In this document: positions 1 through 64,000 of the stretch, in pieces
Position numbering within the stretch: the stretch's first letter is position 1
How the letters are laid out: each line of letters starts with the position of its first letter
From: a virus
IMG/VR virus record: IMGVR_UViG_3300020411_003820
Coordinates: 1 to 64,000 of that record
Reading direction: 5' to 3' (one strand)
Length of the DNA: 64,000 nucleotides
Notes under the pieces: model-generated
The model's input: only the letters and a program-made list of their open reading frames with translations
The model's database searches: none
Told to the model about the DNA's origin: nothing
Made by a program: the position numbers and the translations under genes

Positions 1-1231
1 ACATGCGGCCAGGCTTCGATTCGGCGTTGTGTTCAGAACCATCTGCTTCAACGAAAATTTTAGCAGCTAGGGGCTGAGTTTCTTTTGTGTGAGTACCGGT
101 GCGTGTAGTGTCACCACGGGTATTAAAACTAATATGTCCAATATCATCGCCGTCTACCAAATAAGAAGAACCAGTTCTAGAAATAAATATGCCGGCTGTG
201 GGGGATGTGCCGGGATTGTTTGAGATAGCAAAAGGCGCCTTCAGGTTGGCTTCATTGCCCATGTTGATTGAAACATGATCAGGGACTAATACATTGTTGG
301 AACCAACGGCTACTCGAAACGCTGGTACACTATCGTTTTTTAAAGCTTTAGAGCCGCTGACAACGATTCCGCCAGTCATTTCCATATTACTACCGTCAAA
401 AGACAGATTTGCTTCGCCATTAACTGTTGTAGAGTTAACAGATGTTATAATTCTATTATCTCCAGAGTTGTTATAAGTTGTAATAGGGACAGAAATACTA
501 TCGGCAATTGCTGTTTTAATTTGATTATAAGTTAAATTTTTAATAGAGTCACTGTCACTTGAATCGGCAATAATAAACTCATCATTATTAGATGGTCCGC
601 CGCCCTTGTTGGTTGTGCTTGCTGCGTCTACTTGTAAAGTTTGTCCGGTAAACTTAAGTCCACCATTAGAAGCTGTTAAAACTTGAACACCTTGTCCATC
701 AACAATAATACCTGTTCCGCCAGTAACTTGTAATTCAGGCCCGTGACCGGAGGTTGCCGGCGCAACGTGGACACTACTAGACAATCCAATTCCCAAAACA
801 AGATTCGAAGCAGACAATCTGTTAGCAAGACCATCATAGTTAGTGGCTGCAAGATGATCAGGATTTAATATTATTCCAGTTAAACCATGCGCAGAGCCAG
901 AAAAAGTTGAGCCTGTTATGTGACCAGTTGTGGTTAAATAAGTTGTATCATTGCCGGGTGACAGTGTGATAGTAACAGTTTGTTCGGCTGTCAAAGTTCC
1001 ATCGCCATCAGAAGTTAAAACTCGGTTTGCGGCATCGGATCCAATTAATGTTTTTAAAGGCTTGATTTCTTGGCTATGTGTTGAGTCCCATATTCCACTA
1101 GCAGTAATATTGCTAGTGAAAGTTTTGGTGCCTCCTACCGATTGGTTTCGCCATATATCGACTAAACTCTCGATAGAGCCAGTTGACGAATTTGAAAATT
1201 CTACTCTTCCTTTGATAATGTTATAAGCCAT
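1..1231 (-). CDS. Tail-fibre-like virion protein, 3' end beyond window
   Basis: The frame opens with ATG at 1231 and stays open to base 2, giving at least 410 residues; the C-terminus lies outside the window. The start MAYNIIKGRV resembles the MAYKFQFG start of the next gene. The body is rich in Ser, Thr, Gly and Asn, with short beta-type repeats and ISGS/TGS motifs typical of trimeric fibre shafts. Near the edge it reads KIFVEADGSEHNAESKPGRM, a form I know from phage fibres just ahead of an S74-type intramolecular chaperone domain, so a self-cleaving C-terminal chaperone probably follows (inference). A terminator (1265-1298) and an ACTATTTA motif (1254-1261) lie upstream, so it may be transcribed separately. 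Host-binding fibre or related appendage is the likely role. Confidence 0.7.
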   Translation of the reverse strand, partial: MAYNIIKGRVEFSNSSTGSIESLVDIWRNQSVGGTKTFTSNITASGIWDSTHSQEIKPLKTLIGSDAANRVLTSDGDGTLTAEQTVTITLSPGNDTTYLTTTGHITGSTFSGSAHGLTGIILNPDHLAATNYDGLANRLSASNLVLGIGLSSSVHVAPATSGHGPELQVTGGTGIIVDGQGVQVLTASNGGLKFTGQTLQVDAASTTNKGGGPSNNDEFIIADSSDSDSIKNLTYNQIKTAIADSISVPITTYNNSGDNRIITSVNSTTVNGEANLSFDGSNMEMTGGIVVSGSKALKNDSVPAFRVAVGSNNVLVPDHVSINMGNEANLKAPFAISNNPGTSPTAGIFISRTGSSYLVDGDDIGHISFNTRGDTTRTGTHTKETQPLAAKIFVEADGSEHNAESKPGRM

Positions 1232-1253
1232 AGTTGCGGTACCTTCCTCTCAC

Positions 1254-1261
1254 TAAATAGT
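1254..1261 (-). promoter_or_regulatory. ACTATTTA motif upstream of fibre-like gene
   Basis: Minus-strand ACTATTTA lies 23 nt before the ATG at 1231, just downstream of the terminator at 1265-1298, where a new promoter would be expected. The same octamer precedes several other genes. A phage-specific late promoter element is possible but unproven. Confidence 0.3.
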
Positions 1262-1264
1262 ATG

Positions 1265-1298
1265 AAAAAAAAGGATGCCCCCCTTTCGAGAGACATCC
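1265..1298 (-). terminator. Intrinsic terminator with GAAA tetraloop
   Basis: On the minus strand an 11-bp stem (bases 1298-1273, with three G-U pairs) is closed by a GAAA tetraloop and followed by eight T residues (1272-1265). It lies directly after the stop of the 478-aa gene at 1328, so it should end transcription coming from the right. Confidence 0.9.
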
Positions 1299-1327
1299 AA
1301 AAAAGAAATTATTAAAACAATGTCGGC

Positions 1328-2764
1328 CTAGTAGATTACCCACTTACCATCAGAGTTAGAATAAACCATAGATACAGCACCATGTGGTGATTCGATACGC
1401 GCTTCGGAGAATCCATCAATTTCGTCGGCTTGGCCAACGGAAGATGAGATTTTAACGTAGTTAGTAGAGCTAACACCTGCTGGGGCTTTAACGATAACAA
1501 CATCGCCGGCTGAACCAGAAGGAAGAATTAACAAACTAGAACCAGTTACTTCCGTAGTCATGTAGTTAATACCAGTTGAAAGCACAAAGTTACCGGCTTC
1601 AGCAGCTGGAACGTGAGTAGCAGTCATGCTGTCACCACCTGTGGTATCAACAGAAAGAACACCGTTAGTAGCAGTAATACCTGTACCCGCAATTGCTGAT
1701 GCGTAGCTTGAGAATGAACCAAGCTTCATTAAGCCAGTGGCTTCATCATGATAGAGAAGGCTACCAGTGGTTAAGCCCATGATTTCGTCTACCGAAGTAG
1801 CGTCCATTGCGTTCTTGTTAAGATACTGTGGTCCGTTAAGAGAAGCAGAGCCAAAGATAAGTTGGTTGGAAGAAACTAAGTGAAGTGTCGAGTCACCAGA
1901 ACCAGAAATAACTCCAGCAGCGCTAATGGTTGTAAGAGCGCCAGGGCCGAAGCTAGAGGCTCCTTCAACACTTAAAGTGCTTGAAGCTGAAAGAGTAGTA
2001 AACTCAGCAGCTGCTGGAGTAGTGCCACCAATTGCAGTGTTATCGATAGTACCAGCGTTAAGATCAACAGTAGCAGCAGTAACCTTATCAGTTGTAAGGT
2101 TTAAAGATGTCAACGCAGCAGACGAAGACAAAGTGGTGAATTTACCAGAAGACTGGGTAGTGGCACCAACTGTTGCGTTGTCAATCGCGCCACCATTAAT
2201 GTCAGCGTCATCGACAACAATACGATTAATAGTAGCCTTGTAGATAGTGTTTTCAGCAGAAGATGAAATAACACCAGCAGCCGAGACAGTCGTTTGTTGA
2301 CCCGCACCAAAACGAAGAACACCTTCGAAATCATTTGCAGCAGAAGATGAAATAACACCAACAGCAGAAACTGTGGTTTGGTTTTCAGTACCGAAGCGTA
2401 CAGCGCCTGGAAGATCAACTTGACCAGAAGCTGAAAGAGCACCAGCAACGCTAACTGAGTCACGTGCAAGCGTAATAAGGTCAGCATCACCATTGACACC
2501 GATGGTACCGTTTTGCATGATCATCAACTTGCGACCATTGAGATCGAGAGAAGACGAAAGATCACCATTAATGTCAAGACGATCCTCGCTGAGTTGAAGT
2601 AGATCAACGTCAGTACTGGTACCAATGACACCGACAGCATCAAGAATAAGTTCTTTACCAGAAACTCTTCCTGAACCTGAGATTGTGGACTCACCAACTA
2701 CCGCTTCTTCGAATGTCGTTGAACCGCTAAGTTTGGTGGTACCAAATTGAAATTTATAAGCCAT
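1328..2764 (-). CDS. Repeat-rich fibre/collar-like virion protein, 478 aa
   Basis: The 478-residue product is almost free of Cys and rich in Ser, Ala, Thr and Gly. It contains diverged repeats: TTVSAVGVISSS, TTVSAAGVISSS and TTISAAGVISGS recur at residues ~130-300, and a second unit, IDNATVGATT...FTTLSSS, recurs as IDNTAIGGTT...FTTLSAS. This is typical of beta-structured phage shafts. The last ~80 residues form a module (LPSGSAGD...IDGF...YSNSDGKWVIY) shared with the C-termini of the next two upstream genes. The SD is GGAGGG before ATG. Fibre, whisker or baseplate appendage is likely; the exact position in the virion cannot be read. Confidence 0.7.
   Translation of the reverse strand: MAYKFQFGTTKLSGSTTFEEAVVGESTISGSGRVSGKELILDAVGVIGTSTDVDLLQLSEDRLDINGDLSSSLDLNGRKLMIMQNGTIGVNGDADLITLARDSVSVAGALSASGQVDLPGAVRFGTENQTTVSAVGVISSSAANDFEGVLRFGAGQQTTVSAAGVISSSAENTIYKATINRIVVDDADINGGAIDNATVGATTQSSGKFTTLSSSAALTSLNLTTDKVTAATVDLNAGTIDNTAIGGTTPAAAEFTTLSASSTLSVEGASSFGPGALTTISAAGVISGSGDSTLHLVSSNQLIFGSASLNGPQYLNKNAMDATSVDEIMGLTTGSLLYHDEATGLMKLGSFSSYASAIAGTGITATNGVLSVDTTGGDSMTATHVPAAEAGNFVLSTGINYMTTEVTGSSLLILPSGSAGDVVIVKAPAGVSSTNYVKISSSVGQADEIDGFSEARIESPHGAVSMVYSNSDGKWVIY
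2256..2423 (-). repeat. 84-bp in-frame tandem repeat inside fibre-like gene
   Basis: Two direct copies with an 84-bp (28-codon) period start at 2256 and 2340. Both begin with the plus-strand sequence GCAGAAGATGAAATAACACC. They encode the TTVSA(V/A)GVISSSA units, and a more diverged third unit lies near 1905. This is protein-level shaft repetition and not a CRISPR or mobile element. Confidence 0.75.
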
Positions 2765-2796
2765 TTATAAAACCCTCCATTTTAAAAATTGATTTT

Positions 2797-2804
2797 TAAA
2801 TAGT
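2797..2804 (-). promoter_or_regulatory. ACTATTTA motif upstream of 478-aa gene
   Basis: The octamer sits in the 114-nt gap between 2764 and 2879, 33 nt before ATG. The gap also holds a short ACCC/GGGT hairpin near 2850-2862 and otherwise shows no feature. Confidence 0.3.
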
Positions 2805-2878
2805 TTAGATGAAGTGCATCAACATTCAATTAAATTGAAAATATCACACCCATCGCGGGTAAATAGACCAATCAGCCG

Positions 2879-3661
2879 TTAGTAGACATAGTACCGATCC
2901 ACGCCATTACAATAAAGCGAAAGAGATGCATAAGGTGATTCCAAAACTAGTGAATTTTCACCGTCGATTGTTTGAGAACCGTGAGCCAAAATTGTTATGT
3001 TGTTGGTCCCTGCATTGCCGCCTTCATCCTTTATAATGTATGTGTGTCCATCAGTTAATACTGCTGCATCAGGTAATCTCAATTCTATAGCAGCACTGTT
3101 TGAATCCATACCAATATAGTAATCATCTACAGACGCGGTAATTGTTGCTGTTGATGTTCTGTGGTGGAGTACAACACCTCCTGAAATTTGTAAGCGGCAC
3201 CCAACAAAACTAGAAGCCGAAATATTTAAACTAGCTGAAATAGCGCCACTAACAGCTATAGCATGATCAGGTGGTGTCGCACCGCCGATTGCTATACTAC
3301 TTGTGGTGGCTGCTAAATTATTACTGAGTTCGGTAAATATACCACCGCCCTCACCAGTACCGGGCACATTTGTTAAAAATCGGCCATCCCCTATAAAAAA
3401 TGATGACGATATACCAACACTAGCTGATAGTTCTCCGGTAACCGTAAGTCTAGAACCATTAAAAGTTAAATTTGATTGACCTGTGAGTTTATATGCATCA
3501 GTGCCAATTGTTGTTAGATTATGCTGATCTGGGTTTGAGGTGATTTTAAGAACGTGTTGTAGTTCTTTTCCATCACCCACAAAAGCACTAGAAGAAATCT
3601 GACCATCTGCCAGTAATTGACCGGGAAGTAATACGTTTCCCGATAAGACATTATACCCCAT
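2879..3661 (-). CDS. Fibre-like virion protein with shared C-terminal module, 260 aa
   Basis: The 260-aa protein starts MGYNVLSGNVLLPGQ and carries two copies of a short unit, ISSSAFVGDGKELQHV and ISSSFFIGDGRFLTNV, a 'SSxFxGDGxxLxxV' motif often seen in phage fibre shafts. A third variant reads NISASSFVG. Residues ~170-260 form the terminal module: a LPDA strand, YIIKDEGG, QTIDGENS and SLYCNGVDRYYVY. It matches the ends of the 478-aa and 267-aa proteins. It is separated from the next gene by 36 nt. Function is inferred as a virion surface or appendage component; no enzymatic motif is visible. Confidence 0.65.
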   Translation of the reverse strand: MGYNVLSGNVLLPGQLLADGQISSSAFVGDGKELQHVLKITSNPDQHNLTTIGTDAYKLTGQSNLTFNGSRLTVTGELSASVGISSSFFIGDGRFLTNVPGTGEGGGIFTELSNNLAATTSSIAIGGATPPDHAIAVSGAISASLNISASSFVGCRLQISGGVVLHHRTSTATITASVDDYYIGMDSNSAAIELRLPDAAVLTDGHTYIIKDEGGNAGTNNITILAHGSQTIDGENSLVLESPYASLSLYCNGVDRYYVY

Positions 3662-3697
3662 CTATATCAGCCCTCTAATATAATTATACAATTATAA

Positions 3698-4501
3698 TTA
3701 GAAGACAAACCAGTTAGAGCCATTAGAATAGATATTAATAGCAGTCATTGTGCCCGTCATTTCATAAAATGATAGCCCATCGATGGTCTCACCAGCCGAA
3801 GCAGAGACCAAAATGGCGCCCGGGCATTCCTCTGTTGGCTGTCGTGAGCCAGTAAACTCATCTTTAATCATTAAGACCGCACCAGTCATCGGTGAGTACA
3901 CACCGCCCGCGCTACCTGGCGATGGTGCATTTGCACTGGCTGGAGGCGAAGAAGATGTGGCTGATGGTAAATAAATCACTACTGGCCACCCTTCACCACT
4001 GTATCCTTTTACACCTAATATATGATCTGCCATCGAAGCAGAATGATAAGTTATTGAGCCTTGCTGACCTTGAGCGGGACTTAAAGACCTATAATTCATT
4101 CTAAAGCCACCAACGTTTATTGACTGACTAGCATGAAGATTAACCGTAAATGCGGTGGCGCCGGCGCGTTGGCCAATGTGTAAGCTTCCAGTTCTAACGT
4201 GATGATCATCATTAGTATTACCAAAACGGGTAGAACCGCTTGCATCAATTCTTGTGATGTCTTCAAAGTGGTAACTACTAGCAGATATTGCACCGGATAT
4301 AAAAAATGTACCTGTTAAGATAAGACTACTTTCAGTTCCGCCAGCATTAGGCACAGAACCATTGAAGTTATACATAAAGAAATCAGACCCAGAGAGACCT
4401 TTCGCTCCGGTCATAAACATAACTGATCCAGTTACACCATCGGTATCGACGTGTCCCGGATCTTCATCACAGTTTACGTATGCCCATCCAAATCTTGACA
4501 T
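3698..4501 (-). CDS. Fibre-like virion protein with shared C-terminal module, 267 aa
   Basis: The 267-aa product starts MSRFGWAYVNCDEDPGHVD. It has a Ser/Gly/Ala-rich central part and a loop rich in Pro and Ser (SSSPPASANAPSPGSAGG). The C-terminal module (VLMIKDEFTG ... AGETIDGLSFYEM ... IYSNGSNWFVF) is homologous by eye to those of the 260-aa and 478-aa proteins. The gene starts 3 nt after the stop of the 158-aa gene, so the two are probably co-translated. The three neighbours look like a duplicated set of appendage proteins that share a tip or attachment domain and differ at the N-terminus. Confidence 0.65.
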   Translation of the reverse strand: MSRFGWAYVNCDEDPGHVDTDGVTGSVMFMTGAKGLSGSDFFMYNFNGSVPNAGGTESSLILTGTFFISGAISASSYHFEDITRIDASGSTRFGNTNDDHHVRTGSLHIGQRAGATAFTVNLHASQSINVGGFRMNYRSLSPAQGQQGSITYHSASMADHILGVKGYSGEGWPVVIYLPSATSSSPPASANAPSPGSAGGVYSPMTGAVLMIKDEFTGSRQPTEECPGAILVSASAGETIDGLSFYEMTGTMTAINIYSNGSNWFVF

Positions 4502-4504
4502 ATA

Positions 4505-4981
4505 CTACCCAATCCCGTCGTAAGAGCCTGACCAACTAATGTTATTACCCGGCTCTAGTTGCCATTCGTTTTTAGAACCTGTATGTGGATTTACTTGGCT
4601 TGGATCAATACTGGTTAATCCCGCAACAACTGATAATCCCATTTCATTAGTAATTGAGCCGACAGATGCCGTGTGATCGCTGCCACTGAGATAAATACGA
4701 CTTACCTTTACTTCAAGACGTTCCGAAGTAGAACCGCTGGGAATAACAAAATAATTGTTGATGGCAGGATCAAAGGCGTTAGGTCCGAAGCCAACTTTAG
4801 CAGAGCCGGAACCGTTGTTGATAATTTTGATCCATCTAGTAACGTAAGGAAAGTTGACAACCCTTTGGGCTTCAACAGCATCAATACCTCCCGATGCAAA
4901 GGGGCGGCCACTAACTTGATAAGCGGGAGCATGATTAACTCCTACTCTCATGTGCCATGAAGAATCTGACCAATTTGACAT
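4505..4981 (-). CDS. Small putative virion protein, 158 aa
   Basis: A 158-aa protein of unknown function, starting MSNWSDSSWHMRVGVNHAPAY. The middle (VTRWIKIINNGSGSAKVGFG ... YFVIPSGSTSERLEVKVSRIYLSGSD) reads like an all-beta domain of the kind found in phage decoration or adaptor proteins, and the C-terminus is Gly/Ser-rich (ISWSGSYDGIG). Its place in a run of fibre-like genes suggests a structural role. ATG at 4981 has the SD TTTGGAG. An AT-rich leader with ATATAAAT (4995-5003) and ACTATTTA (5013-5020) lies in the 41-nt gap upstream. No catalytic motif is seen. Confidence 0.6.
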   Translation of the reverse strand: MSNWSDSSWHMRVGVNHAPAYQVSGRPFASGGIDAVEAQRVVNFPYVTRWIKIINNGSGSAKVGFGPNAFDPAINNYFVIPSGSTSERLEVKVSRIYLSGSDHTASVGSITNEMGLSVVAGLTSIDPSQVNPHTGSKNEWQLEPGNNISWSGSYDGIG

Positions 4982-5012
4982 ATTAAAACTCCAAAATTTA
5001 TATCATTCGTAG

Positions 5013-5020
5013 TAAATAGT
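5013..5020 (-). promoter_or_regulatory. ACTATTTA motif upstream of 158-aa gene
   Basis: It lies between the bS21 stop (5023) and the ATG at 4981, 32 nt before the start. A TATAAAT stretch, reminiscent of the T4 late consensus TATAAATA, lies about 15 nt further downstream. Either could be a late promoter; neither is a full match to T4. Confidence 0.3.
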
Positions 5021-5022
5021 AT

Positions 5023-5262
5023 CTAATTTTTTCTTCTACTACGTTTTTCTAACAGTCGCTTTCGTTTAAGTTCCTGTCTTTTTCTTTCACGTGCAGCGCG
5101 TGCGCGTTTATCTCGCTTCTTTTCAGAAGGCTTTTTGTATCGCTGTTTATCTTTGTACTTTTCAACAATTCTTTCTTTTTTGCATTTTTTAATAAATCTT
5201 CTAATCATTCTTTCGTGATTGCCACGACACTCTTTAGATTTAACTACAACATTACAAGCCAT
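5023..5262 (-). CDS. rpsU: Phage-encoded ribosomal protein bS21
   Basis: A 79-aa, very basic protein with the bS21 layout: an N-terminal strand (ACNVVVKSKECRGNHERM), the core helix RRFIKKCKKERI (residues 21-32), and RYKKPSEKKRDK (41-52), matching the family pattern RRFKxxCxKxGI...Y.KPSxxRRxK. An Arg/Lys-rich tail follows. At 79 residues it is slightly longer than most bacterial copies (about 57-71). bS21 sits on the 30S platform near the anti-Shine-Dalgarno region and is known in several cultivated and metagenomic phages, where it is thought to swap into host ribosomes (established for the family, inferred here). ATG lies 1 nt after the stop of the upstream gene, so translation is likely coupled. 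Confidence 0.88.
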   Translation of the reverse strand: MACNVVVKSKECRGNHERMIRRFIKKCKKERIVEKYKDKQRYKKPSEKKRDKRARAARERKRQELKRKRLLEKRSRRKN

Positions 5263-5263
5263 A

Positions 5264-5707
5264 CTATTTCCGATTCATTCCTTTCCAAACTTCTGTTGCA
5301 CCGCCCAAAAGCGAGCTAATGTCAACACCCGAATCATTTGGCGCGCCTAAATCTACAGAACCTTGAGGTTGTGGCGCTGCTTCATAATTTGACATGGGGG
5401 TTGTGCCTTCAAACAAATCAACACCATTGTAAGCATCAGAGCTAACCGCTTCTAATAACTTCTTTCTGTGTTCCTTCATTTTTGCACGTGCATCGTCTTG
5501 ACGTTGCTTTCTGTGTTGCATTTCATGCTTTTCGTCAAACAAGCGTTCGCTTCGTTTTTGCGCTTTAGTCTCGGTAACCAGATTACCTTGCATGCCTTTG
5601 GCAACTTCTGAAACAACATTAGACAAGACGCCCTCTTCTATAAGAACTTCGTGAATGCATTCTTTCACCAATGGTTTGATTAATCTTTTTAAATCAGCTT
5701 TTTTCAT
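5264..5707 (-). CDS. Charged, tag-bearing head-region protein, 147 aa
   Basis: A 147-aa hydrophilic protein. The N-terminus MKKADLKRLIKPLVKECIHE continues VLIEEGVLSNVVSEVAKGM and resembles the MKITxxQLKQIIxEE tags found elsewhere in the window; I-x-E sites (IHE, IEE) follow the helix. Residues ~45-90 form a charged coiled-coil-like stretch (QKRSERLFDEKHEMQHRKQR) and the C-terminus is Gly/Pro-rich. It overlaps the preceding large gene by ATGA (5704-5707). Lying just downstream of the prohead protease, it may be a prohead core or cargo protein cut by that protease (inference). I do not recognise a named family. Confidence 0.55.
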   Translation of the reverse strand: MKKADLKRLIKPLVKECIHEVLIEEGVLSNVVSEVAKGMQGNLVTETKAQKRSERLFDEKHEMQHRKQRQDDARAKMKEHRKKLLEAVSSDAYNGVDLFEGTTPMSNYEAAPQPQGSVDLGAPNDSGVDISSLLGGATEVWKGMNRK

Positions 5708-7581
5708 AATTTCCTCTTTTTAATTCCAGCTAAAGTTTGTAAACGCTCAAACGATTCTGTTAGTTCCGAAGGTTCCGGTTTTGATTCTCTTGGTGCTGGA
5801 ATCGCTCTTCTTAGCTTATCAACTGACTGTTTTAGCTCATTTGCAGACGCACCAATACTATCAGGAATCCCCGGTACCGACGCTAGTTTTTCTACACCAC
5901 CTAAAACAGTATCGATCCAGTAGTCACCATCATCTTGTTTCTTATAAATGGCGGCGGATATCCACTCTTCTGGTACATTTTCTATTAATTCTTTTGTAGC
6001 GGAGCCGGCCTTAGCTAAATCTTTAGCAGCCTTTGCAGATTTCATTGTTGTAATCGCGGCTTTCGCGTTCTTAGCAGAACCAAAAGTCTTGATTAGAAGT
6101 CGTCCGCCTTTGAAGCTAGCAGGTCCGACTTTTGCTGCTAATTTTGCTCCGATGGGTCCGAGCTTTCCTAACTTCGATGCTTTTCCAACAACTGGCGCCA
6201 GTGCTATAATATCTAACAATGCAGCTGACATTTTGCCGCGAACCAAATTGAAAACAAGACTACCGAGAGTAGCTGCGCTTGGAATTAAAGTTGCTTCAAA
6301 AGCAGGATTTATGCCCGCTGCAGACACCGTATTCAAGGCTGCTTCAATTCCTAATTCAAGTTTACCGAGAGTGCTGAGTTCTTCTTTATCTTCGCCATCT
6401 TCTGCAGATCGCGCAGTGCCGGTCTCGGTAGGTTCATCAGAAGTATCTTCGTCTTCGCCCGGTGTAGGCTCAGGTTTTGGTGCCGGTGGACTAAATTTAA
6501 CAGTATTTAATTTAGCCCATTTTTTAATCAGCTTTTCAAGTTTTTGATTTACCTCAGAACTTAAATTAAAAGAATTAATCAAATCATTTAATTGTCTTGT
6601 GGTTTCAGGTGAATATGTTCTTGGGGCGCGCTCTGGATCTCCGATTGCCTCCAATACTATGTCGTCTTGTTCGGTAGCTTGAAGCATAAATGACAACAAT
6701 TGACTTATTTGCTCACGACTTAGTGCTTTGGCTAATCCGGAATTCTTTAGCATATTGATTAATGAATCATCATAAACTTCACTGTTAATGCCCGCAATGG
6801 CCATTTCGGGTTCTGGTAGCGTTATTTCACCTTCGTCATCATCTGGGCTTGCTGGCGCTTCAGGTTCAGGCTTTGGTTCCGGTGCTGCCTTCGGCGCGGC
6901 AGGCTCTGAATCACTAGGGGGCATCGGATCCGGCAGCGGTTCTGACTCTGTTGGTTTTTCTTTTTCTTGGTCATACATACTAATAGCTTTAAAATCTTCT
7001 ATATCTAACTCAATCGGCTCTATTCCTTGAGCCTCAAGATCATCAGCAACCTCTGGAACGGTTGCTGCTAGTAGTTGTACATCTATTGGGCGCCCTAATA
7101 ATTTTTCAGCAGCTATAACAACACTGTACGCAAAAACTGCGCCAACTGCATAGTCTTCGTCCGGTACATATCCGCTTGGATGATGTTCCGGGTTGTCGGA
7201 CCATTCCACGTTGTTCCCGGGGGCTCTGTCAATAAAATCTTCTATACGTAACGAAATGGGATGTCCACGTTCATCAAAAAAGGAGAAAAATGTTCTTGGA
7301 CGCCGTGTTAACAACTCTTCTTTATAGCTAGCTAACGAAAGAAAATCACCTTCTTCAACCTTTTTTTGGGCGAAGTCCCGCGCAAGGCGCTCCACATTGC
7401 TTTGAATCCAATCTCTAACTTTCGGATCCAAGACCTTGATGTGTTCGGTCCCGGGCGCTGCATTCGCCGCTGCCAATAGCTCAGCGTGTTCCGAGTCAAA
7501 GGGTTTATCTACTTTAGGCTCTTGTTCTTGTTCTTTTATAAACTTTTGCCAGTTCTCATTTATTTGTTTATAGCTGTTCAC
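5704..7581 (-). CDS. Large tag-bearing protein in scaffold/core position, ~625 aa
   Basis: This is the second gene after the portal-protease group, where T4-type phages usually place core or scaffold genes. The N-terminus contains ENWQKFIKEQEQE, close to the FENWRKxI tags at 18-20 kb, with an I-K-E site. I prefer GTG at 7581 (MNSYKQINENW), which sits nearer to the tag; ATG at 7599 would add six residues and a 32-nt overlap. A long acidic, Pro/Glu-rich linker (~220-265) and a second one (~375-410) separate globular parts. Residues ~415-540 contain hydrophobic and Ala/Gly/Lys-rich helices (SALLDIIALAPVVGKASKLG) that could enter membranes. Possible roles are scaffold or core protein, or ejected internal protein. 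No enzyme motif is visible. Confidence 0.6.
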   Translation of the reverse strand: MNSYKQINENWQKFIKEQEQEPKVDKPFDSEHAELLAAANAAPGTEHIKVLDPKVRDWIQSNVERLARDFAQKKVEEGDFLSLASYKEELLTRRPRTFFSFFDERGHPISLRIEDFIDRAPGNNVEWSDNPEHHPSGYVPDEDYAVGAVFAYSVVIAAEKLLGRPIDVQLLAATVPEVADDLEAQGIEPIELDIEDFKAISMYDQEKEKPTESEPLPDPMPPSDSEPAAPKAAPEPKPEPEAPASPDDDEGEITLPEPEMAIAGINSEVYDDSLINMLKNSGLAKALSREQISQLLSFMLQATEQDDIVLEAIGDPERAPRTYSPETTRQLNDLINSFNLSSEVNQKLEKLIKKWAKLNTVKFSPPAPKPEPTPGEDEDTSDEPTETGTARSAEDGEDKEELSTLGKLELGIEAALNTVSAAGINPAFEATLIPSAATLGSLVFNLVRGKMSAALLDIIALAPVVGKASKLGKLGPIGAKLAAKVGPASFKGGRLLIKTFGSAKNAKAAITTMKSAKAAKDLAKAGSATKELIENVPEEWISAAIYKKQDDGDYWIDTVLGGVEKLASVPGIPDSIGASANELKQSVDKLRRAIPAPRESKPEPSELTESFERLQTLAGIKKRKL

Positions 7582-8176
7582 TGTCCGACAATACCTCATT
7601 CAATAACTCGTTGATGCGCTCTTTTCTGGTGCCTTCGTGTAAGTCTTTAGCTTCACGCATCATGAATGCGCCGGGTGTTGATGGTTCAGAAACAATGTCA
7701 AAGCAGACTAGTTCAAAATCTTCTTGAACGATTGATCTACCGTTTTGCTCTACGACGGAACCAGTACCGCGAGATGAAATACCAATAGCGCAACCACCTT
7801 CAACAAGTGCGCGCAGGGTTTTGCCGGCTGGGGTGTCAAGTACTTGAATCTTGCCCATAACCTTCTTGCCTTCCATCCAGATGGCTGTAACTTTATGTGC
7901 AACATGTTGTAGCGAAACTTCGACTTTATCGGGATGGTCTAACTCGCCTAATGCTCGTCCAGATTCTACAAGTTTAGAATACTTTTGCACTTCTCGACTT
8001 AAAACATTTTCGGTATAAACGCGGCCATTGCCATTTTCAGTTTCGCACATTTGCATAAGACCAGATAAAATCATGCCACCATTGGCAACAAATTTTTTCT
8101 CAGCCTCTGTCAACAAATCTTGACATACGCCACCATCACAAAGTTCATAATATTCTCTGAGTAATTTCTTACCCAT
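7568..8176 (-). CDS. gp21: Prohead core protease, T4 gp21-type (S80 family)
   Basis: A 202-aa serine protease that should mature the prohead. The visible motifs fit the T4 gp21 family: GELDHP with His81, GISSRGTGS with Ser134/135, and CFDIVSEPSTPGA with Asp160. The N-terminal NGRVYTENVL strand is also typical. In T4 the enzyme cuts core and internal proteins after (I/L)-x-E and frees the capsid interior for DNA. Here it lies downstream of the portal and next to tagged proteins that carry such sites. Length is normal for the family. The C-terminus (LNEVLSDSEQL) overlaps the next gene. Confidence 0.9.
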   Translation of the reverse strand: MGKKLLREYYELCDGGVCQDLLTEAEKKFVANGGMILSGLMQMCETENGNGRVYTENVLSREVQKYSKLVESGRALGELDHPDKVEVSLQHVAHKVTAIWMEGKKVMGKIQVLDTPAGKTLRALVEGGCAIGISSRGTGSVVEQNGRSIVQEDFELVCFDIVSEPSTPGAFMMREAKDLHEGTRKERINELLNEVLSDSEQL

Positions 8177-8200
8177 AGCTAAGAACCTTTACAGCAGCGT

Positions 8201-8566
8201 CTAACTGGTTGCAACATCCACTTGTTTGTCCAAGTGGCAGGACTGTTCATTTGCGTGTTTGTGTTCATGTTTAACTCCATTATCTCCGAAAACCATGTTC
8301 ATTACATAGGATGTTCCTGATGATAGCCAACCCAACAAAAAGAAATTAGCTACAGAAACGTCAAAATTAAATAGTTCTGTAAACGGAGAAAGCAGCATTA
8401 AAAACCACCCAACGTGAAATCCCATACACATTGGGCAGTGAAACACCTTCCCATAGCCGCCTGCAGAATCTTTAGCGGGGCGCCATCTTTTTAAAAGCGG
8501 CAGGTCACTGTACACTAAAATCTGTGTTAGCCCGTATGCGCAAAGCGCAAAATATAAAAGTTCCAT
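8201..8566 (-). CDS. Small membrane protein, DUF1360-like, 121 aa
   Basis: A 121-aa membrane protein. A first hydrophobic segment lies at residues 2-20 (ELLYFALCAYGLTQILVY), then a basic loop, a Cys pair HCPMCMGFHVGWFLMLL at ~43-59 that runs into a second segment, and a third at ~72-92. The CPxC-x-GFxxG pattern is typical of the DUF1360 family of small phage and bacterial membrane proteins of unknown role. The tail is His-rich (KHEHKHANEQSCHLDK) and may bind metal. It sits between the protease and a head-cluster gene. Function is unknown. Confidence 0.6.
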   Translation of the reverse strand: MELLYFALCAYGLTQILVYSDLPLLKRWRPAKDSAGGYGKVFHCPMCMGFHVGWFLMLLSPFTELFNFDVSVANFFLLGWLSSGTSYVMNMVFGDNGVKHEHKHANEQSCHLDKQVDVATS

Positions 8567-8575
8567 TTTTCCTCT

Positions 8576-9151
8576 TTAAATTGTATACATGTAAGAATAA
8601 GAGTAAGGATCTCTGACGAATCCGGGGCGCATTGAACCTTGTTGCGCTTTCTGTGGCACTTCTCCAAGTTCCGTAGAATCTGTCTTGTCTGGGTCGACAT
8701 ACTCATCATCAACACCAGCGATGACTGCCTCGATATTTTCAAAATATGGCCTTTCTTCTTCAATAAATTTACTGATGTTCACCAAAGCCAGTTTTGCAGC
8801 GTTAATCTTATCACTGTATGGGCTTTCCATTAATCCTTCAATAGCACCATAAAATGAGCCGGCTTGTACAGTTTCAGAAACAACAACACCTTTTTTGCGC
8901 AAAAATGAAAACAATCTGTTTTGTGCACCATAAACCATATCGTTCATGGTTTCTTTAGGAAATGCAGTAATTTTGTTGTTTTTTGATGATAATACGATAT
9001 CAATATCAGCATGATCAAAAATCATCAAATCACCGCTTAAACTTTTACGTATATTAAGCTCAAGTGTAATAGACGGCGGTTGAGGTACCGCATCACCTAC
9101 TTTAATTACAATTGGTTCGTCGCTAGGTATAAGATTAACTTTCACTGCCAT
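8576..9151 (-). CDS. Conserved-type head-cluster protein, 191 aa
   Basis: A 191-aa soluble protein of unknown function between the portal-side genes and the protease. The N-terminus (MAVKVNLIPSDEPIVIKVG) leads into a beta-rich stretch (LNIRKSLSGDLMIFDHADID), then helices (MNDMVYGAQNRLFSFLRKKG), and an extended acidic and Tyr-rich C-terminus (DPYSYSYMYTI). It overlaps the upstream gene by 17 nt, which points to co-expression with head assembly genes. Fixed position near portal and protease suggests a role in head assembly or vertex formation, but no motif proves this. Confidence 0.6.
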   Translation of the reverse strand: MAVKVNLIPSDEPIVIKVGDAVPQPPSITLELNIRKSLSGDLMIFDHADIDIVLSSKNNKITAFPKETMNDMVYGAQNRLFSFLRKKGVVVSETVQAGSFYGAIEGLMESPYSDKINAAKLALVNISKFIEEERPYFENIEAVIAGVDDEYVDPDKTDSTELGEVPQKAQQGSMRPGFVRDPYSYSYMYTI

Positions 9152-9962
9152 TATCGTATAATTCCTTTACAAGTTGCTGTGTTTTAAGTACAGTCATAAT
9201 TACTTTTTGTGCGTCCGTTTCGGTTGAATAGCTTTCTAGCAACCCGACTACTTGCTTTGTTTTTTCAACTATTACATCATCGTCGCCCTCAATGGTAGTT
9301 TCAGATTCTTCTAGTTTTGATTTGAGGCGACCGATCTCTTCATTTAAAAATAGTTTAAGTTCTATTGAATTGTCGGCAAATGAAGATATGTATCTTGTCA
9401 ACAATTCTTTTTGCTCACTCAATAAAACATCACTATATTTTTCATTAAATTTTTGTACAAAAGTAGTGTACACAACATTGTCAATCTCTTGATTATTTTC
9501 TGATTCCTCAACAATATTACTCATGTTTTCAATAATTCTATTTTCTAAAATAACTTTTTCTTTTGGAGAGTTTGTATTAAACATCTTGCTAATTGTGGCC
9601 AATGTTTTATAATTTGGGACAAAGTTATTAAATACAGACGGAGATATTGTTTTGTTAACATCATTAATCATGGCAGTTTGTTCTCCAAATAAACCATCTG
9701 GATCGATCATTCTTTTTGCTAATGCTGATTCCTTTAAAATCTTTTCACTAATTTCTTTATCAATACCTTGATTTTCATACAAAGAGCGATAGCACTCAAG
9801 ATCTTTTTTAAGAAACGAATCTGCAGTAAAGTGCTTTTTAATAAGACCTACAACTTTATGACTTTTTTGTTCATCATTTTTCAAAATAGCATATGTTGCT
9901 TCTTTAATTAGAGCCTCGTAAACAAATGCAGTGTTGCGTTTTTTGTTGTGTTTAGCTTTCAT
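9135..9962 (-). CDS. Helical head-cluster protein, 275 aa
   Basis: A 275-aa, mostly helical and highly charged protein. Its N-terminus KKRNTAFVYEALIKEATYA is a form I recall from hypothetical proteins near the portal gene in marine T4-type phages. The rest contains long amphipathic helices and a possible coiled coil near 205-235 (LFLNEEIGRLKSKLEESETT). It overlaps the portal stop by 11 nt upstream and the 191-aa gene by 17 nt downstream, so it belongs to the same transcription unit. It may be a prohead core or assembly factor; the function is unknown. Confidence 0.6.
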   Translation of the reverse strand: MKAKHNKKRNTAFVYEALIKEATYAILKNDEQKSHKVVGLIKKHFTADSFLKKDLECYRSLYENQGIDKEISEKILKESALAKRMIDPDGLFGEQTAMINDVNKTISPSVFNNFVPNYKTLATISKMFNTNSPKEKVILENRIIENMSNIVEESENNQEIDNVVYTTFVQKFNEKYSDVLLSEQKELLTRYISSFADNSIELKLFLNEEIGRLKSKLEESETTIEGDDDVIVEKTKQVVGLLESYSTETDAQKVIMTVLKTQQLVKELYDNGSES

Positions 9963-11934
9963 CTTTTTGCTCCGTTACCTTTTCTTTAGTCTGCTCAAGA
10001 TCTTCTAGAAGATTCGTGATAGATTTGTTGATTTCCAACATTTTGATCTCTTCTTTTTGCTCTCTCAATGAATAAATAGGCTCATTATCTTGATAAACAC
10101 CTTCAGTGATGCCGCGACCAAGCGATCTAAGCTCTGGATAACCTAGGTTATTGGTCCTCATGGTATTCATTTCGGGAGTTCCTATGCTTGATAAATGTCT
10201 ATTTCTTGCGCCGGCTGGTCTTGAATCTGTGCGTTGTGGGTAATAAACTTTCCCTCTAGCTCCCGGGGTCAGGCGCGGAGCATTTCTAGTTCCTGGTGGT
10301 GCGGCTAAGAGTGCAGATTCATCACCTTCAGGGGGTGTGTCTGCAGCAGCGTCTGGTTGGGCATCACCTTCTCCGCCGGGCGGTAAGCCACCCTCACCAC
10401 CAGCAGCGTCACCTCCTAACCCGCCTAAGTCGCCCCCAAGACCACCGCCTAATCCGCCGGCTTCACCGGCTTGCGCTTCGGCAACTGCTTGGAGAGCAGC
10501 ATCTTGTTTGCGATCGTAGTACATCTCACGCTGACAACGCACAAAGTCTTCGTGCGACAAGTTAAAGATGTGTTCAGATACCCAACGACGAGAGAAATAG
10601 CCTTCTGTGGCGGAGCCTGCAATATCAAATTTATTCTTCCAGTGTTCGAGTTCTTGAAGCTCTGCAATTTTTGATGGATTGTTTAGAGCCAGTTTGAAAT
10701 TAATAAGATCATCTCCACGAAAACCAAGAGTGTAAAGATGAATGATTCCGATCTTTTCGAGTTCATGTATAACTGTCCTTTGTAATCTTTGTACGGTCCG
10801 GGCAAAACGGATATCTTTTTGTGCCAACGTTGTCTTATCTTCCGTTGCGCCTTCACCCATAGACAGATATGACTGGGGAATTTTTAATGCGGAAAAAAGC
10901 TTGTCACGCAAATATTTAATATCATCAATTTCTGTTGTATTTGAGCCTCCAGCCAAGTTTACAATATCTGTAGCAGATCCTTGACGCACAGGAATATAAT
11001 AATCTTCTTCAATTGATAGCGGGTTATATCTAAGATCAACACGACCAGTATCTTTGTTTACGATTGAGTGACGCTTTAATTGGGTGACTATCTTTTGCAT
11101 GTATTGTTCAACATCTTGTGGTGGAATAGCACCGACATCAATCTTAAAGACTCGACGCTCCGAAGATCTAACAACCCTGTAGGCCATCATAGCATCTTCT
11201 GCTAATGTTAGTTGTCTCCATATACGACGAGCAGGTTCTAGAACAGAGGTACCATATGGTGAATACTTATCATTTCCAAGAACCCGAAAATGTGCAACTT
11301 GCCAATTTTCAAATGTCATTCCAGCTGAGTTCCATTGATACTGAATATAGTTTGGGTTTGTTGTATCTAAACCTTCAAGACGTTCAATCTCTTGCAGCGG
11401 TAAAGCTATGGTAGACTGAATCCCTAACTTCTCATCAATATCAAGATATAGCATGAAGTCGCCATACTTACATAAAGTACGGCACCAGCCAAACAAATTG
11501 TATTCAAGGTTTAGCACATTATGATACAGTGTTTCTAAGACAGCTTTTATTTCTTCATTTGAGCATTTGATATTTAACATCGGACGTAATGCCGAAAACG
11601 TTGTCATCTCATCTGCATAAATATCAAGTGACGATGCAATCTCTGGCATATATTCCATCTGGTCAAAATCTACATAGCGTTCGCCTCTTTGTTGGTTACC
11701 AATGGCATTAGCCGCAATTGTATCTAACGGGTTATACGTTTGCTTTTTAAATTGTTGACCCGATGCTGATTTAAAACGTGTCGAAAACTTGTCTAAATGT
11801 TGGCGCCTTATTCGGCGTCCAGATTGAGAACGATAATTTACAATTGGTCCAGAAAAAAGCCTTGTTAATGACTTAAACAAAGTTGATTGATCATTCGCTG
11901 GGTTTTTTCCTTTTCTTGGGTTTTTAGGTGCCAT
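9952..11934 (-). CDS. gp20: Portal vertex protein, T4 gp20-type
   Basis: A 660-aa portal protein. Dodecameric portals of this family form the head vertex through which DNA is packaged. Gp20-like features include RYVDFDQMEYMPEIASSLDIYADE (cited here as residues ~89-112), YKYGDFMLYLDI-type strands, SPYGTSVLEPARRIWRQL, the SERRVFKIDVG strand and GEGATEDKTTLAQKDIRFAR. It lies just downstream of the large terminase, as in many T4-type phages. Unusual is a long low-complexity C-terminal part (~485-560) made of Gly, Pro, Ala, Asp and Glu (GLGGGLGGDLGGLGG), followed by a charged terminal helix ending EQTKEKVTEQKDES. A minus-strand TATAAATGG lies about 20 nt before ATG and is a weak late-promoter candidate. 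Confidence 0.9.
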   Translation of the reverse strand: MAPKNPRKGKNPANDQSTLFKSLTRLFSGPIVNYRSQSGRRIRRQHLDKFSTRFKSASGQQFKKQTYNPLDTIAANAIGNQQRGERYVDFDQMEYMPEIASSLDIYADEMTTFSALRPMLNIKCSNEEIKAVLETLYHNVLNLEYNLFGWCRTLCKYGDFMLYLDIDEKLGIQSTIALPLQEIERLEGLDTTNPNYIQYQWNSAGMTFENWQVAHFRVLGNDKYSPYGTSVLEPARRIWRQLTLAEDAMMAYRVVRSSERRVFKIDVGAIPPQDVEQYMQKIVTQLKRHSIVNKDTGRVDLRYNPLSIEEDYYIPVRQGSATDIVNLAGGSNTTEIDDIKYLRDKLFSALKIPQSYLSMGEGATEDKTTLAQKDIRFARTVQRLQRTVIHELEKIGIIHLYTLGFRGDDLINFKLALNNPSKIAELQELEHWKNKFDIAGSATEGYFSRRWVSEHIFNLSHEDFVRCQREMYYDRKQDAALQAVAEAQAGEAGGLGGGLGGDLGGLGGDAAGGEGGLPPGGEGDAQPDAAADTPPEGDESALLAAPPGTRNAPRLTPGARGKVYYPQRTDSRPAGARNRHLSSIGTPEMNTMRTNNLGYPELRSLGRGITEGVYQDNEPIYSLREQKEEIKMLEINKSITNLLEDLEQTKEKVTEQKDES

Positions 11935-11942
11935 TTATTTTC

Positions 11943-13526
11943 TCACTTTATAATCCATTTATATTGATTGTATAAACTTTCTGCGTCTGACATTTTATCA
12001 AGAGCGCTGTCTTGTTTATATCCGGTTTGTCCTTTAACTGTTGTATCGAATGTTGTACGAGTTGTTATTATAGCATCCACAAAAGCTTTCTTGTAGTTTA
12101 AATCTCTTTGATTTGTTTGCAAAGCGGTATCCCTAACCCAGCAAGCAATTGCAAGTGCCATAACTAAATCATCGTTGTATCCTTTTAGTGCTTGTGGTTT
12201 TCCGTTTGTCCAAATAAATGTTCTCAATTCATTTGCCAATCGGGACGAATATGTAGTAATTAGTTTGTTTCTTATAAACTCTTCTAATTTAGCAACAACC
12301 AAAGGTCGAGTCTTAGATGAAGTCGTAAAACCGGCAACCGCAGATGTTCTGTGTTCTGCCATGTGTTGCTCGATGTATTCGTGCGTAGACTTAACTGAAT
12401 AGTAAATGTTGGGGTAAGCGTAGTCCACCAATTTATCCAACACAGTATAACCAATACTGTTATTTTCGATAACAACCATAGCATTGCCAAATTCTCGGCC
12501 AATCTGATTTAGCATGTTAGCAAAAAGATCCGGGGTGGGTTTACCCTGATATTCTCCAACTACTTGTAGTGTCTCCAGTTTTATAATATGAAATGTAGAA
12601 TAGTCCGCACCATCTCCCCTCGCAACATCTGCAACTAAAAGATACGAATGTGAAGGATCAAATTCTTCCCAAATCCAAAAGTTTCTATCAAAAGCTGTCC
12701 TATACTTTGGCTCTGCAATGTTAGACATGATCCACTCAAGCGCATCCGGATCTATAACGGTTTCACCAGATGTATTGAAATTACATTCTAACTCTTGAGC
12801 AATTTGGCGACGTGACATGTTTCTGGTTTCTTTATTGAACCATTCTTGATCACGCTCGGGATGAACGTCCCACATTAACGTTGTAAGTTTAAAATTATTT
12901 TCTTTTGTCTCGGCACCAACACATGTTTTATGAAACCAATTACCAACGCCATTTGGTGTAGAAATAGCGATACAGCGCCCACCAGTCGACAATGTTGGGT
13001 ACAGCCCTGTCCACAACTCTTCTAAGCCATCAATGTGCGCGGCCTCATCCAACACCAACAAAGATAGCGCTTCGGAACGTCCAGCGTCACCGGATGTTGA
13101 TGCAGCTTTAATCGTAGAGCCGTTAGACAACTCAAATGATGTCCTATTATCAGTTGATATAGAAGCAATACGAATCCAGTCTGGAAGATTCTTCATGATG
13201 CTCTTAACCTTTCTGACAAGGTTGCCTGCAGTTTCAAACTTAGTAGCCATGACAAGTATTGACTTGTCGCGATGGAACAACATCATCCATACAATATAGC
13301 CAGCGGTTAAGGTAGAGATACCAAGCTGACGGCCTTTATTAATCACGTTAAATCGATAATCATTGAAATCACTTAATAAGTCATCTTGATAGTCAAAGGT
13401 ATTAAAAAGAATTAACCCATGCATTGGATGAGATATGCGAGCATAAGTTTTAAGAAAATACGATGGATCTTTTCCGCACTTAACTACTTCTTTTAATATC
13501 TCTTTCTTGGTAAGTTTAAAAGCCAT
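11943..13526 (-). CDS. gp17: Terminase large subunit, T4 gp17-type
   Basis: A 527-aa packaging motor with ATPase and nuclease. Counting from ATG at 13526, the N-terminal ATPase shows the Walker A-like GRQLGIST (65-72), Walker B LLVLDEAAH (156-164) and a coupling-type STPNG (189-193). The C-terminal RNase H-fold nuclease shows ADVARGDG with Asp300, VVIENNS with Glu354 and GYNDDLVMAL with Asp452/453, the three acidic residues needed for DNA cutting. A GTG two codons upstream (13532) is an alternative start. It overlaps the upstream gene by 11 nt and is followed after 8 nt by the portal gene. Confidence 0.93.
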   Translation of the reverse strand: MAFKLTKKEILKEVVKCGKDPSYFLKTYARISHPMHGLILFNTFDYQDDLLSDFNDYRFNVINKGRQLGISTLTAGYIVWMMLFHRDKSILVMATKFETAGNLVRKVKSIMKNLPDWIRIASISTDNRTSFELSNGSTIKAASTSGDAGRSEALSLLVLDEAAHIDGLEELWTGLYPTLSTGGRCIAISTPNGVGNWFHKTCVGAETKENNFKLTTLMWDVHPERDQEWFNKETRNMSRRQIAQELECNFNTSGETVIDPDALEWIMSNIAEPKYRTAFDRNFWIWEEFDPSHSYLLVADVARGDGADYSTFHIIKLETLQVVGEYQGKPTPDLFANMLNQIGREFGNAMVVIENNSIGYTVLDKLVDYAYPNIYYSVKSTHEYIEQHMAEHRTSAVAGFTTSSKTRPLVVAKLEEFIRNKLITTYSSRLANELRTFIWTNGKPQALKGYNDDLVMALAIACWVRDTALQTNQRDLNYKKAFVDAIITTRTTFDTTVKGQTGYKQDSALDKMSDAESLYNQYKWIIK

Positions 13527-14001
13527 GCTCACTCAGAATTTTAAGAATCATTTCTCTAATTGCCTTCCTGCGGGGATCTCCGGGCGAGAGTATAACTGGG
13601 CGATCAGGATCGGGACCTTCTTCATCTGGGCAGTCTGCCGGCATGTACTGTGGATAGTTTTGTGACACAATGTTGTTAATAACCTCCATTGCTTCTTGTG
13701 GGGGCAATTCACCTAAAAGGTTGGCAATCTGCGTTTCAATATCCACTTCTTCTTCGTCAGGAAAGGGCATTGTTTCCAAACTAGATAATGGCCGCGGCTT
13801 CATTGGCTTTGGCATTGAAGCAGTATCGCCGCCGCGTCCATCTTCTGGAGGTCGGCATCTCTCAGGATATTGCTCGCAGTATTTTTTATCGCCCAATATG
13901 CGTCTTAAAAGATCTTGCGCTGCAGGAGTTTCAGTGAGTCCTTCTTCTTTGATGTATTCTTCTATAATAATTCTATAGATTCGATCACGTGAGAGTTCCA
14001 T
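13516..14001 (-). CDS. Protein upstream of terminase, 161 aa; small-terminase candidate
   Basis: I start this gene at ATG 14001, which has a good SD (GGAGAG, 6 nt away) and lies 1 nt past the upstream stop. A longer frame to 14154 would begin at TTG and overlap the neighbour by 150 nt. The 161-aa product has an N-terminal helix MELSRDRIYRIIIEEYIKEE similar to the MKIT-type tags, with I-I-E and I-K-E sites. A Cys-containing Pro/Asp-rich middle (CEQYPERCRPPEDGRGG) follows, then a helical domain (IETQIANLLGELPPQEAMEV) and a terminal helix RRKAIREMILKILSEHGF. Its position before gp17 fits a small terminase, but the tag fits a head cargo protein. Undecided. Confidence 0.5.
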   Translation of the reverse strand: MELSRDRIYRIIIEEYIKEEGLTETPAAQDLLRRILGDKKYCEQYPERCRPPEDGRGGDTASMPKPMKPRPLSSLETMPFPDEEEVDIETQIANLLGELPPQEAMEVINNIVSQNYPQYMPADCPDEEGPDPDRPVILSPGDPRRKAIREMILKILSEHGF

Positions 14002-14002
14002 C

Positions 14003-14557
14003 TTACTCTCCAGAATTTTTAGGTCGAGAGTCGTTGTCTGGGCGGGTGCCACCAGAGCCATTCCATCCACCTTGTTCAAGAAACTTTCTAAATTTGTCAT
14101 CCATTGTGTCTGAAGATGGTTCATTGATCGATTCAGACTCTGTGATGCCTCCAATTTTATAATGCATCTTGGCAGTAACCCACGTGCGCACTCTTGAAGA
14201 ATTTTCTACAAAAATATCAGATTCGCCTTGTGGTGTAAGAGTCACTGATTTTCCGGTAATTTTCTTATACTCTTTCTTTAAAAACGAAGCAATATCAGAA
14301 AGCCGTTGTTCTACTTCGGATTCAAAGCCGTTAGCATAAACTTCTCTAAGTTGCAATTCAGAATGATAACCAAGGCACATCATATTGCCATAAAAACTAA
14401 CATTGAATCCGTCCATAACTCTCTTGTCAATAAGTGGTCGACCCTCTTCTCTTTTGAGTCCTGCTTCGACTGCTTCTCCGTCTTCGTTCAAAGCCCCGTC
14501 GTATGCGTTAGCTGCGGCTTGCGACAAGCCTTGTATAATTTCGTAAACAGTCGCCAT
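14003..14557 (-). CDS. Conserved-type phage protein, 184 aa
   Basis: A 184-aa protein, start MATVYEIIQGLSQAAANAYD. Visible stretches KREEGRPLIDKRVMDGFNV, FYGNMMCLGYHSELQLREVY and IASFLKKEYKKITGKSVTL are of a type I recall from hypothetical proteins in marine T4-type phages close to the terminase. A mixed alpha/beta domain is likely (residues ~35-140) with a disordered Gly/Asp/Ser tail (WNGSGGTRPDNDSRP). The SD GGAGAT precedes ATG. It overlaps the upstream gene by 1 nt (TAATG type). A role in head or neck assembly is plausible from context only. Confidence 0.6.
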   Translation of the reverse strand: MATVYEIIQGLSQAAANAYDGALNEDGEAVEAGLKREEGRPLIDKRVMDGFNVSFYGNMMCLGYHSELQLREVYANGFESEVEQRLSDIASFLKKEYKKITGKSVTLTPQGESDIFVENSSRVRTWVTAKMHYKIGGITESESINEPSSDTMDDKFRKFLEQGGWNGSGGTRPDNDSRPKNSGE

Positions 14558-14883
14558 TAGTGATCTCCTTTCATCTTGTTGTACTGTAAATAGTGTTTGA
14601 CCGAGGAAAGGTAATCCGCGGCTTTGGTGATTTTAGCTTGCACCCAAGCTTCTAATTCTTCTCCGTCGTGAATCATGTGCTCAAGTTCTGCAGCGTATTC
14701 TGACGCACGATGTAATTGTGACTTGGCCATATCTGATTCATCATGAGAATGATGGTGTTGCATGGGTAAATCATGATGTATCTGTGGCTCTTGAGTATCC
14801 ATATGCATAGGTTCGCCACAGCTAGCTTCATGCTGCAATGCTTCTAAAATCGCTTGTTTTATATCATTTTTCGTTATCTTCAT
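14557..14883 (-). CDS. Tag-bearing His-rich helical protein, 108 aa
   Basis: A 108-aa protein. The N-terminus MKITKNDIKQAILEALQHEA is a clear member of the MKITxxQLKQII tag group, with an I-L-E site after the helix, as expected for prohead protease cleavage. A His/Met/Asp-rich spacer follows (HHDLPMQHHHSHDESDM; residues ~35-52) and may bind metal. The C-terminal helical domain (EYAAELEHMIHDGEELEAWV, then QAKITKAADYLSSVKHYL) is a form I recall from small conserved proteins in many marine T4-type phages. A head cargo or core protein is my inference. Confidence 0.6.
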   Translation of the reverse strand: MKITKNDIKQAILEALQHEASCGEPMHMDTQEPQIHHDLPMQHHHSHDESDMAKSQLHRASEYAAELEHMIHDGEELEAWVQAKITKAADYLSSVKHYLQYNKMKGDH

Positions 14884-15259
14884 TTGGGCGCCATCCTTTT
14901 AACCATCGCTCTTCTCGTTGCTCTACATATTTAAAGTAACATTTTTCGCAACATTCAAATTTAACCATGCAAACATTGTCCATAGATTTTTTGGGGTAAG
15001 CCCCGCAAATTGGGCAAGATTTCAATGGCTCTCTATTAAGTAGTTTTTTTGATACTTTAATGCCATTTACATCTACTTTCTCTTGTGAATGTTCAATATT
15101 GCGATTTTTCTCATACAAATCTTTCATTTGTTGAAGGTATTCTTTTTCTTTGTTCTCATCCCAATTTGCTTTAGGATTAACAATAGTTTCTTCGCCATAC
15201 TTTTCAGATATTGCTCTTTCTATAGCAGCGATTTGATCGTAGTTTTTATTGTTTGACAT
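14864..15259 (-). CDS. Zinc-ribbon-like small protein, 131 aa
   Basis: A 131-aa protein with a charged N-terminal helical half and a C-terminal Cys cluster: SCPICGAYPKKSMDNVCMV, then FECCEKCYFKYVEQREERW. The CPxC ... CCxxC arrangement fits a zinc ribbon or treble-clef-like fold. The KYVEQREERWLKGWRP ending is a recognisable phage-type signature without a known function. It overlaps the downstream tagged gene by 20 nt. Possible roles are nucleic-acid binding or a structural zinc module. Confidence 0.6.
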   Translation of the reverse strand: MSNNKNYDQIAAIERAISEKYGEETIVNPKANWDENKEKEYLQQMKDLYEKNRNIEHSQEKVDVNGIKVSKKLLNREPLKSCPICGAYPKKSMDNVCMVKFECCEKCYFKYVEQREERWLKGWRPNEDNEK

Positions 15260-15260
15260 A

Positions 15261-15500
15261 TTAATTTCCCTGCCGCGGATCGCCTATAGGTTGTTTGGGG
15301 TGTTGTGTGCCATATGTAGCGTTTCCGCCAATTCTAATATCATTTGCATCTATGTGCTTGACCTGTCCGGTTTCGTACAATTGCACAACCCAGCAAGTGT
15401 TCCAATCGTGTCCGTAATCAATCATAAATAAAGCCCAACCATCCCCAAGTGGTGTTCGAACGCTTATAGGCGGTGTCAATCTAATTATTGTCGTGCTCAT
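15261..15500 (-). CDS. Small conserved-type protein, 79 aa
   Basis: A 79-aa protein. I choose ATG at 15500 (MSTTIIRLTPPISVRTPLGD) because an AAGAG SD lies 5 nt upstream and the IIRLTPPIPV start is one I recall from small phage proteins. The ATG at 15521 would only add MAHIRVL. The body GWALFMIDYGHDWNTCWVVQ, then KHIDANDIRIGGNATYG, looks like a compact beta domain. It overlaps the preceding gene by 20 nt. Function is unknown; it lies between the lysis-like cassette and the terminase region. Confidence 0.6.
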   Translation of the reverse strand: MSTTIIRLTPPISVRTPLGDGWALFMIDYGHDWNTCWVVQLYETGQVKHIDANDIRIGGNATYGTQHPKQPIGDPRQGN

Positions 15501-15912
15501 TAAAACTCTTATATGCGCCATACGTCAGCGCGGTACCTGCTACGACGCCGCCGGCAAACCAAAGCCATTTATATCTTGGTGATGTTTTGCGTAGAGAATT
15601 GGCAAGCGCCTTTATTTCTTTATCTTTCTGCATTATAAACAAATCGTACTCATCTGTTAAGGCTTTGTGCTCGATTTTTAAATTTTCTAACTTAAATTCG
15701 TATTCTTCTCTTAAGATTTTTAACTGGTAGTCGGTTTTAATTTCACAAGAATACATCGCGATGTCATATTGACTCAGTACATCGGCCATGGCGTTTTCAT
15801 CAAACAAAACTCCCGCGAATGGTGCGGGGGCTTTATATTCCAGTATTGTAAATTTTGATGGTTCAGTAGCGTGCGCGCTCATTGTAAGTATAAAGAGAAG
15901 TTTAAGGAACAT
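15481..15912 (-). CDS. Signal peptide/coiled-coil/C-terminal TM protein; possible spanin partner
   Basis: A 143-aa protein from ATG 15912; a TTG four codons upstream is possible. A signal peptide (MFLKLLFILTMSAHA, likely cut after AHA) leads to a periplasmic part with a PFAGVLFDENAMADVLSQYD stretch. A long charged coiled coil follows (~residues 58-105), then a C-terminal TM segment (WLWFAGGVVAGTALTYGAY, ~118-136). Both ends could therefore be membrane-linked. It overlaps the i-spanin-like gene by 11 nt. Its order after holin-like and i-spanin-like genes suggests a role in disrupting the outer membrane, but no lipobox is visible, so it is not a standard o-spanin or T1-type u-spanin. Confidence 0.5.
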   Translation of the reverse strand: MFLKLLFILTMSAHATEPSKFTILEYKAPAPFAGVLFDENAMADVLSQYDIAMYSCEIKTDYQLKILREEYEFKLENLKIEHKALTDEYDLFIMQKDKEIKALANSLRKTSPRYKWLWFAGGVVAGTALTYGAYKSFNEHDNN

Positions 15913-16285
15913 ACTCGATCCCAAATTTAGTTTCTATATCTTTAATAAGCTGTTCACGTTCAGAGTTAAACTTATTTCTATATTTGCCTTTTTTATCTTC
16001 CCTCAACTCATCAATCATATCCAGAGCATCTTCATAATCCTCTTCGATTGCTGCAATTGACTCTAAATGACTTTCCATAAGTTTTTGTTTTTCGCGCAAC
16101 TCTTTTTTGTGAATTTCTTTCAAGCCCTCAATTTGTGCCTGTATTGATTCAGATTGTGTCTCATATGCCTTCTGCATAAGATGGTAATCATATCTGCTTT
16201 TAAGTGCCACAACAGCAGAAAGCAACACTATCAGTATTGCTTTCCAATTTTTAAGAGCAAAATTAAGCATTTTTGCCTTAACCAT
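15902..16285 (-). CDS. i-spanin (Rz)-like protein, 127 aa
   Basis: A 127-aa protein with one N-terminal TM helix (WKAILIVLLSAVVALKS, residues ~14-30) and a long periplasmic charged coiled coil (~35-120). This is the layout of inner-membrane spanins, which bridge to the outer membrane in the last step of Gram-negative lysis. ATG at 16285 has an AAGAGG SD 5 nt away and overlaps the holin-like gene by 8 nt. The following gene starts inside its 3' end, a common nesting style for spanin pairs. The call rests on topology and context, not on a sequence signature. Confidence 0.55.
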   Translation of the reverse strand: MVKAKMLNFALKNWKAILIVLLSAVVALKSRYDYHLMQKAYETQSESIQAQIEGLKEIHKKELREKQKLMESHLESIAAIEEDYEDALDMIDELREDKKGKYRNKFNSEREQLIKDIETKFGIEYVP

Positions 16286-16478
16286 TATAACCTCTTAATT
16301 TAGCAATACCATCGATAACCGTCTGCCCACCAATATATATAGCTGATATAACTACCCAATCTTCGCTAGTTACGTGACCAGCTAACGTGAGACCAGTAGC
16401 TGTTAACCAGACCATCAACTTCCTTGATGTTAGTTTAGCTAACCACGTGTCCAGAAATGCTGTTGCCTTTGCCATCAT
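16278..16478 (-). CDS. Holin-like small membrane protein, 66 aa
   Basis: A 66-aa protein with an amphipathic N-terminus (TAFLDTWLAKLTSRKL), a TM segment (LMVWLTATGLTLAGHV, ~20-37) and a second hydrophobic segment (DWVVISAIYIGGQTVIDGI, ~40-58) before a short basic tail. The WxxIxxxYIGGQxxID form is one I recall from small phage holin-like proteins. It overlaps the HExxH gene by ATGA and the i-spanin-like gene by 8 nt, so the group is translationally coupled. Likely role: timed permeabilisation of the inner membrane. Confidence is moderate because holins are diverse. Confidence 0.55.
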   Translation of the reverse strand: MMAKATAFLDTWLAKLTSRKLMVWLTATGLTLAGHVTSEDWVVISAIYIGGQTVIDGIAKLRGYNG

Positions 16479-16834
16479 TTATCACCTCTTAAATAATTAA
16501 TCCACGCATAAGGTTTGCGCTCTTTTAAATAGTTTGGATTTTCATCATTAGCATATGCTTCGCGCTCAAAGGGGTTTTCATAATATGCTGTTTGTCCATC
16601 TCTATACTTGACAAGGCCGATAACATAAAACAAACCATAAAGAATCCATTGGACAACCATTAATAGTTCTCTTTGTTGTAAATAATGGATAGTCTCATGT
16701 CTCTTTGTTCTATCACTCATTTCGCCACGACACCAAACCCAAAAAGCGAACGAATTAGCCCACACGTTAATAGGTGTAACTTTTGATAATAAGGTCGGAA
16801 CTCTGCTGTTTTCGTAGAATATTGGAAACTTCAT
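16475..16834 (-). CDS. HExxH putative metallopeptidase with TM segment, 119 aa
   Basis: A 119-aa protein carrying HETIH at residues 46-50, a zincin-type HExxH motif in the setting KRHETIHYLQQRELL. A candidate third ligand lies in PFEREAYAND (Glu90 or Glu92). A hydrophobic segment (VVQWILYGLFYVIGLV, ~60-75) lies between them and may anchor it in the membrane. The ending YLKERKPYAWINYLRG is typical of short phage and bacterial proteins of this kind. It is the first gene of a four-gene overlapping run with holin-like and spanin-like genes, so a role in lysis is possible; the substrate is unknown. Confidence 0.55.
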   Translation of the reverse strand: MKFPIFYENSRVPTLLSKVTPINVWANSFAFWVWCRGEMSDRTKRHETIHYLQQRELLMVVQWILYGLFYVIGLVKYRDGQTAYYENPFEREAYANDENPNYLKERKPYAWINYLRGDK

Positions 16835-17007
16835 TTTGGTTTGCCTAATACTTTATTCAATTCATCTTTTATAATCTCTTCAACAGAATAAAGTTTTTTT
16901 AAATACTTTTTAGCTTTTGCAACGGTTTTAGAGCAACCTTTTTTTTTGCCTTGAGAGCCATCGCGCTTTTTTTTATAAACGCATTTTCCAACACGCTTAT
17001 AAGGCAT
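16831..17007 (-). CDS. Small Lys-rich protein, 58 aa
   Basis: A 58-codon gene starting ATG at 17007, directly after the TAG of the 94-aa gene, and ending in an ATGA overlap with the HExxH gene (16831-16834). The product is very basic: MPYKRVGKCVYKKKRDGSQG, then KKKGCSKTVAKAKKYLKKLY and an acidic-amphipathic tail (SVEEIIKDELNKVLGK). Two Cys (9, 25) and conserved-looking CVYKK...GSQGKKKGCS spacing suggest a real fold. Perfect junctions at both ends support it. Function is unknown; nucleic-acid or peptidoglycan binding are both possible. Confidence 0.65.
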   Translation of the reverse strand: MPYKRVGKCVYKKKRDGSQGKKKGCSKTVAKAKKYLKKLYSVEEIIKDELNKVLGKPK

Positions 17008-17292
17008 CTAGCTAAGCCTCACTAAGTTCGGAGCCATGTCAGGTCGTGCTTTTTTAAATTCGTCGATTGATGCTCTTATAGAATCAGGATCGGCAGGCCC
17101 ATCGTACCATTCAGTAAATGCTGCAGCCATATCATACCTGACAATCCACTTTCTTGCAATACCAGCGTCGATACATATTTCAGTAAAGATGGCAGCGACA
17201 GCTTCAACATCAACTTCTTCTACCTCGACAAGTGTAGGGGCAGTCGAAGTTTTGATAACTAATTTATTCCAAAGTGTTTTAATCCAATTCAT
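17008..17292 (-). CDS. Small acidic protein, 94 aa
   Basis: A 94-aa protein with the N-terminus MNWIKTLWNKLVIKTSTAPT, then an acidic linker (VEVEEVDVEAVAA) and a helical domain (IFTEICIDAGIARKWIVRYD ... WYDGPADPDSIRASIDEFKK). It overlaps the 243-aa gene by ATGA (17289-17292) and abuts the 58-aa gene. No family is recognised. The amphipathic N-terminus could contact a membrane. Confidence 0.5.
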   Translation of the reverse strand: MNWIKTLWNKLVIKTSTAPTLVEVEEVDVEAVAAIFTEICIDAGIARKWIVRYDMAAAFTEWYDGPADPDSIRASIDEFKKARPDMAPNLVRLS

Positions 17293-18020
17293 TCTTTAAA
17301 AGCCCCTTTAATTTTGTCAAGCATTCCTTTCGGTTTTGATTGTGTAAGGTGAGGGTGTTGCGAATCGCACTTTCTAGCTATAAACACCTCTTTTGAATTT
17401 TCAGGCTTGTAGTTTCCGGACGCACCTAATAAATTTTTACACGCCCTCTCAGTAGGATAGTACGTTTGGCATTTTATAACTAGCGCCAACTCTTCCTTAG
17501 ATTCAGGCTTGTAGGTTCCACGTGGGGTGACTAATCTATTGCACACATCCGGGCCTGGATCGTTAGGATCAAGTGCTTCTTTTTTGAGATCGCCAAGGGG
17601 CTCAGCATATTTAAAAGGTTCTTGATCATCATCATCACCAAAGTCATACATAGTCTTTGTATCCACATCCATCGTGTTCGAAACTTTGCCACCAGTTTCA
17701 AAATCAAAAGTGCCTTTCATTCCAGGACCCATACTTCCTGCATCTGCCGGCATCTCAGTCGTGTCTGGGCTGGTTGCGGGCGAAACATCAGCAGAAGTAT
17801 TTACCGCTCCAATACCTGATGCAATGGCAGCAACTAATGCGACAGGAACACCAAACTTCTTAGCGATAGCTTTCATGGTGTTCTCGCTGATAACGTGGCC
17901 GTTAGCTATCTCTTGTTCAAGCAATGTTTTAATGCTTTGTTTTTGATTTTCGGTAAGTTCAATCTTTTCGTCCATGAAATAACGAGGGTCAATTCTTCTT
18001 GTGTTTTTACGTCTAGCCAT
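17289..18020 (-). CDS. Protein with tandem Cys repeat, 243 aa
   Basis: A 243-aa protein. The basic start MARRKNTRRIDPRYFMDEK is a form I recall at the N-terminus of unrelated marine phage proteins and may be another targeting tag. A helix (ELTENQKQSIKTLLEQEI) and a hydrophobic segment (VPVALVAAIASGIGAV, ~59-74) follow, then a disordered Ser/Pro/Asp-rich linker. Residues ~160-230 hold a tandem repeat: CNRLVTPRGTYKPESKEEL...KC, then CKNLLGASGNYKPENSKEV...KC. Each unit has a Cys pair about 25 residues apart. The SD AGGAG lies in a leader that is a remnant of a neighbouring gene end (see repeat entry). Function is unknown. Confidence 0.55.
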   Translation of the reverse strand: MARRKNTRRIDPRYFMDEKIELTENQKQSIKTLLEQEIANGHVISENTMKAIAKKFGVPVALVAAIASGIGAVNTSADVSPATSPDTTEMPADAGSMGPGMKGTFDFETGGKVSNTMDVDTKTMYDFGDDDDQEPFKYAEPLGDLKKEALDPNDPGPDVCNRLVTPRGTYKPESKEELALVIKCQTYYPTERACKNLLGASGNYKPENSKEVFIARKCDSQHPHLTQSKPKGMLDKIKGAFKE

Positions 18021-18057
18021 TATTTTGTACTCCTGTATATTTGGTTAAATAGTTGTT
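18021..18057 (-). repeat. Remnant of the 3' end of the 214-aa gene
   Basis: Read on the minus strand this leader encodes QQLFNQIYRSTK followed by TAA, nearly the same as the end QQLFNQVYRNTK-stop of the gene at 18674-19318 (bases 18674-18713). The DNA match covers ~36 nt with about three to four differences. The intergenic region is thus a duplication scar that now acts as the leader of the 243-aa gene. Confidence 0.75.
18046..18053 (-). promoter_or_regulatory. ACTATTTA motif in duplicated leader
   Basis: The octamer lies 26 nt before ATG 18020. It is part of the duplicated segment and also occurs at 18700-18707, 23 nt before ATG 18677, so these two cases are not independent. Confidence 0.2.
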
Positions 18058-18061
18058 GGTT

Positions 18062-18439
18062 TCATGTTGTTAAACCATATTCGATAGCGCGGCGTTCGGG
18101 AGGCATATTCGAAGCCTCATCTAAATCAAACATAACCAGATCAGGGCGATCGCCATCAATAAAATGATTAAATAATTTTAAAAACTCAGGAAAGTCATCC
18201 CATTCCGATATTGCCACAACATCCTGTTCAGAATTTTGCTGGATTGCTTGAATTTTCGTTGAATCGTCGCCCGGCTTAGTAATATCTTCAATGTACATCT
18301 GGACATCGCGTCCTTGAAATTTAGGGCTGTTGGTTATGTCTTCAAGTTTCTGATTTACCTTGTCAATCATCGCAGCAAAATTTAAATCTTCTTCTTCTTC
18401 TTTTATATGCTTTCGCCAATTTTCAAATATTAGTTTCAT
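18062..18439 (-). CDS. FENWRK-tagged protein, 125 aa
   Basis: A 125-aa protein with the tag MKLIFENWRKHIKEEEEDLN; the I-K-E at residues 12-14 is a candidate prohead protease site. The rest is a small acidic domain (MIDKVNQKLEDITNSPKFQG, then DVQMYIEDITKPGDDSTKIQ and VAISEWDDFPEFLKLFNHFI) with mixed alpha/beta character. The tag DNA is identical over 20 bp to the tags of two nearby genes. The SD AGGA lies 7 nt upstream. It follows the 78-aa gene after 1 nt. Probable head-packaged cargo (inference); the mature function is unknown. Confidence 0.55.
   Translation of the reverse strand: MKLIFENWRKHIKEEEEDLNFAAMIDKVNQKLEDITNSPKFQGRDVQMYIEDITKPGDDSTKIQAIQQNSEQDVVAISEWDDFPEFLKLFNHFIDGDRPDLVMFDLDEASNMPPERRAIEYGLTT
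18410..18429 (-). repeat. 20-bp tag-coding repeat, copy 1
   Basis: Plus-strand CTTTCGCCAATTTTCAAATA encodes the FENWRK core of the 125-aa protein. Identical copies lie at 19289-19308 and 19998-20017. Confidence 0.85.
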
Positions 18440-18440
18440 G

Positions 18441-18677
18441 TTATTGTCCTGCTCTCTTCATCGCGTCAGCAATGCGTAAAGATGAATTTTCAACAACCTT
18501 AATAACAGACTGCGGAATCTCTCCCATTTCAAAAAGATTCTCATTTTCCAAATGACCAATGATAGCGTCACGGATAGTTCTAGAAAGAGACAGCCGATCC
18601 GTGAAAGCATCAGCTTGTGGCAGCTCTTCCAGCTCTTCTTTAATAATCTGTTTAAGTTGTTGCTTTGTAATCTTCAT
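18441..18677 (-). CDS. MKIT-tagged protein, 78 aa
   Basis: A 78-aa protein that is largely tag: MKITKQQLKQIIKEELEELP, with I-K-E at 12-14. After the tag it has only ~60 residues, forming helices (DRLSLSRTIRDAIIGHLENE and SVIKVVENSSLRIADAMKRA). It starts in an ATGA overlap with the 214-aa gene. The SD is AGGAAT. Removal at the first I-x-E would leave a small helical protein, comparable in size to T4 internal proteins (inference). Confidence 0.55.
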   Translation of the reverse strand: MKITKQQLKQIIKEELEELPQADAFTDRLSLSRTIRDAIIGHLENENLFEMGEIPQSVIKVVENSSLRIADAMKRAGQ

Positions 18678-19318
18678 TTTGTATTCCTATATACTTGGTT
18701 AAATAGTTGTTGAATTTCTTGGTTTCCCGCATGTGCTATATCTATAGCAACTTTTAACTGATCTAAGTCTTTCCGTTTCTCATCGGCGGGCAATTGACTA
18801 TAATCAACAAACAAGCTTGGGTTGCTATCTTTTTGCCATGAATTGTGTTTCATCCATATTTTATGGAATTTGCTAGCCAACGCTTCAATATCGCCGGCAG
18901 AAGTTATCGGAAGTTCTCCAACTGCTTTGGCATAATCTGCCGCTGGTGCACCATTTAATTTATTAGCAAGCGATGGCTCAATTTTATCAGCCTCTTGGTT
19001 GATATTTTGGTGTACAACGCCATCAATAACTTCGATACCCTCATAACCTTTTAAGTTTTCTAATGGTGGGTTATTAGGAATCGGCTTAAATCTTGGCTTA
19101 TCTCCATTCTCTTTTCTGTAACCTTCAAGCCATTTAGCGTGCATTTTATCGGTTAAATCTTTCGCTAATTGAGCGTCAAACATGTCAGCATACGGCTCAT
19201 TTCGAAGATCTTCAGGACTCATATACTCTTCACCAGTATCAATGTCAGCAACAGCACGACCGGGTTCGTATTCTGCTTCAGTTATGTACTTTCGCCAATT
19301 TTCAAATAGCTTCTTCAT
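18674..19318 (-). CDS. FENWRK-tagged protein, 214 aa
   Basis: A 214-aa protein with the tag MKKLFENWRKYITEAEYEPG; I-T-E-A at 12-15 matches closely the I-A-E-A cut site of the T4 IPIII capsid-targeting peptide. The body is hydrophilic and mixed alpha/beta (YADMFDAQLAKDLTDKMHAK, KPRFKPIPNNPPLENLKG, IASKFHKIWMKHNSW-like stretches) and ends in a helical segment (QLKVAIDIAHAGNQEIQQLF). No known enzyme motif is seen. The leader 19319-19341 is a copy of the end of the FtsZ-like gene, evidence of tandem duplication. Likely head cargo (inference). Confidence 0.55.
   Translation of the reverse strand: MKKLFENWRKYITEAEYEPGRAVADIDTGEEYMSPEDLRNEPYADMFDAQLAKDLTDKMHAKWLEGYRKENGDKPRFKPIPNNPPLENLKGYEGIEVIDGVVHQNINQEADKIEPSLANKLNGAPAADYAKAVGELPITSAGDIEALASKFHKIWMKHNSWQKDSNPSLFVDYSQLPADEKRKDLDQLKVAIDIAHAGNQEIQQLFNQVYRNTK
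19289..19308 (-). repeat. 20-bp tag-coding repeat, copy 2
   Basis: Identical to 18410-18429 and 19998-20017; encodes the FENWRK core of the 214-aa protein. The neighbouring leader 19319-19341 matches 20028-20050 with two differences over 23 nt. Confidence 0.85.
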
Positions 19319-19337
19319 GTTGCTAATCCATTCATAC

Positions 19338-20027
19338 TTAGTTATCTTCTTGTCCTTGAGACATATCTTTAAGTTGTTGCATTAAAGATTCGTATACATG
19401 AGTTACTGCCTCATCCAATTCCGCTGCAAGTGCAGCAGTGCTGTCTCCATCGTCAGCTTCTATTGCTTTAAGTAACCGCGATGTAATTTCACGACACTGT
19501 TCATCTTCATTGACTGCATCATTTACAATCTTCATCAGTGTTTCTGCTTGTTTTTCGCTCATATCAGTCTGGGCTACAATTTGACTAATGCTATCGCGAA
19601 TACTATTTTGTGCAACTTTGAGCGGATCTTCTTTTTTGCTAAATTTATTAAACACATTTTTCATCCAAGATGGCATCTTAAGTTTTGTTTTAAGAGCCAA
19701 CCAAGCGAAGCCACCTGCTAACATTAAAGGTATAGCGCTAGTTGAAAGAAAAAATGCAATCCCTGTTGCAGTTCCAGCATTTAACGCTGCTATATTTAGT
19801 GCCGCATATGCTGTTGTAGCAGAAACAGCCACCAAAGCAGACCATGGACCAACTGGCTGAATAGAGCCGCGGGCTCCTTCTGGACCGATATCAAACTCAA
19901 TTGCAGACACCTCTTTAATAAGCTGCTTTTTTTGTGATTGTTTTTGTTCGTGAATTTCCCAAAAAACATCAACAGCATCTTTGCTGTTGTTTTCAAACTT
20001 TCGCCAATTTTCAAATATTAATTTCAT
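19338..20027 (-). CDS. FENWRK-tagged membrane-type protein, 229 aa
   Basis: I start at ATG 20027, in an ATGA overlap with the FtsZ-like gene; the frame is open further upstream but only inside that gene. The tag is MKLIFENWRKFENNSKDAVD, the one member without I-x-E directly after the helix; an I-H-E occurs further on (~residue 25). Residues ~75-125 hold two hydrophobic segments (SALVAVSATTAYAALNIAAL and GIAFFLSTSAIPLMLAGGFA), then a basic stretch and a helical acidic C-terminal domain. A packaged, membrane-active protein is possible (inference). Confidence 0.55.
   Translation of the reverse strand: MKLIFENWRKFENNSKDAVDVFWEIHEQKQSQKKQLIKEVSAIEFDIGPEGARGSIQPVGPWSALVAVSATTAYAALNIAALNAGTATGIAFFLSTSAIPLMLAGGFAWLALKTKLKMPSWMKNVFNKFSKKEDPLKVAQNSIRDSISQIVAQTDMSEKQAETLMKIVNDAVNEDEQCREITSRLLKAIEADDGDSTAALAAELDEAVTHVYESLMQQLKDMSQGQEDN
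19998..20017 (-). repeat. 20-bp tag-coding repeat, copy 3
   Basis: Identical to 18410-18429 and 19289-19308; encodes the FENWRK core of the membrane-type protein downstream of the FtsZ-like gene. Confidence 0.85.
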
Positions 20028-21163
20028 GTTGCCAATCCGTTCATACTTAGTATCGCAATCAATCCGGGCACATTCTTTCTGACATAAACGCCAGAGAAAA
20101 GTGTCTCGCATCGACCGCCGACATAAGCGATTGCCGACTCAATGTTCTTGCTGACTTTTGGATCAGCCACCATCTCTTCTGACACAACCAACACTAACGA
20201 ACCTGCAGCAGCCTTACCCTTGGGTGGAGGACACGCAGAACGATTCATGCAGTTATGAAGGATCACCGATCCAAGCTTTCCGGTATTTGGATCTTTTATC
20301 ATGGTTGAGCCTATGAAGGCTCTGCCGTCATTACCCAAGCATGTTTCCAAATCCTTACTGTCGAAAGATTGGATCGGTGAATCCTCAGTGGAGAGTTTAA
20401 GCACTTGGGCAAGCGACTTAGCAAATTGCGTGTTGGCTACCGGGTACATACCGAGCATGCCAATTCTACCACGCAGTAATCTAGTTGATCGTTCGTTATC
20501 AAGAATAATATGCGGATGCTTTGTGACGTCATTTGCCAGCGTCAACGCATTACGAGCGATCGTTGGGTTAAGGTTTTCTTGTGCAGTTGGCCATGAAACT
20601 ATATAAACGACCTTACCACTTGACTGCACAGAGCGCATGTAACGCTCAAAGACAGGATGGAGAGCGGTAACAGAACTACCGGTGCCACCGCCACCGCCAG
20701 CAAGGACGAATAACCAATCCACTTTACCGAGTTTGATGCGCAAAGCATCTTCAATAATTGCACCATTTTGACTTAATACCTCTTTTCCATAGTCTACGTT
20801 TTTGCCGATTCCATCAGAATCGGGAATAAGGACAACGTGATCCTCTTCGACATTCTTTGGAATGTCTTTACCTGTTGTATTAACAAGCAGCGTTTTGTTG
20901 AAACCAAGCTCAATGAAAGCGTTGGCCATTTTGTTGCCTCCACCGCCAACCCCAACAATACCGATGTTAAGCGAAGAAGGTGCTGTGTTTTCGGGAAGCA
21001 GATCTTCATCAGAGTATTCCATCTGGAGACCGAAATCTTCAACCATGCCGAAATCTTCGGCGTCCACTTGTTCGTGGTAGCTATCCTTTTCCTGCACAAA
21101 TGCGGGTGGGGGTTCTGCGGGAGGCAGAAAATCAAATTCGTTGTTATCGTTTTCGTCTGACAT
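20024..21163 (-). CDS. FtsZ/tubulin-like GTPase, 379 aa
   Basis: A 379-aa protein with tubulin/FtsZ superfamily motifs. After a ~63-residue acidic Pro-rich N-terminal extension come the nucleotide loop GVGGGGNKMANAF (71-83), the tubulin signature AGGGGGTGSS (155-164), a T6-like ILDNERS (220-226) and a T7-like DSKDLETCLGNDGRAFIG (268-285). The T7 acidic residues Asp268 and Asp271 suggest that hydrolysis is possible. The C-terminal domain ends at GLAT with no long tail. Phage tubulins are known as PhuZ in nucleus-forming jumbo phages and TubZ in plasmid-like phages; this one reads closer to FtsZ. It is co-transcribed with tagged proteins. A role in positioning capsids or DNA, or in disturbing host division, is inference. 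Confidence 0.85.
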   Translation of the reverse strand: MSDENDNNEFDFLPPAEPPPAFVQEKDSYHEQVDAEDFGMVEDFGLQMEYSDEDLLPENTAPSSLNIGIVGVGGGGNKMANAFIELGFNKTLLVNTTGKDIPKNVEEDHVVLIPDSDGIGKNVDYGKEVLSQNGAIIEDALRIKLGKVDWLFVLAGGGGGTGSSVTALHPVFERYMRSVQSSGKVVYIVSWPTAQENLNPTIARNALTLANDVTKHPHIILDNERSTRLLRGRIGMLGMYPVANTQFAKSLAQVLKLSTEDSPIQSFDSKDLETCLGNDGRAFIGSTMIKDPNTGKLGSVILHNCMNRSACPPPKGKAAAGSLVLVVSEEMVADPKVSKNIESAIAYVGGRCETLFSGVYVRKNVPGLIAILSMNGLAT

Positions 21164-21188
21164 TGTATATTCCTGTATGGGTGTAAGT

Positions 21189-21803
21189 TTACTTTATATT
21201 GCGCAGCGCATCTTCGAGTTCTTCTCTAATAAACTGTTTAAGTTTCTTTTCGTTAATTGAAGCTAACAACTCATCTTCTTCAGTACCTTGTTTTAATTGA
21301 ATTCTTCTTTTAGCTTTTCTTACCATGCGATCGTACTCTTTTTTACCTCCAGTAGTTTGATATGCCCTTTCTCTATCACGCGTGAGCTGAACTTGCTTGT
21401 CGGACAAATCTGCATCTGCTTGTTTTTTCTCGGCATCACGACGCTGTAGACGATCACTTTCTCTACCGGCTGTGTGTTCAACACTAAAATCTTCTAATGC
21501 GTTAGCAAGATGCTTACGTTGCTTTTGTACTTTACTCTGATAGTTTGGATCGTTTATGCGATCGGCGGTTATCTGCTTTAACTCGTTAGATACTTTTGGC
21601 CAAAATTCGTTGAACCATTTTTCGTTGTCTTCTTCACTCCAAGTTGACATAATTCTGTTTCTTTCTTGACGAGCTTCTTTTTCGTCTTTAGGAGCAAACG
21701 CAAAGTCTATCAACTTAAACAATGTACTAAGATAGCCCTCTTGAAGTGTAGATTTTACTTCTTCTTCAATAATCTGCTTGAGTTGTGATTGTGTAATTTT
21801 CAT
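21189..21803 (-). CDS. MKIT-tagged basic coiled protein, 204 aa
   Basis: A 204-aa protein with the tag MKITQSQLKQIIEEEVKSTL; I-E-E and L-Q-E-G are candidate protease sites. Residues ~30-60 (FKLIDFAFAPKDEKEARQER) and ~90-175 are helical and strongly charged, with many Arg, Lys and Gln. The C-terminus carries a second tag-like segment, EKKLKQFIREELEDALRNIK, so the protein has a tag-like helix at both ends. It lies between the Mre11-Rad50 fusion (11 nt) and the FtsZ-like gene. A DNA-associated head internal protein is possible (inference). Confidence 0.55.
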   Translation of the reverse strand: MKITQSQLKQIIEEEVKSTLQEGYLSTLFKLIDFAFAPKDEKEARQERNRIMSTWSEEDNEKWFNEFWPKVSNELKQITADRINDPNYQSKVQKQRKHLANALEDFSVEHTAGRESDRLQRRDAEKKQADADLSDKQVQLTRDRERAYQTTGGKKEYDRMVRKAKRRIQLKQGTEEDELLASINEKKLKQFIREELEDALRNIK

Positions 21804-21814
21804 TTAGTAATCTC

Positions 21815-24800
21815 CTATTGATTTACTCTCGCGTATCCTGCTTTCTTTTCAATTACTATTTGCATGTCAACGCAATCTTTGAGCGAATCAAGGTGCGAGA
21901 TCAACAAAACGTTCTTAAAATACACTTTAATTAGTTCCAAGATCCGAATAAAACCCTCCATATTTTCTTCGTCTAAAGCAGTACCGGGTTCATCAAGGAT
22001 GAATAAATCAGATTTAGGCAATGACGACACCGATAGAAGTGCCAAGCGAATAGCCATGGCCGCCATTGTTTTCTCAGCACCTGACGCCATCTCAATAGGA
22101 CGTTCATCATACTCAGGGTGTTTAATAAAAATATCAAACTTATTACCAGATGTTTCAAAGAAAACTTCAAAATCAACGATATTGGCTAAAACTTTAGCAA
22201 TTTCACTGTTGATTACTGGAATTTTCTTTTTAATAATATCGTAAGCGATGCCGTTTGAATGCATACACCTCATAAACAAATCATATGCAGCAAAGTCTTT
22301 TCTTAATTCGCTGTGTTCTGATTGTTGTTCTTTGAGATTTTTGAGTTGTTGTTCATATGATCCAACATGTTTATAAAGATCAAGCGTTTGTTCTCTATTG
22401 TCTTCAATTTGTCTTTTATATTTGGCAATGCCTTTTTCATGTTCAGTTTTTTCCTTTAATAACTTCTCAAGATTCTCGATCGTTTCTTTGTTACCTTCGT
22501 ATATTAATTCTTTATTTCTTAATTCAAATACAGAATTATTAAGTCTATCCAAGGCGCCGTTGTTTCTTTCAATAGAAAGCTTGAGGTCTCTGATATATAC
22601 TTCTGTTTCTTGTTTCTTACCATTTAATTTTGTATACTTTTCAATATGGTCTCTAACAATAGCCGGCGAAAGGTGGGCCAGTTTGTCTTCAAATTCGTTA
22701 ATTTGTCCTTTTATTTCTGGCAACGTTGATACTGCCACATGTGCATCTTTAATAAATTTGCAAGTTTGAAATTTTGTGCCACAAGGAATGTCATCCAATA
22801 ATTTTTCCTTTGCAATTGCATTGTCAAACACGACAGTCAAATTAGCCAGCTCTGCTTCAGCTTCTCTAATTTCTTTTTGTTGCGTTAAAAGGGAATCATA
22901 ATCTAATTGACCTAAAAGCTTATTAATCTTTATTAGTCGACCCTTTTCTTTATCTAACAAGCTAGCTTCTTCAATGACCTTGCTAGACAACACATTAATT
23001 TGCTTTTGACTTTGCTGTAGTTCTCTCCTGACGTCAAATATATCGATAGCCTCTGTAGGTATTTCAGAAATTGATTTGACTATTTCTGCCATCGCTAATT
23101 CAGATTGTTCCAAAGAATTATTGTAAGAAATATGAAGCGATTCATGATGCTCAACCGATGTGCGAGCACCATTAAGTTCTTCTTTTAGTTCTAAAATTTC
23201 TTCATCGTAATTTCGACCCTCAAGCTTTTTAAGTATAACTTTGGTGTCTACAGAGTCATCTTTTGACAGCTTGAACTTTTTGTCAAAAATTTCTAGGTCT
23301 AAAAACTTAGCAATAATCTCTTTACGTCGTGTCGAGCCTTCATCAATAAATGCTAGTGCACCGTGTTGCGATGCTAACGAAGATACTGAAAAGTCTTCCA
23401 TTGTTCCAAAATGCTTTCGGATGTTTGCATCGGTGTGGTTTCTGGTAAGTCCATTGAGAGATGTTACCACATCCGTAGCCATATCATATACTTCAAAGTT
23501 TAAATCGGTTTTTGCTTCTAAAGTTTCTTCGCCCTTAAGTCTCTTAGTATATTTTTGTGCGGTTCTCTCAACAGTATAAGTTTTATTACCAACAGTAATT
23601 GTTAGTTTGCCGCGGCAAGAGTCTTTATTCTGGTTAATAACATTGAGATTCTTGCGCTCATTTTTCGAGGTTGAGTTAAAAAGAGTCCAAAGCACACCAT
23701 CCACAATAGAACTCTTGCCGGAAAAGTTTTTACCGAAAATACCGACAATCCCCCCCAATTCATCAAAGTTAACATTATTATTCTCTCCATAATTAAATAA
23801 GTTATCAAATTCAAAATTGACCAATTTCCAGTTTATATTTCTAGATATTTCTTCGTTGTCCTCAATAATTTTGTTGTATTTTCTATTCAGTTCATAGACT
23901 CTCTCAAGCATTTCATCGCTAGTTTCGTAGTCAGTTAGATACTCTTTGATAAACTGTTCTTGTACGTTAATGTCGCGCAGATTTTCATCGTTAATAGAAT
24001 TTGTCAAATCTTCAACATTACCACGTTCACCGGATGCACGATTCAAGAACGATATACTTTCAGGCTTAAACCTATGTTTTGCTATGTCTACTGCACGCTT
24101 CATCACATTTAGTGGCAAGTTGTTGTTGCTAACCAAGCGCAGACGTGCTGACGTAGGGACTTCAATGTTCTTGGGCATGCGACCCTTTCTGGTCAACACG
24201 ATAGTCATGAAAGGCCGAGGATTCTTAAACACAATAGGCTCAATATCCCAATTGTCTTTGTCCTGAATATCCCATATCAATATGCCCTTGTCGTTTGTTT
24301 CACCATGGTTTTGTTGGATTGTTGAGCCAGCATACCACACGCGTCCTTCTTCATCTAAGAATTGACGGCGATGAATGTCGCCAAGCATTGAAAAATCAAA
24401 ATCGTTGAAGATATTAATGTCGTCTTCGCCGTTGGCCATGGTCCAGTTTGTATCAGTCTTGCAGTTAGAGATAGAGCCGTGGTACAATGCAATATTAATC
24501 TTGCTATCATCCGTTGGTTTCATCCAATTGTCTCTATCAAAAACTGAAAGCACGTTAAGGCAAAACTTATCATCGATATGAGTTTCGCCAGAGTCTTTTA
24601 GTAAGTATAAATCTTGTATGTCAAGCGCTTCTGCAATAGGTGTGAGTGCGTCTTGACGACTGCTATTCTTAAGATTTCCATCGTGGTTCCCAAGAATAAT
24701 GTATGTAGGCGCGATGGCCGCTAGATTACGGAAGAACTCAGAACACATCTCAACAAACTCAGGTGATATTTGAGTTTTTGTATGTGCGATATCTCCGCAA

Positions 24801-24922
24801 TGTATAATGTAATCTACCTCTTGTTTTCGTAACTCTTCGTATAATTGGTCGAAAACAATCCGGTATTCGTAGTGATACTTCAAATTCTTGATATGAGTAT
24901 CACTTATATGTGCAAACTTCAC
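21815..24922 (-). CDS. Single-chain Mre11-Rad50 (SbcD-SbcC; gp47-gp46) fusion
   Basis: A 1035-aa protein joining two recombination enzymes that T4 makes separately. Residues 1-~290 are the Mre11/gp47 nuclease: SDTH (D8, H10), CGDIAH (D44), GNHD (79-82), YHGS (H148), GDIHRR (H184). Residues ~365-1035 are the Rad50/gp46 ATPase: Walker A GKNFSGKS (397-404), coiled-coil arms, a hook with IPCGTKFQTCKFI (C714, C721; CX6C, not the usual CXXC), signature SGAEKTMAA (947-955), Walker B LFILDEPGTALD (973-984) and H-loop ISH (1010). It processes DNA ends for recombination-dependent replication. The start is GTG at 24922 with the SD GGAGG. A consensus promoter lies at 25049-25077. Confidence 0.93.
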   Translation of the reverse strand: MKFAHISDTHIKNLKYHYEYRIVFDQLYEELRKQEVDYIIHCGDIAHTKTQISPEFVEMCSEFFRNLAAIAPTYIILGNHDGNLKNSSRQDALTPIAEALDIQDLYLLKDSGETHIDDKFCLNVLSVFDRDNWMKPTDDSKINIALYHGSISNCKTDTNWTMANGEDDINIFNDFDFSMLGDIHRRQFLDEEGRVWYAGSTIQQNHGETNDKGILIWDIQDKDNWDIEPIVFKNPRPFMTIVLTRKGRMPKNIEVPTSARLRLVSNNNLPLNVMKRAVDIAKHRFKPESISFLNRASGERGNVEDLTNSINDENLRDINVQEQFIKEYLTDYETSDEMLERVYELNRKYNKIIEDNEEISRNINWKLVNFEFDNLFNYGENNNVNFDELGGIVGIFGKNFSGKSSIVDGVLWTLFNSTSKNERKNLNVINQNKDSCRGKLTITVGNKTYTVERTAQKYTKRLKGEETLEAKTDLNFEVYDMATDVVTSLNGLTRNHTDANIRKHFGTMEDFSVSSLASQHGALAFIDEGSTRRKEIIAKFLDLEIFDKKFKLSKDDSVDTKVILKKLEGRNYDEEILELKEELNGARTSVEHHESLHISYNNSLEQSELAMAEIVKSISEIPTEAIDIFDVRRELQQSQKQINVLSSKVIEEASLLDKEKGRLIKINKLLGQLDYDSLLTQQKEIREAEAELANLTVVFDNAIAKEKLLDDIPCGTKFQTCKFIKDAHVAVSTLPEIKGQINEFEDKLAHLSPAIVRDHIEKYTKLNGKKQETEVYIRDLKLSIERNNGALDRLNNSVFELRNKELIYEGNKETIENLEKLLKEKTEHEKGIAKYKRQIEDNREQTLDLYKHVGSYEQQLKNLKEQQSEHSELRKDFAAYDLFMRCMHSNGIAYDIIKKKIPVINSEIAKVLANIVDFEVFFETSGNKFDIFIKHPEYDERPIEMASGAEKTMAAMAIRLALLSVSSLPKSDLFILDEPGTALDEENMEGFIRILELIKVYFKNVLLISHLDSLKDCVDMQIVIEKKAGYARVNQ

Positions 24923-24932
24923 TATTCCTCCG

Positions 24933-25028
24933 TTAGTTTAACAGCATCCAAAAGAAGGCATTAAAGCCGTACCATGAAGTATAAATAAACACAGCTTTCA
25001 CAAGCGTATCAACAGTAAAATTAAGCAT
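24933..25028 (-). CDS. Small hydrophobic leader peptide, 31 aa
   Basis: A short frame starts ATG at 25028, 6 nt after a strong SD (AGGGGG), and ends TAA at 24933, 10 nt before the GTG of the Mre11-Rad50 gene. The product MLNFTVDTLVKAVFIYTSWY, then GFNAFFWMLLN, is a single hydrophobic, aromatic-rich segment. It is the first frame after the promoter at 25049-25077. It may be a tiny membrane protein or a leader that couples translation to the large gene; coding status is not proven. Confidence 0.5.
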   Translation of the reverse strand: MLNFTVDTLVKAVFIYTSWYGFNAFFWMLLN

Positions 25029-25048
25029 AAGTGCCCCCTTATACATAT

Positions 25049-25077
25049 ACTATATCACCTTAAGGCAGCGCTGTCAA
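25049..25077 (-). promoter_or_regulatory. Consensus sigma70-type promoter
   Basis: On the minus strand: -35 TTGACA (25077-25072), a 17-nt spacer, -10 TATAGT (25054-25049). It lies in the 181-nt gap before the small hydrophobic frame and the Mre11-Rad50 gene. The rest of this gap (25078-25103) shows no feature. Probably used early by host RNA polymerase. Confidence 0.85.
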
Positions 25078-25103
25078 GTATTTCTTTAAAAGAAATTAGC
25101 TTT

Positions 25104-26033
25104 TTACAATGATGTTATGGTCATTGACGCCCAATCTATCTCAGCAAAATATGTATAGCTTCCGTCGCCTTCAATTATTCGAGTGTCTGTCCAAGCCAGA
25201 ATTCCATCAAGATAAATATTGACTGTGACCTCATTACCGCCGTAGAAGTCAGGTGTTGAGCCTGTGTAGTCGTGAACCACAACAGTGTATACCCCACCAG
25301 TAACTGGATCTGCTATGTTGATGTTCTCTGGTCCCGTGCCCGGGATGTCATCTAAATCCAGAATGGGATTGTCTTCTGTGTAACCTGAAATACCCCAATC
25401 CATAGGAAACAAAAACTGTGCAGACTCAGTACAGTTTGAGTAGTAACAGTCTGTTCTAGTTTCAAGTGTTCCGCCGGGTGCAAGGAGGTGTAGATCCATG
25501 TCGTCTTGAAATTCAGACCAGAACATTTCAACCCATAGATTTTGATCAGGCACTGCTTCCAATGTAGTTTCACAAGGATCTGAAACTAAACCAGATTCAT
25601 TGGTCACTATAAGTCTTGCTGTGTATTCTCCTGCTAGCACAGGAGTGAAAGGACCGCGATTGGCGCCACCAAAGGGCATTGTCACTGTTGATCCTTCGGG
25701 TGCTGATATTAGCTGCCAGTCGTATTGTTCTATTCTTTCACCGGCCGGGTCAAACGAGTCGTCGCCAATCCAAGTTGCGACCTCAAAGGGCGGTGAAATA
25801 GGATCGGGTGTGACATCACATATTGCAACAGGCACAGTGGGATCTGGTTCCTCTTCGGGTTCATCCTCTGGCTGCTCTTCGGGTTCATCAACACCCGTAT
25901 CTATCGAAGGTAACTCTTCAGCATATGCTGTATCAATTTCAGGGAGTTCTGAACCTGGATCAACTGAACCAACGCCGCTAAGTTTGTAGTCTGAACACGA
26001 CAGACTAAGAAGTGTAAACAGTAAGATTCTCAT
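25104..26033 (-). CDS. Deltaproteobacterial-style lipoprotein with PKD-like and DLHLL domains
   Basis: A 309-aa predicted lipoprotein. MRILLFTLLSLSC is a short signal with Cys13 as the likely lipidated residue (SLSC, a slightly atypical lipobox). An acidic Pro/Glu linker with DTG motifs follows (~30-68), then an Ig/PKD-like domain (CDVTPDPISPPFEVATW ... AGEYTARLIVTNESG, ~70-160). The C-terminal domain (~165-309) has DDMDLHLLAPGG, DCYYSNC, DWG, LDLDDIPGTGPENINI and VYTVVVHDY. This order matches a secreted-protein family I know mainly from Myxococcota and Bradymonadota genomes. The SD is GGAGG. Probably gained from a host; a surface role such as superinfection exclusion is speculation. Confidence 0.75.
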   Translation of the reverse strand: MRILLFTLLSLSCSDYKLSGVGSVDPGSELPEIDTAYAEELPSIDTGVDEPEEQPEDEPEEEPDPTVPVAICDVTPDPISPPFEVATWIGDDSFDPAGERIEQYDWQLISAPEGSTVTMPFGGANRGPFTPVLAGEYTARLIVTNESGLVSDPCETTLEAVPDQNLWVEMFWSEFQDDMDLHLLAPGGTLETRTDCYYSNCTESAQFLFPMDWGISGYTEDNPILDLDDIPGTGPENINIADPVTGGVYTVVVHDYTGSTPDFYGGNEVTVNIYLDGILAWTDTRIIEGDGSYTYFAEIDWASMTITSL

Positions 26034-26044
26034 AAAGCCTCCAT

Positions 26045-26842
26045 TTATTTGAGAGTATTTTTTGTTTCTTGGGCTTTTTTAAATGCTGAAAAGTCGGCAT
26101 TTAATAATAAAATTGGTATTTGTTTACCGCTGGCATCGGCTGTTTGTCCAATCTTTTTAAATTTACCGTAACCAAACGAACCAAAATCTTGTATTTGTCT
26201 GTCCATGATTGAATTTAATTTTTCAGCATCCATCATACCATAATATTTCATCTTACCATCGATTCCGTATTTGCCTGTCGAAAAATCAGTGTAGGAAGAA
26301 TCAATATTGTCATATGGAACATAATAAAAAACGCCACCCGTGGCCGGATCTCGAAGAGGCTGCCCATTATCGCCAGTTGCCATTACAAGATCTGCTTGGT
26401 ATTTGCTTACAAAATTATCTGTGTCGCTAACCCGCTTCTTCTCGCCACTGTCAACTCCTAAGTCGGCGGTGCCGCGGTCAAGAGCACGCTGAACAAGTTT
26501 TTGCAACTCTTTATCTTTTAGCGCTTCAACAGCATCTCTAGCGTTTTCGGCATTTGCTAACTCTTGAGCGGCACCTGGTGTAACCCCTACATCATTAAGT
26601 ACCTGTAAATCATTACCAATTTGACTCCCAAAGGCTGCAAGCGCAATAGGAAGAATAATCTTCATGTTGCTGCCAATCGCAGACTTGAGAGTATCTAAAA
26701 CACTTTTTTCTAAAATTAAAATTTGCTCTTCGGACAAATCAAGTTGCATTTCAGTAATAACTGATCTGATTTCTTCTATAACAATCTTTTCAGATACTTC
26801 TTCTAATATAAGCTGTTTTAATTTTGATTCTGCTATGATCAT
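26045..26842 (-). CDS. MKIT-like-tagged protein, 265 aa
   Basis: A 265-aa protein with a diverged tag, MIIAESKLKQLILEEVSEKI, and I-L-E at 12-14. Helices follow (EEIRSVITEMQLDLSEEQIL), then a hydrophobic segment (MKIILPIALAAFGSQIG, ~59-75), a helical charged part (AQELANAENARDAVEALKDK) and a mixed C-terminal domain (~140-265) with VSKYQADLVMATGDNGQPLR and FGSFGYGKFKKIGQ. No family is recognised. It lies 6 nt after the 181-aa tagged gene and 11 nt before the lipoprotein gene. Predicted head cargo (inference). Confidence 0.5.
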   Translation of the reverse strand: MIIAESKLKQLILEEVSEKIVIEEIRSVITEMQLDLSEEQILILEKSVLDTLKSAIGSNMKIILPIALAAFGSQIGNDLQVLNDVGVTPGAAQELANAENARDAVEALKDKELQKLVQRALDRGTADLGVDSGEKKRVSDTDNFVSKYQADLVMATGDNGQPLRDPATGGVFYYVPYDNIDSSYTDFSTGKYGIDGKMKYYGMMDAEKLNSIMDRQIQDFGSFGYGKFKKIGQTADASGKQIPILLLNADFSAFKKAQETKNTLK

Positions 26843-26848
26843 AATTTA

Positions 26849-27394
26849 TTACCGTGATACCAATTGAGGTGGTACATTTTTTGTATTCATCGAAAACTGC
26901 AACCGCTGTCCGCTTTGTGTATCAAAGACAAATGTTGTTTCCCCGCTTTTCGCGTCCGTATTTTGATTTTGAAGTCCATATTTGTTGAATACGTCCATAC
27001 GTTTAAATTTATCATCGCCAGCGGCTTCAAGTTCTGCAGCTATTTTAGATAAAGAATCCTTGGCACTGTCGACATCTGTAGGTAAACTTTTGCTAGACTT
27101 TTTATCACCCATGTCAAACCTTGGATCATCATCCATATTAAATTTAGAATCGTCAAAGTCCGCGGACATTGAAGACAGCTCTTTATCAAGAGCGGCCCAC
27201 TTATCAGCCATGGCAGGATTAGGCGCTAAAACTCCAGCAGCAGTTGTAACCAACATGCCTGCTGAAACCATTTTTTTAACCCAATTTGGCATTGCTTCTT
27301 GAAGTTGTATTTCTGTAAGCTGTATGTCGCTTGATAAAGCAGCTTCGACCTCTTCTCTGATAATCTGTTTTAATTGTGATTCAGTAATCTTCAT
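26849..27394 (-). CDS. MKIT-tagged protein, 181 aa
   Basis: A 181-aa protein with the tag MKITESQLKQIIREEVEAAL and I-R-E at 12-14. A tag-like echo (TEIQLQEAMPNWVKKM) precedes a hydrophobic segment (VSAGMLVTTAAGVLAPNPAMA, residues ~44-63) that ends like a signal peptide cut site. The rest is acidic and helical (ALDKELSSMSADFDDSKFNM, then SAKDSLSKIAAELEAAGDDK) with a terminal beta part (GETTFVFDTQSGQRLQFSM). The SD is GGAGAG. It lies 9 nt after the primase stop. Export or membrane insertion after delivery is possible (inference). Confidence 0.55.
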   Translation of the reverse strand: MKITESQLKQIIREEVEAALSSDIQLTEIQLQEAMPNWVKKMVSAGMLVTTAAGVLAPNPAMADKWAALDKELSSMSADFDDSKFNMDDDPRFDMGDKKSSKSLPTDVDSAKDSLSKIAAELEAAGDDKFKRMDVFNKYGLQNQNTDAKSGETTFVFDTQSGQRLQFSMNTKNVPPQLVSR

Positions 27395-27403
27395 GACGCT
27401 CTC

Positions 27404-28342
27404 CTACACTGCTGACAACAAATCTAGCAATAAATAGTTGTCTCTGTCGATAAAAGATGCATTTCTTTTTCGTTCGTCAAATACATCTTTTGGCATGGCG
27501 CCTACGTCCTCAAACCCTGAAATATTAATTTTGTATACTTCCACGTCGTAACGCAGTAGCATCTCAATAATCCTACGCTCTTTGTCAGCAGCATCGGGGT
27601 CAAGCGCGACGTAGACAGGGGTGTCGTTTCGTACAATCTCTCGTAATAATTTGGACCCTGACCGTAGGGTTGAACCCAATATAGGAACAGCATTTCCGGC
27701 GACCAATGCATCAAAAACTCCTTCAACAATAGTTAGATCTGAATTCCAGTCAATAAATAGCTCATTAAACACAATGTCCTTGGACACTCTCGGGTTTTTA
27801 TATTTATATGAGTCACCCGAGTAAGACCTTGCAATAAAGTAGCTACAATCGCCATTGTGATTGAATGACGGTATAACAATTCTATTGCGATATTCTCCAC
27901 TAAAACAAAAGCCAATCTTCCATCTCAATATATCTTGTTTGCTAACACCACGTTTCTGTAAATATTTCACTGCATATGTGGCCGTAGCTGGCATGTCTGT
28001 AGCACAAAGACTTATAAATTCATCCGGGAGTTGTACTTTCTCTTCGCTTCGCTCATGCTCGCGGTCCATAAATAAGTCAGCGAATCTTTCAAGATCGGGA
28101 CGATCTGTAACTTGGTCCCATTTTTGTAATTGGATATAGGAACCAAAACGCCTAATAGCACGACGAATGCTACGACCGCGATAATCACAAATCCAACACT
28201 TAAAAGCATTTTTGGCCAAATTAATAGAGAATTTACGTTTGTGATGACCGCATGCCGGGCACGTGAAAAGTAATTCTTCGCCCTTGTCTGCGTAGTTCCC
28301 AAACGTTTCATGTAATACCTTTTTTGCTTCTTTCTTGTTCAT
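27404..28342 (-). CDS. DNA primase, DnaG/T4 gp61-type
   Basis: A 312-aa primase. An N-terminal zinc-binding domain has CPACGHH (Cys28, Cys31, His33/34) and CWICDY (Cys49, Cys52), as in CHC2-type primases. The TOPRIM catalytic domain has LTIVEGVFDAL with Glu207 and VYVALDPDAADKE with Asp248 and Asp250. It should make RNA primers for lagging-strand synthesis together with a helicase encoded elsewhere. At 312 residues it is close to T4 gp61 and lacks a helicase part. ATG follows the SD GAGGGG. A strong promoter at 28356-28384 lies directly upstream. Confidence 0.9.
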   Translation of the reverse strand: MNKKEAKKVLHETFGNYADKGEELLFTCPACGHHKRKFSINLAKNAFKCWICDYRGRSIRRAIRRFGSYIQLQKWDQVTDRPDLERFADLFMDREHERSEEKVQLPDEFISLCATDMPATATYAVKYLQKRGVSKQDILRWKIGFCFSGEYRNRIVIPSFNHNGDCSYFIARSYSGDSYKYKNPRVSKDIVFNELFIDWNSDLTIVEGVFDALVAGNAVPILGSTLRSGSKLLREIVRNDTPVYVALDPDAADKERRIIEMLLRYDVEVYKINISGFEDVGAMPKDVFDERKRNASFIDRDNYLLLDLLSAV

Positions 28343-28355
28343 AACCCCTCAAGTA

Positions 28356-28384
28356 ATAATAACACAGGAAGCAAGTCGTGTCAA
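28356..28384 (-). promoter_or_regulatory. Consensus sigma70-type promoter of primase gene
   Basis: Minus strand: -35 TTGACA (28384-28379), 17-nt spacer, -10 TATTAT (28361-28356). It begins one base after the T-tract of the Hsp20 terminator and lies 14 nt before ATG 28342, so primase is insulated from Hsp20 transcription. Confidence 0.85.
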
Positions 28385-28413
28385 GAAAAAAATGCTCCCC
28401 TAAAAAGGGGAGC
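28385..28413 (-). terminator. Intrinsic terminator after Hsp20
   Basis: Minus strand: a 7-bp stem GCTCCCC/GGGGAGC (28413-28394) with a TTTTTA loop, followed by A and seven T (28392-28386). It lies 7 nt after the Hsp20 stop at 28421. Confidence 0.9.
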
Positions 28414-28420
28414 AATTAAA

Positions 28421-28906
28421 TTACTTGATTTCTATCTTACGTACCACAGGTTCAGCATTTGTTGGTACTAATTTCGGAATTGTAATCGTCAATACGCCAT
28501 TTTCGTGCTTTCCAATAATTCCATGCTGATCTAGATTATCGTCTAATCTAAAAGATCTAGCGAACGCTGATCGCTTGAGTTCTCGCTTCACATACTGTGA
28601 ATCTTCAACCTCTTGTCTCTGGTTGCTAGCTCCCTTGATTGTCAAGACGCCGTCTACAATTTCGACGTCCACATTTTCTTTAGCAAGGCCCGGGATGGCC
28701 GCTTCGATCTCAACTTTATCATCAAAATTCAAAACATTGCATTTTGGGTACGAGCCTTGTATGAAAAAGTCGTTACCAAATTCTTGATGAAGTGTTGGAA
28801 ACATATCACCAAGCATAGTGTTGAACAATTCGTCAAACGGTGTTAAGAATTCCCTTTTTGAAATATTGCGTGCGGGAAACGCAGGTCTGCGAATAATACT
28901 TGTCAT
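28421..28906 (-). CDS. hsp20: Small heat-shock protein, Hsp20 family
   Basis: A 161-aa chaperone. The N-terminal arm (FDELFNTMLGDMFPT) leads to an alpha-crystallin domain: VEIEAAIPGLAKENVDVEIV, GVLTIKG, YVKRELKRSAFARSFRLDD and the signature NGVLTITIPK (~131-140). A C-terminal IxI motif (IEI) follows. Length is normal. Hsp20 is known in T4-type cyanophages; it holds unfolding proteins, perhaps virion proteins during assembly. The SD is AAAGGAG. The gene has its own terminator and a hairpin-bearing leader, but no clear sigma70 promoter. Confidence 0.93.
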   Translation of the reverse strand: MTSIIRRPAFPARNISKREFLTPFDELFNTMLGDMFPTLHQEFGNDFFIQGSYPKCNVLNFDDKVEIEAAIPGLAKENVDVEIVDGVLTIKGASNQRQEVEDSQYVKRELKRSAFARSFRLDDNLDQHGIIGKHENGVLTITIPKLVPTNAEPVVRKIEIK

Positions 28907-28937
28907 TTTATTTCTCCTTTATCAATGATAGTATAAA

Positions 28938-28968
28938 GTTGCAAACAGGCGCATTGCTCTGCTTGCAC
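28938..28968. other. Imperfect hairpin in Hsp20 leader
   Basis: GTTGCAAACAG and CTGCTTGCAC can pair (about nine pairs, one bulge, one mismatch) around a 10-nt loop, ~32 nt before the Hsp20 ATG. No T-run follows on either strand, so it is a poor terminator. It could be an mRNA-stability or heat-responsive element, or the end of the FKBP transcript. The rest of 28907-29011 shows no feature. Confidence 0.4.
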
Positions 28969-29011
28969 TATAAATATAGCCTTAAATCGTTAAAATCAAA
29001 ATAAATTCAAA

Positions 29012-29623
29012 CTATTGTGCACTGAGTGCTTCGATAATTTGAGCTTTTGTTGACCGAGTATTAACAGGTAGTCCGCGAGATTTTGCAACTTGCAATAGTT
29101 CAGCCTTGCGCATAGACGCGTTCCAATCAGACATCACAATTTCTTGTTCAGGATAAGGATCTTGGTCAATAACCTCTGGTTCCTCAGTTATCTCTTCAAC
29201 ATCCATTGCAACTAACTCAATATCAAAAGTTAGGTGTTCACCAGCAAGAGGATGATTTAAATCCAATACAACTTCATCATCATCAAAATCCTCAATACTA
29301 GCTAAGAATTTTCCTTGCGGTCCGTTGCCTTGTACAGTACCACCGACTTCGAATTCAAAATCAGGCGGAAAGGCGCCGCGTGGCACAGCTTGTCTCGCGT
29401 CAGGGTCGCGATGGCCATATGCATCAGCGGGTTGTAAAGTGACCTGCTTTGTCTGCCCAATAGACATTCCTAGAATTGCATCCACAAATCCGGGAATCAT
29501 ATCAGTTACGCCCATTTGAAATTGCAACGGAACGCCGCGCAATCTCGAATTATCAAATTCAGTACCATCCTGCAAGGTACCTGTATAATGAACACTTACG
29601 TGGTGTCCCATTTGTACTTTCAT
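29012..29623 (-). CDS. FKBP-type prolyl isomerase with C-terminal SAP/Rho-N-like domain
   Basis: A 203-aa protein from ATG 29623, chosen for its AGGAG SD; the open frame reaches 29677 but has no SD there. The FKBP domain shows VSVHYTGTLQDGTEFDNS, MIPGFVDAILGM, KQVTLQPADAYGHRDPD, an inserted flap (FPPDFEFEVGGTVQG) and LDLNHPLAGEHLTFDIEL, the layout of the SlyD-like subgroup. After an acidic linker a ~35-residue helical domain (MRKAELLQVAKSRGLPVNTR, then STKAQIIEAL) resembles SAP, HeH or Rho-N nucleic-acid-binding domains. It should speed proline isomerisation and may work near nucleic acid (inference). A strong promoter lies at 29658-29685. Confidence 0.88.
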   Translation of the reverse strand: MKVQMGHHVSVHYTGTLQDGTEFDNSRLRGVPLQFQMGVTDMIPGFVDAILGMSIGQTKQVTLQPADAYGHRDPDARQAVPRGAFPPDFEFEVGGTVQGNGPQGKFLASIEDFDDDEVVLDLNHPLAGEHLTFDIELVAMDVEEITEEPEVIDQDPYPEQEIVMSDWNASMRKAELLQVAKSRGLPVNTRSTKAQIIEALSAQ

Positions 29624-29657
29624 TTTTTCTCCTATAGATGAAAAGTCATCAATGTTT

Positions 29658-29685
29658 ATTATAACGTATTTTTTCAATACGTCAA
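29658..29685 (-). promoter_or_regulatory. Consensus sigma70-type promoter of FKBP gene
   Basis: Minus strand: -35 TTGACG (29685-29680), 16-nt spacer, -10 TATAAT (29663-29658), 34 nt before ATG 29623. Spacer and -35 overlap an inverted repeat, ACGTATT-GAAAA-AATACGT (29682-29664), which could bind a regulator. Confidence 0.85.
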
Positions 29686-29689
29686 GTCT

Positions 29690-30250
29690 TTAATTAGTAT
29701 TTTTTAAATTATATCCTGCTAATGCAACAATAATAGCGTCAGCACGATCATATGATTCGGGCTTGGGGTTGCCATTTTTTGTATATTCTATCTTAAACGC
29801 AGGTTCATTGTCAAGTAAATGTTGCAAAACAACTTGTTTTGCCTTTTGTCCTCTTGGGACTTTAATACCAGCGGATTTTCTTGCTGAGCTAGCACCAATA
29901 AACTCTGGTCTTATTTCAAATAATTCATACACCAGCCACGATACAATACCATTAAATCGTGTAAGTGTGGATAATGTTTTGGCAGACGATTTGCCGCCCA
30001 TAAACATATGCAAAGATTGTTCAATATATATGTGTTCTATGGGAAATGGCGAATTTCCTACATTAAGGGCTCCTTCGTTATCGCATTGATACATTTCGTA
30101 CAAATCTAGCAAACGTTCTTTCATTGCAATGGTCTTATCAAATATGTTTTTATATTTTCTCAAGTCAATAGAGTCGTAATACACAATTTGTCCGTCTGCA
30201 ACAACAGCAAAACCGGTAATACTTGTTGATATATCAATGCCCAAAATCAT
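29690..30250 (-). CDS. RuvC-like Holliday junction nuclease, 186 aa
   Basis: A 186-aa RNase H-fold nuclease. ILGIDISTSITGFAVV (Asp6), HIYIEQSLHMFMGG (Glu77) and SYDRADAIIVALAGY (Asp168, Asp171) give the RuvC-type acidic set. The Gly/Lys-rich GGKSSAKTLSTLTRFNG helix and GIKVPRGQKAKQVV fit the DNA-binding face of RuvC and related phage resolvases. It would cut branched DNA made during recombination and before packaging, a role T4 gives to the unrelated gp49. It lies 12 nt after a structural gene and just upstream of the FKBP promoter. Confidence 0.85.
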   Translation of the reverse strand: MILGIDISTSITGFAVVADGQIVYYDSIDLRKYKNIFDKTIAMKERLLDLYEMYQCDNEGALNVGNSPFPIEHIYIEQSLHMFMGGKSSAKTLSTLTRFNGIVSWLVYELFEIRPEFIGASSARKSAGIKVPRGQKAKQVVLQHLLDNEPAFKIEYTKNGNPKPESYDRADAIIVALAGYNLKNTN

Positions 30251-30262
30251 TATAATATTATA

Positions 30263-31594
30263 CTATATATCCAATTTAATTTTAAACGAATATCCATCTT
30301 CTTCGTTTTTTAATATTGGGTTGGCTAAGGTTGCCAAACCGAGTAATTTTCTATTTTTATCATAAATAGCAATTCTTGAAATATAAACTTGTCTTTTATA
30401 ATCTGCATCGTGCCCATGAAAGCTTGAACTTACAACATTCGCTATAAGTCTATCTGGGTTCTCTTCGTATATGAACGAACTAGTTGTAGATAAAATTTTA
30501 TTTTGGCCCTGCTGTATGTAAGTTGGGTTATTAGAAATGTTAACCTTGCCTTTTGGAGCATGTGCAAACATTGTAATTACTTGGGTGTCTGTTTGTCCTC
30601 TAAATGAAATTTCAAAAGCTGCTCTGTTGAGGTTACCACCAGATGTAATTCCATCTTTGCAACCAGCGCCAAAATAAAGCCATCGTGGTGAACGATTTTC
30701 AAAAGCGCCTGACTCCTTGTACAATCTTATAGCTGGGGCGCCATCGCCTATAATCCAAGAACCTGTTAACATAATAAAGCCTTCGTTGTATAAAACAACG
30801 CCAGCAACAGAGCCAGAACCGGGACTACCATGGGGCCCTACTTGAATTAATTCACCGTTTTGTTTAACGTCTTGTAGCTCACCAATTAATGAGCCGGTAT
30901 AATTCCATTTTAATGAGACACTGCCGGGATCAATTTTAGTGCCATAAAAGATTGATGGTATAGAAATTAAATTTATCGACTGATTATCTTTGTTCCAACC
31001 CGTGCGCTCTGGCAGCAAAACATTGCTAGAGTTATATCCAGCAGGTCTAGTGCTGGCTGTAATTGCGTAATGCTCGCTCATAGCATGAAGAAACTGTAGG
31101 CGATTACGCAAAGCAAAATATCTTGGGTTAACCGCTGGTCCTTTGTTTGGAAGAGTTTCACCAGTCTCTTCGTTGTATATTGTATCTCTCTGCGAAGCTG
31201 TGTGAAAATAATCTCTCGATATAGAGGCAGATAATGGGTAGTGATGTGTCATAATATCACCAAAAACAAAATCTGACGAGTATGCGGTTGAGCTTACCGT
31301 AGAAAAAGCGGCACCGGCAGATTGCTTTGTGATAAAAGGGTATATACTTTTAGCTGGAGTAAAGGGATTGCCCGGTTCTCCCGCAATCCCCTGATCTATA
31401 ATTCTATCAATATTATACTCAAAAAGGCTAATGTGTCCGGGAGGAACAACTCTAACATAAGTCGCTCTAGAACCCGATAAAGGAGGTTCGTCATTATAAA
31501 AAACATCGCCATTATAGATAAGAAATTTTACGCGAGGGAAAGCCCTCATCGTATTTTGTATAATATCTTTTTCGCCAAACTTTTTGAGGGACAT
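30263..31594 (-). CDS. Baseplate-type virion structural protein, 443 aa
   Basis: A 443-aa protein. The N-terminus MSLKKFGEKDIIQNTMRAFP, then FLIYNGDVFYND and HISLFEYNIDR, is a form I recall from structural proteins of marine T4-type phages. The middle is beta-rich with many aromatic residues and Ser. The C-terminus RIAIYDKNRKLLGLATLANP ... FKIKLDI is parallel to that of the next gene (TIGMYNTAGELLATAKLSEP ... LRVRLDY), so the two are probably diverged paralogues. Both follow the large structural cluster, so baseplate or tail is likely. No enzymatic motif is seen. Confidence 0.65.
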   Translation of the reverse strand: MSLKKFGEKDIIQNTMRAFPRVKFLIYNGDVFYNDEPPLSGSRATYVRVVPPGHISLFEYNIDRIIDQGIAGEPGNPFTPAKSIYPFITKQSAGAAFSTVSSTAYSSDFVFGDIMTHHYPLSASISRDYFHTASQRDTIYNEETGETLPNKGPAVNPRYFALRNRLQFLHAMSEHYAITASTRPAGYNSSNVLLPERTGWNKDNQSINLISIPSIFYGTKIDPGSVSLKWNYTGSLIGELQDVKQNGELIQVGPHGSPGSGSVAGVVLYNEGFIMLTGSWIIGDGAPAIRLYKESGAFENRSPRWLYFGAGCKDGITSGGNLNRAAFEISFRGQTDTQVITMFAHAPKGKVNISNNPTYIQQGQNKILSTTSSFIYEENPDRLIANVVSSSFHGHDADYKRQVYISRIAIYDKNRKLLGLATLANPILKNEEDGYSFKIKLDI

Positions 31595-31603
31595 CCCGAC
31601 CCC

Positions 31604-32740
31604 CTAATAATCCAGTCTCACGCGAAGAGTCAATTCGTTTGTAGGATCTTTACGTAATGGTTCTGACAGCTTTGCGGTTGCTAATAGTTCGCCAGCGGTG
31701 TTGTACATACCAATAGTTGTAATATATGCTATTGGGCTATCACTTGCAATGTTTTTAACGCGGATTTGGGCTCCGCTAAGATACGTTGGATTAGTACTGT
31801 AATTATAACGATTCCAAGGAACACGGCAGAAATAAATGTTAGAATTAATTTCAGTTGTGTTGTTGAAAGAAATGCTGCATATTCTGTGTCTAAGTGCATT
31901 ACATGAAGCTGTTATTGCACTGCCAGTAAAACAACCTTGGACGTACTTTTGATTAGCACCCAAATCACCTACTTGATCCGAGAAGCACTCGGTACCACGT
32001 GGTGTCGAGTTGCCGGCGCTTTGTGACGCATATTGAAAAATAGATGAACTAAGAACTACAACACCTGCTTGGTAGAAAATATTACCACAGCGGCCGCCAG
32101 TAATTCCATCCCTCTCTTTCATCAAAGTAGCTAAAGGTCCATCTTCCACGCGAAGCAATCCCATGTCTCCACCTAAGTGTGTAACAGTGCCTCCATTGTC
32201 GGATGCACTTGAATCAGTGATAGTGACTGTCGCACCGGCATTATAGGCATCTTGGAAGGAACCAGTAGCAATTGTAATGCTAAACGTACCTTTCTTAATT
32301 TGATCCTTAGTTAAAAGTCTTGAGAAATTAATGAAAAATACTTCTTTCATTGGGCGTTTTGCTGTAATGTCTTTTTGAATGTCAGGCTCAAATTTATGAA
32401 TTCCGTCTGCTTGTGAAGACTCGTACCCCATGAGAGTTTGAGCCATCATGTTATACATATTGATTTTTTTCGCATTTTGGACTGCAGCTGAAGATGAAAA
32501 AGATGATTCTTCGTCGTATCCAACAGCAATATCAAAAAGATGATTAGCTGAAGAACTTAAATATGGGTAGTCGTACACAGCTTGAAACTGTCCGTGACTA
32601 AAATTTTTAATGTTTTCTTCGATATAAGAACCGGTCGCAAACTTATATATTGTGCCAGTTAGCGGGATAGCTTCGTGCAGCAATGTTTTTGTTGAAACAA
32701 TATCCTTATTTAAATTAAAGGGTTGAAATTGATTAGGCAT
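31604..32740 (-). CDS. Baseplate-type virion structural protein, 378 aa
   Basis: A 378-aa protein, start MPNQFQPFNLNKDIVSTKTL. Notable parts are a region with ALMGYESSQADGIHKFEP-like loops (~100-115), a strand-rich middle (GTFSITIATGSFQDAYNAGA), CGNIFYQAGVVVLSSSIF and a terminal module (AYITTIGMYNTAGELLATAK) shared with the 443-aa protein. The CGxIFYxAGVxVLxxS stretch has a parallel in VLYNEGFIMLTGS of the 443-aa protein, which supports paralogy along the length. ATG at 32740 has the SD TGGAG. Structural role from family resemblance and context. Confidence 0.65.
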   Translation of the reverse strand: MPNQFQPFNLNKDIVSTKTLLHEAIPLTGTIYKFATGSYIEENIKNFSHGQFQAVYDYPYLSSSANHLFDIAVGYDEESSFSSSAAVQNAKKINMYNMMAQTLMGYESSQADGIHKFEPDIQKDITAKRPMKEVFFINFSRLLTKDQIKKGTFSITIATGSFQDAYNAGATVTITDSSASDNGGTVTHLGGDMGLLRVEDGPLATLMKERDGITGGRCGNIFYQAGVVVLSSSIFQYASQSAGNSTPRGTECFSDQVGDLGANQKYVQGCFTGSAITASCNALRHRICSISFNNTTEINSNIYFCRVPWNRYNYSTNPTYLSGAQIRVKNIASDSPIAYITTIGMYNTAGELLATAKLSEPLRKDPTNELTLRVRLDY

Positions 32741-32754
32741 TTAAATTCTCCATT

Positions 32755-33783
32755 TTATACTACTTTCCTAATAAACCGGATCGGGACCTGCAATTGAACA
32801 CCAGACGTTTTTCCAACGATATACACAATAGTATCTATATAATCGTATGTATTTCCGTCACCAAATAGATTTTGTCCCGTTTTTCCATAAAGTGCATATT
32901 TTGCTGATTTTGATCTAATATCCGAAATAGGTATAAACATAACCATTGAGATGACGCCCGGAGGTCCGTTAATTACTGAAAAGTCTAGAAAATCTACATT
33001 TTCATTTTCATCAGAGGCTATTTGAGATACCTTAGACGGGATAATTGCTGTTTTATAATGTTTTAATCCCATACGATTACCAGATGCTACAACTGCTGAA
33101 CTGGCCGGCTGTAATTCAAGCTTAGCTGTACCATTAGTAAGACTCCAGGTTGACGTTGATGGATCTAGTGTGCGGACACGGGTACAAAATCTTGTATCAA
33201 CATTTACATCAAAGTTTGAATCAATAAGATTGTTGGCTTCAACAAAATTAGCTTGATTGGATAAGTCTACTGTGCGTGGTGGATTAGCATTTGACGAACT
33301 AATACCTGTTTCAATGTGGATGGCCTGCGCGTTACTAAAGCCACGTTGGTAAAATTGTCCTCCACCTTTTCCATTCAAAGAAAAAGCTTTTTTCAAAGCA
33401 GTAGAGGTTGTTGAGTTAACAGAAACGTAGTATACAGAACCAGTTGATTGCAGTACTCCTACACCAGAAGTAGTTATTGATTTATCTAAAATTCTAGCTG
33501 TTGGCATATATAGTAGGTTTAAATTACCATTAAAGCTAGCAAGTCCGTAATTGATGTTAGCGTTTGATGTTGCAAATGCTTCCAAAATAGGTGTTTGCAA
33601 AATTTCTAGATCGTAATATGCCGAGCCAGAAGGGTGATCTTTGTTATACAAGCGATAATCAATCTCGTCATCGCCTAGTGCAAATTGTGTAATCCTGAAT
33701 GTTCCTTCTGACATCCTTTTGCGCCCAACATCAGTCAATACTGCATCAAGAATGATGTCTCCGCTGTTATCTAAAAAAGCCAT
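32755..33783 (-). CDS. Virion structural protein, 342 aa
   Basis: A 342-aa protein starting MAFLDNSGDIILDAVLTDVG, followed by RKRMSEGTFRITQFALGDDE; I recall this N-terminal form from structural proteins in marine T4-type phages. The remainder is beta-rich with many Ser, Asn and Thr; it includes DFSVINGPPGVISMVMFIPI and ends with a strand-rich part (TSGVQLQVPIRFIRKVV). SD GGAGAGAGG. The 37-nt gap upstream contains ACTATTTA 20 nt before ATG. Likely part of the baseplate or tail; exact position unknown. Confidence 0.65.
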   Translation of the reverse strand: MAFLDNSGDIILDAVLTDVGRKRMSEGTFRITQFALGDDEIDYRLYNKDHPSGSAYYDLEILQTPILEAFATSNANINYGLASFNGNLNLLYMPTARILDKSITTSGVGVLQSTGSVYYVSVNSTTSTALKKAFSLNGKGGGQFYQRGFSNAQAIHIETGISSSNANPPRTVDLSNQANFVEANNLIDSNFDVNVDTRFCTRVRTLDPSTSTWSLTNGTAKLELQPASSAVVASGNRMGLKHYKTAIIPSKVSQIASDENENVDFLDFSVINGPPGVISMVMFIPISDIRSKSAKYALYGKTGQNLFGDGNTYDYIDTIVYIVGKTSGVQLQVPIRFIRKVV

Positions 33784-33802
33784 TTATTTCCTCTCTCCTT
33801 CA

Positions 33803-33810
33803 TAAATAGT
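33803..33810 (-). promoter_or_regulatory. ACTATTTA motif upstream of 342-aa gene
   Basis: The octamer lies in a true intergenic gap (33784-33820), 20 nt before ATG 33783 and just upstream of the SD. This is an independent instance of the motif. Confidence 0.3.
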
Positions 33811-33820
33811 TTAAAAATGT

Positions 33821-36592
33821 TTATTCGCCGCGATTATATTCGCGCTTCAAATTATAAGTAATATTCACATCTAATTTTTTACCTGTTTTCTTTGACGTCA
33901 ATCTTAGTTTAAATTTTTTATTCCATATTGGGCTGTCGGCTAAACCGATTTTTAGTTTATTAAGCACTTTGCTAGAGCTATCTGAAGTTTTGTAAGAACT
34001 TTCATCAATAACAAGATGTTGGTAGCTTGGCCTTATATCTAATATTTTTTTAAATGAATCTCTAGTTTTTGCCGATTTTCTTTTTTCTGCAGCTGTTGCA
34101 AAATTATATATATCAAATATTGGATAATTATATCCTCCGTCATCTACCAACGTAGCCTTATGAATTACAGAGGGTCGACCCGGGTTGCCATGTTCGTTTA
34201 CAAATCTAAACACGTAATAATAATCTTTATTAGTTTCTATCTTATCATAACAAATGTATTCTTTTAAGGTGTGTTGACTATTTTCTATCTTTAAATCAAC
34301 AGTTTTTATCAATTTGCCATCAAAATCTGAAAACTTTTGTGGAGGTTTGTCTGTTCTATACACTTGTAAAAATCTTGGATACGATATAGAGCCTTTATCT
34401 ATTGGTGTTTTTGGCAAAAGATTATTAGAAAACATATAATCTTTTCTATAGTTATCATCAGCTTCACTAATAGCAGGTGGGAATTGTTTATTATCTGTAG
34501 CAGTATATTCGATATCATACCCAATGCGGTTTGAACCATCTTCAACGGGAAACGGGAGCGCTTGGGCTGTGTTTGGTGGCGCATCTAATATTTTAATTGT
34601 TTTTGACGTCAAGGGCATTTCTACAACTTTGATTGACGGTTGTACTGTTACATTAAAATCTGCAAGGTATTTATTTACATTTGCAAGCTGAGAGGTAGTC
34701 ATAAAATCATTGTTAACCGCAACATCTCCACTTCCTTCTCCTTTGTAAAGGGCTGGTCTTGTTTCACCAGTTAAAGGATCGTAAAACTCTAAACAGTATA
34801 ATGGCTTTTGGGCGCCGTCTTCTCCTTCATCAAGTTTTGCAATAACTCTGGTTATTCTATGGTCAGATAATTCATACCTTGAGCCAGCAGTGACAACATA
34901 TGCATAAACTTTATATGTGTATTCTTCTCCATATTTAACTTGGGTATCACAAAAATCAAAATCTTTTTGCTTAGAAGAATCTGGTGTTCTGTTAGTTAAT
35001 GCATTACAATTGGAAAACCAAAAATTTTGTATCACGCGTTGTGTGTTAGAATCACCAGTGGGAGGTCCGCCAATTTTTTCAACTCTATACGCAATTGTTT
35101 CGGTGTATTTTCCGGCAGAAGTATCATCATGAAATGGTTCTTTAATTTCGTTTAAATATTTTGATTCATCAGCAAAATCAAGAAAATCAAGCAATACTTT
35201 GGTGGCACTGCGATTATTGTGAAATCTATAGTTTCCATCGGTGTCATACGCAGATTGACGGGGCAGAGAACTTTGTCGGCCCATAAAGCACCAATCTGAT
35301 TTTGTGTTTATATACCTAAGTCTAGCTTCATTTAGCATCACGCCTAAATCAGCTAAACGTACGTCAACCGTTCCAACTTTATTTATGTTTCTTCTTTTAA
35401 TTCTTTCTCCAAATTGTGCGACAAATTGGTTTTCATCTGGTTGGAAATAAGTTGGATTAGTGCCAAAAACTTCTTTAAGAGCTACTAAAAGTTTGCCACT
35501 AAAATTATTTTGTCGAAAGGACTCGCAAAAATAACCTGTCTTAGATGCTTCAAAACTAATTTTTGCATAATATGGAAATAAACTTTTATTTGGTATCGCA
35601 GTTTGAAACACGGTAGCCATTGCATGTGCATCAAATAAAATATTATTTGATTTTTCCATAATTGCCTGCTCATCTTCAAATCGTAAAGGGTTTTTTGGAA
35701 CATCAAAATTAAGATATTTTCTCATACGATGACGACGGTTTTTATTAAATTGTCTTTTTTCTCTAATACTAAAATTTTCTTCATTTTCAAAATCAGTTTC
35801 ATCTTTTAATAAATCCGACCATTCGCTTTTTGGTAATTTATATCTTGAAACTGCATTTATATCTTCTTGTTTAAAGAAGCGCTTCAGCCGTACTTCTTCT
35901 ATGTCGTCAGCCTCGCTAAACATTTGTAATGTATAAAGGTTGGGTATTAATTTTTCATCAGGCAGATTCCCAGCATATCTTTCGTACTTTTTCATAAAAC
36001 GATTATATTCATAACCAACGTTGATTTCATCCATAATTGGTATTTGTTTGAATCTTTGTTTTAATTCTTCTACTTCTAAAGATGTATATGGCATTTCATA
36101 TTTATACCAATGATCAAAATACTCAGCATCCATAAACATTCCATCATACTCAGTATCCATGTAAACTCCGCCATTAATAAAAGCATCCCATTGCATATCA
36201 TTTTCAATTTTATCAGCGTCACCATAAATACGCCCTGAATATCTTATAACAGGCACTGCATTGGCAGAATCATAGCGAATTGCATCCAGCGTTCCCACAT
36301 TAGCAGTAGCTAAAGATGCCACATTCCTAATTAATGCATTTGAAGTTGGGTCTTTCGGGGGCTGGTACGTGTCCTTACTTTTGTTAGCTTTATTTATATC
36401 TTGATTTTTTAGAATTCTTTTTTGGCGGCTTTTATCCGTTTCTCTAACAAGATAAGTACCGTATCGATTTCTTGGGTGTGGATCCTTCGTTACAACTAAA
36501 CCAGCGCCGATTGTTGTTCTAAAAGTATCGACCGAGCCAGACATTAAGGTTGGATCAAATATCTTAACCAATTTTGATCTAAATTCACTCAT
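33821..36592 (-). CDS. Large virion structural protein, 923 aa
   Basis: A 923-aa, Asn/Lys/Asp-rich protein (MSEFRSKLVKIFDPTLMSGS). The first half is helical and charged, with a KRQFNKNRRHRMRKYLNFDV basic stretch near 290. The second half holds beta segments that look like fibronectin-type or similar domains: TIAYRVEKIGGPP ... YTYKVYAYVVTAGSRYEL (~500-570) and KDYYYVFRFVNEHGNPGRPS (~800-825), the 'tYtYrVyA' style seen in FN3 folds. It follows the 557-aa gene by 5 nt. Baseplate or tail-tip component by context; no catalytic motif. Confidence 0.6.
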   Translation of the reverse strand: MSEFRSKLVKIFDPTLMSGSVDTFRTTIGAGLVVTKDPHPRNRYGTYLVRETDKSRQKRILKNQDINKANKSKDTYQPPKDPTSNALIRNVASLATANVGTLDAIRYDSANAVPVIRYSGRIYGDADKIENDMQWDAFINGGVYMDTEYDGMFMDAEYFDHWYKYEMPYTSLEVEELKQRFKQIPIMDEINVGYEYNRFMKKYERYAGNLPDEKLIPNLYTLQMFSEADDIEEVRLKRFFKQEDINAVSRYKLPKSEWSDLLKDETDFENEENFSIREKRQFNKNRRHRMRKYLNFDVPKNPLRFEDEQAIMEKSNNILFDAHAMATVFQTAIPNKSLFPYYAKISFEASKTGYFCESFRQNNFSGKLLVALKEVFGTNPTYFQPDENQFVAQFGERIKRRNINKVGTVDVRLADLGVMLNEARLRYINTKSDWCFMGRQSSLPRQSAYDTDGNYRFHNNRSATKVLLDFLDFADESKYLNEIKEPFHDDTSAGKYTETIAYRVEKIGGPPTGDSNTQRVIQNFWFSNCNALTNRTPDSSKQKDFDFCDTQVKYGEEYTYKVYAYVVTAGSRYELSDHRITRVIAKLDEGEDGAQKPLYCLEFYDPLTGETRPALYKGEGSGDVAVNNDFMTTSQLANVNKYLADFNVTVQPSIKVVEMPLTSKTIKILDAPPNTAQALPFPVEDGSNRIGYDIEYTATDNKQFPPAISEADDNYRKDYMFSNNLLPKTPIDKGSISYPRFLQVYRTDKPPQKFSDFDGKLIKTVDLKIENSQHTLKEYICYDKIETNKDYYYVFRFVNEHGNPGRPSVIHKATLVDDGGYNYPIFDIYNFATAAEKRKSAKTRDSFKKILDIRPSYQHLVIDESSYKTSDSSSKVLNKLKIGLADSPIWNKKFKLRLTSKKTGKKLDVNITYNLKREYNRGE

Positions 36593-36597
36593 TTTGG

Positions 36598-38271
36598 TTA
36601 ATACTTCCCACCTTTTGTATACATTGATTTCATGTAGTTATCAGATTTGCTTATTGAGCCTTGTCTAATTCTCATTGAGCTATTAGATACTGCTTGAGCT
36701 TTTTGAGATTTCATCATTTGCGGTGCACCAATACTGCGAGATACAGAACTGCGTGAGCCGGCTTGAATTTTGAACATGTTAGATTTTTGCGTAAGTCCAC
36801 TAAAACCCTGAGCGGCGCTTTTTTGTAAATTTCCAACGACTGGTGATTTTGAAATTTTCATAGAGCTTCCTCCTGTCATCATAACACTACGTTGGGATGC
36901 CATTGGTGCACCGCGCAAAGTAAAAGATGACATGCGAGATGCTTGTGGAGCAGCTTTTTTAACTGACATACCTTGGCCGAGCATTTTTGTAAATGCACTC
37001 TGCGATCCTTGTCCGCGACCGGGCATTTTCAATCCTGGGGCTCCCATTTGGGCGCCCATTCTAAACCCGTCTGGACCCACTTTAAATCCGCCGGGTGCTG
37101 CAGTAAGTTTTGTTTTTGCAGCTATTAGTCTAGTTTGAGGCCCTTGTCCATACTTAAAAAGATCTAGTTTTGACGATGCTGCCATGTTAAGAATGGTAGC
37201 TGGGGTGCTACTCAAAGCACTAAAAGGATCTATAGCACTTGATCTAAATGCTCTAGTTGGAATTCTTTTTGGGCGACCGAAAACACCGTATGCATTAAGT
37301 TCTGCAAGTTTTCGAGCTTCTCCAACACTATTAGCTACAATACTAGCAGCAGCATCTGACAAATTAGTCGCAACAATTTCAGAATTATTAAGAGGGCGAT
37401 TTTTAATATGACTAAAGCTTTCCACACTTCTAACACGGGTGGACAACATTTGCTCAGCAAATGTCATAAAAGCGGTGTTAATGATTGTCTGATGGCGTCT
37501 GGGGTGAATTATGCAACCAAATTGAGATGTTAACATAGTAGCTTCGTTGTTGGAGTATATAACCTCATATTTATCTTTACGAATTTCTGTGCCCCCATTA
37601 GCTAAACGATCTTTACGATATCTTTCGTATAAACCATTGTAGGCTTTTTGATCAATTTTTGCAGATGATTCTGGAATAGTAAATCTTCTAACTTTTTGAT
37701 CTGGACGTCCAGTAACATCTTTTGGCTCAAGCAACTCTGGTGGCTGGTTCCATTCATCGGGAATAACAACCTCAAACTGTTTCTCTGGTACATTATCACG
37801 GTTGCCCAATTGCGGAGTCTTTGATTTTACCTGGGGATCGCTTTTGACTGCGGTGCCGCGATTGATCGAGGGCGTCGTTCCGGACGTCGATGCCCTTTTG
37901 GCCGCCTTGGCTTCGGCATCGCCGCCGCTGCTACGGGTAGAAATGGCGCCTTTGGCTGCTTTTGCTGACGCGCCTCCGCCACTGACTCCTGCTATATCAT
38001 CATCGGGGTGACATGCTCCTGCGAGGAACGTCGAACCCGGCGGGCAAAAACAACCGCAATGTCCAGCTGGACATTTATAATATGTTTTAGCTGGTTCTGA
38101 TGCACACGGATCTATCGCAGAGGCTAGCGCGTCATCCAGCAAGCTGACGGCGCCGCCGCTGTAGCTGCTTTTTTTAGTAGCAGTAGAACTACTAGAACTA
38201 CTACTGCGGCCCGTTCCAAAAGACGTAGAGCCTCCAAAACCACCAGCAGCCATACCAGCACCAAACCCCAT
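36598..38271 (-). CDS. Virion structural protein with Cys cluster, 557 aa
   Basis: A 557-aa protein with a Gly/Ser start (FGTGRSSSSSSSTATKK) and a compact Cys cluster at residues 56-87 (C56, C67, C72, C74, C76, C87 in YYKCPAGHCGCFCPPGS and the flanks), reminiscent of EGF-like or TIL-like disulfide modules. A globular helical centre (~165-330) follows. The last ~190 residues are basic, Met/Gln/Ser/Gly-rich and low in complexity (PGGFKVGPDGFRMGAQMGAP). ATG overlaps the upstream stop by one base (TAATG). Structural role by context; disulfides or metal binding by the Cys cluster are inference. Confidence 0.55.
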   Translation of the reverse strand: MGFGAGMAAGGFGGSTSFGTGRSSSSSSSTATKKSSYSGGAVSLLDDALASAIDPCASEPAKTYYKCPAGHCGCFCPPGSTFLAGACHPDDDIAGVSGGGASAKAAKGAISTRSSGGDAEAKAAKRASTSGTTPSINRGTAVKSDPQVKSKTPQLGNRDNVPEKQFEVVIPDEWNQPPELLEPKDVTGRPDQKVRRFTIPESSAKIDQKAYNGLYERYRKDRLANGGTEIRKDKYEVIYSNNEATMLTSQFGCIIHPRRHQTIINTAFMTFAEQMLSTRVRSVESFSHIKNRPLNNSEIVATNLSDAAASIVANSVGEARKLAELNAYGVFGRPKRIPTRAFRSSAIDPFSALSSTPATILNMAASSKLDLFKYGQGPQTRLIAAKTKLTAAPGGFKVGPDGFRMGAQMGAPGLKMPGRGQGSQSAFTKMLGQGMSVKKAAPQASRMSSFTLRGAPMASQRSVMMTGGSSMKISKSPVVGNLQKSAAQGFSGLTQKSNMFKIQAGSRSSVSRSIGAPQMMKSQKAQAVSNSSMRIRQGSISKSDNYMKSMYTKGGKY

Positions 38272-39326
38272 TAGAAACCTCCTAAAGTAAATGTAAATGG
38301 CTTAAAACTCATTGAACTCAAAGCATCCGATTCTGTTCTAGAAACTCCTGTTTTTTTCGTGGCAGTTTTAGTTCCAGAACTAGAAGAACTAGAGCCTCCG
38401 GAATAAGTTGATGTTATTCCTGTTTTTGCGCCGGCGCCGAGACTTGCAACAGGATCGCCCTTACTTACAGTTTTTGAGCTACTACCGGGCGATTTTGATG
38501 TTTTTGTTCCGCCATGTGTAGAACCAGCTGAACCCTCCGAGGGATCCCATATTTGTTTGCCACCGGGGCCCATCAATCGCGGATCATCACTGGAAACCCG
38601 TTCGGCATCTTCAAAGCCATCATTTTCCAATTTGTCTCTTACAACTGGATTTTCTCTTGGTGGTGTTTTTCTTGGGGCCGGCGGCGTATAAGTTTTAGCC
38701 GGTGGCGCGTCTTTTAAGCCGGCTATAATTAATTCTTCTTCGGATAATATGGCGGATTTGGTGCCGGGTTTGTTCATCATTACCACCTCAAAAGGCATAC
38801 AGTATTCAACACCATCAGAAGTTGTTATTAATATGTTTTTATTTAAATCACATTCATAATTTACTGTAAATTGATCTGCCCCGTTGCTTGTGTTGCTAAC
38901 CATAATAGCAACATCGCCAGAAGGTATATACGAAATTTGCCTATCGTCCCTATCAGACGATAGTAGATCGTCACTATTTTCTCTCAATAAAACTATGCCA
39001 TTCTTACTTGCTAACGCTTGCTTATATGCCTCTTCGAGTCCATACAATTTCTGTTTAGTTACATCACAAAATAACAATTTTTGACCGCTATCAAAACCAC
39101 ATGCAAAATCAGTTTGATCCCTACCTTGTTTTGAATCACTAATTAATTCATACATTGGAGGTTCATCATCCAAAACTACTCGTTTGTTTGGTGGATCTGC
39201 TGGTGGATCTTTTTTGGTATTATTTATTAAAGACTGCCAGCCTTGCATTTCAGCTGCATCTTCTTTGGTAATTTTTGCTAAATCACCTGATTTAGCTTCG
39301 TTAATTGCTGATTGTTTAGCTGGCAT
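38271..39326 (-). CDS. Virion-cluster protein, 351 aa
   Basis: A 351-aa protein. The N-terminal helix (SAINEAKSGDLAKITKEDAA) precedes a folded region (~60-205) with four Cys: FACGFDSGQKLLFCDVTKQK and VNYECDLNKNILITTSDGVE, then YCMPFEVVMMN. A Pro-rich linker (APPAKTYTPPAPRKTPPREN) and a Ser/Gly/Thr-rich low-complexity tail (YSGGSSSSSSGTKTATKK) follow, ending FKPFTFTLGGF. It is the partner of the Cys-cluster 557-aa gene through a TAATG junction. Unknown function; extracellular-style composition suggests a virion surface part. Confidence 0.5.
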   Translation of the reverse strand: MPAKQSAINEAKSGDLAKITKEDAAEMQGWQSLINNTKKDPPADPPNKRVVLDDEPPMYELISDSKQGRDQTDFACGFDSGQKLLFCDVTKQKLYGLEEAYKQALASKNGIVLLRENSDDLLSSDRDDRQISYIPSGDVAIMVSNTSNGADQFTVNYECDLNKNILITTSDGVEYCMPFEVVMMNKPGTKSAILSEEELIIAGLKDAPPAKTYTPPAPRKTPPRENPVVRDKLENDGFEDAERVSSDDPRLMGPGGKQIWDPSEGSAGSTHGGTKTSKSPGSSSKTVSKGDPVASLGAGAKTGITSTYSGGSSSSSSGTKTATKKTGVSRTESDALSSMSFKPFTFTLGGF

Positions 39327-39351
39327 TGCAAAATCTCACTATACTATAAAA

Positions 39352-40086
39352 CTAAATTTTTATTACTTCATCTTCATCAAAATCAAAATTTAAATTTGGA
39401 TTGGAAAAGTCCTTAAACTCAAGATTAGAATTATCAACTGTTGGATTGGCAACAAACTGTTGAGTAATTTTAAAAACCGGCAACATCGCGTCAGATTTTA
39501 AGGTGAATTGAAGCTCATTAAGTTCTTGCACAATGTCAATTAAATTTGATGTTTCTGCTGTTTTTAATTTTTGTTGTCTTAAATAAACTTCTTTAAGCTC
39601 TTCTTGTGGCTGGGGCTCAAACAATGTATTTTTACTAAAATTTTGAAACATTACTGTGGCCGGGATCATCGGAGCTTTTGAAAATTGTTTTTTGACGCTT
39701 TTGATATCGGTGATGTTGGGATTAGGAATAACAGTGTTATCGGTTTCAGTCATTTTTAAAGAATAACCAGTTTTTAATTTAATTTTTGTTCCGATATCAT
39801 GTTCTTTGGAAACGGTATCTTTACTAATTTCAGTCACCACACCAGCACCGATAGAAGACATAATCGTCCTAGACATCTCTTTCATACTCATATTTTTATC
39901 GGCTTGTGCAATTTGTCCAGATTTATTAAGACTATTAATTACTTTACCGATTTTGTTCATACGACCATCAGGTTCAACTGAGCAAAGTTTATCGCCTACG
40001 CGAGCGCGCTTTTTTAGTATTGGTACGGGACTTTTACCAATCCTTTTAACTTCCGCTAATTGCAGTGGTGTTATTTGTCTAGGCAT
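39352..40086 (-). CDS. Virion-cluster protein, 244 aa
   Basis: A 244-aa protein, start MPRQITPLQLAEVKRIGKSP. Basic N-terminal third (VPILKKRARVGDKLC), a middle with HDIGTKIKLKTGYSLKMTE, and an acidic end (NLNFDFDEDEVIKI). It sits between two large structural genes. A 63-nt gap upstream (40087-40149) holds only AT-rich sequence with the SD AAAGGAAC. No family is recognised; context suggests a structural or assembly role. Confidence 0.5.
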   Translation of the reverse strand: MPRQITPLQLAEVKRIGKSPVPILKKRARVGDKLCSVEPDGRMNKIGKVINSLNKSGQIAQADKNMSMKEMSRTIMSSIGAGVVTEISKDTVSKEHDIGTKIKLKTGYSLKMTETDNTVIPNPNITDIKSVKKQFSKAPMIPATVMFQNFSKNTLFEPQPQEELKEVYLRQQKLKTAETSNLIDIVQELNELQFTLKSDAMLPVFKITQQFVANPTVDNSNLEFKDFSNPNLNFDFDEDEVIKI

Positions 40087-40149
40087 TTTTATTGTTCCTT
40101 TGAAGTAAATATAATAAACTTATATTTTTTGTAATTTTTAGCGTATTTC

Positions 40150-43100
40150 CTACCCTTTATACCGCCCTGATGCTTTAATTACTGATTTTAACGCTGAAGT
40201 ACTTGTTGATTCCAGTTGCCAAGTTCCATTGCTCATCATACTGTAGCAGCGGCACTTTTTGCTATTCTTCTTGAAGAGCTTGCCGCAGCAACAATCTTTT
40301 TTGCGTCTGCGCATGGCTCGATCTGATGGTGTTCCATATCTAGATTTATTATATTTCTCATACTTATTGCCATTTGTATAAACCCAATAATATCCAGCAG
40401 GATCAGAGCCGGCAGGGTTCATGTATCGCACGTACCTGCAATCTAACTTGTTTTTATTATGGTACTCTTTATTCTTCTTTATGTACCCCGCTTCGTAGCT
40501 GGCTTGGTCATCTGAAATTGAATCCGAAGATGATGCCGCGGAGTCGTTCGCTGAGCTTTTGGCTGCTTTTTGCTCGGTGGCGCTGGGTTTGTCGCTGCCG
40601 CCCACATCAATCACTATAAGATCATTGTTGTAGGTCGTCCCAGTCGACCCGAATGATTGTTCCTTTTCTAGTGTGTGTGTCGGTTGACACTTGCCGTTTT
40701 CGTCTTCTGCTGTTAAAGATGGGCATACACAAATGCCATCTTTAACTATTTTACCGCTACACTTTTTAGCGCCCGGAAGGGCCATCTGCATAAATGGGTT
40801 GCCACACTGGAAAGCGGTGGTTGGGCAACCGCCTTCAAACGCAGGATCAATTTCTTTTTCCATGGGGGGCAATGAAGCACGGAATATGGCGTCATTATAT
40901 TCTTGCTCGGCATCGCGATAGCGTGTTCTTTCATCGTTAATAAGCGACAAAAATTCGTTTCTATCATCAACCACAAAAGAGCTTCTAACATATGACTCAT
41001 GTGTCGCTCTATAATTTCTCTGATAAATAACAGGATTGAAAATACCATTTTTACCATTACCGTCCAATTCGCTTGAAGTTTTTTGTAAATACCTACCAAT
41101 TTTTGAGTTGGGTCCATAAAAATCATCAAATGTTTCTTGTAAAATATTCCAAAAAGCTTCAACTTGATCAAGATCTCCAGTATCTGGGGATATTCTTTGC
41201 AACAAATCTCTTGCTTCAAGCAATTGATCTGAAGTATTTCCATTAAATCTGTCTGTCAAAAATTCCATGTGTCTAACATACATGCACACAGAGTAAACCC
41301 ATGGAGCGCGGGTTGGATCATCGGCATATCTTTGATTTATGGCAGTTTGGAAAAAGTCGTTAAAACGATTATCTATGTTATTATAGCTACAAAATTGTCT
41401 TGCCAAGTCCACATACTCTTCTTTAAATATCATCATATTGTCATAGAAATTTTGTATTATTGCCAAGACACATTGTCTGGTACCATCAGCAATATCAATC
41501 TCCACATCATATTTATCATAAACTTTATCTTCATACTTATCCAACGTTGCTTGTTGATCAATATTTTGAAACTCAAAAGCCATAAGCCTATATCGATTGT
41601 TAATATAGTTTGCGTTTATATCTTCACCATAAATATAAGATAAATCAACACCAACTTTATCATTGAGAAGATTTTCGTTTACTACATGAAGTGATCTCTG
41701 AGCTAGGTAAGAATTAATAACGATTGAGGGTGTTGAAGATTTTTTCGACTTATCATTACGGTTGAGTGCGGCGGAGGCTCTTCCAATATTTCCCGGTCCG
41801 CTACCTTTACCAAAAAGACCTATTCCTTTTCCGCCCCCACCAGAACTAAGTTTGTTTCCAGCGCTGAATAAAGTTGTCCCTCTTAGGCGATCGCTTGGTT
41901 TTGAAAAAGTCTCAGGGGGATTTTTTTGTGCAATTTCAATTTTTTCAGGAAATTCTTGATGAGGGGCGCCATTTTCATAAGTTGTACCATGTCTATAGAT
42001 TTCGCCATGAGCATTTGGATGCGCGCCGCCGGGATGGTATTCGTTTGTTCCAGTCCGTTTTGGGTCAGTCCAACTCAGTGGCGTCACAAATGTCATTATT
42101 GGATGTTTGTGAGTTTGGTTTAATTTTGGTGATGGATCGTACTTATGTAGCCTTACTTGTAAAGGTTGATAGTAAGCTTGCACAAAAGGCATTCCAAAAA
42201 AATCAATAATCCTATCAACATCAAATATATTTGCTACATACGAATTTTTTCTTATAGCTGTGTCATAATCAAACAGAAAATAACCAAAAGTAACATTATA
42301 CTCTTCCATTGCAAAATAATTATCGTTTAATAAACCTTGATATTCTGGATCATCTAGTGACCAAACCTTACCATTTGGCAACATCATAAGTAGTAAATCG
42401 TCATCATCATAAGATGTAAATTCATCAGCACCTAATCCATCTATATAGCTTTCAAATCTGGTGTCTGCGGCCACATCATAATCAGCAAACGATACTCTAC
42501 TTGATGGTTGATTGGTAGTAACTATTTTACGGTCTAAGAAAAAATTCTTTAGTAAATCAGAACCTTTTGACATTTGTTGTGCGACAACTTTAGGATCTGG
42601 TAAATCATAAAGATTTTCTTTTTGTCTTCGATCAATTATTTTAGAGTTTGCTATCAAATTTTTGGCAACTTGTGGTTGTCGTTCTATAACAGCATTTGCG
42701 CGTGTTAGCAATGTTCCTAAATCTTCATAAAGCTGACCGGTGAATGTGCCTGTACTTCTTTCTGGCATAATACGGCGTGCTTTTTGTATTTCTGGCAAAA
42801 TAGTAATAGAATTACTTGTAGCCATGGCAAACTTAATCGAGTTAATAGATTCCATCAAGGGGCCTGGTCGGGGAGATGCGGCATTCTCTGCGAGTGCTTC
42901 TGGCTGATATGAGTCCAAAACTGCATTAAATTTTTGGATGATTTCAGGTCTTAAGTCAGGAACAGATTTATGGTGGGTGCCATTAATACTTTGCATAGGA
43001 ACATCGTTATATAACTCGTTATTAATATCAAAAAATTTAGTTTGTACTTGATTAGGAACAGTAAACGTAGGACTCTGGAAGTTTCCATCAGAAATTAGTA

Positions 43101-43845
43101 ACCTTTCGTACGCAATGTCTGAAAAATACAGAGCATTTGCTCGACTTGTTGTCATTCTATTGCGATTTTTAGGATTAAACAATTGACTTATTGGCTCTAT
43201 ACTACTAAACGCCAGTAAAGACAAGTCGCCGGCGGCGCCAGCAGACTTGTAACCGCTAAAAGGATAAAGCATGTCGTGTACTTTTTCTTTTACAATGCCA
43301 GAAACTTTAACTACTCTAGTCTCACCGTCAGTTGTAAAGTTAGAATATTCTTTTTTCAGCATTTTTTCTCGCAATTGCTTTTCATCAATATCAACGATTA
43401 TAGAATCGCTATCTTTATCAATAGATTTTAAAACATCAAACAACAGGGAGCTATCGTAAGTTAGCATCTCTACAACATCAAATGGATTGGAAAGGGTATT
43501 TAATTTTGCAATTGGTAATCCAAAACTTTTATAATCCAAAATGTCTGGGTTGTCGTCTTGTTTAATTTTATTGATGACGCCGGCTTGTTCGCCTATATAT
43601 GAAGGTGTTCTTGCTAGAAGCATATAAAAATGATAGCTTGACAATGTTTCAGATATTATTGCCATATTTTCTTCAAGTTTTTTATCTTGAATTTCTGGTG
43701 GCATGTTAAATAAAAATGAATAATGTATTTCAACCGTTATCATCTGATCGCCTTGATCGTCAATATAAACCCTATCAATATAAGGGACCGGATAATATTC
43801 ACCGAAATTTTTCTGTAAATTTCCTTCTAAAATTAATCTTGACAT
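40150..43845 (-). CDS. Large virion protein with C-terminal Cys-rich modules, 1231 aa
   Basis: A 1231-aa protein, start MSRLILEGNLQKNFGEYYPV. Most of it (1-~1000) is mixed alpha/beta with no recognised enzyme motif; ~400-500 is helical and Asp-rich, and ~650-690 is Gly/Ser-rich (LFSAGNKLSSGGGGKGIG). From ~1000 come Cys-rich parts: GGCPTTAFQCGNPFMQ, KKCSGKIVKDGICVCPS, ENGKCQP (EGF-like spacing), and near the end CCCGKLFKKNSKKCRC with LDCRYVRYMN before it. The C-terminal part reads like an extracellular disulfide-rich region. It overlaps the upstream gene by 13 nt. Probably a baseplate, tail-tip or spike protein. Confidence 0.6.
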   Translation of the reverse strand: MSRLILEGNLQKNFGEYYPVPYIDRVYIDDQGDQMITVEIHYSFLFNMPPEIQDKKLEENMAIISETLSSYHFYMLLARTPSYIGEQAGVINKIKQDDNPDILDYKSFGLPIAKLNTLSNPFDVVEMLTYDSSLLFDVLKSIDKDSDSIIVDIDEKQLREKMLKKEYSNFTTDGETRVVKVSGIVKEKVHDMLYPFSGYKSAGAAGDLSLLAFSSIEPISQLFNPKNRNRMTTSRANALYFSDIAYERLLISDGNFQSPTFTVPNQVQTKFFDINNELYNDVPMQSINGTHHKSVPDLRPEIIQKFNAVLDSYQPEALAENAASPRPGPLMESINSIKFAMATSNSITILPEIQKARRIMPERSTGTFTGQLYEDLGTLLTRANAVIERQPQVAKNLIANSKIIDRRQKENLYDLPDPKVVAQQMSKGSDLLKNFFLDRKIVTTNQPSSRVSFADYDVAADTRFESYIDGLGADEFTSYDDDDLLLMMLPNGKVWSLDDPEYQGLLNDNYFAMEEYNVTFGYFLFDYDTAIRKNSYVANIFDVDRIIDFFGMPFVQAYYQPLQVRLHKYDPSPKLNQTHKHPIMTFVTPLSWTDPKRTGTNEYHPGGAHPNAHGEIYRHGTTYENGAPHQEFPEKIEIAQKNPPETFSKPSDRLRGTTLFSAGNKLSSGGGGKGIGLFGKGSGPGNIGRASAALNRNDKSKKSSTPSIVINSYLAQRSLHVVNENLLNDKVGVDLSYIYGEDINANYINNRYRLMAFEFQNIDQQATLDKYEDKVYDKYDVEIDIADGTRQCVLAIIQNFYDNMMIFKEEYVDLARQFCSYNNIDNRFNDFFQTAINQRYADDPTRAPWVYSVCMYVRHMEFLTDRFNGNTSDQLLEARDLLQRISPDTGDLDQVEAFWNILQETFDDFYGPNSKIGRYLQKTSSELDGNGKNGIFNPVIYQRNYRATHESYVRSSFVVDDRNEFLSLINDERTRYRDAEQEYNDAIFRASLPPMEKEIDPAFEGGCPTTAFQCGNPFMQMALPGAKKCSGKIVKDGICVCPSLTAEDENGKCQPTHTLEKEQSFGSTGTTYNNDLIVIDVGGSDKPSATEQKAAKSSANDSAASSSDSISDDQASYEAGYIKKNKEYHNKNKLDCRYVRYMNPAGSDPAGYYWVYTNGNKYEKYNKSRYGTPSDRAMRRRKKDCCCGKLFKKNSKKCRCYSMMSNGTWQLESTSTSALKSVIKASGRYKG

Positions 43846-44957
43846 ATTTCAGGTACTCCTGCGTTTTCTCCATAAATATCGCCAGCGCCGGCGCCGGGTT
43901 GACTTGATAATGAATCTGAGGCAGCGTTGTCGCCCGCACTTGCAACACCATAAATGTCAACATTTACATTAGTGCTATCCGAATGAGTGCAATCAAAATC
44001 AAGATCAACATAAAACGATTCTTTATTAAACATTGTTGCACCGCGACAAGCAACTGTTCTGTCAACTTCTTTATCTTTAAGCATATCAAAATAATATTCA
44101 ACAGACTGAGTTGTTTGATCTTCGGGGTTGACTTGGTGACGTGGTATTTTTTCGGACATCATTAAACCATCAATAATTTGTGGTTCTTTTTTATTGTAAT
44201 ATTTTCTTTTTAAAAATTTTATTACAAGGGGTTCACCATCTATAAGCTTCTTATCTTTAGGTTCATGTTCTGCATATTCAAAAACTTCAATATCAAAATT
44301 TTCAGTTAATAGCTGCGTATTAACTTCTTCAAAATATAAAACTGGACTAGTTCTTTCCAAATAAACAACTTTATTATCTTCCAAAGGGCTTGTTACTAAT
44401 TGAACATCTAGAGGATCTTGCGATTTAAAAACCTTATTGTTGTTATATTCATCAGCATCCATCACTTTTAACACATAACTAGAGCTAATGTTAATCTGCG
44501 GTATTCTGTTTTCGTTTTTGAAATCCATAAAATGTGACGAACTTATTTGCCCTTGTAATGTCACAACTTTCCACGATGGTGCGACCCTAGATTCACCTAA
44601 CAAAAACGCATCTCCCAATATTTGATCAAAACGATAGAATTCAGTACTTTGCACTTCTTCTCTTGGCCTTACATCACCGGGCTTAAATTCCATCTCATCA
44701 ATTGCATCATCTAATCCATAATCTTCCAAATCTTGAAATAACACAAGCCCTTCGAGATATTGTGTATCTTCTTTGATTCTTTTTCTAGCAGAGCTTTGAG
44801 TCTCAGATATGCCGGCATAAGCAGCATCATAGATAATATTGTCATCTAAAAAAGCATAATATTCTGGCTTAAAAGTGCCAGCACCAAGAAGATATTTACC
44901 ATGGGAGGTAAGCTTTAATTCAATAACTTCTTCTTTTTTGTCTAATAATCTAGCCAT
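43833..44957 (-). CDS. Virion structural protein, 374 aa
   Basis: A 374-aa protein, start MARLLDKKEEVIELKLTSHG, followed by KYLLGAGTFKPEYYAFLDDN; this N-terminal form (ELKLTxxGKYLLxxGxFKPxYYAFxDDxIxYD) is one I recall from structural proteins of marine T4-type phages. The middle is beta-rich (RVAPSWKVVTLQGQISSS) and the C-terminus has three Cys and a Gly/Ser tail. It lies 37 nt after the giant LamG gene. Likely a baseplate or tail component; no catalytic residues seen. Confidence 0.65.
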   Translation of the reverse strand: MARLLDKKEEVIELKLTSHGKYLLGAGTFKPEYYAFLDDNIIYDAAYAGISETQSSARKRIKEDTQYLEGLVLFQDLEDYGLDDAIDEMEFKPGDVRPREEVQSTEFYRFDQILGDAFLLGESRVAPSWKVVTLQGQISSSHFMDFKNENRIPQINISSSYVLKVMDADEYNNNKVFKSQDPLDVQLVTSPLEDNKVVYLERTSPVLYFEEVNTQLLTENFDIEVFEYAEHEPKDKKLIDGEPLVIKFLKRKYYNKKEPQIIDGLMMSEKIPRHQVNPEDQTTQSVEYYFDMLKDKEVDRTVACRGATMFNKESFYVDLDFDCTHSDSTNVNVDIYGVASAGDNAASDSLSSQPGAGAGDIYGENAGVPEICQD

Positions 44958-44994
44958 CAGTATTAATTAGCCTCTCTAGATATTTTTAAATTCA

Positions 44995-47900
44995 TTACTT
45001 CTTACCGCCTTGATTGCCGCCGCCTTGGTTTGAACCTCCTGACTTGTTAAAGCTGTCACCGAATAAGCCAGTTGAAAAACTTGGCATAGAAAATTTAACT
45101 CCTGTAGGTTGTTTAATTGGATCCTTGGGTTCAGGATTTGTGGATATATCTTCTCCAGATTCGTTTAAATTCAAACGTTCTAGAGCATCATTGACGGCGA
45201 TTTGCGGTGTTATTCCCACAGAAATTTGTTTAGCTATTAATTTTGGATCTGGTAATTCTTCGTTGTCTTTTTCGTAAGGTTTAGATTGTTTTTCATCGAT
45301 TTCTTCCATAATAAGGTTTGTTGTTTTAACAACCTTGTCATCATATAAGACTTCAATCTCAACTTTTACACCTTCGACAATTGAAAGATAATCGTATGGC
45401 CAGTTATACTGTAGTTCATAGGTGTTTTCTCTAATAACACCATTTCCATCTGTATCGTCTAAAACGTTTTCAGAAAAATCTAGATTATATTGCAAACTTT
45501 TACTAGCGATATCTTCTAATGTGTTGGCTGTCTTTTGTTGGGCGCCCACCTGTGTTGCAACGTGCGAGAAATAATCACCAGTAGCTTTTTGTTTAACTTT
45601 GAAAAACATCCATTGTACATCTTTATCTAAAAGTTCTTGTGCATCTAGCAACTCAGTGTTGTTTAGTTCATGAGCAATAGAAGACTCTTGAAAACTTACC
45701 TTTTTGTAATTTCGTGGCGCTATGTTTTGCCAAATATACGACAAATCATCTTTATCAAGCTTATAGTGAAAATCAAAAATGTACATGGCAATTGGCGGTG
45801 CAGCTGGGTTTCTTAAGAAATCAAATTGTGGAGGTAAAATGTATTTCTTCATTTTTCTCACCAATCTTCTAATTGACTCACCAGCAACATCTAGAGACTG
45901 CCCAGTATCAGTTTGAGAATTTGCCGCTAGAGCCGCAGCTACTCGGAATGGCTCAATTCCAAAAAATTCTTTTCTAGTTCTATTGCTTTGAACGTTAGCT
46001 TGAGAAGCGTTTCCAACTAAAACATTTCTATATGGAATTCCAACGACAGCTTCGCGAATAACTTTGTATCTTGCTATTTCACCGAGTCTTACTGGTGTCT
46101 TTTTAAATTGGAAAACGTCCGCAAGTGATTTCATATCAGAATGTATATTAGCGCCGTTAGCATCAACATCATTGCCGTTGTATAATGAGCTTGTTTGACG
46201 GACCATATAATGGTATTTCAGCCAGTTTTTCGGAATATCAGACATTTCCATAAAAATGCCGCGGTTTTTGTCAGGCTCTAAATACCCAAATTGATGCCAC
46301 ATACCGTGAGGCACAGAAGCGCTGGCGAAGAGAGGCACCGATCCTTCACTGAGTGCGCCTATGTGAGATGCGGGTCTGTACCTAGAGTTAAAGTTAAGCA
46401 TTGGTGTTTCAAATTTTGGCTTAATGACCCATCTTGTTGCTTTAGTTTCGTTGCGCTTCGCATTAGGGTTTCCAAACTGATCTGTTTCCAAGAAACTTTC
46501 TTTTCGAATTCCAAAAACATTCAAACTAGCAGACACTTGCATTGCACTAGCATTAACGTTGCGACCATCATAGATGCACTGTTCCCTGTGAGAACTACTG
46601 ATATATGCGGGGGTACCGGTGTGGCCGTGTCCATCTTTACTGATTACAGGTCCGGGATCAACTCGCCAACATTGATGTTCTACTTCTTCTAAAACTTCTT
46701 CTAACGTATATTGTGTTTTGTTTGGCCTGAACACCAAATCCATCCAAGCCTCACCGTGATAATATGGAGGCGTATAAGCCCAGTTGTATCCTTCAAGCGA
46801 ATCTTTGATTCCGTACATGGAAGCTGAGGCAGCGCGGTGCGCATTTGTAAGCACTCTACCGGACACTGGGGGTCCAAATGCGGACGGTCTACTGTACATA
46901 GTGTAAGATTCTCTTGTGATATCTCCATTTTGAGCAACGTTGTTAGCACCAAGAGAACCTGTAAATTTTTGAGCTATGTATGGGTGTATGGGATCTTGTG
47001 GTAATTCGTAGCCGGCGCCGGATACAAACGCTTGGATACGCGTATCGAAAAAGCGACCTCCAAGCGGGGAATAGGCGCCATTAGGATATGTACTTCCCCA
47101 TGCATCGCGATCGAAAGAATAGTAACGCCGTGTAGCGCCAGCAATAGGCGTGGTGCCTTGTTCGTTGTCACCTGTGTCGCCGGCGCCACCGGTGGTATTA
47201 ATATCTTGAATTGATTGGAAGGTACCGAGAGATCTTTTAAGCCTCAAGCGAGCGCCATATACTGTTCCTGATTTAAATGTAATAATATTGTCATCAACTC
47301 TACCAGAAACTAATTCCGTGTAGGTTCTACCTCTTAAGAAAAAGTTAGCTGTTTCTCCAAAAAAGTTTCTTGCCATTAATGTGTAAAAGCTGTCGTTATT
47401 ATTAGATACTAGTGAGGCACTGAAATCAACAGTTGCAGATGGGTGAGGTTCTAAATCGGCAAAATCTTCTCCAAGCATTGAGCCTTCTGGGGCCAAAATT
47501 GTTTCAAAAGGTAACCGAGTGTCCCAGAATGGTGTGCCGGATTCCCATGGCGCATTACTCTGTGCTGGTTCAAGCACTGATGCTGTACAGTGAATCATAT
47601 ATGTGTGCAGGTCAACTGCGGACTCCATTCCAGCATATTCATCAAAATTGCTAATTCTTGCGTAGTCCTTGGCGTTTCCTTTATATAATGAGCCAAAAAT
47701 AGCAGGCCAGTCAACAGCCATACCAGATTTAATTGAATTAAATAAAATTCCAGGCATAAATAAAGGTTGATATACGGGACGCGCATTACCAAACAGTGCG
47801 CCGGCTGGTAGCCAGTCTGTACCGTCGTGTTTACCTTTTGTTCTTTTTGTTTGTATTGAATTGTTGTAGGAGCTACTAAATTGTCTAACCAAGTCAATTG

Positions 47901-50900
47901 TTCTTTGTGCTGGATAAAAACCCTTGTATGGATTCCACTTCTTCACCGCTTTCACAGAAATTTTTATTTCTTTAGCGGTTAAGTTAGTTTTAAGACCTTG
48001 CTGCCTAAAAAATTGCATTTTTGAAGAATCCATATATTGTTCAAAGAATGCGCCTGTTACACTAGTAATGCCAGTGCCCGGAAGCGTAAATGTATCAAAT
48101 TTGTCATTATCATCAATATCAAATTTATTATATTCAACAATATTATCACTTATTCTAAATTCAGGAATTACGACATAATCTTTAGCTATGTATCTTAAAT
48201 CTAGTCTAAAATCTTCGTAATTATCATACCACGGCTTAGATGGTTTTGAAATGAATGTGAAAGCTTTACCTGATTTTCTTAAAATACCAGCTTGTTCGCC
48301 AGCTTCCCACAAGGCTTCACCGCCGTTAACAAACACACTTTGCGTCAGCAACATTCCAAGATTTGCGGCGCCTCTGTATAAAGAAGTACCGATGCCAGTG
48401 ACACCTAATGTTCCAGTAGTTTTAATTTCCATACCTGTTGGGTTTCCTACTGATAGAAACGGACTCAGCATGTGTTTTCTAGCATACAGGGCACCGACGT
48501 TAAGAAAAGAAAACTGTCCGTCGTACTTAGAGCCTCTTCCGCCGCGGGTAGCATCGTGAGCAAAGTGAGCATGTCCCTGACAGTTTTGAAGCTCACCCGC
48601 TGCATGTGATATAGCTATCTGCACGTTTGGATATACTGCAGAAGCCACAGTACTGTCGGCACTGACACCACCAGCATGGTTGAAAGGTCCAGCACGAAGA
48701 TAGTTTCTATTAACACCAGCACCCTTAAACGGGGATGGTCTTTGTGACGCTGTGTGAAGCCCAACTACTGTATTTGAACCTACAATAGAACCAGAACGAA
48801 CTAAAAAGTTTGCCGGTGCATCGAGTGGCCAACAACTTCGGGATAAATAGTCTGTCCGACCGCTCGCCAAAAATTGTGCTGCTGCGTTGCGTCCGACAGA
48901 CGGATCAGTAGCATTTCCTAATTCGTTTCTTAAGCGGCGTTCATCTCGCCACATTTGCATATCATAGCCGGTTCTTTTTTGTGAATGACTAACAAATTCA
49001 TTTCTTGCTGACGGGTATACTTTTTCAGTATATGACATCCAGTTTAATCCAAAATCTCTGTGTTTGCTTGTCATTAGTAATATGTGATCAAGTGGAGTAA
49101 CTATTTCTTTTGGGTTAATCTTTGTAAGGTTATTTAAGCCAATACTATTGAACATAATTTTTTCATTAATATCAGTAACCTTAAGGGTAATTGATGGGTT
49201 TGCAGATTGCGGATTTGCACTGTTTCCGCATTCTTCTAGAGGATCATAAGGAGTATAATTAACCAATGTGGGGCGAGCGCGCATTGAAACAGGCTTCAAA
49301 GCATATTTTTCAATTTGCCCTTTTGCTCTATTATAAACACTAATCGTACTAGAAGATCTTTCCATTCTTAAAACAGGATGTTGTCTATTTTTTCGTGCCA
49401 TTGCAAATGTGCTGTATCCATATGGTCCATTTCTTTTAAGCATCAGTGTATTGAAAAGATAACCTTGCAATTGGCCATCTGCGGCATTTGCTTCCCCGGG
49501 GAATGAGGCTGAAACACCGCCTCGCACATACGACCAGAAGCCTCCATAGCCCTCATCCGGCGGCTCAAAAAACCTGACATTTCGGTATTGATCACCTGGC
49601 GCGGTGGTGCGGTCGATGGTTCTGAAGACCGGAGTTCCCATTGATGCAGATTTGACTAGCTCTCCGGGGTTCCCTTCCGGTTTTGGCACTGAGTGCACTG
49701 CTGTGGCCCATCCTAAAGTGTTTACCATGCTAGCACTCTGCTCAATTGGTTCGTAAATAATTGTATTTAAGCCAGCAAAATCTTGACCTTTAAAATCGTC
49801 CGAAAAAGCGTTGGAGCTATATTTTATAGCTCCTAAAAGTGCAAAATCGGGACGGCGAAACAGGCTGGTATTGGTATCTCTTGTATAGCCAAATTCAGAT
49901 TCACTCAAAAATCCAAAATATGGCTCATAAACTGTAACACTTTCAGTAGTATTAGCATACATCCCTTGTTGTGGTCCAAATATTGGCATATAGCCGCTAA
50001 AACGCACATTTCGAGGATCTTGATCCTCAATTGCGCCGGTTATCCATGCGTACTGTCGATCATTTCTAGGTATCATGTGCTGGACAAAAAAGTTGTCATT
50101 TTCGGCACGTGGTTCGTATACGTAGCGCACTGACGCTGACTGACCAAGCACTAGCGGAGGACAGCCGGTTTTAGGTGTCGGGAATACTCCCGCGTTCAAA
50201 GAATTTTGTGTTTGACCCACTGGGGTTGTTAGCGCAATACCTAGGTATTGATTTTGATTAACGCTTACTGGAAAAAGATGATTTTCATCTGCAATTACGT
50301 TGAAAATAGCATTTGAAGCCGATGCGAATGAAGTCGTTCGACTGGAGGCTACTTTGTCAGTATTAGCAGTTTGCTGGTTTTGGGACGTCGAAGGGCGTGA
50401 GGCTTCGCCAAGTTTGTACCATGCGAACAGATTAGCAGTATTATCAGCATAAGCAGTAGATGATGTAATATCGCAAGGTATGCCGGTATTATATAATTCA
50501 GTAACCTCAGTAGAATTTAGTGCTGTTGTCCAAATTGATATTTGATCCATAGCACCTGAGTATCCAAAAGATGCCAAATTATTGCCACCCTTCGTTGGGT
50601 CTCTACCAAACGCAAAACTAGCGGTACCTTGGCGTACCATATTTCCGCCAAGTCCCAATATATCAGTACCTACTTGCGAATTTTCAACTTTTCTATCCCA
50701 GTAGGCTGCAGGAGATGTGTCTTCTTCGACTGGTTGCGCAACACCATTAAAATAAATAGAAGGTGCTGCAGGTCCGGTATAGGGATAGGAAGAAGAAACA
50801 GGAACAGATACAACAAGATGAATCCATTCCCCCTCATTCAAAGCTTTCACCTGATCCGTGGGGTTTTGATTTGCAGTATTAACTTTCCATACTGCGCGAG

Positions 50901-53900
50901 TGGGTGAACCGGCGCTGTAGGTAACATTCGTTCGAGTGGAAATTTGAACACTAAGACTAGCACTAACTTTTGATATTTCAATAAATGGCTCACTTTGTGC
51001 TGCGTCCTTTCCAACTCCAAAGAAATATTGATGACCAACATTTTGTCTGGCAGATGACTCGGCACATCGAACCCAGCCACTATAAGTAAAGCCGGCAGGT
51101 CTAGACGCGCTTAAAAATCGAGCTGCGGTATTGTTTAGCTCTCGACCGTCAGCATTAAGCAGCATTGAACCATGTGTTTCAGGTGTGAAAAAATACAGTG
51201 CCTTTGTATTTTCGTTTCCTCGATGTTGAAAAATAGTTGAGATGTCATGAGTTTCTGATTTAATGCCAATCGATGCGCCCGAATTTCTATGAATTTTGTG
51301 AAAGCTTGGTAACTCTTGAACAACATTAAGATTGTCGGAATATCCGGGGCCGCGTTGTTCTTCATACTTTGACGCATTGTAAATAGCTGCAATTTCCTCG
51401 CTGGATAGCACTTTATTCCAAATAGCAGTATCTGCTATATTGCCTTGGAAAGCATATTCGTTTTTTAAGGTCGGGTGGGCTAAGTTACCAATCAAGCATC
51501 GGGGGAACCCATGGGTTACAGATTGTCCAGCTCCATACCAATCTGTCATGTCGGCATTAGCAATGCTGTCACCGCCATTTACTTTAGGACCTACGAAACT
51601 AACCTCAGAACCATTAATATAGCATTTTGGATTATTTAAATTAGATGTTGCATCATAGGTAACAGCTACATGTGACCAAACATTATAGTTAACAGCATGT
51701 GTGTTGAACCATACGACCTGAGTTTCGGAGCCGGTGGTGTTCCAGTTGGTCATAAACCCAACATATCCGACGTGGTTTGTAAATATATCTATTGTCTTTC
51801 CCATTGAAAAAATGCGTGAAAATCCAGACGATCCTGCGGCAATCGGATAAATCCATGCAGCAAATGTCATTTTTTGAGTTGAGCCGCTGGCTGGGCTGTT
51901 ACCAATTAATCCATTCCACATGATAGAGGAACCAATATCAATTTCAGTAGTGTTCACTCCGTTTGACTGAGTAAAATTGTTGAACGCTGCAGAGCCTGTT
52001 TGAATCCAGTCTGATGGTCCTAAATTGCCGGAGAAAAACGGACGAAATAGAGAACCAGAATTAAACGTACCATCGCGGTTATTACCGCTTGAATCAACCG
52101 CAGTGCCAGAAACAGCGAGCGTATAAAAGTTATTGTCTAGTCTCCACCATCCCATCACTTTATCACCAGAGCGATAAATCTTTTTATCACCAAATCCGAT
52201 AAATGGTTTAGTTAAGTCGTAAGCTAATCTTCGACTGTCAGACGGATAGTACAAACTATCTCTTCCAAACCTAGCAGAAGCGCGGGCCAAATGTGCAGTT
52301 AATCCATAATCCAAACCATGTATATCGCTAATTTGAATATTTGTGGTGTCACCATTCACTAATACGTTACTGATAGACGTCGGGTTTTGGAAAGGTGCTC
52401 TGACAGTCAAGTTTCTATAGGGTATCGCATTGTACACTGAGAATTCCGTTGACCTGAAGTCCTGATAGCCTTTAGTATCGACTTCAATACCGCCGCCGTG
52501 AGAAAATCTTTGGATGAAAACTGACTTGTTTTTAGCACCAGTAAGGTATGCAGTAGAATAATCTGCTGCGCCGGGGCGGCCATCTGCAATTCTTTTGATA
52601 TCTCGTATTGTTCTAATAGATGTAGCTTTGTTTGAGTTCGAGTGGTGATTCAATACGACAGTTTCACCAACAGAACCTGTAACAGTGAAATTTGGTGGCC
52701 CATCACGGAAGCCAATTGGATTTGACCACGCACCAACTGTCTGGATAAATTCATATGTATTTCTATAGTTACCCAGTCTAGTTGGGAATGTTCCACTTGG
52801 ACCGGCACGGAGTTGAATGTTCTTGATATTAAACGGCTGCTTAATCATCATGCCGCGGTACCAAGGTGCCTTCAACGATGCTGTTGCAGGATATGGAAGC
52901 TTGCCAGTTTCGTAACCTGCGTTTGGTAACGGATAATCAGGTCCGACCATACCAAGGACGCCAGATCCAAACATTTCGGTGTTAGTACCATGTGGTGCGC
53001 ATGCTTCACCAGTAGGATATCCTAATTGTATTTTCCAAGCTTCAGGTCGATTTGTTTCGTTATCATTGCCAATATTGATAGGAACATGTCTAGATTGATG
53101 ACCACCAACCACGTGCTCGGTAAAAATTGTTTGCATTGGCTTTTCCATATCCTCGCCATACACATCATGATGAAGATTGGTAATTTCAATATTTCCTGTT
53201 ACTCTTTGAACAACAAGGCGATTGTATCCGGTTGTAACACTAGAACTAACTATGTTGAAGGGAAACGCTGATAGTGCATCGATTGTCGAATATCCATCCA
53301 CATCTCGACCATGCTGGACTCGAACATTTAATAAAACTTTTTCACTAGGGCGATTTCTATATAACTGATCATTTGCGTGAGGCTCAGGACCATAAACTAA
53401 CCCTCTTTTATATCTTGTTTCACGTATTAGATCTTTTAAAGTTCCATCGCGATTTAAAAACTGTGCAAACAATACGTTTTCTGGAATGAAGTTGCCACTT
53501 TCTTGATTAATTCTGCCAGCTGGTCGTAGTGCATTATAAGCATAATCAATTCTCTTTGCATGCCTAAAGTTTACGCCACCTTTGATAGTTTTCATCGGTG
53601 AATAAGTTGTTAAATAATCTGATTCTACAATAGCGTCAAATTTATATGGTAAAGATAATTTACGTTTAATGTATGGAGTTCTTAAATAAGAATGTCCCGT
53701 AACAATATCTTTTTTGCGTTCTTTTTTCTGATTATTATCGTTTGCAATAGTTTCTCGATAAATGTCACGTGAACCATCCAGATCACTGTCGCCAGCGGAA
53801 ACCGGAGACATATTAACATCACGCTCTGCTCTATCGCGCCACCAGTCAGGATTAGTTGTTGTTTGATTATTTAGCGGGTGATGGTTGTGACTCCATTGAT

Positions 53901-56900
53901 AAAGTCTTTCCCTAATTCCAAGCATGGGTGAAATTGGATCTTCTTGTTTAAATTCAATAGTGGGAAACATTGTTTTATATTTGTTTCTTTCAAGCACGTG
54001 ACTTTCAACAACATTCATTGTGTTGTCAGCAAACTTACTCGCGGCCGGAACCATTTGTGATACAATTTTTGAAATTGCATCGTCAAACCACTTATAATAT
54101 TCAACGTATTTTTCAACTTCTTTAGTCTGGTTTACTCTTTTGAAAAACTGTCTACGTAAATGCCCCATTGCCTTATAGCTTTCACGATATCTATTGACAG
54201 GCTCTCCAATTAAGTTGTGAAAATCGATTGCACCAGCGAAAAAAGTTAACATTTCTTCGCTTATAGCATCGTACATGCTTTTCTCTAACGTGTTGTAGAA
54301 GTTTGGCACCGTGCTAGCAAAGCCATATACCTCATCATCATTTGTTAAAACTTTAACCATGTCGGATGAAGTAGCTTGCTCGGGATCAATAAATTTAAAT
54401 GTATTTACTTGTTGTTTTGATTTTATAGAAGTGCTGTTTTCATCAAATCCAAAACCATAACCTTTGTGTAAAAATCCTCCAACGCCACCAAGCCATCCGT
54501 TTTTTGCACCATCTGCCGCAGAGCCAGAACTCATATCTTGTGTGAAAAAGCGACCATTACTATCAGATGAGGTTAAATCACTAAAGTTCCAGTACATGGC
54601 TAATGTATCTTTGTTTAACATTTCATGTGGCATATTGGAACTGCTAACATAAGGGGCTAAATTTCTAAATGATCCAGAGATACCTACATTATCTATATCT
54701 AATGCATGTTGTCTTAAAGTATCTGTGTCTAGGTATTTTGCCCAATACTTTACTGCAGACACCAAGACATCACTTCTATAGTTCAAAGTACCAGTAAAGT
54801 TTGTTCTGTTGGCGCCGACATATGGTCTTTTGGCCGAAGATACCATTCTATCACCAACATCTTTTGCAACAGATGCTGTTATTACAAATGTGTCACTGAC
54901 AGTTCCAAGATTTGTATTAATTCCTTCAAAAATTAAATCATATGTGTAATTTGATAGATTGCCAGCAACAAAAGTGGCATATGGATATGTACTCGGCTTC
55001 AATCTCACAGATATATTCCAATCAGAATTACTGTACACGTCCGTAAAAACACTACTTGTCAATTCATAAGATGGCAACAGTGATGACGTTAGTGAAAAAT
55101 AAACACTTTTTGGATTATCCAGCACCCTGTTAGCATAAACTTGGAAATCAGCGCCGCCATCTTCGAACATCCACTTAAAATCAGTAGCTCTGTCAACACT
55201 AGCAGAGTAAATACCAAACAAAGAAGATCTTTTAGTAGAGGTACGATCAATGGGATCTATACCTTCGTAAAAACGAGGAAACCTGATGTTAGCCTCCATA
55301 GTCATTCCAAAGCCAGATTCTAATTTTAAACTAGTTCCTGAGCCTGATATAAAACCTCTAGAGTTTGAGGTATCATCCGGGTCTTGCCTCAAAAAGCACA
55401 CTGAACCTATGTTTTTTGCTGCATTAAACAACAACATGTTTCTGTTTTTTAAAACTTGTACAGAATTTGTATCAAGGTCGTATACTGAATTATCGACATA
55501 TGTTTTAAATTTGATTACAGAATCGTCTAGATAGAAGCACCTAAGTATGTTTTTTACAGCTCTTTCAGTACCCTTACTTTTATAAATGCTAGACATATTA
55601 TTGTAAAGATTTTGATAAATGAGATTTTTTGTTTGTGTTAAATCGCCAGAAAACCTAAATTTATCCGATGCATTTAAAAAAGAATTTACAACATTTGATT
55701 CAATAAATAAGTTTGGTGTATCAAGACCCAACGACTCAGGCAAGTGTTTTGCAAAAGATATTGGAGTAAATGATGCACTAGTATTTTGTATACCCTTGAA
55801 CGTTGGAAGCGCCTCGATTAAATTATAAATTTTGTCAAAATACGAACCAAGTATATGAGAAATTATCTCAGGATTTTCATTACCATGATCTTCGTGTTCT
55901 GCCATAATCCAACTTGGCATGTAACTGAAAAAATTAGTGTTGTTGTTATAGTCATGGATAGAACCAGTATTATTTAATCCATTTTTTAATTCTACAACGT
56001 CTGGATGTGTGATGTAGATAATTGGATCTTTATATTCAATAGTGCTGGCAGATGACTCTATCATAGCAGAACTTAGTGATCTTGAGGCTGTTCCTGTCCA
56101 TGTTCCATTAGATAGTCGGCCGGAATAATCTAAAACGTTGTTGTCTAAGGCTGTTGAGTTTGCAACACCTTCGTTAAATTTATAATAAACACCTAATGTT
56201 GTATTAGATATATCCGAGTTGGTTCCGCCTCTTACTTGTTTAAACCAATTTTTTCCAATATCAGCGGAGCTTCGCGCCTCCTTCCAATATCTAAATTCAT
56301 CTATAGAGCCAGTCAAAGTATGTGTATTGGCTGTTCTTGTAGAAGCTGCAGCATCTGACCTAAACGGCACTGTTACCAGCGAACCTATACGACCAACCAT
56401 ATCTTTAGGTGGCAATTCACCAATTGCCAAGTTTGAATTAATTACAGTGTGATTTTCATAACCATTAACGTATAGTTTAGTAACAAAATCAGAACCAGAA
56501 TTGTGAAAAACAAATGCATAATGTTTCCAATCGTCTAAGGCAGTTGATAAAATATTTTGCCCAATTGATTGTTGGAATAGTGTTCCCGACCCGGGCATGC
56601 CAGAAGTCATACTTCCAGATTGAACAGTAAATCTGAACGGTGATGCACTAGAAGCACTTAAAATCTCAATAGTCATCCGTCCCATGTCGACGGTGCCGGA
56701 TGCATTATTGTTCCACATATCAAAAATTACTGAGTTAGAATTTTCGGCTATGTCTTTACTCTTTAGCCAAAATTCAACAGTAACACCACTATCAAAATTT
56801 GCTCTTAGATTAGATTGGCGAGAACCGGTGCCATATGTGTTTGGTAATCCTGCAGATTCATATATGTTTTCATCATAAACATTAGCGAAAGATCTTTTTG

Positions 56901-57333
56901 ATGTGTCATCATCTTTAAAAAGTCCAGCAGTCGTTAAACTGCCTATTGTGTGTGGACCACCTTTAAAATCAATATATGATGATGAATTAAAATTAGCATA
57001 CCCGTGAGTACGTGGCCAAAGATTGTCAAATATGTGGCGCTCAATCCCCATTGATTTATTATAGAATTCGTTTTGTTCAGCATCTGAACCATCATATGGG
57101 TAATAATCTAATATTCTACCCACAGCACCACTGTAATAAAGACGTGCTGAACCATATCTAGCAAACTTAGAGGGATCAGAATAATCAACTGGTGGGGAGT
57201 ATTCGTTTTGCCTCTTAAGAATTTCATCAACGTTTTTTGCAGACTCTGCCGGGTGGAAAAGATCTTTTTCATTGGCATCGGATAAAAAACTGTTATTTTC
57301 ATCATAAGGACCAAATAGTTTTTTAATACTCAT
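44995..57333 (-). CDS. Giant LamG-domain virion protein, 4112 aa
   Basis: One uninterrupted 12.3-kb frame, by far the largest gene here. The N-terminus (MSIKKLFGPYDENNSFLSDA, then SARLYYSGAVGRILDYYPYD) is of a type I recall near gp6 in marine T4-type phages. Three LamG/concanavalin-like lectin domains are visible: ~175-410 (VTVEFWLKSKD, DWKHYAFVFHNSG, KLYVNGYENH), ~1800-1990 (MTFAAWIYPIAAGSSG, WSHVAVTYD, CYINGSEV) and ~2080-2270 (FTYSGWVRCAESS, EWIHLVVSVPVS, IYFNG). The rest (~2300-4112) has no recognised domain; a basic Gly/Asn tail ends it. Position between gp6-type and other baseplate genes suggests a giant baseplate or fibre protein that binds glycans. Confidence 0.8.
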   Translation of the reverse strand: MSIKKLFGPYDENNSFLSDANEKDLFHPAESAKNVDEILKRQNEYSPPVDYSDPSKFARYGSARLYYSGAVGRILDYYPYDGSDAEQNEFYNKSMGIERHIFDNLWPRTHGYANFNSSSYIDFKGGPHTIGSLTTAGLFKDDDTSKRSFANVYDENIYESAGLPNTYGTGSRQSNLRANFDSGVTVEFWLKSKDIAENSNSVIFDMWNNNASGTVDMGRMTIEILSASSASPFRFTVQSGSMTSGMPGSGTLFQQSIGQNILSTALDDWKHYAFVFHNSGSDFVTKLYVNGYENHTVINSNLAIGELPPKDMVGRIGSLVTVPFRSDAAASTRTANTHTLTGSIDEFRYWKEARSSADIGKNWFKQVRGGTNSDISNTTLGVYYKFNEGVANSTALDNNVLDYSGRLSNGTWTGTASRSLSSAMIESSASTIEYKDPIIYITHPDVVELKNGLNNTGSIHDYNNNTNFFSYMPSWIMAEHEDHGNENPEIISHILGSYFDKIYNLIEALPTFKGIQNTSASFTPISFAKHLPESLGLDTPNLFIESNVVNSFLNASDKFRFSGDLTQTKNLIYQNLYNNMSSIYKSKGTERAVKNILRCFYLDDSVIKFKTYVDNSVYDLDTNSVQVLKNRNMLLFNAAKNIGSVCFLRQDPDDTSNSRGFISGSGTSLKLESGFGMTMEANIRFPRFYEGIDPIDRTSTKRSSLFGIYSASVDRATDFKWMFEDGGADFQVYANRVLDNPKSVYFSLTSSLLPSYELTSSVFTDVYSNSDWNISVRLKPSTYPYATFVAGNLSNYTYDLIFEGINTNLGTVSDTFVITASVAKDVGDRMVSSAKRPYVGANRTNFTGTLNYRSDVLVSAVKYWAKYLDTDTLRQHALDIDNVGISGSFRNLAPYVSSSNMPHEMLNKDTLAMYWNFSDLTSSDSNGRFFTQDMSSGSAADGAKNGWLGGVGGFLHKGYGFGFDENSTSIKSKQQVNTFKFIDPEQATSSDMVKVLTNDDEVYGFASTVPNFYNTLEKSMYDAISEEMLTFFAGAIDFHNLIGEPVNRYRESYKAMGHLRRQFFKRVNQTKEVEKYVEYYKWFDDAISKIVSQMVPAASKFADNTMNVVESHVLERNKYKTMFPTIEFKQEDPISPMLGIRERLYQWSHNHHPLNNQTTTNPDWWRDRAERDVNMSPVSAGDSDLDGSRDIYRETIANDNNQKKERKKDIVTGHSYLRTPYIKRKLSLPYKFDAIVESDYLTTYSPMKTIKGGVNFRHAKRIDYAYNALRPAGRINQESGNFIPENVLFAQFLNRDGTLKDLIRETRYKRGLVYGPEPHANDQLYRNRPSEKVLLNVRVQHGRDVDGYSTIDALSAFPFNIVSSSVTTGYNRLVVQRVTGNIEITNLHHDVYGEDMEKPMQTIFTEHVVGGHQSRHVPINIGNDNETNRPEAWKIQLGYPTGEACAPHGTNTEMFGSGVLGMVGPDYPLPNAGYETGKLPYPATASLKAPWYRGMMIKQPFNIKNIQLRAGPSGTFPTRLGNYRNTYEFIQTVGAWSNPIGFRDGPPNFTVTGSVGETVVLNHHSNSNKATSIRTIRDIKRIADGRPGAADYSTAYLTGAKNKSVFIQRFSHGGGIEVDTKGYQDFRSTEFSVYNAIPYRNLTVRAPFQNPTSISNVLVNGDTTNIQISDIHGLDYGLTAHLARASARFGRDSLYYPSDSRRLAYDLTKPFIGFGDKKIYRSGDKVMGWWRLDNNFYTLAVSGTAVDSSGNNRDGTFNSGSLFRPFFSGNLGPSDWIQTGSAAFNNFTQSNGVNTTEIDIGSSIMWNGLIGNSPASGSTQKMTFAAWIYPIAAGSSGFSRIFSMGKTIDIFTNHVGYVGFMTNWNTTGSETQVVWFNTHAVNYNVWSHVAVTYDATSNLNNPKCYINGSEVSFVGPKVNGGDSIANADMTDWYGAGQSVTHGFPRCLIGNLAHPTLKNEYAFQGNIADTAIWNKVLSSEEIAAIYNASKYEEQRGPGYSDNLNVVQELPSFHKIHRNSGASIGIKSETHDISTIFQHRGNENTKALYFFTPETHGSMLLNADGRELNNTAARFLSASRPAGFTYSGWVRCAESSARQNVGHQYFFGVGKDAAQSEPFIEISKVSASLSVQISTRTNVTYSAGSPTRAVWKVNTANQNPTDQVKALNEGEWIHLVVSVPVSSSYPYTGPAAPSIYFNGVAQPVEEDTSPAAYWDRKVENSQVGTDILGLGGNMVRQGTASFAFGRDPTKGGNNLASFGYSGAMDQISIWTTALNSTEVTELYNTGIPCDITSSTAYADNTANLFAWYKLGEASRPSTSQNQQTANTDKVASSRTTSFASASNAIFNVIADENHLFPVSVNQNQYLGIALTTPVGQTQNSLNAGVFPTPKTGCPPLVLGQSASVRYVYEPRAENDNFFVQHMIPRNDRQYAWITGAIEDQDPRNVRFSGYMPIFGPQQGMYANTTESVTVYEPYFGFLSESEFGYTRDTNTSLFRRPDFALLGAIKYSSNAFSDDFKGQDFAGLNTIIYEPIEQSASMVNTLGWATAVHSVPKPEGNPGELVKSASMGTPVFRTIDRTTAPGDQYRNVRFFEPPDEGYGGFWSYVRGGVSASFPGEANAADGQLQGYLFNTLMLKRNGPYGYSTFAMARKNRQHPVLRMERSSSTISVYNRAKGQIEKYALKPVSMRARPTLVNYTPYDPLEECGNSANPQSANPSITLKVTDINEKIMFNSIGLNNLTKINPKEIVTPLDHILLMTSKHRDFGLNWMSYTEKVYPSARNEFVSHSQKRTGYDMQMWRDERRLRNELGNATDPSVGRNAAAQFLASGRTDYLSRSCWPLDAPANFLVRSGSIVGSNTVVGLHTASQRPSPFKGAGVNRNYLRAGPFNHAGGVSADSTVASAVYPNVQIAISHAAGELQNCQGHAHFAHDATRGGRGSKYDGQFSFLNVGALYARKHMLSPFLSVGNPTGMEIKTTGTLGVTGIGTSLYRGAANLGMLLTQSVFVNGGEALWEAGEQAGILRKSGKAFTFISKPSKPWYDNYEDFRLDLRYIAKDYVVIPEFRISDNIVEYNKFDIDDNDKFDTFTLPGTGITSVTGAFFEQYMDSSKMQFFRQQGLKTNLTAKEIKISVKAVKKWNPYKGFYPAQRTIDLVRQFSSSYNNSIQTKRTKGKHDGTDWLPAGALFGNARPVYQPLFMPGILFNSIKSGMAVDWPAIFGSLYKGNAKDYARISNFDEYAGMESAVDLHTYMIHCTASVLEPAQSNAPWESGTPFWDTRLPFETILAPEGSMLGEDFADLEPHPSATVDFSASLVSNNNDSFYTLMARNFFGETANFFLRGRTYTELVSGRVDDNIITFKSGTVYGARLRLKRSLGTFQSIQDINTTGGAGDTGDNEQGTTPIAGATRRYYSFDRDAWGSTYPNGAYSPLGGRFFDTRIQAFVSGAGYELPQDPIHPYIAQKFTGSLGANNVAQNGDITRESYTMYSRPSAFGPPVSGRVLTNAHRAASASMYGIKDSLEGYNWAYTPPYYHGEAWMDLVFRPNKTQYTLEEVLEEVEHQCWRVDPGPVISKDGHGHTGTPAYISSSHREQCIYDGRNVNASAMQVSASLNVFGIRKESFLETDQFGNPNAKRNETKATRWVIKPKFETPMLNFNSRYRPASHIGALSEGSVPLFASASVPHGMWHQFGYLEPDKNRGIFMEMSDIPKNWLKYHYMVRQTSSLYNGNDVDANGANIHSDMKSLADVFQFKKTPVRLGEIARYKVIREAVVGIPYRNVLVGNASQANVQSNRTRKEFFGIEPFRVAAALAANSQTDTGQSLDVAGESIRRLVRKMKKYILPPQFDFLRNPAAPPIAMYIFDFHYKLDKDDLSYIWQNIAPRNYKKVSFQESSIAHELNNTELLDAQELLDKDVQWMFFKVKQKATGDYFSHVATQVGAQQKTANTLEDIASKSLQYNLDFSENVLDDTDGNGVIRENTYELQYNWPYDYLSIVEGVKVEIEVLYDDKVVKTTNLIMEEIDEKQSKPYEKDNEELPDPKLIAKQISVGITPQIAVNDALERLNLNESGEDISTNPEPKDPIKQPTGVKFSMPSFSTGLFGDSFNKSGGSNQGGGNQGGKK

Positions 57334-58846
57334 AATTCTCCACTCTAAACTTAAACGTTTGATCTTGTTCGACCCAATCTAATAGTGCTGAGTCATAGAA
57401 TGCAAACCTTATTGCATATTCATATCCGGGTTGTAGTAACGACATATCAAGATCAAAATAGTTTCCAGATATATCGTGTGACATGACAGTATGTAAATCA
57501 CTGCCAGTGCCGTGTGGGATAGCATCGTAACCATCTATAACTCGATATACTCTATAAGAAGCACTTTCAATTGTTTTAGTTTCAATGTTTGTTGTTGCTT
57601 TTGTGTAAATTGTAGGCGACCAATCTTTTTCACGCGTATATAAATTAAATCTAGCAGTTTCTTTGTCGCGATATTTGTCTTTAAGATTTGTAATGTTTAA
57701 ATAATAAGTTGGTCTAGTTGATATTCTTTCAGCTTCAAATGTTTTTGGTTTAAACGAGCCCGTAAAAAATCTCGTACTGCCAGTATACCATACGTCAAAC
57801 ATGTTGGTAATCTTGTTTCTGGCAGTGCCAGTAATTGCAAGGCTGCAGCTGTATATACCAGTTGAAACATGTCCTGCTGTAGCGTAGAGTTGTGAATCAC
57901 CATACCCCGTACGATCATCAACAGTTAGGGTTAGCGCACTACCGGAAGGCTTAGTATTATCTATCGAGCCAGAATGAAGACGTACTCTTAACAACCCTGT
58001 GCCTACATCTGGAATATTTTGTAATCTACCACGAACATAATTGTAAAAATATAAAGTATTCAAGTTTTGTTCGCCAGTGGCCAAAGAACTACTGTAATAA
58101 AAATTGCCTCTATCATCTTTTATTGAAGAATTCCATCTCGCTTCAATAACTGGACGTTTAAAAAAGTATTGGGTTCCGCGGGCAAAAAACCTTTTGGTGT
58201 AATATGATGTTGCAGCACCTGTTAAATTATATGAAGCACTAGCTTCTAGTGAGGATGATAGAGATATACCAAAACCATAGTTTGAATAGACATCGCCTAG
58301 CCATTCTTCCATCAAAATTGTGACATCAATTTCTAAATCTTCTAAACCACTTTCAAAAACTTGTTCATAATTTGAAGCAGTTAAATAATCACCACCTTCG
58401 TTTGCCCAATCAGAACCTTGTTGCCGTTGTACCCAATCTGAACCCGTGTTACCAACAGTATAATCTAAGTAATTGATCGTATCTAGTCCTGTACCTTCTT
58501 GCCATGATTGCGAAACGGGTCTAACTGAAAGCGTAAAATTGCTTGGCACTGTATTACTAGTTTCGGCATTATAGAGCTTTAAATAAAAATTAACACTACC
58601 GCTAGCTGGGAGGACTCCGGAAGAGCGATCCGCAGCAATAGATGTAACCGGGAACTGTATTAATGCTCTTGAAAGCTCAACTTGTTTGTTTTGAGCGGAT
58701 GAAGTATATGCTCTTTGAAAAATTGAATAAACTTCTAACACATCAGCTTTACCCATATTAGAACCAGTTGCTCTTGTACTCAAGTCGCTCAACCAGGCAT
58801 TAGTGATTGTGTTATCAGCAATAGCTGTATATTTTTTTATGGCCAT
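57323..58846 (-). CDS. Baseplate-region structural protein with DNRLRE-like fold, 507 aa
   Basis: A 507-aa protein. The first ~210 residues (ITNAWLSDLSTRATGSNMGK, LSRALIQFPVTSIAAD, GSVNFYLKLYNAETSNTVPS, SVRPVSQSWQEGTG) follow the pattern of DNRLRE/TGF-propeptide-like jelly-roll domains common in secreted and phage proteins. The remainder is beta-rich (TYYLNITNLKDKYRDKETAR, then FNLYTREKDWSPTIY). It overlaps the giant LamG gene by 11 nt and the gp6-type gene by one base. Probably couples the baseplate wedge to an outer appendage (inference). Confidence 0.65.
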   Translation of the reverse strand: MAIKKYTAIADNTITNAWLSDLSTRATGSNMGKADVLEVYSIFQRAYTSSAQNKQVELSRALIQFPVTSIAADRSSGVLPASGSVNFYLKLYNAETSNTVPSNFTLSVRPVSQSWQEGTGLDTINYLDYTVGNTGSDWVQRQQGSDWANEGGDYLTASNYEQVFESGLEDLEIDVTILMEEWLGDVYSNYGFGISLSSSLEASASYNLTGAATSYYTKRFFARGTQYFFKRPVIEARWNSSIKDDRGNFYYSSSLATGEQNLNTLYFYNYVRGRLQNIPDVGTGLLRVRLHSGSIDNTKPSGSALTLTVDDRTGYGDSQLYATAGHVSTGIYSCSLAITGTARNKITNMFDVWYTGSTRFFTGSFKPKTFEAERISTRPTYYLNITNLKDKYRDKETARFNLYTREKDWSPTIYTKATTNIETKTIESASYRVYRVIDGYDAIPHGTGSDLHTVMSHDISGNYFDLDMSLLQPGYEYAIRFAFYDSALLDWVEQDQTFKFRVENYEY

Positions 58847-60642
58847 TATCTAACCTTTCCTACGATATCCACTTCTGGAAACTTAACCTCTACAATTGCA
58901 TTTTTTGGAATGACAACATGATCACCATCAGGTGATGTATTTTCGTTAATATCTATTTCTGCTTGACTATAGCCAAGTCCATTTTTGGGTATCGCCTGTA
59001 CATTTAAAACATCTAGAACGTCCGGAACATCTTTTAAAACTGAATAAATATCACTAATTGAAAATGGCTGTCCAATATAGTAGCAATTGGAATAATACGC
59101 TCTTAAAGATTGTATAGCTGCTTCAAGTGTTGCAAATTTATTTGTACCGGGTTTAGACTTAATTACAAAATTAATACCAAAATTTAAAATAAAAGGATCA
59201 AGAATATCAATAGTGTCACTAATCATTCTATAATTGTTTAGCCAAGTTTTTAAGTTATTTTTTATTGTATCGTTAGTTTTTATCAATTTTCCAAATTTGT
59301 CTTCTGATACAACATACATGTTAATGTTTCTTTTTTGGGAATCAGGGTCTCTTTGTGCTGAAACTCTTTTTATAGAACCAAACTTTACGGGCATGCGATA
59401 ACACAAACTTTCATAATCTGTTTGTGTCACAGCTCTATTTTGAGTTGGGAATGTATCGTAAATTCTTTGCTTAATTTCATCTGAGTCTGGGTAGGTTACA
59501 TCCCCGACAATCGGTTTTTCATTAGTAACCTCTAAAGATGCATTAACAGTTGAAACTGTGGCATCTACCAGCTTGGTTCTGTCTTTATAATTAAACATAG
59601 CACGATTGACATTGTTTAATTGTCCAGTCGAAACATTTGAATTTAAAGGATCAGTTGTTCGATAGGTAATGTTTAGTGTTGTGTTTGATGGTGAAATTCC
59701 ATAATTTGTGTTAGCTGACAATCTTGAAGGATCAAAGGTGGTGCTCGAAACGTAGTCCTTTCCAAATATATCAATAGCAACAGTTTGAGGCTCAGCTAAG
59801 ACATTTGTACCAGCTTCATCGCCACTACCAAATTGTAAAGCTACTGAATCTCTATCGTATTCGACAACAAATTTTCTAGAAACGAGCATCGGTTGTAATA
59901 TTGATGGTACGTTATCATCTTGAAAATTTCTATTTGTAATCTCTTGAAAAATAATATCTTGGGCCAAATAATCTACTTCATAAAATTCGTTACCTTGAGA
60001 ATCAGTTACAGATATGATTTCAGCAATGTTAGAACTTTGCAGTTCGACGCGTCTGAATCTTTCATAACTTCCAAGTTCTATTTGCTCCTGCTCAAAAACA
60101 CCTGAGACTACATTGCCAAAAGCTCTTATAGCATAAAATGTCGGAGCACCAGTTGATGCGTCAGTTCTCGCAACCACAACTCTGTTGCTCGGATCTGCAA
60201 AGTCTACATTTTCTGTCAGAATAAAATTTACACCACCTGAGCTGGTAAATTTAGCCCCTCTTTTTAAAATTGGTATATAGTCATTGTCCGGACCCAAAGT
60301 TACTGCCGAGGCAGGCACTAAAATGTATAGTGAAATTTGTCCATATGTGGAGGCACGTCCTTGTGACTTATAACCAAGAATGCGCCCATGTCTAATAATA
60401 TTGTTATACTGATACGCAGTATCTAAAAATGATTCATTTACATTATAATCTAAATAAAAGGATAGCTGATCTCCAACATATGCAACTGCGTCTATCATCA
60501 AAGAACCAAACGACGCTTCCGTGAAATCTTGAAAATTGTCTGGATAATATCTTTCTGCAATTTCTAATAAATCGTCCCGAATTGATCTAAAGTCTCTACT
60601 TGTGTAGTCAATTGGCACTATTTTTTTCTGATCGTCTGGCAT
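58846..60642 (-). CDS. gp6: Baseplate wedge protein, T4 gp6/baseplate-J type
   Basis: A 598-aa protein with the gp6 start PIDYTSRDFRSIRDDLLEIA, followed by YYPDNFQDFTEASFGSLMID and AVAYVGDQLSFYLDYNVNES, which is the hallmark of the T4 gp6/Baseplate_J family. A C-terminal part (FPTQNRAVTQTDYESLCYRM, VKFGSIKRVSAQRDPDSQKR) is also typical. Gp6 forms the inner ring of the contractile baseplate and joins wedges. Length is close to T4 gp6 (about 660). It follows gp25 after 23 nt; both belong to the same assembly unit. Confidence 0.9.
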   Translation of the reverse strand: MPDDQKKIVPIDYTSRDFRSIRDDLLEIAERYYPDNFQDFTEASFGSLMIDAVAYVGDQLSFYLDYNVNESFLDTAYQYNNIIRHGRILGYKSQGRASTYGQISLYILVPASAVTLGPDNDYIPILKRGAKFTSSGGVNFILTENVDFADPSNRVVVARTDASTGAPTFYAIRAFGNVVSGVFEQEQIELGSYERFRRVELQSSNIAEIISVTDSQGNEFYEVDYLAQDIIFQEITNRNFQDDNVPSILQPMLVSRKFVVEYDRDSVALQFGSGDEAGTNVLAEPQTVAIDIFGKDYVSSTTFDPSRLSANTNYGISPSNTTLNITYRTTDPLNSNVSTGQLNNVNRAMFNYKDRTKLVDATVSTVNASLEVTNEKPIVGDVTYPDSDEIKQRIYDTFPTQNRAVTQTDYESLCYRMPVKFGSIKRVSAQRDPDSQKRNINMYVVSEDKFGKLIKTNDTIKNNLKTWLNNYRMISDTIDILDPFILNFGINFVIKSKPGTNKFATLEAAIQSLRAYYSNCYYIGQPFSISDIYSVLKDVPDVLDVLNVQAIPKNGLGYSQAEIDINENTSPDGDHVVIPKNAIVEVKFPEVDIVGKVR

Positions 60643-60665
60643 CTAAAAAGTATCCCTTTTGTTAA

Positions 60666-61034
60666 TTAAATAGTAAATTCTAGTAAATCTGATTCCGCAA
60701 TTGCAGGTATAACGTATGTGATTCTTAAGGCTAGCAAGTTTTCATCTATACCGGTTTGTCCAAAATTAATTTCTTGTATTGATACAGATGGCAGATAGGC
60801 AGCAGTTTGAGCACGAATTCTAGTATCAATTTGTTGAAATGTTCCGTGTCCAAAATTTTCAAACAGAAACGTTTTGATACCTACACCAAACTCTGGATCC
60901 ATTACCCTTTCGCCGGGATTGGTCAAGATTAACATTTTAAAATTTTGTCTAATTACATCTTTGGCTTTTTTTAACATTCTAAAGCCATCAGTATTATCTT
61001 TGACAAGTGGGAGCGCTACACCGAAGGAAGACAT
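60666..61034 (-). CDS. gp25: Baseplate wedge protein, gp25-like
   Basis: A 122-aa protein with gp25/W family motifs: FGVALPLVKDNTDGFRMLKK, a helix (DVIRQNFKMLILTNPGERVM) with the NPGER turn, DPEFGVGIKTFLFENFG, and a terminal strand pair (LLALRITYVIPAIAESDLLE). Gp25 is a small conserved sheath-initiating baseplate protein of contractile tails. Length matches T4 gp25 (about 132). SD AAGAGG before ATG. A terminal AT-rich segment with ACTATTTA (60667-60674) lies within its stop region, 25 nt before the gp6 ATG. Confidence 0.93.
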   Translation of the reverse strand: MSSFGVALPLVKDNTDGFRMLKKAKDVIRQNFKMLILTNPGERVMDPEFGVGIKTFLFENFGHGTFQQIDTRIRAQTAAYLPSVSIQEINFGQTGIDENLLALRITYVIPAIAESDLLEFTI

Positions 61035-61066
61035 TTTTTTTACCTCTTAATAAATACTCAATAATA

Positions 61067-64000
61067 TCATTTTTTGCACATGTTTCCATTCTTATCAAAC
61101 GGATTTGAGCGCAGGCGACGTTTTTTAAACCACGGAAAGTGTCTTTCTCCCGGTGATGACCTAAATGCTTCTGCTAGTGCAGATGCTGCACTGGCTCCCA
61201 CATCATCATCCAAACTATTGGTAAACTCTCTTTGATTATAATAATTTTTAAATAATTTTTTTAATCTTGGTTTTGTTTTAGAAAGTACGCGGCGATCCCA
61301 TTTGTCAAAATGATAACCAAAAAATCCGTTGCCTCTAAAAATACCGGGCCATCGAGTTTCAGCGGGTGCCCAAGCACCATCGTCGCCACCGCCGGCTACT
61401 AGTTTAAATGTATCTCCGTCTTCCTCAGCATAAACACCCGGCTTATCGGCAAGGGTGTCGGTTTTAAGATCTTCTACAGTTGATTCACCAATTGATGGCA
61501 AAAATCCCATATCGTTATAAATCGCTAGAGTAGAAAGAATTTTCTTAACTGGAAAGATATAAGACATAATCATTTTAAAACGCTCATCATCTACAAGATT
61601 GTTAACTAAGCAAAACAACAACTTGCTATCCGGTTCTAAAGGAGCAAATTGTCCAATCGGTAAATCTAAAGCATCTATTTCGGTTTCAATAACCTTATAA
61701 TTGGTACCGCTAACAGTTACTGAAAATCTTAAGCCGTACCTTACGCCCAATTCGCCAGAAAGCCCGATTGGTGTATCGGTGGTTGGATCTCTAACGACCG
61801 TCATAGTTCCCGGATAAACATCGGAAATGTTTAAGGATAAATCGTTAGAGGTTACTGTATCAACTCCTTGGCTTGGTGTTTTATATTGTCCGTTTACTTT
61901 TATGTAAGTTTCTAGTACGAAGGGTGCTGCAGATGTCCCTTTTGCGCCAGTGCCAATTGGTCCAATATTGCCTATTGGGACTATTATTTTGTTAGAAAAA
62001 GGAAACAACAAAGCACCTGCGTCTTCACCGTATTCCTCGCCTTCCATATATATTGGTTGTCCAGTTTCTTCATCTATTTGTACGTGATAGTACCCAATAT
62101 AAGGCTCACCAGTTTCTTCATTTGCCAGTTCACCACCACTAGTGTAAAGTTGTTCTCCCTCTAAAGGCAAGCCAGAAACTTGCTCTTCTATTCGTTTCTG
62201 TAAATCTAAAGAATTGTTTACTGATAAATTCTGTAATACATAATAACCTAGATTAGTGATCATGTTGGATGGCTTAACCATATTAATTTCTTCTAAGTTT
62301 TTCAAAAAGATGTTGGCCATGTGCTCCATCTCATCAATAACAAATTCTTTCAAAATTAATTTTGCTAAATCTTCAGATTCTTTAATAGCTTCTAAATTTC
62401 TTTCATAACGATAGCCTTTGAGTCTTTTAAATTTGCCAACTTCTTTTGCTTTCTTGGCTTGCTTTAAACGTGGACGATATGGATATCTGTAATTTTTCTC
62501 AAATTTTTCTAATTCACGTAAAACAGCAAGAACAGAAGGACTCGGCTCTACTTCACCATCAGCAACTTTTCTAGCATAACACTGAACTGACTGTTCCAAA
62601 AATGCATACCAAAATTCGTCATCTTTGAACGGATTAAAAGCTTCTGCGAGGGCGCTTGGTTGCGCGTCTTTCAATTCTTCTTCCATAACCTCAACTATGT
62701 AAGCAGCGTAAATAGAACTAAAATTGTTTCTAAGGTCTGGATAAAATTTAGTGAATGTAGCTAATGATTTAAGAAAGTGTTGACTTGCAAAAATGCGACA
62801 TGTTGCGTGAATTAATCCTTCAATACCAGCCTTTGAATTACGCTCAAGAATTCTATTGTATGGTTTTTCTGTAACACAATCTGGATCAGATTTTAACCTT
62901 TTGTCTTCTGGAATCTTGCTGTACACCTCGTTGATCAACTGTTTAATTTCGCCAAAGTCCACCAAATCTGTTCTATTTGGCTTACATGGGCTCATTTCCG
63001 GAAACATTGCTTCGACAATCCCTAGCCATCCATTTTTATCAGCTGGCTTAAGGTACACTGGTGGGTTTAGGTTATTTCCACCATATGACGTAGGATCTAG
63101 ATAAAATACTCGGTTAGCGGGCGAGCTATCGCATTTTGAAGGGTATTCTTCACAATATTGCATATAACTCATACCAAACGGTGCTTCGGCTCTAGGGTTA
63201 TCAAGATTTTTTGCATAATCTTGCATTTCAATAAAGTTTCCACCGGCACCAACAACGCCATATCTTATCTGTTTCTCTGTAATGTCATCTATTGCAGCTC
63301 CATAATTGAAAGCTTTTTCATTTTCATATATTTCTTTACCAAATTGTTGGGTTATCGAATTAGTGAAATTTTTATGCATAGTTTTTAATCCAGAAATTGG
63401 TGGCGCTGAGCCGCCATTAGCAGATTTTATAATGTCCTTAAATAATATAAACTGTGGTGGCGTATTAGAAATTGGGGATTGAATAGCTTGTATGAATTCT
63501 TCATAAGTGTTATCTGCTTGAAAAAGATTCGAATTCATATCAAGCCCATCATCCGTAGACAAAAACTCGTATGCGCCCCACTCCATTATCTTTTCTCCTG
63601 TACTGTCTTTAGCCGGATCTTCCACTTCATCTTTCAGTTCATCATCGCCGGGCCCTTTATATTCTGTGTTAAGTCTGTTTATGATAACAACTCTGGCGTT
63701 ATCATCAGCTCTGTTGTAAAACGCGCCATCTTGCCCTTTGATAATATCAGATGTGTACAACTCAATATTGAAACCATACATAAACCCATCTTTTCTGCCT
63801 TGGGCTCGATCTTTAAACTTTAAAGTTAAATCAGGACTTTTCTTACGTGCGTGTTGTGTAAACTTAATTTTCTTGTCATCATATTTTGGAGTAACTGTTA
63901 CATTGTAGCCGTAATTTGGTAACTCAGTTAAATCAACATCATCAAAAAGTCCACCAATATTTAAATCTTTGAATGTTTTGGTAAACGATTTGTCATCTTG
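61067..64000 (-). CDS. Large virion structural protein, 5' end beyond window
   Basis: The frame is open from the stop at 61067 to the right edge: reading back from ATG 63781 I find no stop up to base 64000 (upstream residues include FKDLNIGGLFDDVDLTELPN). The ATG at 63781 has no SD and is probably internal. At least 977 residues are present. The protein is mostly helical and acidic, with an Arg/Lys-rich stretch (YRYPYRPRLKQAKKAKEVGK, ~500) and a beta part around 700-760 with FSVTVSGTNYKVIETEIDAL. It is the first gene of the gp25-gp6 unit, so a baseplate or tail role is likely. No enzyme motif is recognised. Confidence 0.65.
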   Translation of the reverse strand, partial: QDDKSFTKTFKDLNIGGLFDDVDLTELPNYGYNVTVTPKYDDKKIKFTQHARKKSPDLTLKFKDRAQGRKDGFMYGFNIELYTSDIIKGQDGAFYNRADDNARVVIINRLNTEYKGPGDDELKDEVEDPAKDSTGEKIMEWGAYEFLSTDDGLDMNSNLFQADNTYEEFIQAIQSPISNTPPQFILFKDIIKSANGGSAPPISGLKTMHKNFTNSITQQFGKEIYENEKAFNYGAAIDDITEKQIRYGVVGAGGNFIEMQDYAKNLDNPRAEAPFGMSYMQYCEEYPSKCDSSPANRVFYLDPTSYGGNNLNPPVYLKPADKNGWLGIVEAMFPEMSPCKPNRTDLVDFGEIKQLINEVYSKIPEDKRLKSDPDCVTEKPYNRILERNSKAGIEGLIHATCRIFASQHFLKSLATFTKFYPDLRNNFSSIYAAYIVEVMEEELKDAQPSALAEAFNPFKDDEFWYAFLEQSVQCYARKVADGEVEPSPSVLAVLRELEKFEKNYRYPYRPRLKQAKKAKEVGKFKRLKGYRYERNLEAIKESEDLAKLILKEFVIDEMEHMANIFLKNLEEINMVKPSNMITNLGYYVLQNLSVNNSLDLQKRIEEQVSGLPLEGEQLYTSGGELANEETGEPYIGYYHVQIDEETGQPIYMEGEEYGEDAGALLFPFSNKIIVPIGNIGPIGTGAKGTSAAPFVLETYIKVNGQYKTPSQGVDTVTSNDLSLNISDVYPGTMTVVRDPTTDTPIGLSGELGVRYGLRFSVTVSGTNYKVIETEIDALDLPIGQFAPLEPDSKLLFCLVNNLVDDERFKMIMSYIFPVKKILSTLAIYNDMGFLPSIGESTVEDLKTDTLADKPGVYAEEDGDTFKLVAGGGDDGAWAPAETRWPGIFRGNGFFGYHFDKWDRRVLSKTKPRLKKLFKNYYNQREFTNSLDDDVGASAASALAEAFRSSPGERHFPWFKKRRLRSNPFDKNGNMCKK

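What the first reader, a model, noticed from the sequence alone, without database searches (positions are those of the whole stretch)
5264..27394. About ten unrelated proteins share capsid-targeting-like N-terminal tags
Two tag types recur on otherwise different proteins. Type A, (x)FENWRKxI: genes at 5704-7581 (ENWQKFIKE), 18062, 18674 and 19338. Type B, MKITxxQLKQIIxEE: genes at 14557, 18441, 21189, 26045 and 26849, with weaker forms at 5264 and 13516. In all but the gene at 19338, an I/L-x-E triplet (ITE, IKE, IRE, IEE, ILE) follows the helix around residues 12-15. Established: the T4 prohead protease cuts after (I/L)-x-E, and T4 internal protein III has a capsid-targeting peptide MKTYQEFIAE-A of the same length and style. 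A gp21-type protease is encoded at 7568-8176. Inference: this is a cargo system in which a varied set of proteins is targeted to the prohead, trimmed and injected with DNA. Several carry hydrophobic segments soon after the tag, fitting membrane action on delivery.
Basis: partly seen in the sequence, partly recalled or inferred. Interest (0 to 1): 0.88.

Follow-up and report, generated by a model that had tools for sequence, protein, structure and literature searches.

The report
Phage cargo proteins with capsid-targeting tags
A large family of uncultured, mostly marine T4-type phages puts one of two short, interchangeable N-terminal tags on dozens of otherwise unrelated proteins, most likely so that these are loaded into the forming capsid, trimmed by the phage's own protease and injected into the host with the DNA; this was known on a small scale in phage T4 and is greatly expanded here.

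Summary
The window lies in an 84-kb fragment of a T4-type phage. Its two N-terminal tags (A, KLxFENWRKFLNE; B, MKITKSQLKQIIKEEL) recur in relatives on about 630 proteins in hundreds of unrelated body families, 5-23 per genome record, almost only at start codons. Evidence that they are capsid-targeting signals removed by the prohead protease: (1) both fit the pattern of T4's mapped targeting sequence, hydrophobic-x-x-hydrophobic-[IL]-x-E; (2) the same body carries tag A in one phage and tag B in another (7 cases, one with the window's own 18441 body); (3) [L/I]-x-E is enriched just after tag B, forms the joints of multi-module cargo (16 of 16), and recurs at predicted maturation sites of capsid protein and protease and throughout the scaffold; (4) the gene slot after the protease is empty or holds unrelated, nearly always tagged bodies; (5) every tag-bearing contig that keeps its head region has the protease, and the tag pattern is almost absent from 257 Gb of cellular genomes. 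Corrections: 5264 is a conserved core protein, not cargo; 5704 is cargo with a scaffold-like C-terminus; only 19338 has a clear membrane segment. Packaging and injection are inferred from T4. New variant of a known kind.

The parts
7568..8176 (-). T4 gp21-type prohead (head maturation) protease; own putative site QDLLTE|AEKKF near the N-terminus
   Evidence: phrog_207 E 5.7e-55; N-terminal LLTE conserved in relatives
5704..7581 (-). Cargo protein (625 aa, GTG start) in the variable slot behind the protease; tag A (NENWQKFIKE) at residues 8-17 (DNA 7531-7560); C-terminus ERLQTLAGIKKRKL resembles the scaffold's C-terminal RMRRLAGIK
   Evidence: slot comparison across relatives; scaffold C-termini
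5264..5707 (-). Conserved prohead-region protein (147 aa), tag-B-like N-terminus with conserved LIEE|G; probable core component, not cargo
   Evidence: 78 relatives; follows the protease or the cargo slot in almost all loci
13516..14001 (-). Conserved protein next to the terminase gene with a drifted tag B (MELSRDRIYRIIIEEYIKEEG); start corrected from relatives
   Evidence: relatives start MKISQSELKRIIVEEYIKEEG, MNISTQKLKQIIIEEYVKEEG and similar
14557..14883 (-). Cargo with tag B (MKITKNDIKQAILEA); body carries the MAKSQLHRASEYAAELEHMI..WVQAKI module found in tagged cargo polyproteins of relatives
18062..18439 (-). Cargo with tag A (MKLIFENWRKHIKE)
18441..18677 (-). Cargo with tag B (MKITKQQLKQIIKEE); the same body has a tag-A-type N-terminus in locus L055
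18674..19318 (-). Cargo with tag A (MKKLFENWRKYITE|A); model has a tag helix at 2-14 followed by a disordered linker 14-23
   Evidence: weak RyR-like match below cut-off (E 0.036)
19338..20027 (-). Cargo with tag A (MKLIFENWRKF), no I/L-x-E at the tag end, the one clear hydrophobic segment (residues 90-108)
21189..21803 (-). Cargo with tag B (MKITQSQLKQIIEEEVKSTLQE|G); also a tag-like stretch at its C-terminus (INEKKLKQFIREELEDAL)
26045..26842 (-). Cargo with tag B variant (MIIAESKLKQLILEE); 37% identical relative in G015, also tagged
26849..27394 (-). Cargo with tag B (MKITESQLKQIIREE), later LQE|A
19320..19341 (-). CTAAGTATGAATGGATTAGCAA element abutting the start of 18674
   Evidence: element precedes 17 tag-B and 13 tag-A starts across loci
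20029..20050 (-). Same element (2 mismatches) abutting the start of 19338

Best explanation
Tags A and B are two alternative capsid-targeting sequences. During head assembly the short amphipathic N-terminal helix binds the prohead core (most likely the scaffold or the conserved core protein 5264, whose own N-terminus looks like tag B), which draws any protein carrying it into the prohead. The gp21-type protease (7568-8176) then cuts after the tag at [I/L/V]-x-E, as it does in the capsid protein, the scaffold and itself, freeing the cargo inside the head. Packaged DNA and cargo enter the host together, where the cargo acts at once, for example against host defences or on host nucleic acid or cell wall. 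Each phage keeps a fast-changing set of 5-23 such proteins, exchanged as cassettes of 5' element, tag and body, and some are polyproteins cut into modules. Shown: tags, their N-terminal confinement, A/B exchange on one body, shared [LI]xE signature, the cargo slot and the protease. Inferred: binding partner, cleavage, packaging, injection, cargo functions.
For: Non-chance similarity in the window. In 14 related genomes tag B scores >=20 at 87 of 17,749 ATG codons and 2 of 795,803 non-start codons. About 635 tagged ORFs in about 399 body clusters. Seven bodies carry A in one phage and B in another, E 1e-46 to 1e-10. E at +2 from L/I in residues 17-32 of tag-B proteins: 263/873 (30%) against 8.5% in bodies. 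Cargo modules GYYSKGKCV and GLExxTPEN preceded by [LIMV]xE 16/16. Capsid protein site ELLRE|SSSMA and protease LLTE|A conserved. Scaffold [LI]xE density 3.1-4.3 per 100 aa against mean 1.2 (95th percentile 2.5). Variable slot between protease and 5264 relatives. Protease in 11 of 17 large contigs chosen by tag alone; the other 6 also lack the capsid gene and break off before the protease locus, or show no packaging gene. In 257 Gb of cellular genomes only 5 contigs carry the tag pattern; the two large ones carry the protease and so look like misbinned phage. T4 IPII/IPIII MKTYQEFIAE|A, with positions 4 and 7 needed for targeting and 8 and 10 for processing (PMC9026906), align with W-x-x-F-L-x-E of tag A and L8-x-x-I11-I12-x-E14 of tag B, among the most conserved positions of each.
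Against: No virion proteomics and no demonstrated cleavage or injection. All carriers found belong to one phage clade, so tag and protease co-occurrence is not phylogenetically independent. L-x-E at residue 20-22 also continues the amphipathic helix and could partly reflect helix periodicity. About a third of tag-B proteins lack a further [LI]xE after the tag, though the I-x-E inside the tag is nearly invariant. 19338 lacks the site at its tag end. A few tags are internal or C-terminal. Most cargo has no recognisable function.
Confidence: 0.82

Rival explanations
1. The tagged proteins are prohead core or structural components that help head assembly or stay in the capsid; they are targeted and trimmed but not delivered as effectors.
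For: Tag-B-like N-termini also occur on conserved head-region proteins 5264 and 13516; 5704 has a scaffold-like LAGIK tail; T4 gp67 and gp68 are core proteins cut by gp21 (PMC5694885).
Against: Most bodies are unique to one or few phages (339 singletons of 399 clusters) and include enzymes such as L,D-transpeptidase, RNase T-type exonuclease, AAA_33 P-loop kinase and HAD-like proteins, unlike essential structural parts; the slot behind the protease is often empty.
Confidence: 0.12
2. The tags target proteins to another phage structure (a tubulin-based spindle or replication compartment, a membrane or host complex), and the protease link is coincidental.
For: A tubulin/FtsZ-family gene (20024-21163, Pfam E 5e-9) lies inside the tagged cluster in the window and in several relatives.
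Against: G028 carries 13 tagged genes and a complete head region but no tubulin hit; the [LI]xE signature, the T4-CTS pattern and the slot beside the protease are then unexplained.
Confidence: 0.04
3. The similarity is a DNA-level effect: a mobile or recombining 5' element (promoter, translation start region, homing target) that happens to encode a common N-terminus.
For: A 22-bp element abuts 30 tagged starts; synonymous codons in tags match more than expected overall (0.60 against 0.44).
Against: Most tags lack the element; codon identity is far from 1 and near expectation in the window (0.53 against 0.48); two different peptides follow the same element and both end in [LIV]xE; the tags also occur in the divergent G013 lineage with a lineage-specific consensus.
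Confidence: 0.03

Closest known systems
Capsid targeting sequence (CTS) of T4 internal proteins IPI, IPII, IPIII and Alt, with gp21 prohead protease
   Same: Short N-terminal tag on otherwise unrelated proteins; Phi-x-x-Phi-[IL]-x-E pattern; gp21-type protease; body repertoire varies between phages (T4 letters read from NC_000866; mapping in PMC9026906; IPs as injected GmrSD inhibitors in PMC12373910).
   Different: Two tag classes (tag A close in form, tag B a longer aliphatic helix); 5-23 cargo genes per record against three IPs plus Alt in T4; modular polyprotein cargo; a cargo slot directly behind the protease; uncultured, mostly marine clade.
Phage P1 Dar proteins (DarB N-terminal packaging signal)
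   Same: The N-terminal 30 residues of DarB suffice to send a reporter into the capsid; several co-packaged defence proteins (PMC9024508).
   Different: P1 Dar N-termini share no consensus according to the paper; here hundreds of proteins share two.
phiKZ/SPN3US-type giant phages with processed ejection proteins
   Same: Many head proteins cut after Glu by a diverged prohead protease, with propeptides proposed to target (PMC5694885, PMC9026906).
   Different: Propeptides are mostly over 100 residues and mostly differ from one another; here they are 14-22 residues with a strong consensus.
Flavobacterium phage vB_FspM_immuto (cultured)
   Same: Best cultured match to the terminase (46.5%) and protease (45%); at least three N-termini MKKSxLxxIIKEEL-like and three FDLKKFLVENKLT-like in the primase-to-terminase stretch.
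   Different: Tags differ in letters (shorter B-like form and a third type); no virion proteomics found.

Membership tests
T4-type capsid targeting sequence (CTS) | Short N-terminal peptide shared by otherwise unrelated proteins | tested here: met
T4-type capsid targeting sequence (CTS) | Pattern of the mapped T4 determinants (hydrophobic 4 and 7 for targeting, I8 and E10 for processing) | tested here: met
   T4 letters, mapping; tag A W..F-L-x-E and tag B L8..I11-I12-x-E14 are among the most conserved positions. Post hoc alignment, not a blind test.
T4-type capsid targeting sequence (CTS) | Phage encodes a gp21-type prohead protease | tested here: met
   for relatives
T4-type capsid targeting sequence (CTS) | Tag ends in, or is followed by, an (I/L)-x-E protease site shared with other head substrates | tested here: met
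   sequence signature only, cleavage not seen
T4-type capsid targeting sequence (CTS) | Tag is transferable between bodies | tested here: met
   natural A/B exchange on seven bodies; no fusion experiment
T4-type capsid targeting sequence (CTS) | Tagged proteins are found in virions with the tag removed | not testable with these tools
   needs virion mass spectrometry
Injected internal proteins (IP-like effectors) | Proteins enter the host with the DNA and act there | not testable with these tools
   only enzyme-like domains in some cargo
Gp21-type prohead protease (phrog_207) | Profile match and gene order terminase-portal-protease-capsid | tested here: met
   no capsid gene match in the window's own record, which is a fragment

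The most novel reading that the evidence does not exclude
A whole clade of marine T4-type phages uses its capsid as a multi-effector delivery vehicle: two interchangeable targeting signals, mimicking core proteins, load up to about two dozen different, rapidly exchanged effectors per phage, some as protease-cut polyproteins, adding up to hundreds of unknown injected protein families.
Probability: 0.65. Interest if true: 0.85.

Novelty: new variant of a known kind. Interest (0 to 1): 0.74.

Why it matters
Proteins that phages inject are a main route of counter-defence, but they evolve so fast that they are hard to recognise. A short N-terminal signature that labels them lets one list hundreds of candidate injected proteins from uncultured phages by sequence alone, predict their mature ends, and pick new packaging tags and anti-defence proteins to test. 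It also suggests that the T4 internal-protein trick is one instance of a much wider strategy.

Tried and rejected
Tag searches in 50,697 cultured phage records by tblastn found nothing convincing; this is weak evidence, since the related short tags of immuto were missed too. 5704 as the scaffold: rejected, because the scaffold is the gene directly upstream of the capsid gene in relatives and 5704 sits in a slot of unrelated bodies. Six tag-bearing contigs without a protease as counter-examples: rejected, since all six also lack the capsid gene; G021 and G026 break off inside or just after the portal genes, G024 ends in the tubulin gene, G022 and G023 end in tagged genes just after the primase, and G027 shows only tail genes. 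General C-terminal tags: no enrichment. Function of 18674: structure model (mean pLDDT 71) gave no significant fold match; 19338 model unusable (pLDDT 46). Window cargo bodies have no confident Pfam or PHROG match. The type A pattern is loose: 14 of 118 matches, such as the ALKNWKAILIVLL membrane proteins, fail a stricter form. No held paper contains MKITK in a phage context, KQIIKEE or FENWRK.
Full report
OBSERVATION. The window is part of an 84,283-base virus record with a T4-type head module on the minus strand: terminase 11943-13532, portal 9952-11934 and protease 7568-8176. Comparing all 53 N-termini with each other gave 14 strong pairs; random internal stretches of the same proteins gave on average 0.25. 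The tags are therefore far beyond chance. Their codons match one another about as expected from codon usage (0.53 against 0.48 in the window), so what is kept is the peptide.

RELATIVES. In 14 related genome records a tag-B profile, trained on the protease loci (so partly on three of the same genomes), scored at least 20 at 87 of 17,749 ATG codons but at only 2 of 795,803 non-start codons. Counting both tags, 5 to 23 tagged ORFs per record were found; the start-codon scan shows 25 tag-B starts in the 242-kb record G013. Altogether about 635 tagged ORFs form about 399 body clusters, 339 of them singletons. The type A pattern is loose; 104 of 118 matches pass a stricter form.

THE TAGS ARE MODULES. 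Seven bodies carry tag A in one phage and tag B in another (E 1e-46 to 1e-10), including the body of the window's own 18441 gene. In L136 and L021 two modules occur in opposite order, one set behind tag A and the other behind tag B. A 22-bp element directly before the start codon is shared by 17 tag-B and 13 tag-A genes, so both tags belong to one exchange or expression scheme.

LINK TO THE PROHEAD. (a) Between the protease gene and the relatives of 5264 lies a slot that is empty in many phages and otherwise holds unrelated proteins of 145 to 1048 residues, nearly all starting with an A-like or B-like tag; 5704 is the window's occupant. (b) Capsid proteins of relatives share QAKELLRE|SSSMA at the place expected for T4-type maturation, and proteases share QDLLTE|A. 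(c) The scaffold, directly upstream of the capsid gene, has 3.1-4.3 [LI]xE per 100 residues against a mean of 1.2 (95th percentile 2.5), as expected of a core protein that the protease chops up. (d) In tag-B proteins E follows L/I at +2 in 30% of cases in residues 17-32 against 8.5% in bodies, with a peak at E21-E22; in tag A, [LIV]-x-E ends the tag with E in 78%. (e) Cargo modules beginning GYYSKGKCV or GLExxTPEN are preceded by [LIMV]-x-E in 16 of 16 distinct cases, which reads as polyprotein joints. (f) 5704 ends in LAGIKKRKL; LAGIK-type ends are otherwise those of the scaffold.

CO-OCCURRENCE. Of 17 large contigs chosen by tag alone, 11 have the protease; the other six also lack the capsid gene. 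G021 and G026 break off inside or just after the portal genes, before the protease locus; G024 ends in the tubulin gene; G022 and G023 end in tagged genes just after the primase; G027 shows only tail genes. Of 123 tag-bearing loci, 113, including all 56 of 9 kb or more, contain other genes of this phage clade. In 257 Gb of bacterial and archaeal genomes the tag-B pattern occurs in five contigs; the two large ones carry the protease, so they look like phage binned with cells. The tags are thus markers of one large T4-type clade; this fits the idea but means that tag-protease co-occurrence is a single phylogenetic event.

T4 COMPARISON. T4 IPII and IPIII begin MKTYQEFIAE|A and IPI MKTFKEF (read from the T4 record). 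Experiments reviewed in PMC9026906 place targeting mainly at residues 4 and 7 and processing at 8 and 10. Tag A (W-x-x-F-L-x-E) and tag B (L8-x-x-I11-I12-x-E14) have the same spacing, and these are among their most conserved positions. This alignment was made after the fact. T4 internal proteins are injected and block distinct GmrSD restriction enzymes (PMC12373910); P1 DarB is packaged by an N-terminal signal (PMC9024508).

CARGO. Most bodies have no match. Recognisable ones include an L,D-transpeptidase, an RNase T-type exonuclease, AAA_33 P-loop kinase-like proteins and a HAD-like DUF2608 protein, plus single protein-kinase and amidase matches in the pooled scan. This suits effectors acting early in the host, but no function was tested. 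The claim that several window cargoes have membrane segments holds clearly only for 19338.

CULTURED HANDLE. Flavobacterium phage immuto, the nearest cultured relative by terminase (46.5%) and protease (45%), has several B-like N-termini (MKKSQLRQIIKEAL, MKKSELVKLIKEEL, MKKSQLREIIRKEL) and three of a further type (FDLKKFLVENKLT...LLKE), in and beside the primase-to-terminase stretch. It is the natural system for virion proteomics.

VERDICT. Best reading: an expanded T4-type capsid-targeting cargo system with two tag classes. Targeting and trimming are well supported by sequence; packaging, injection and effector roles are inferred. It is a new variant of a known kind.

Noticed in passing
window 20024-21163 (-): Tubulin/FtsZ-family GTPase (Pfam Tubulin, E 4.6e-9) inside the tagged gene cluster, 87-96% identical in several close relatives; no match in 50,697 cultured phage records.
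   Followed up: partly
window 5023-5262 (-): Small lysine/arginine-rich protein that looks like ribosomal protein bS21; the related Microcystis phage Mel-JY01 has an annotated RpsU near the corresponding place.
   Followed up: no
window 44995-57333 (-): A single 4112-residue protein among the tail genes.
   Followed up: no
NHDW01000006.1 and PBIO01000025.1 (L310, L313-L315, L311): Contigs filed in Methylococcaceae and Halobacteriovorax metagenome-assembled genomes carry many tag-B genes and the T4-type protease, so they are probably phage contigs binned with cells.
   Followed up: partly
window 19320-19341 and 20029-20050 (-): Conserved 22-bp element CTAAGTATGAATGGATTAGCAA directly before start codons of tagged genes in many phages; it may be a promoter or translation start region, or a recombination joint for cargo exchange.
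   Followed up: partly
window 21220-21272 (-); L093:4972-5511: Tag-B-like helices at protein C-termini; not enriched overall.
   Followed up: partly
L319 (immuto) 1185-1655; L197:12318-13025; L169:2425-2991: A RYD(V/K)..PSAYASGALVKCRK-type domain occurs on tagged proteins of several phages, including the cultured immuto, with different tags.
   Followed up: no
window 28421-28906, 29012-29620 (-): Hsp20-like and FKBP-like chaperone genes by sequence appearance; not searched.
   Followed up: no
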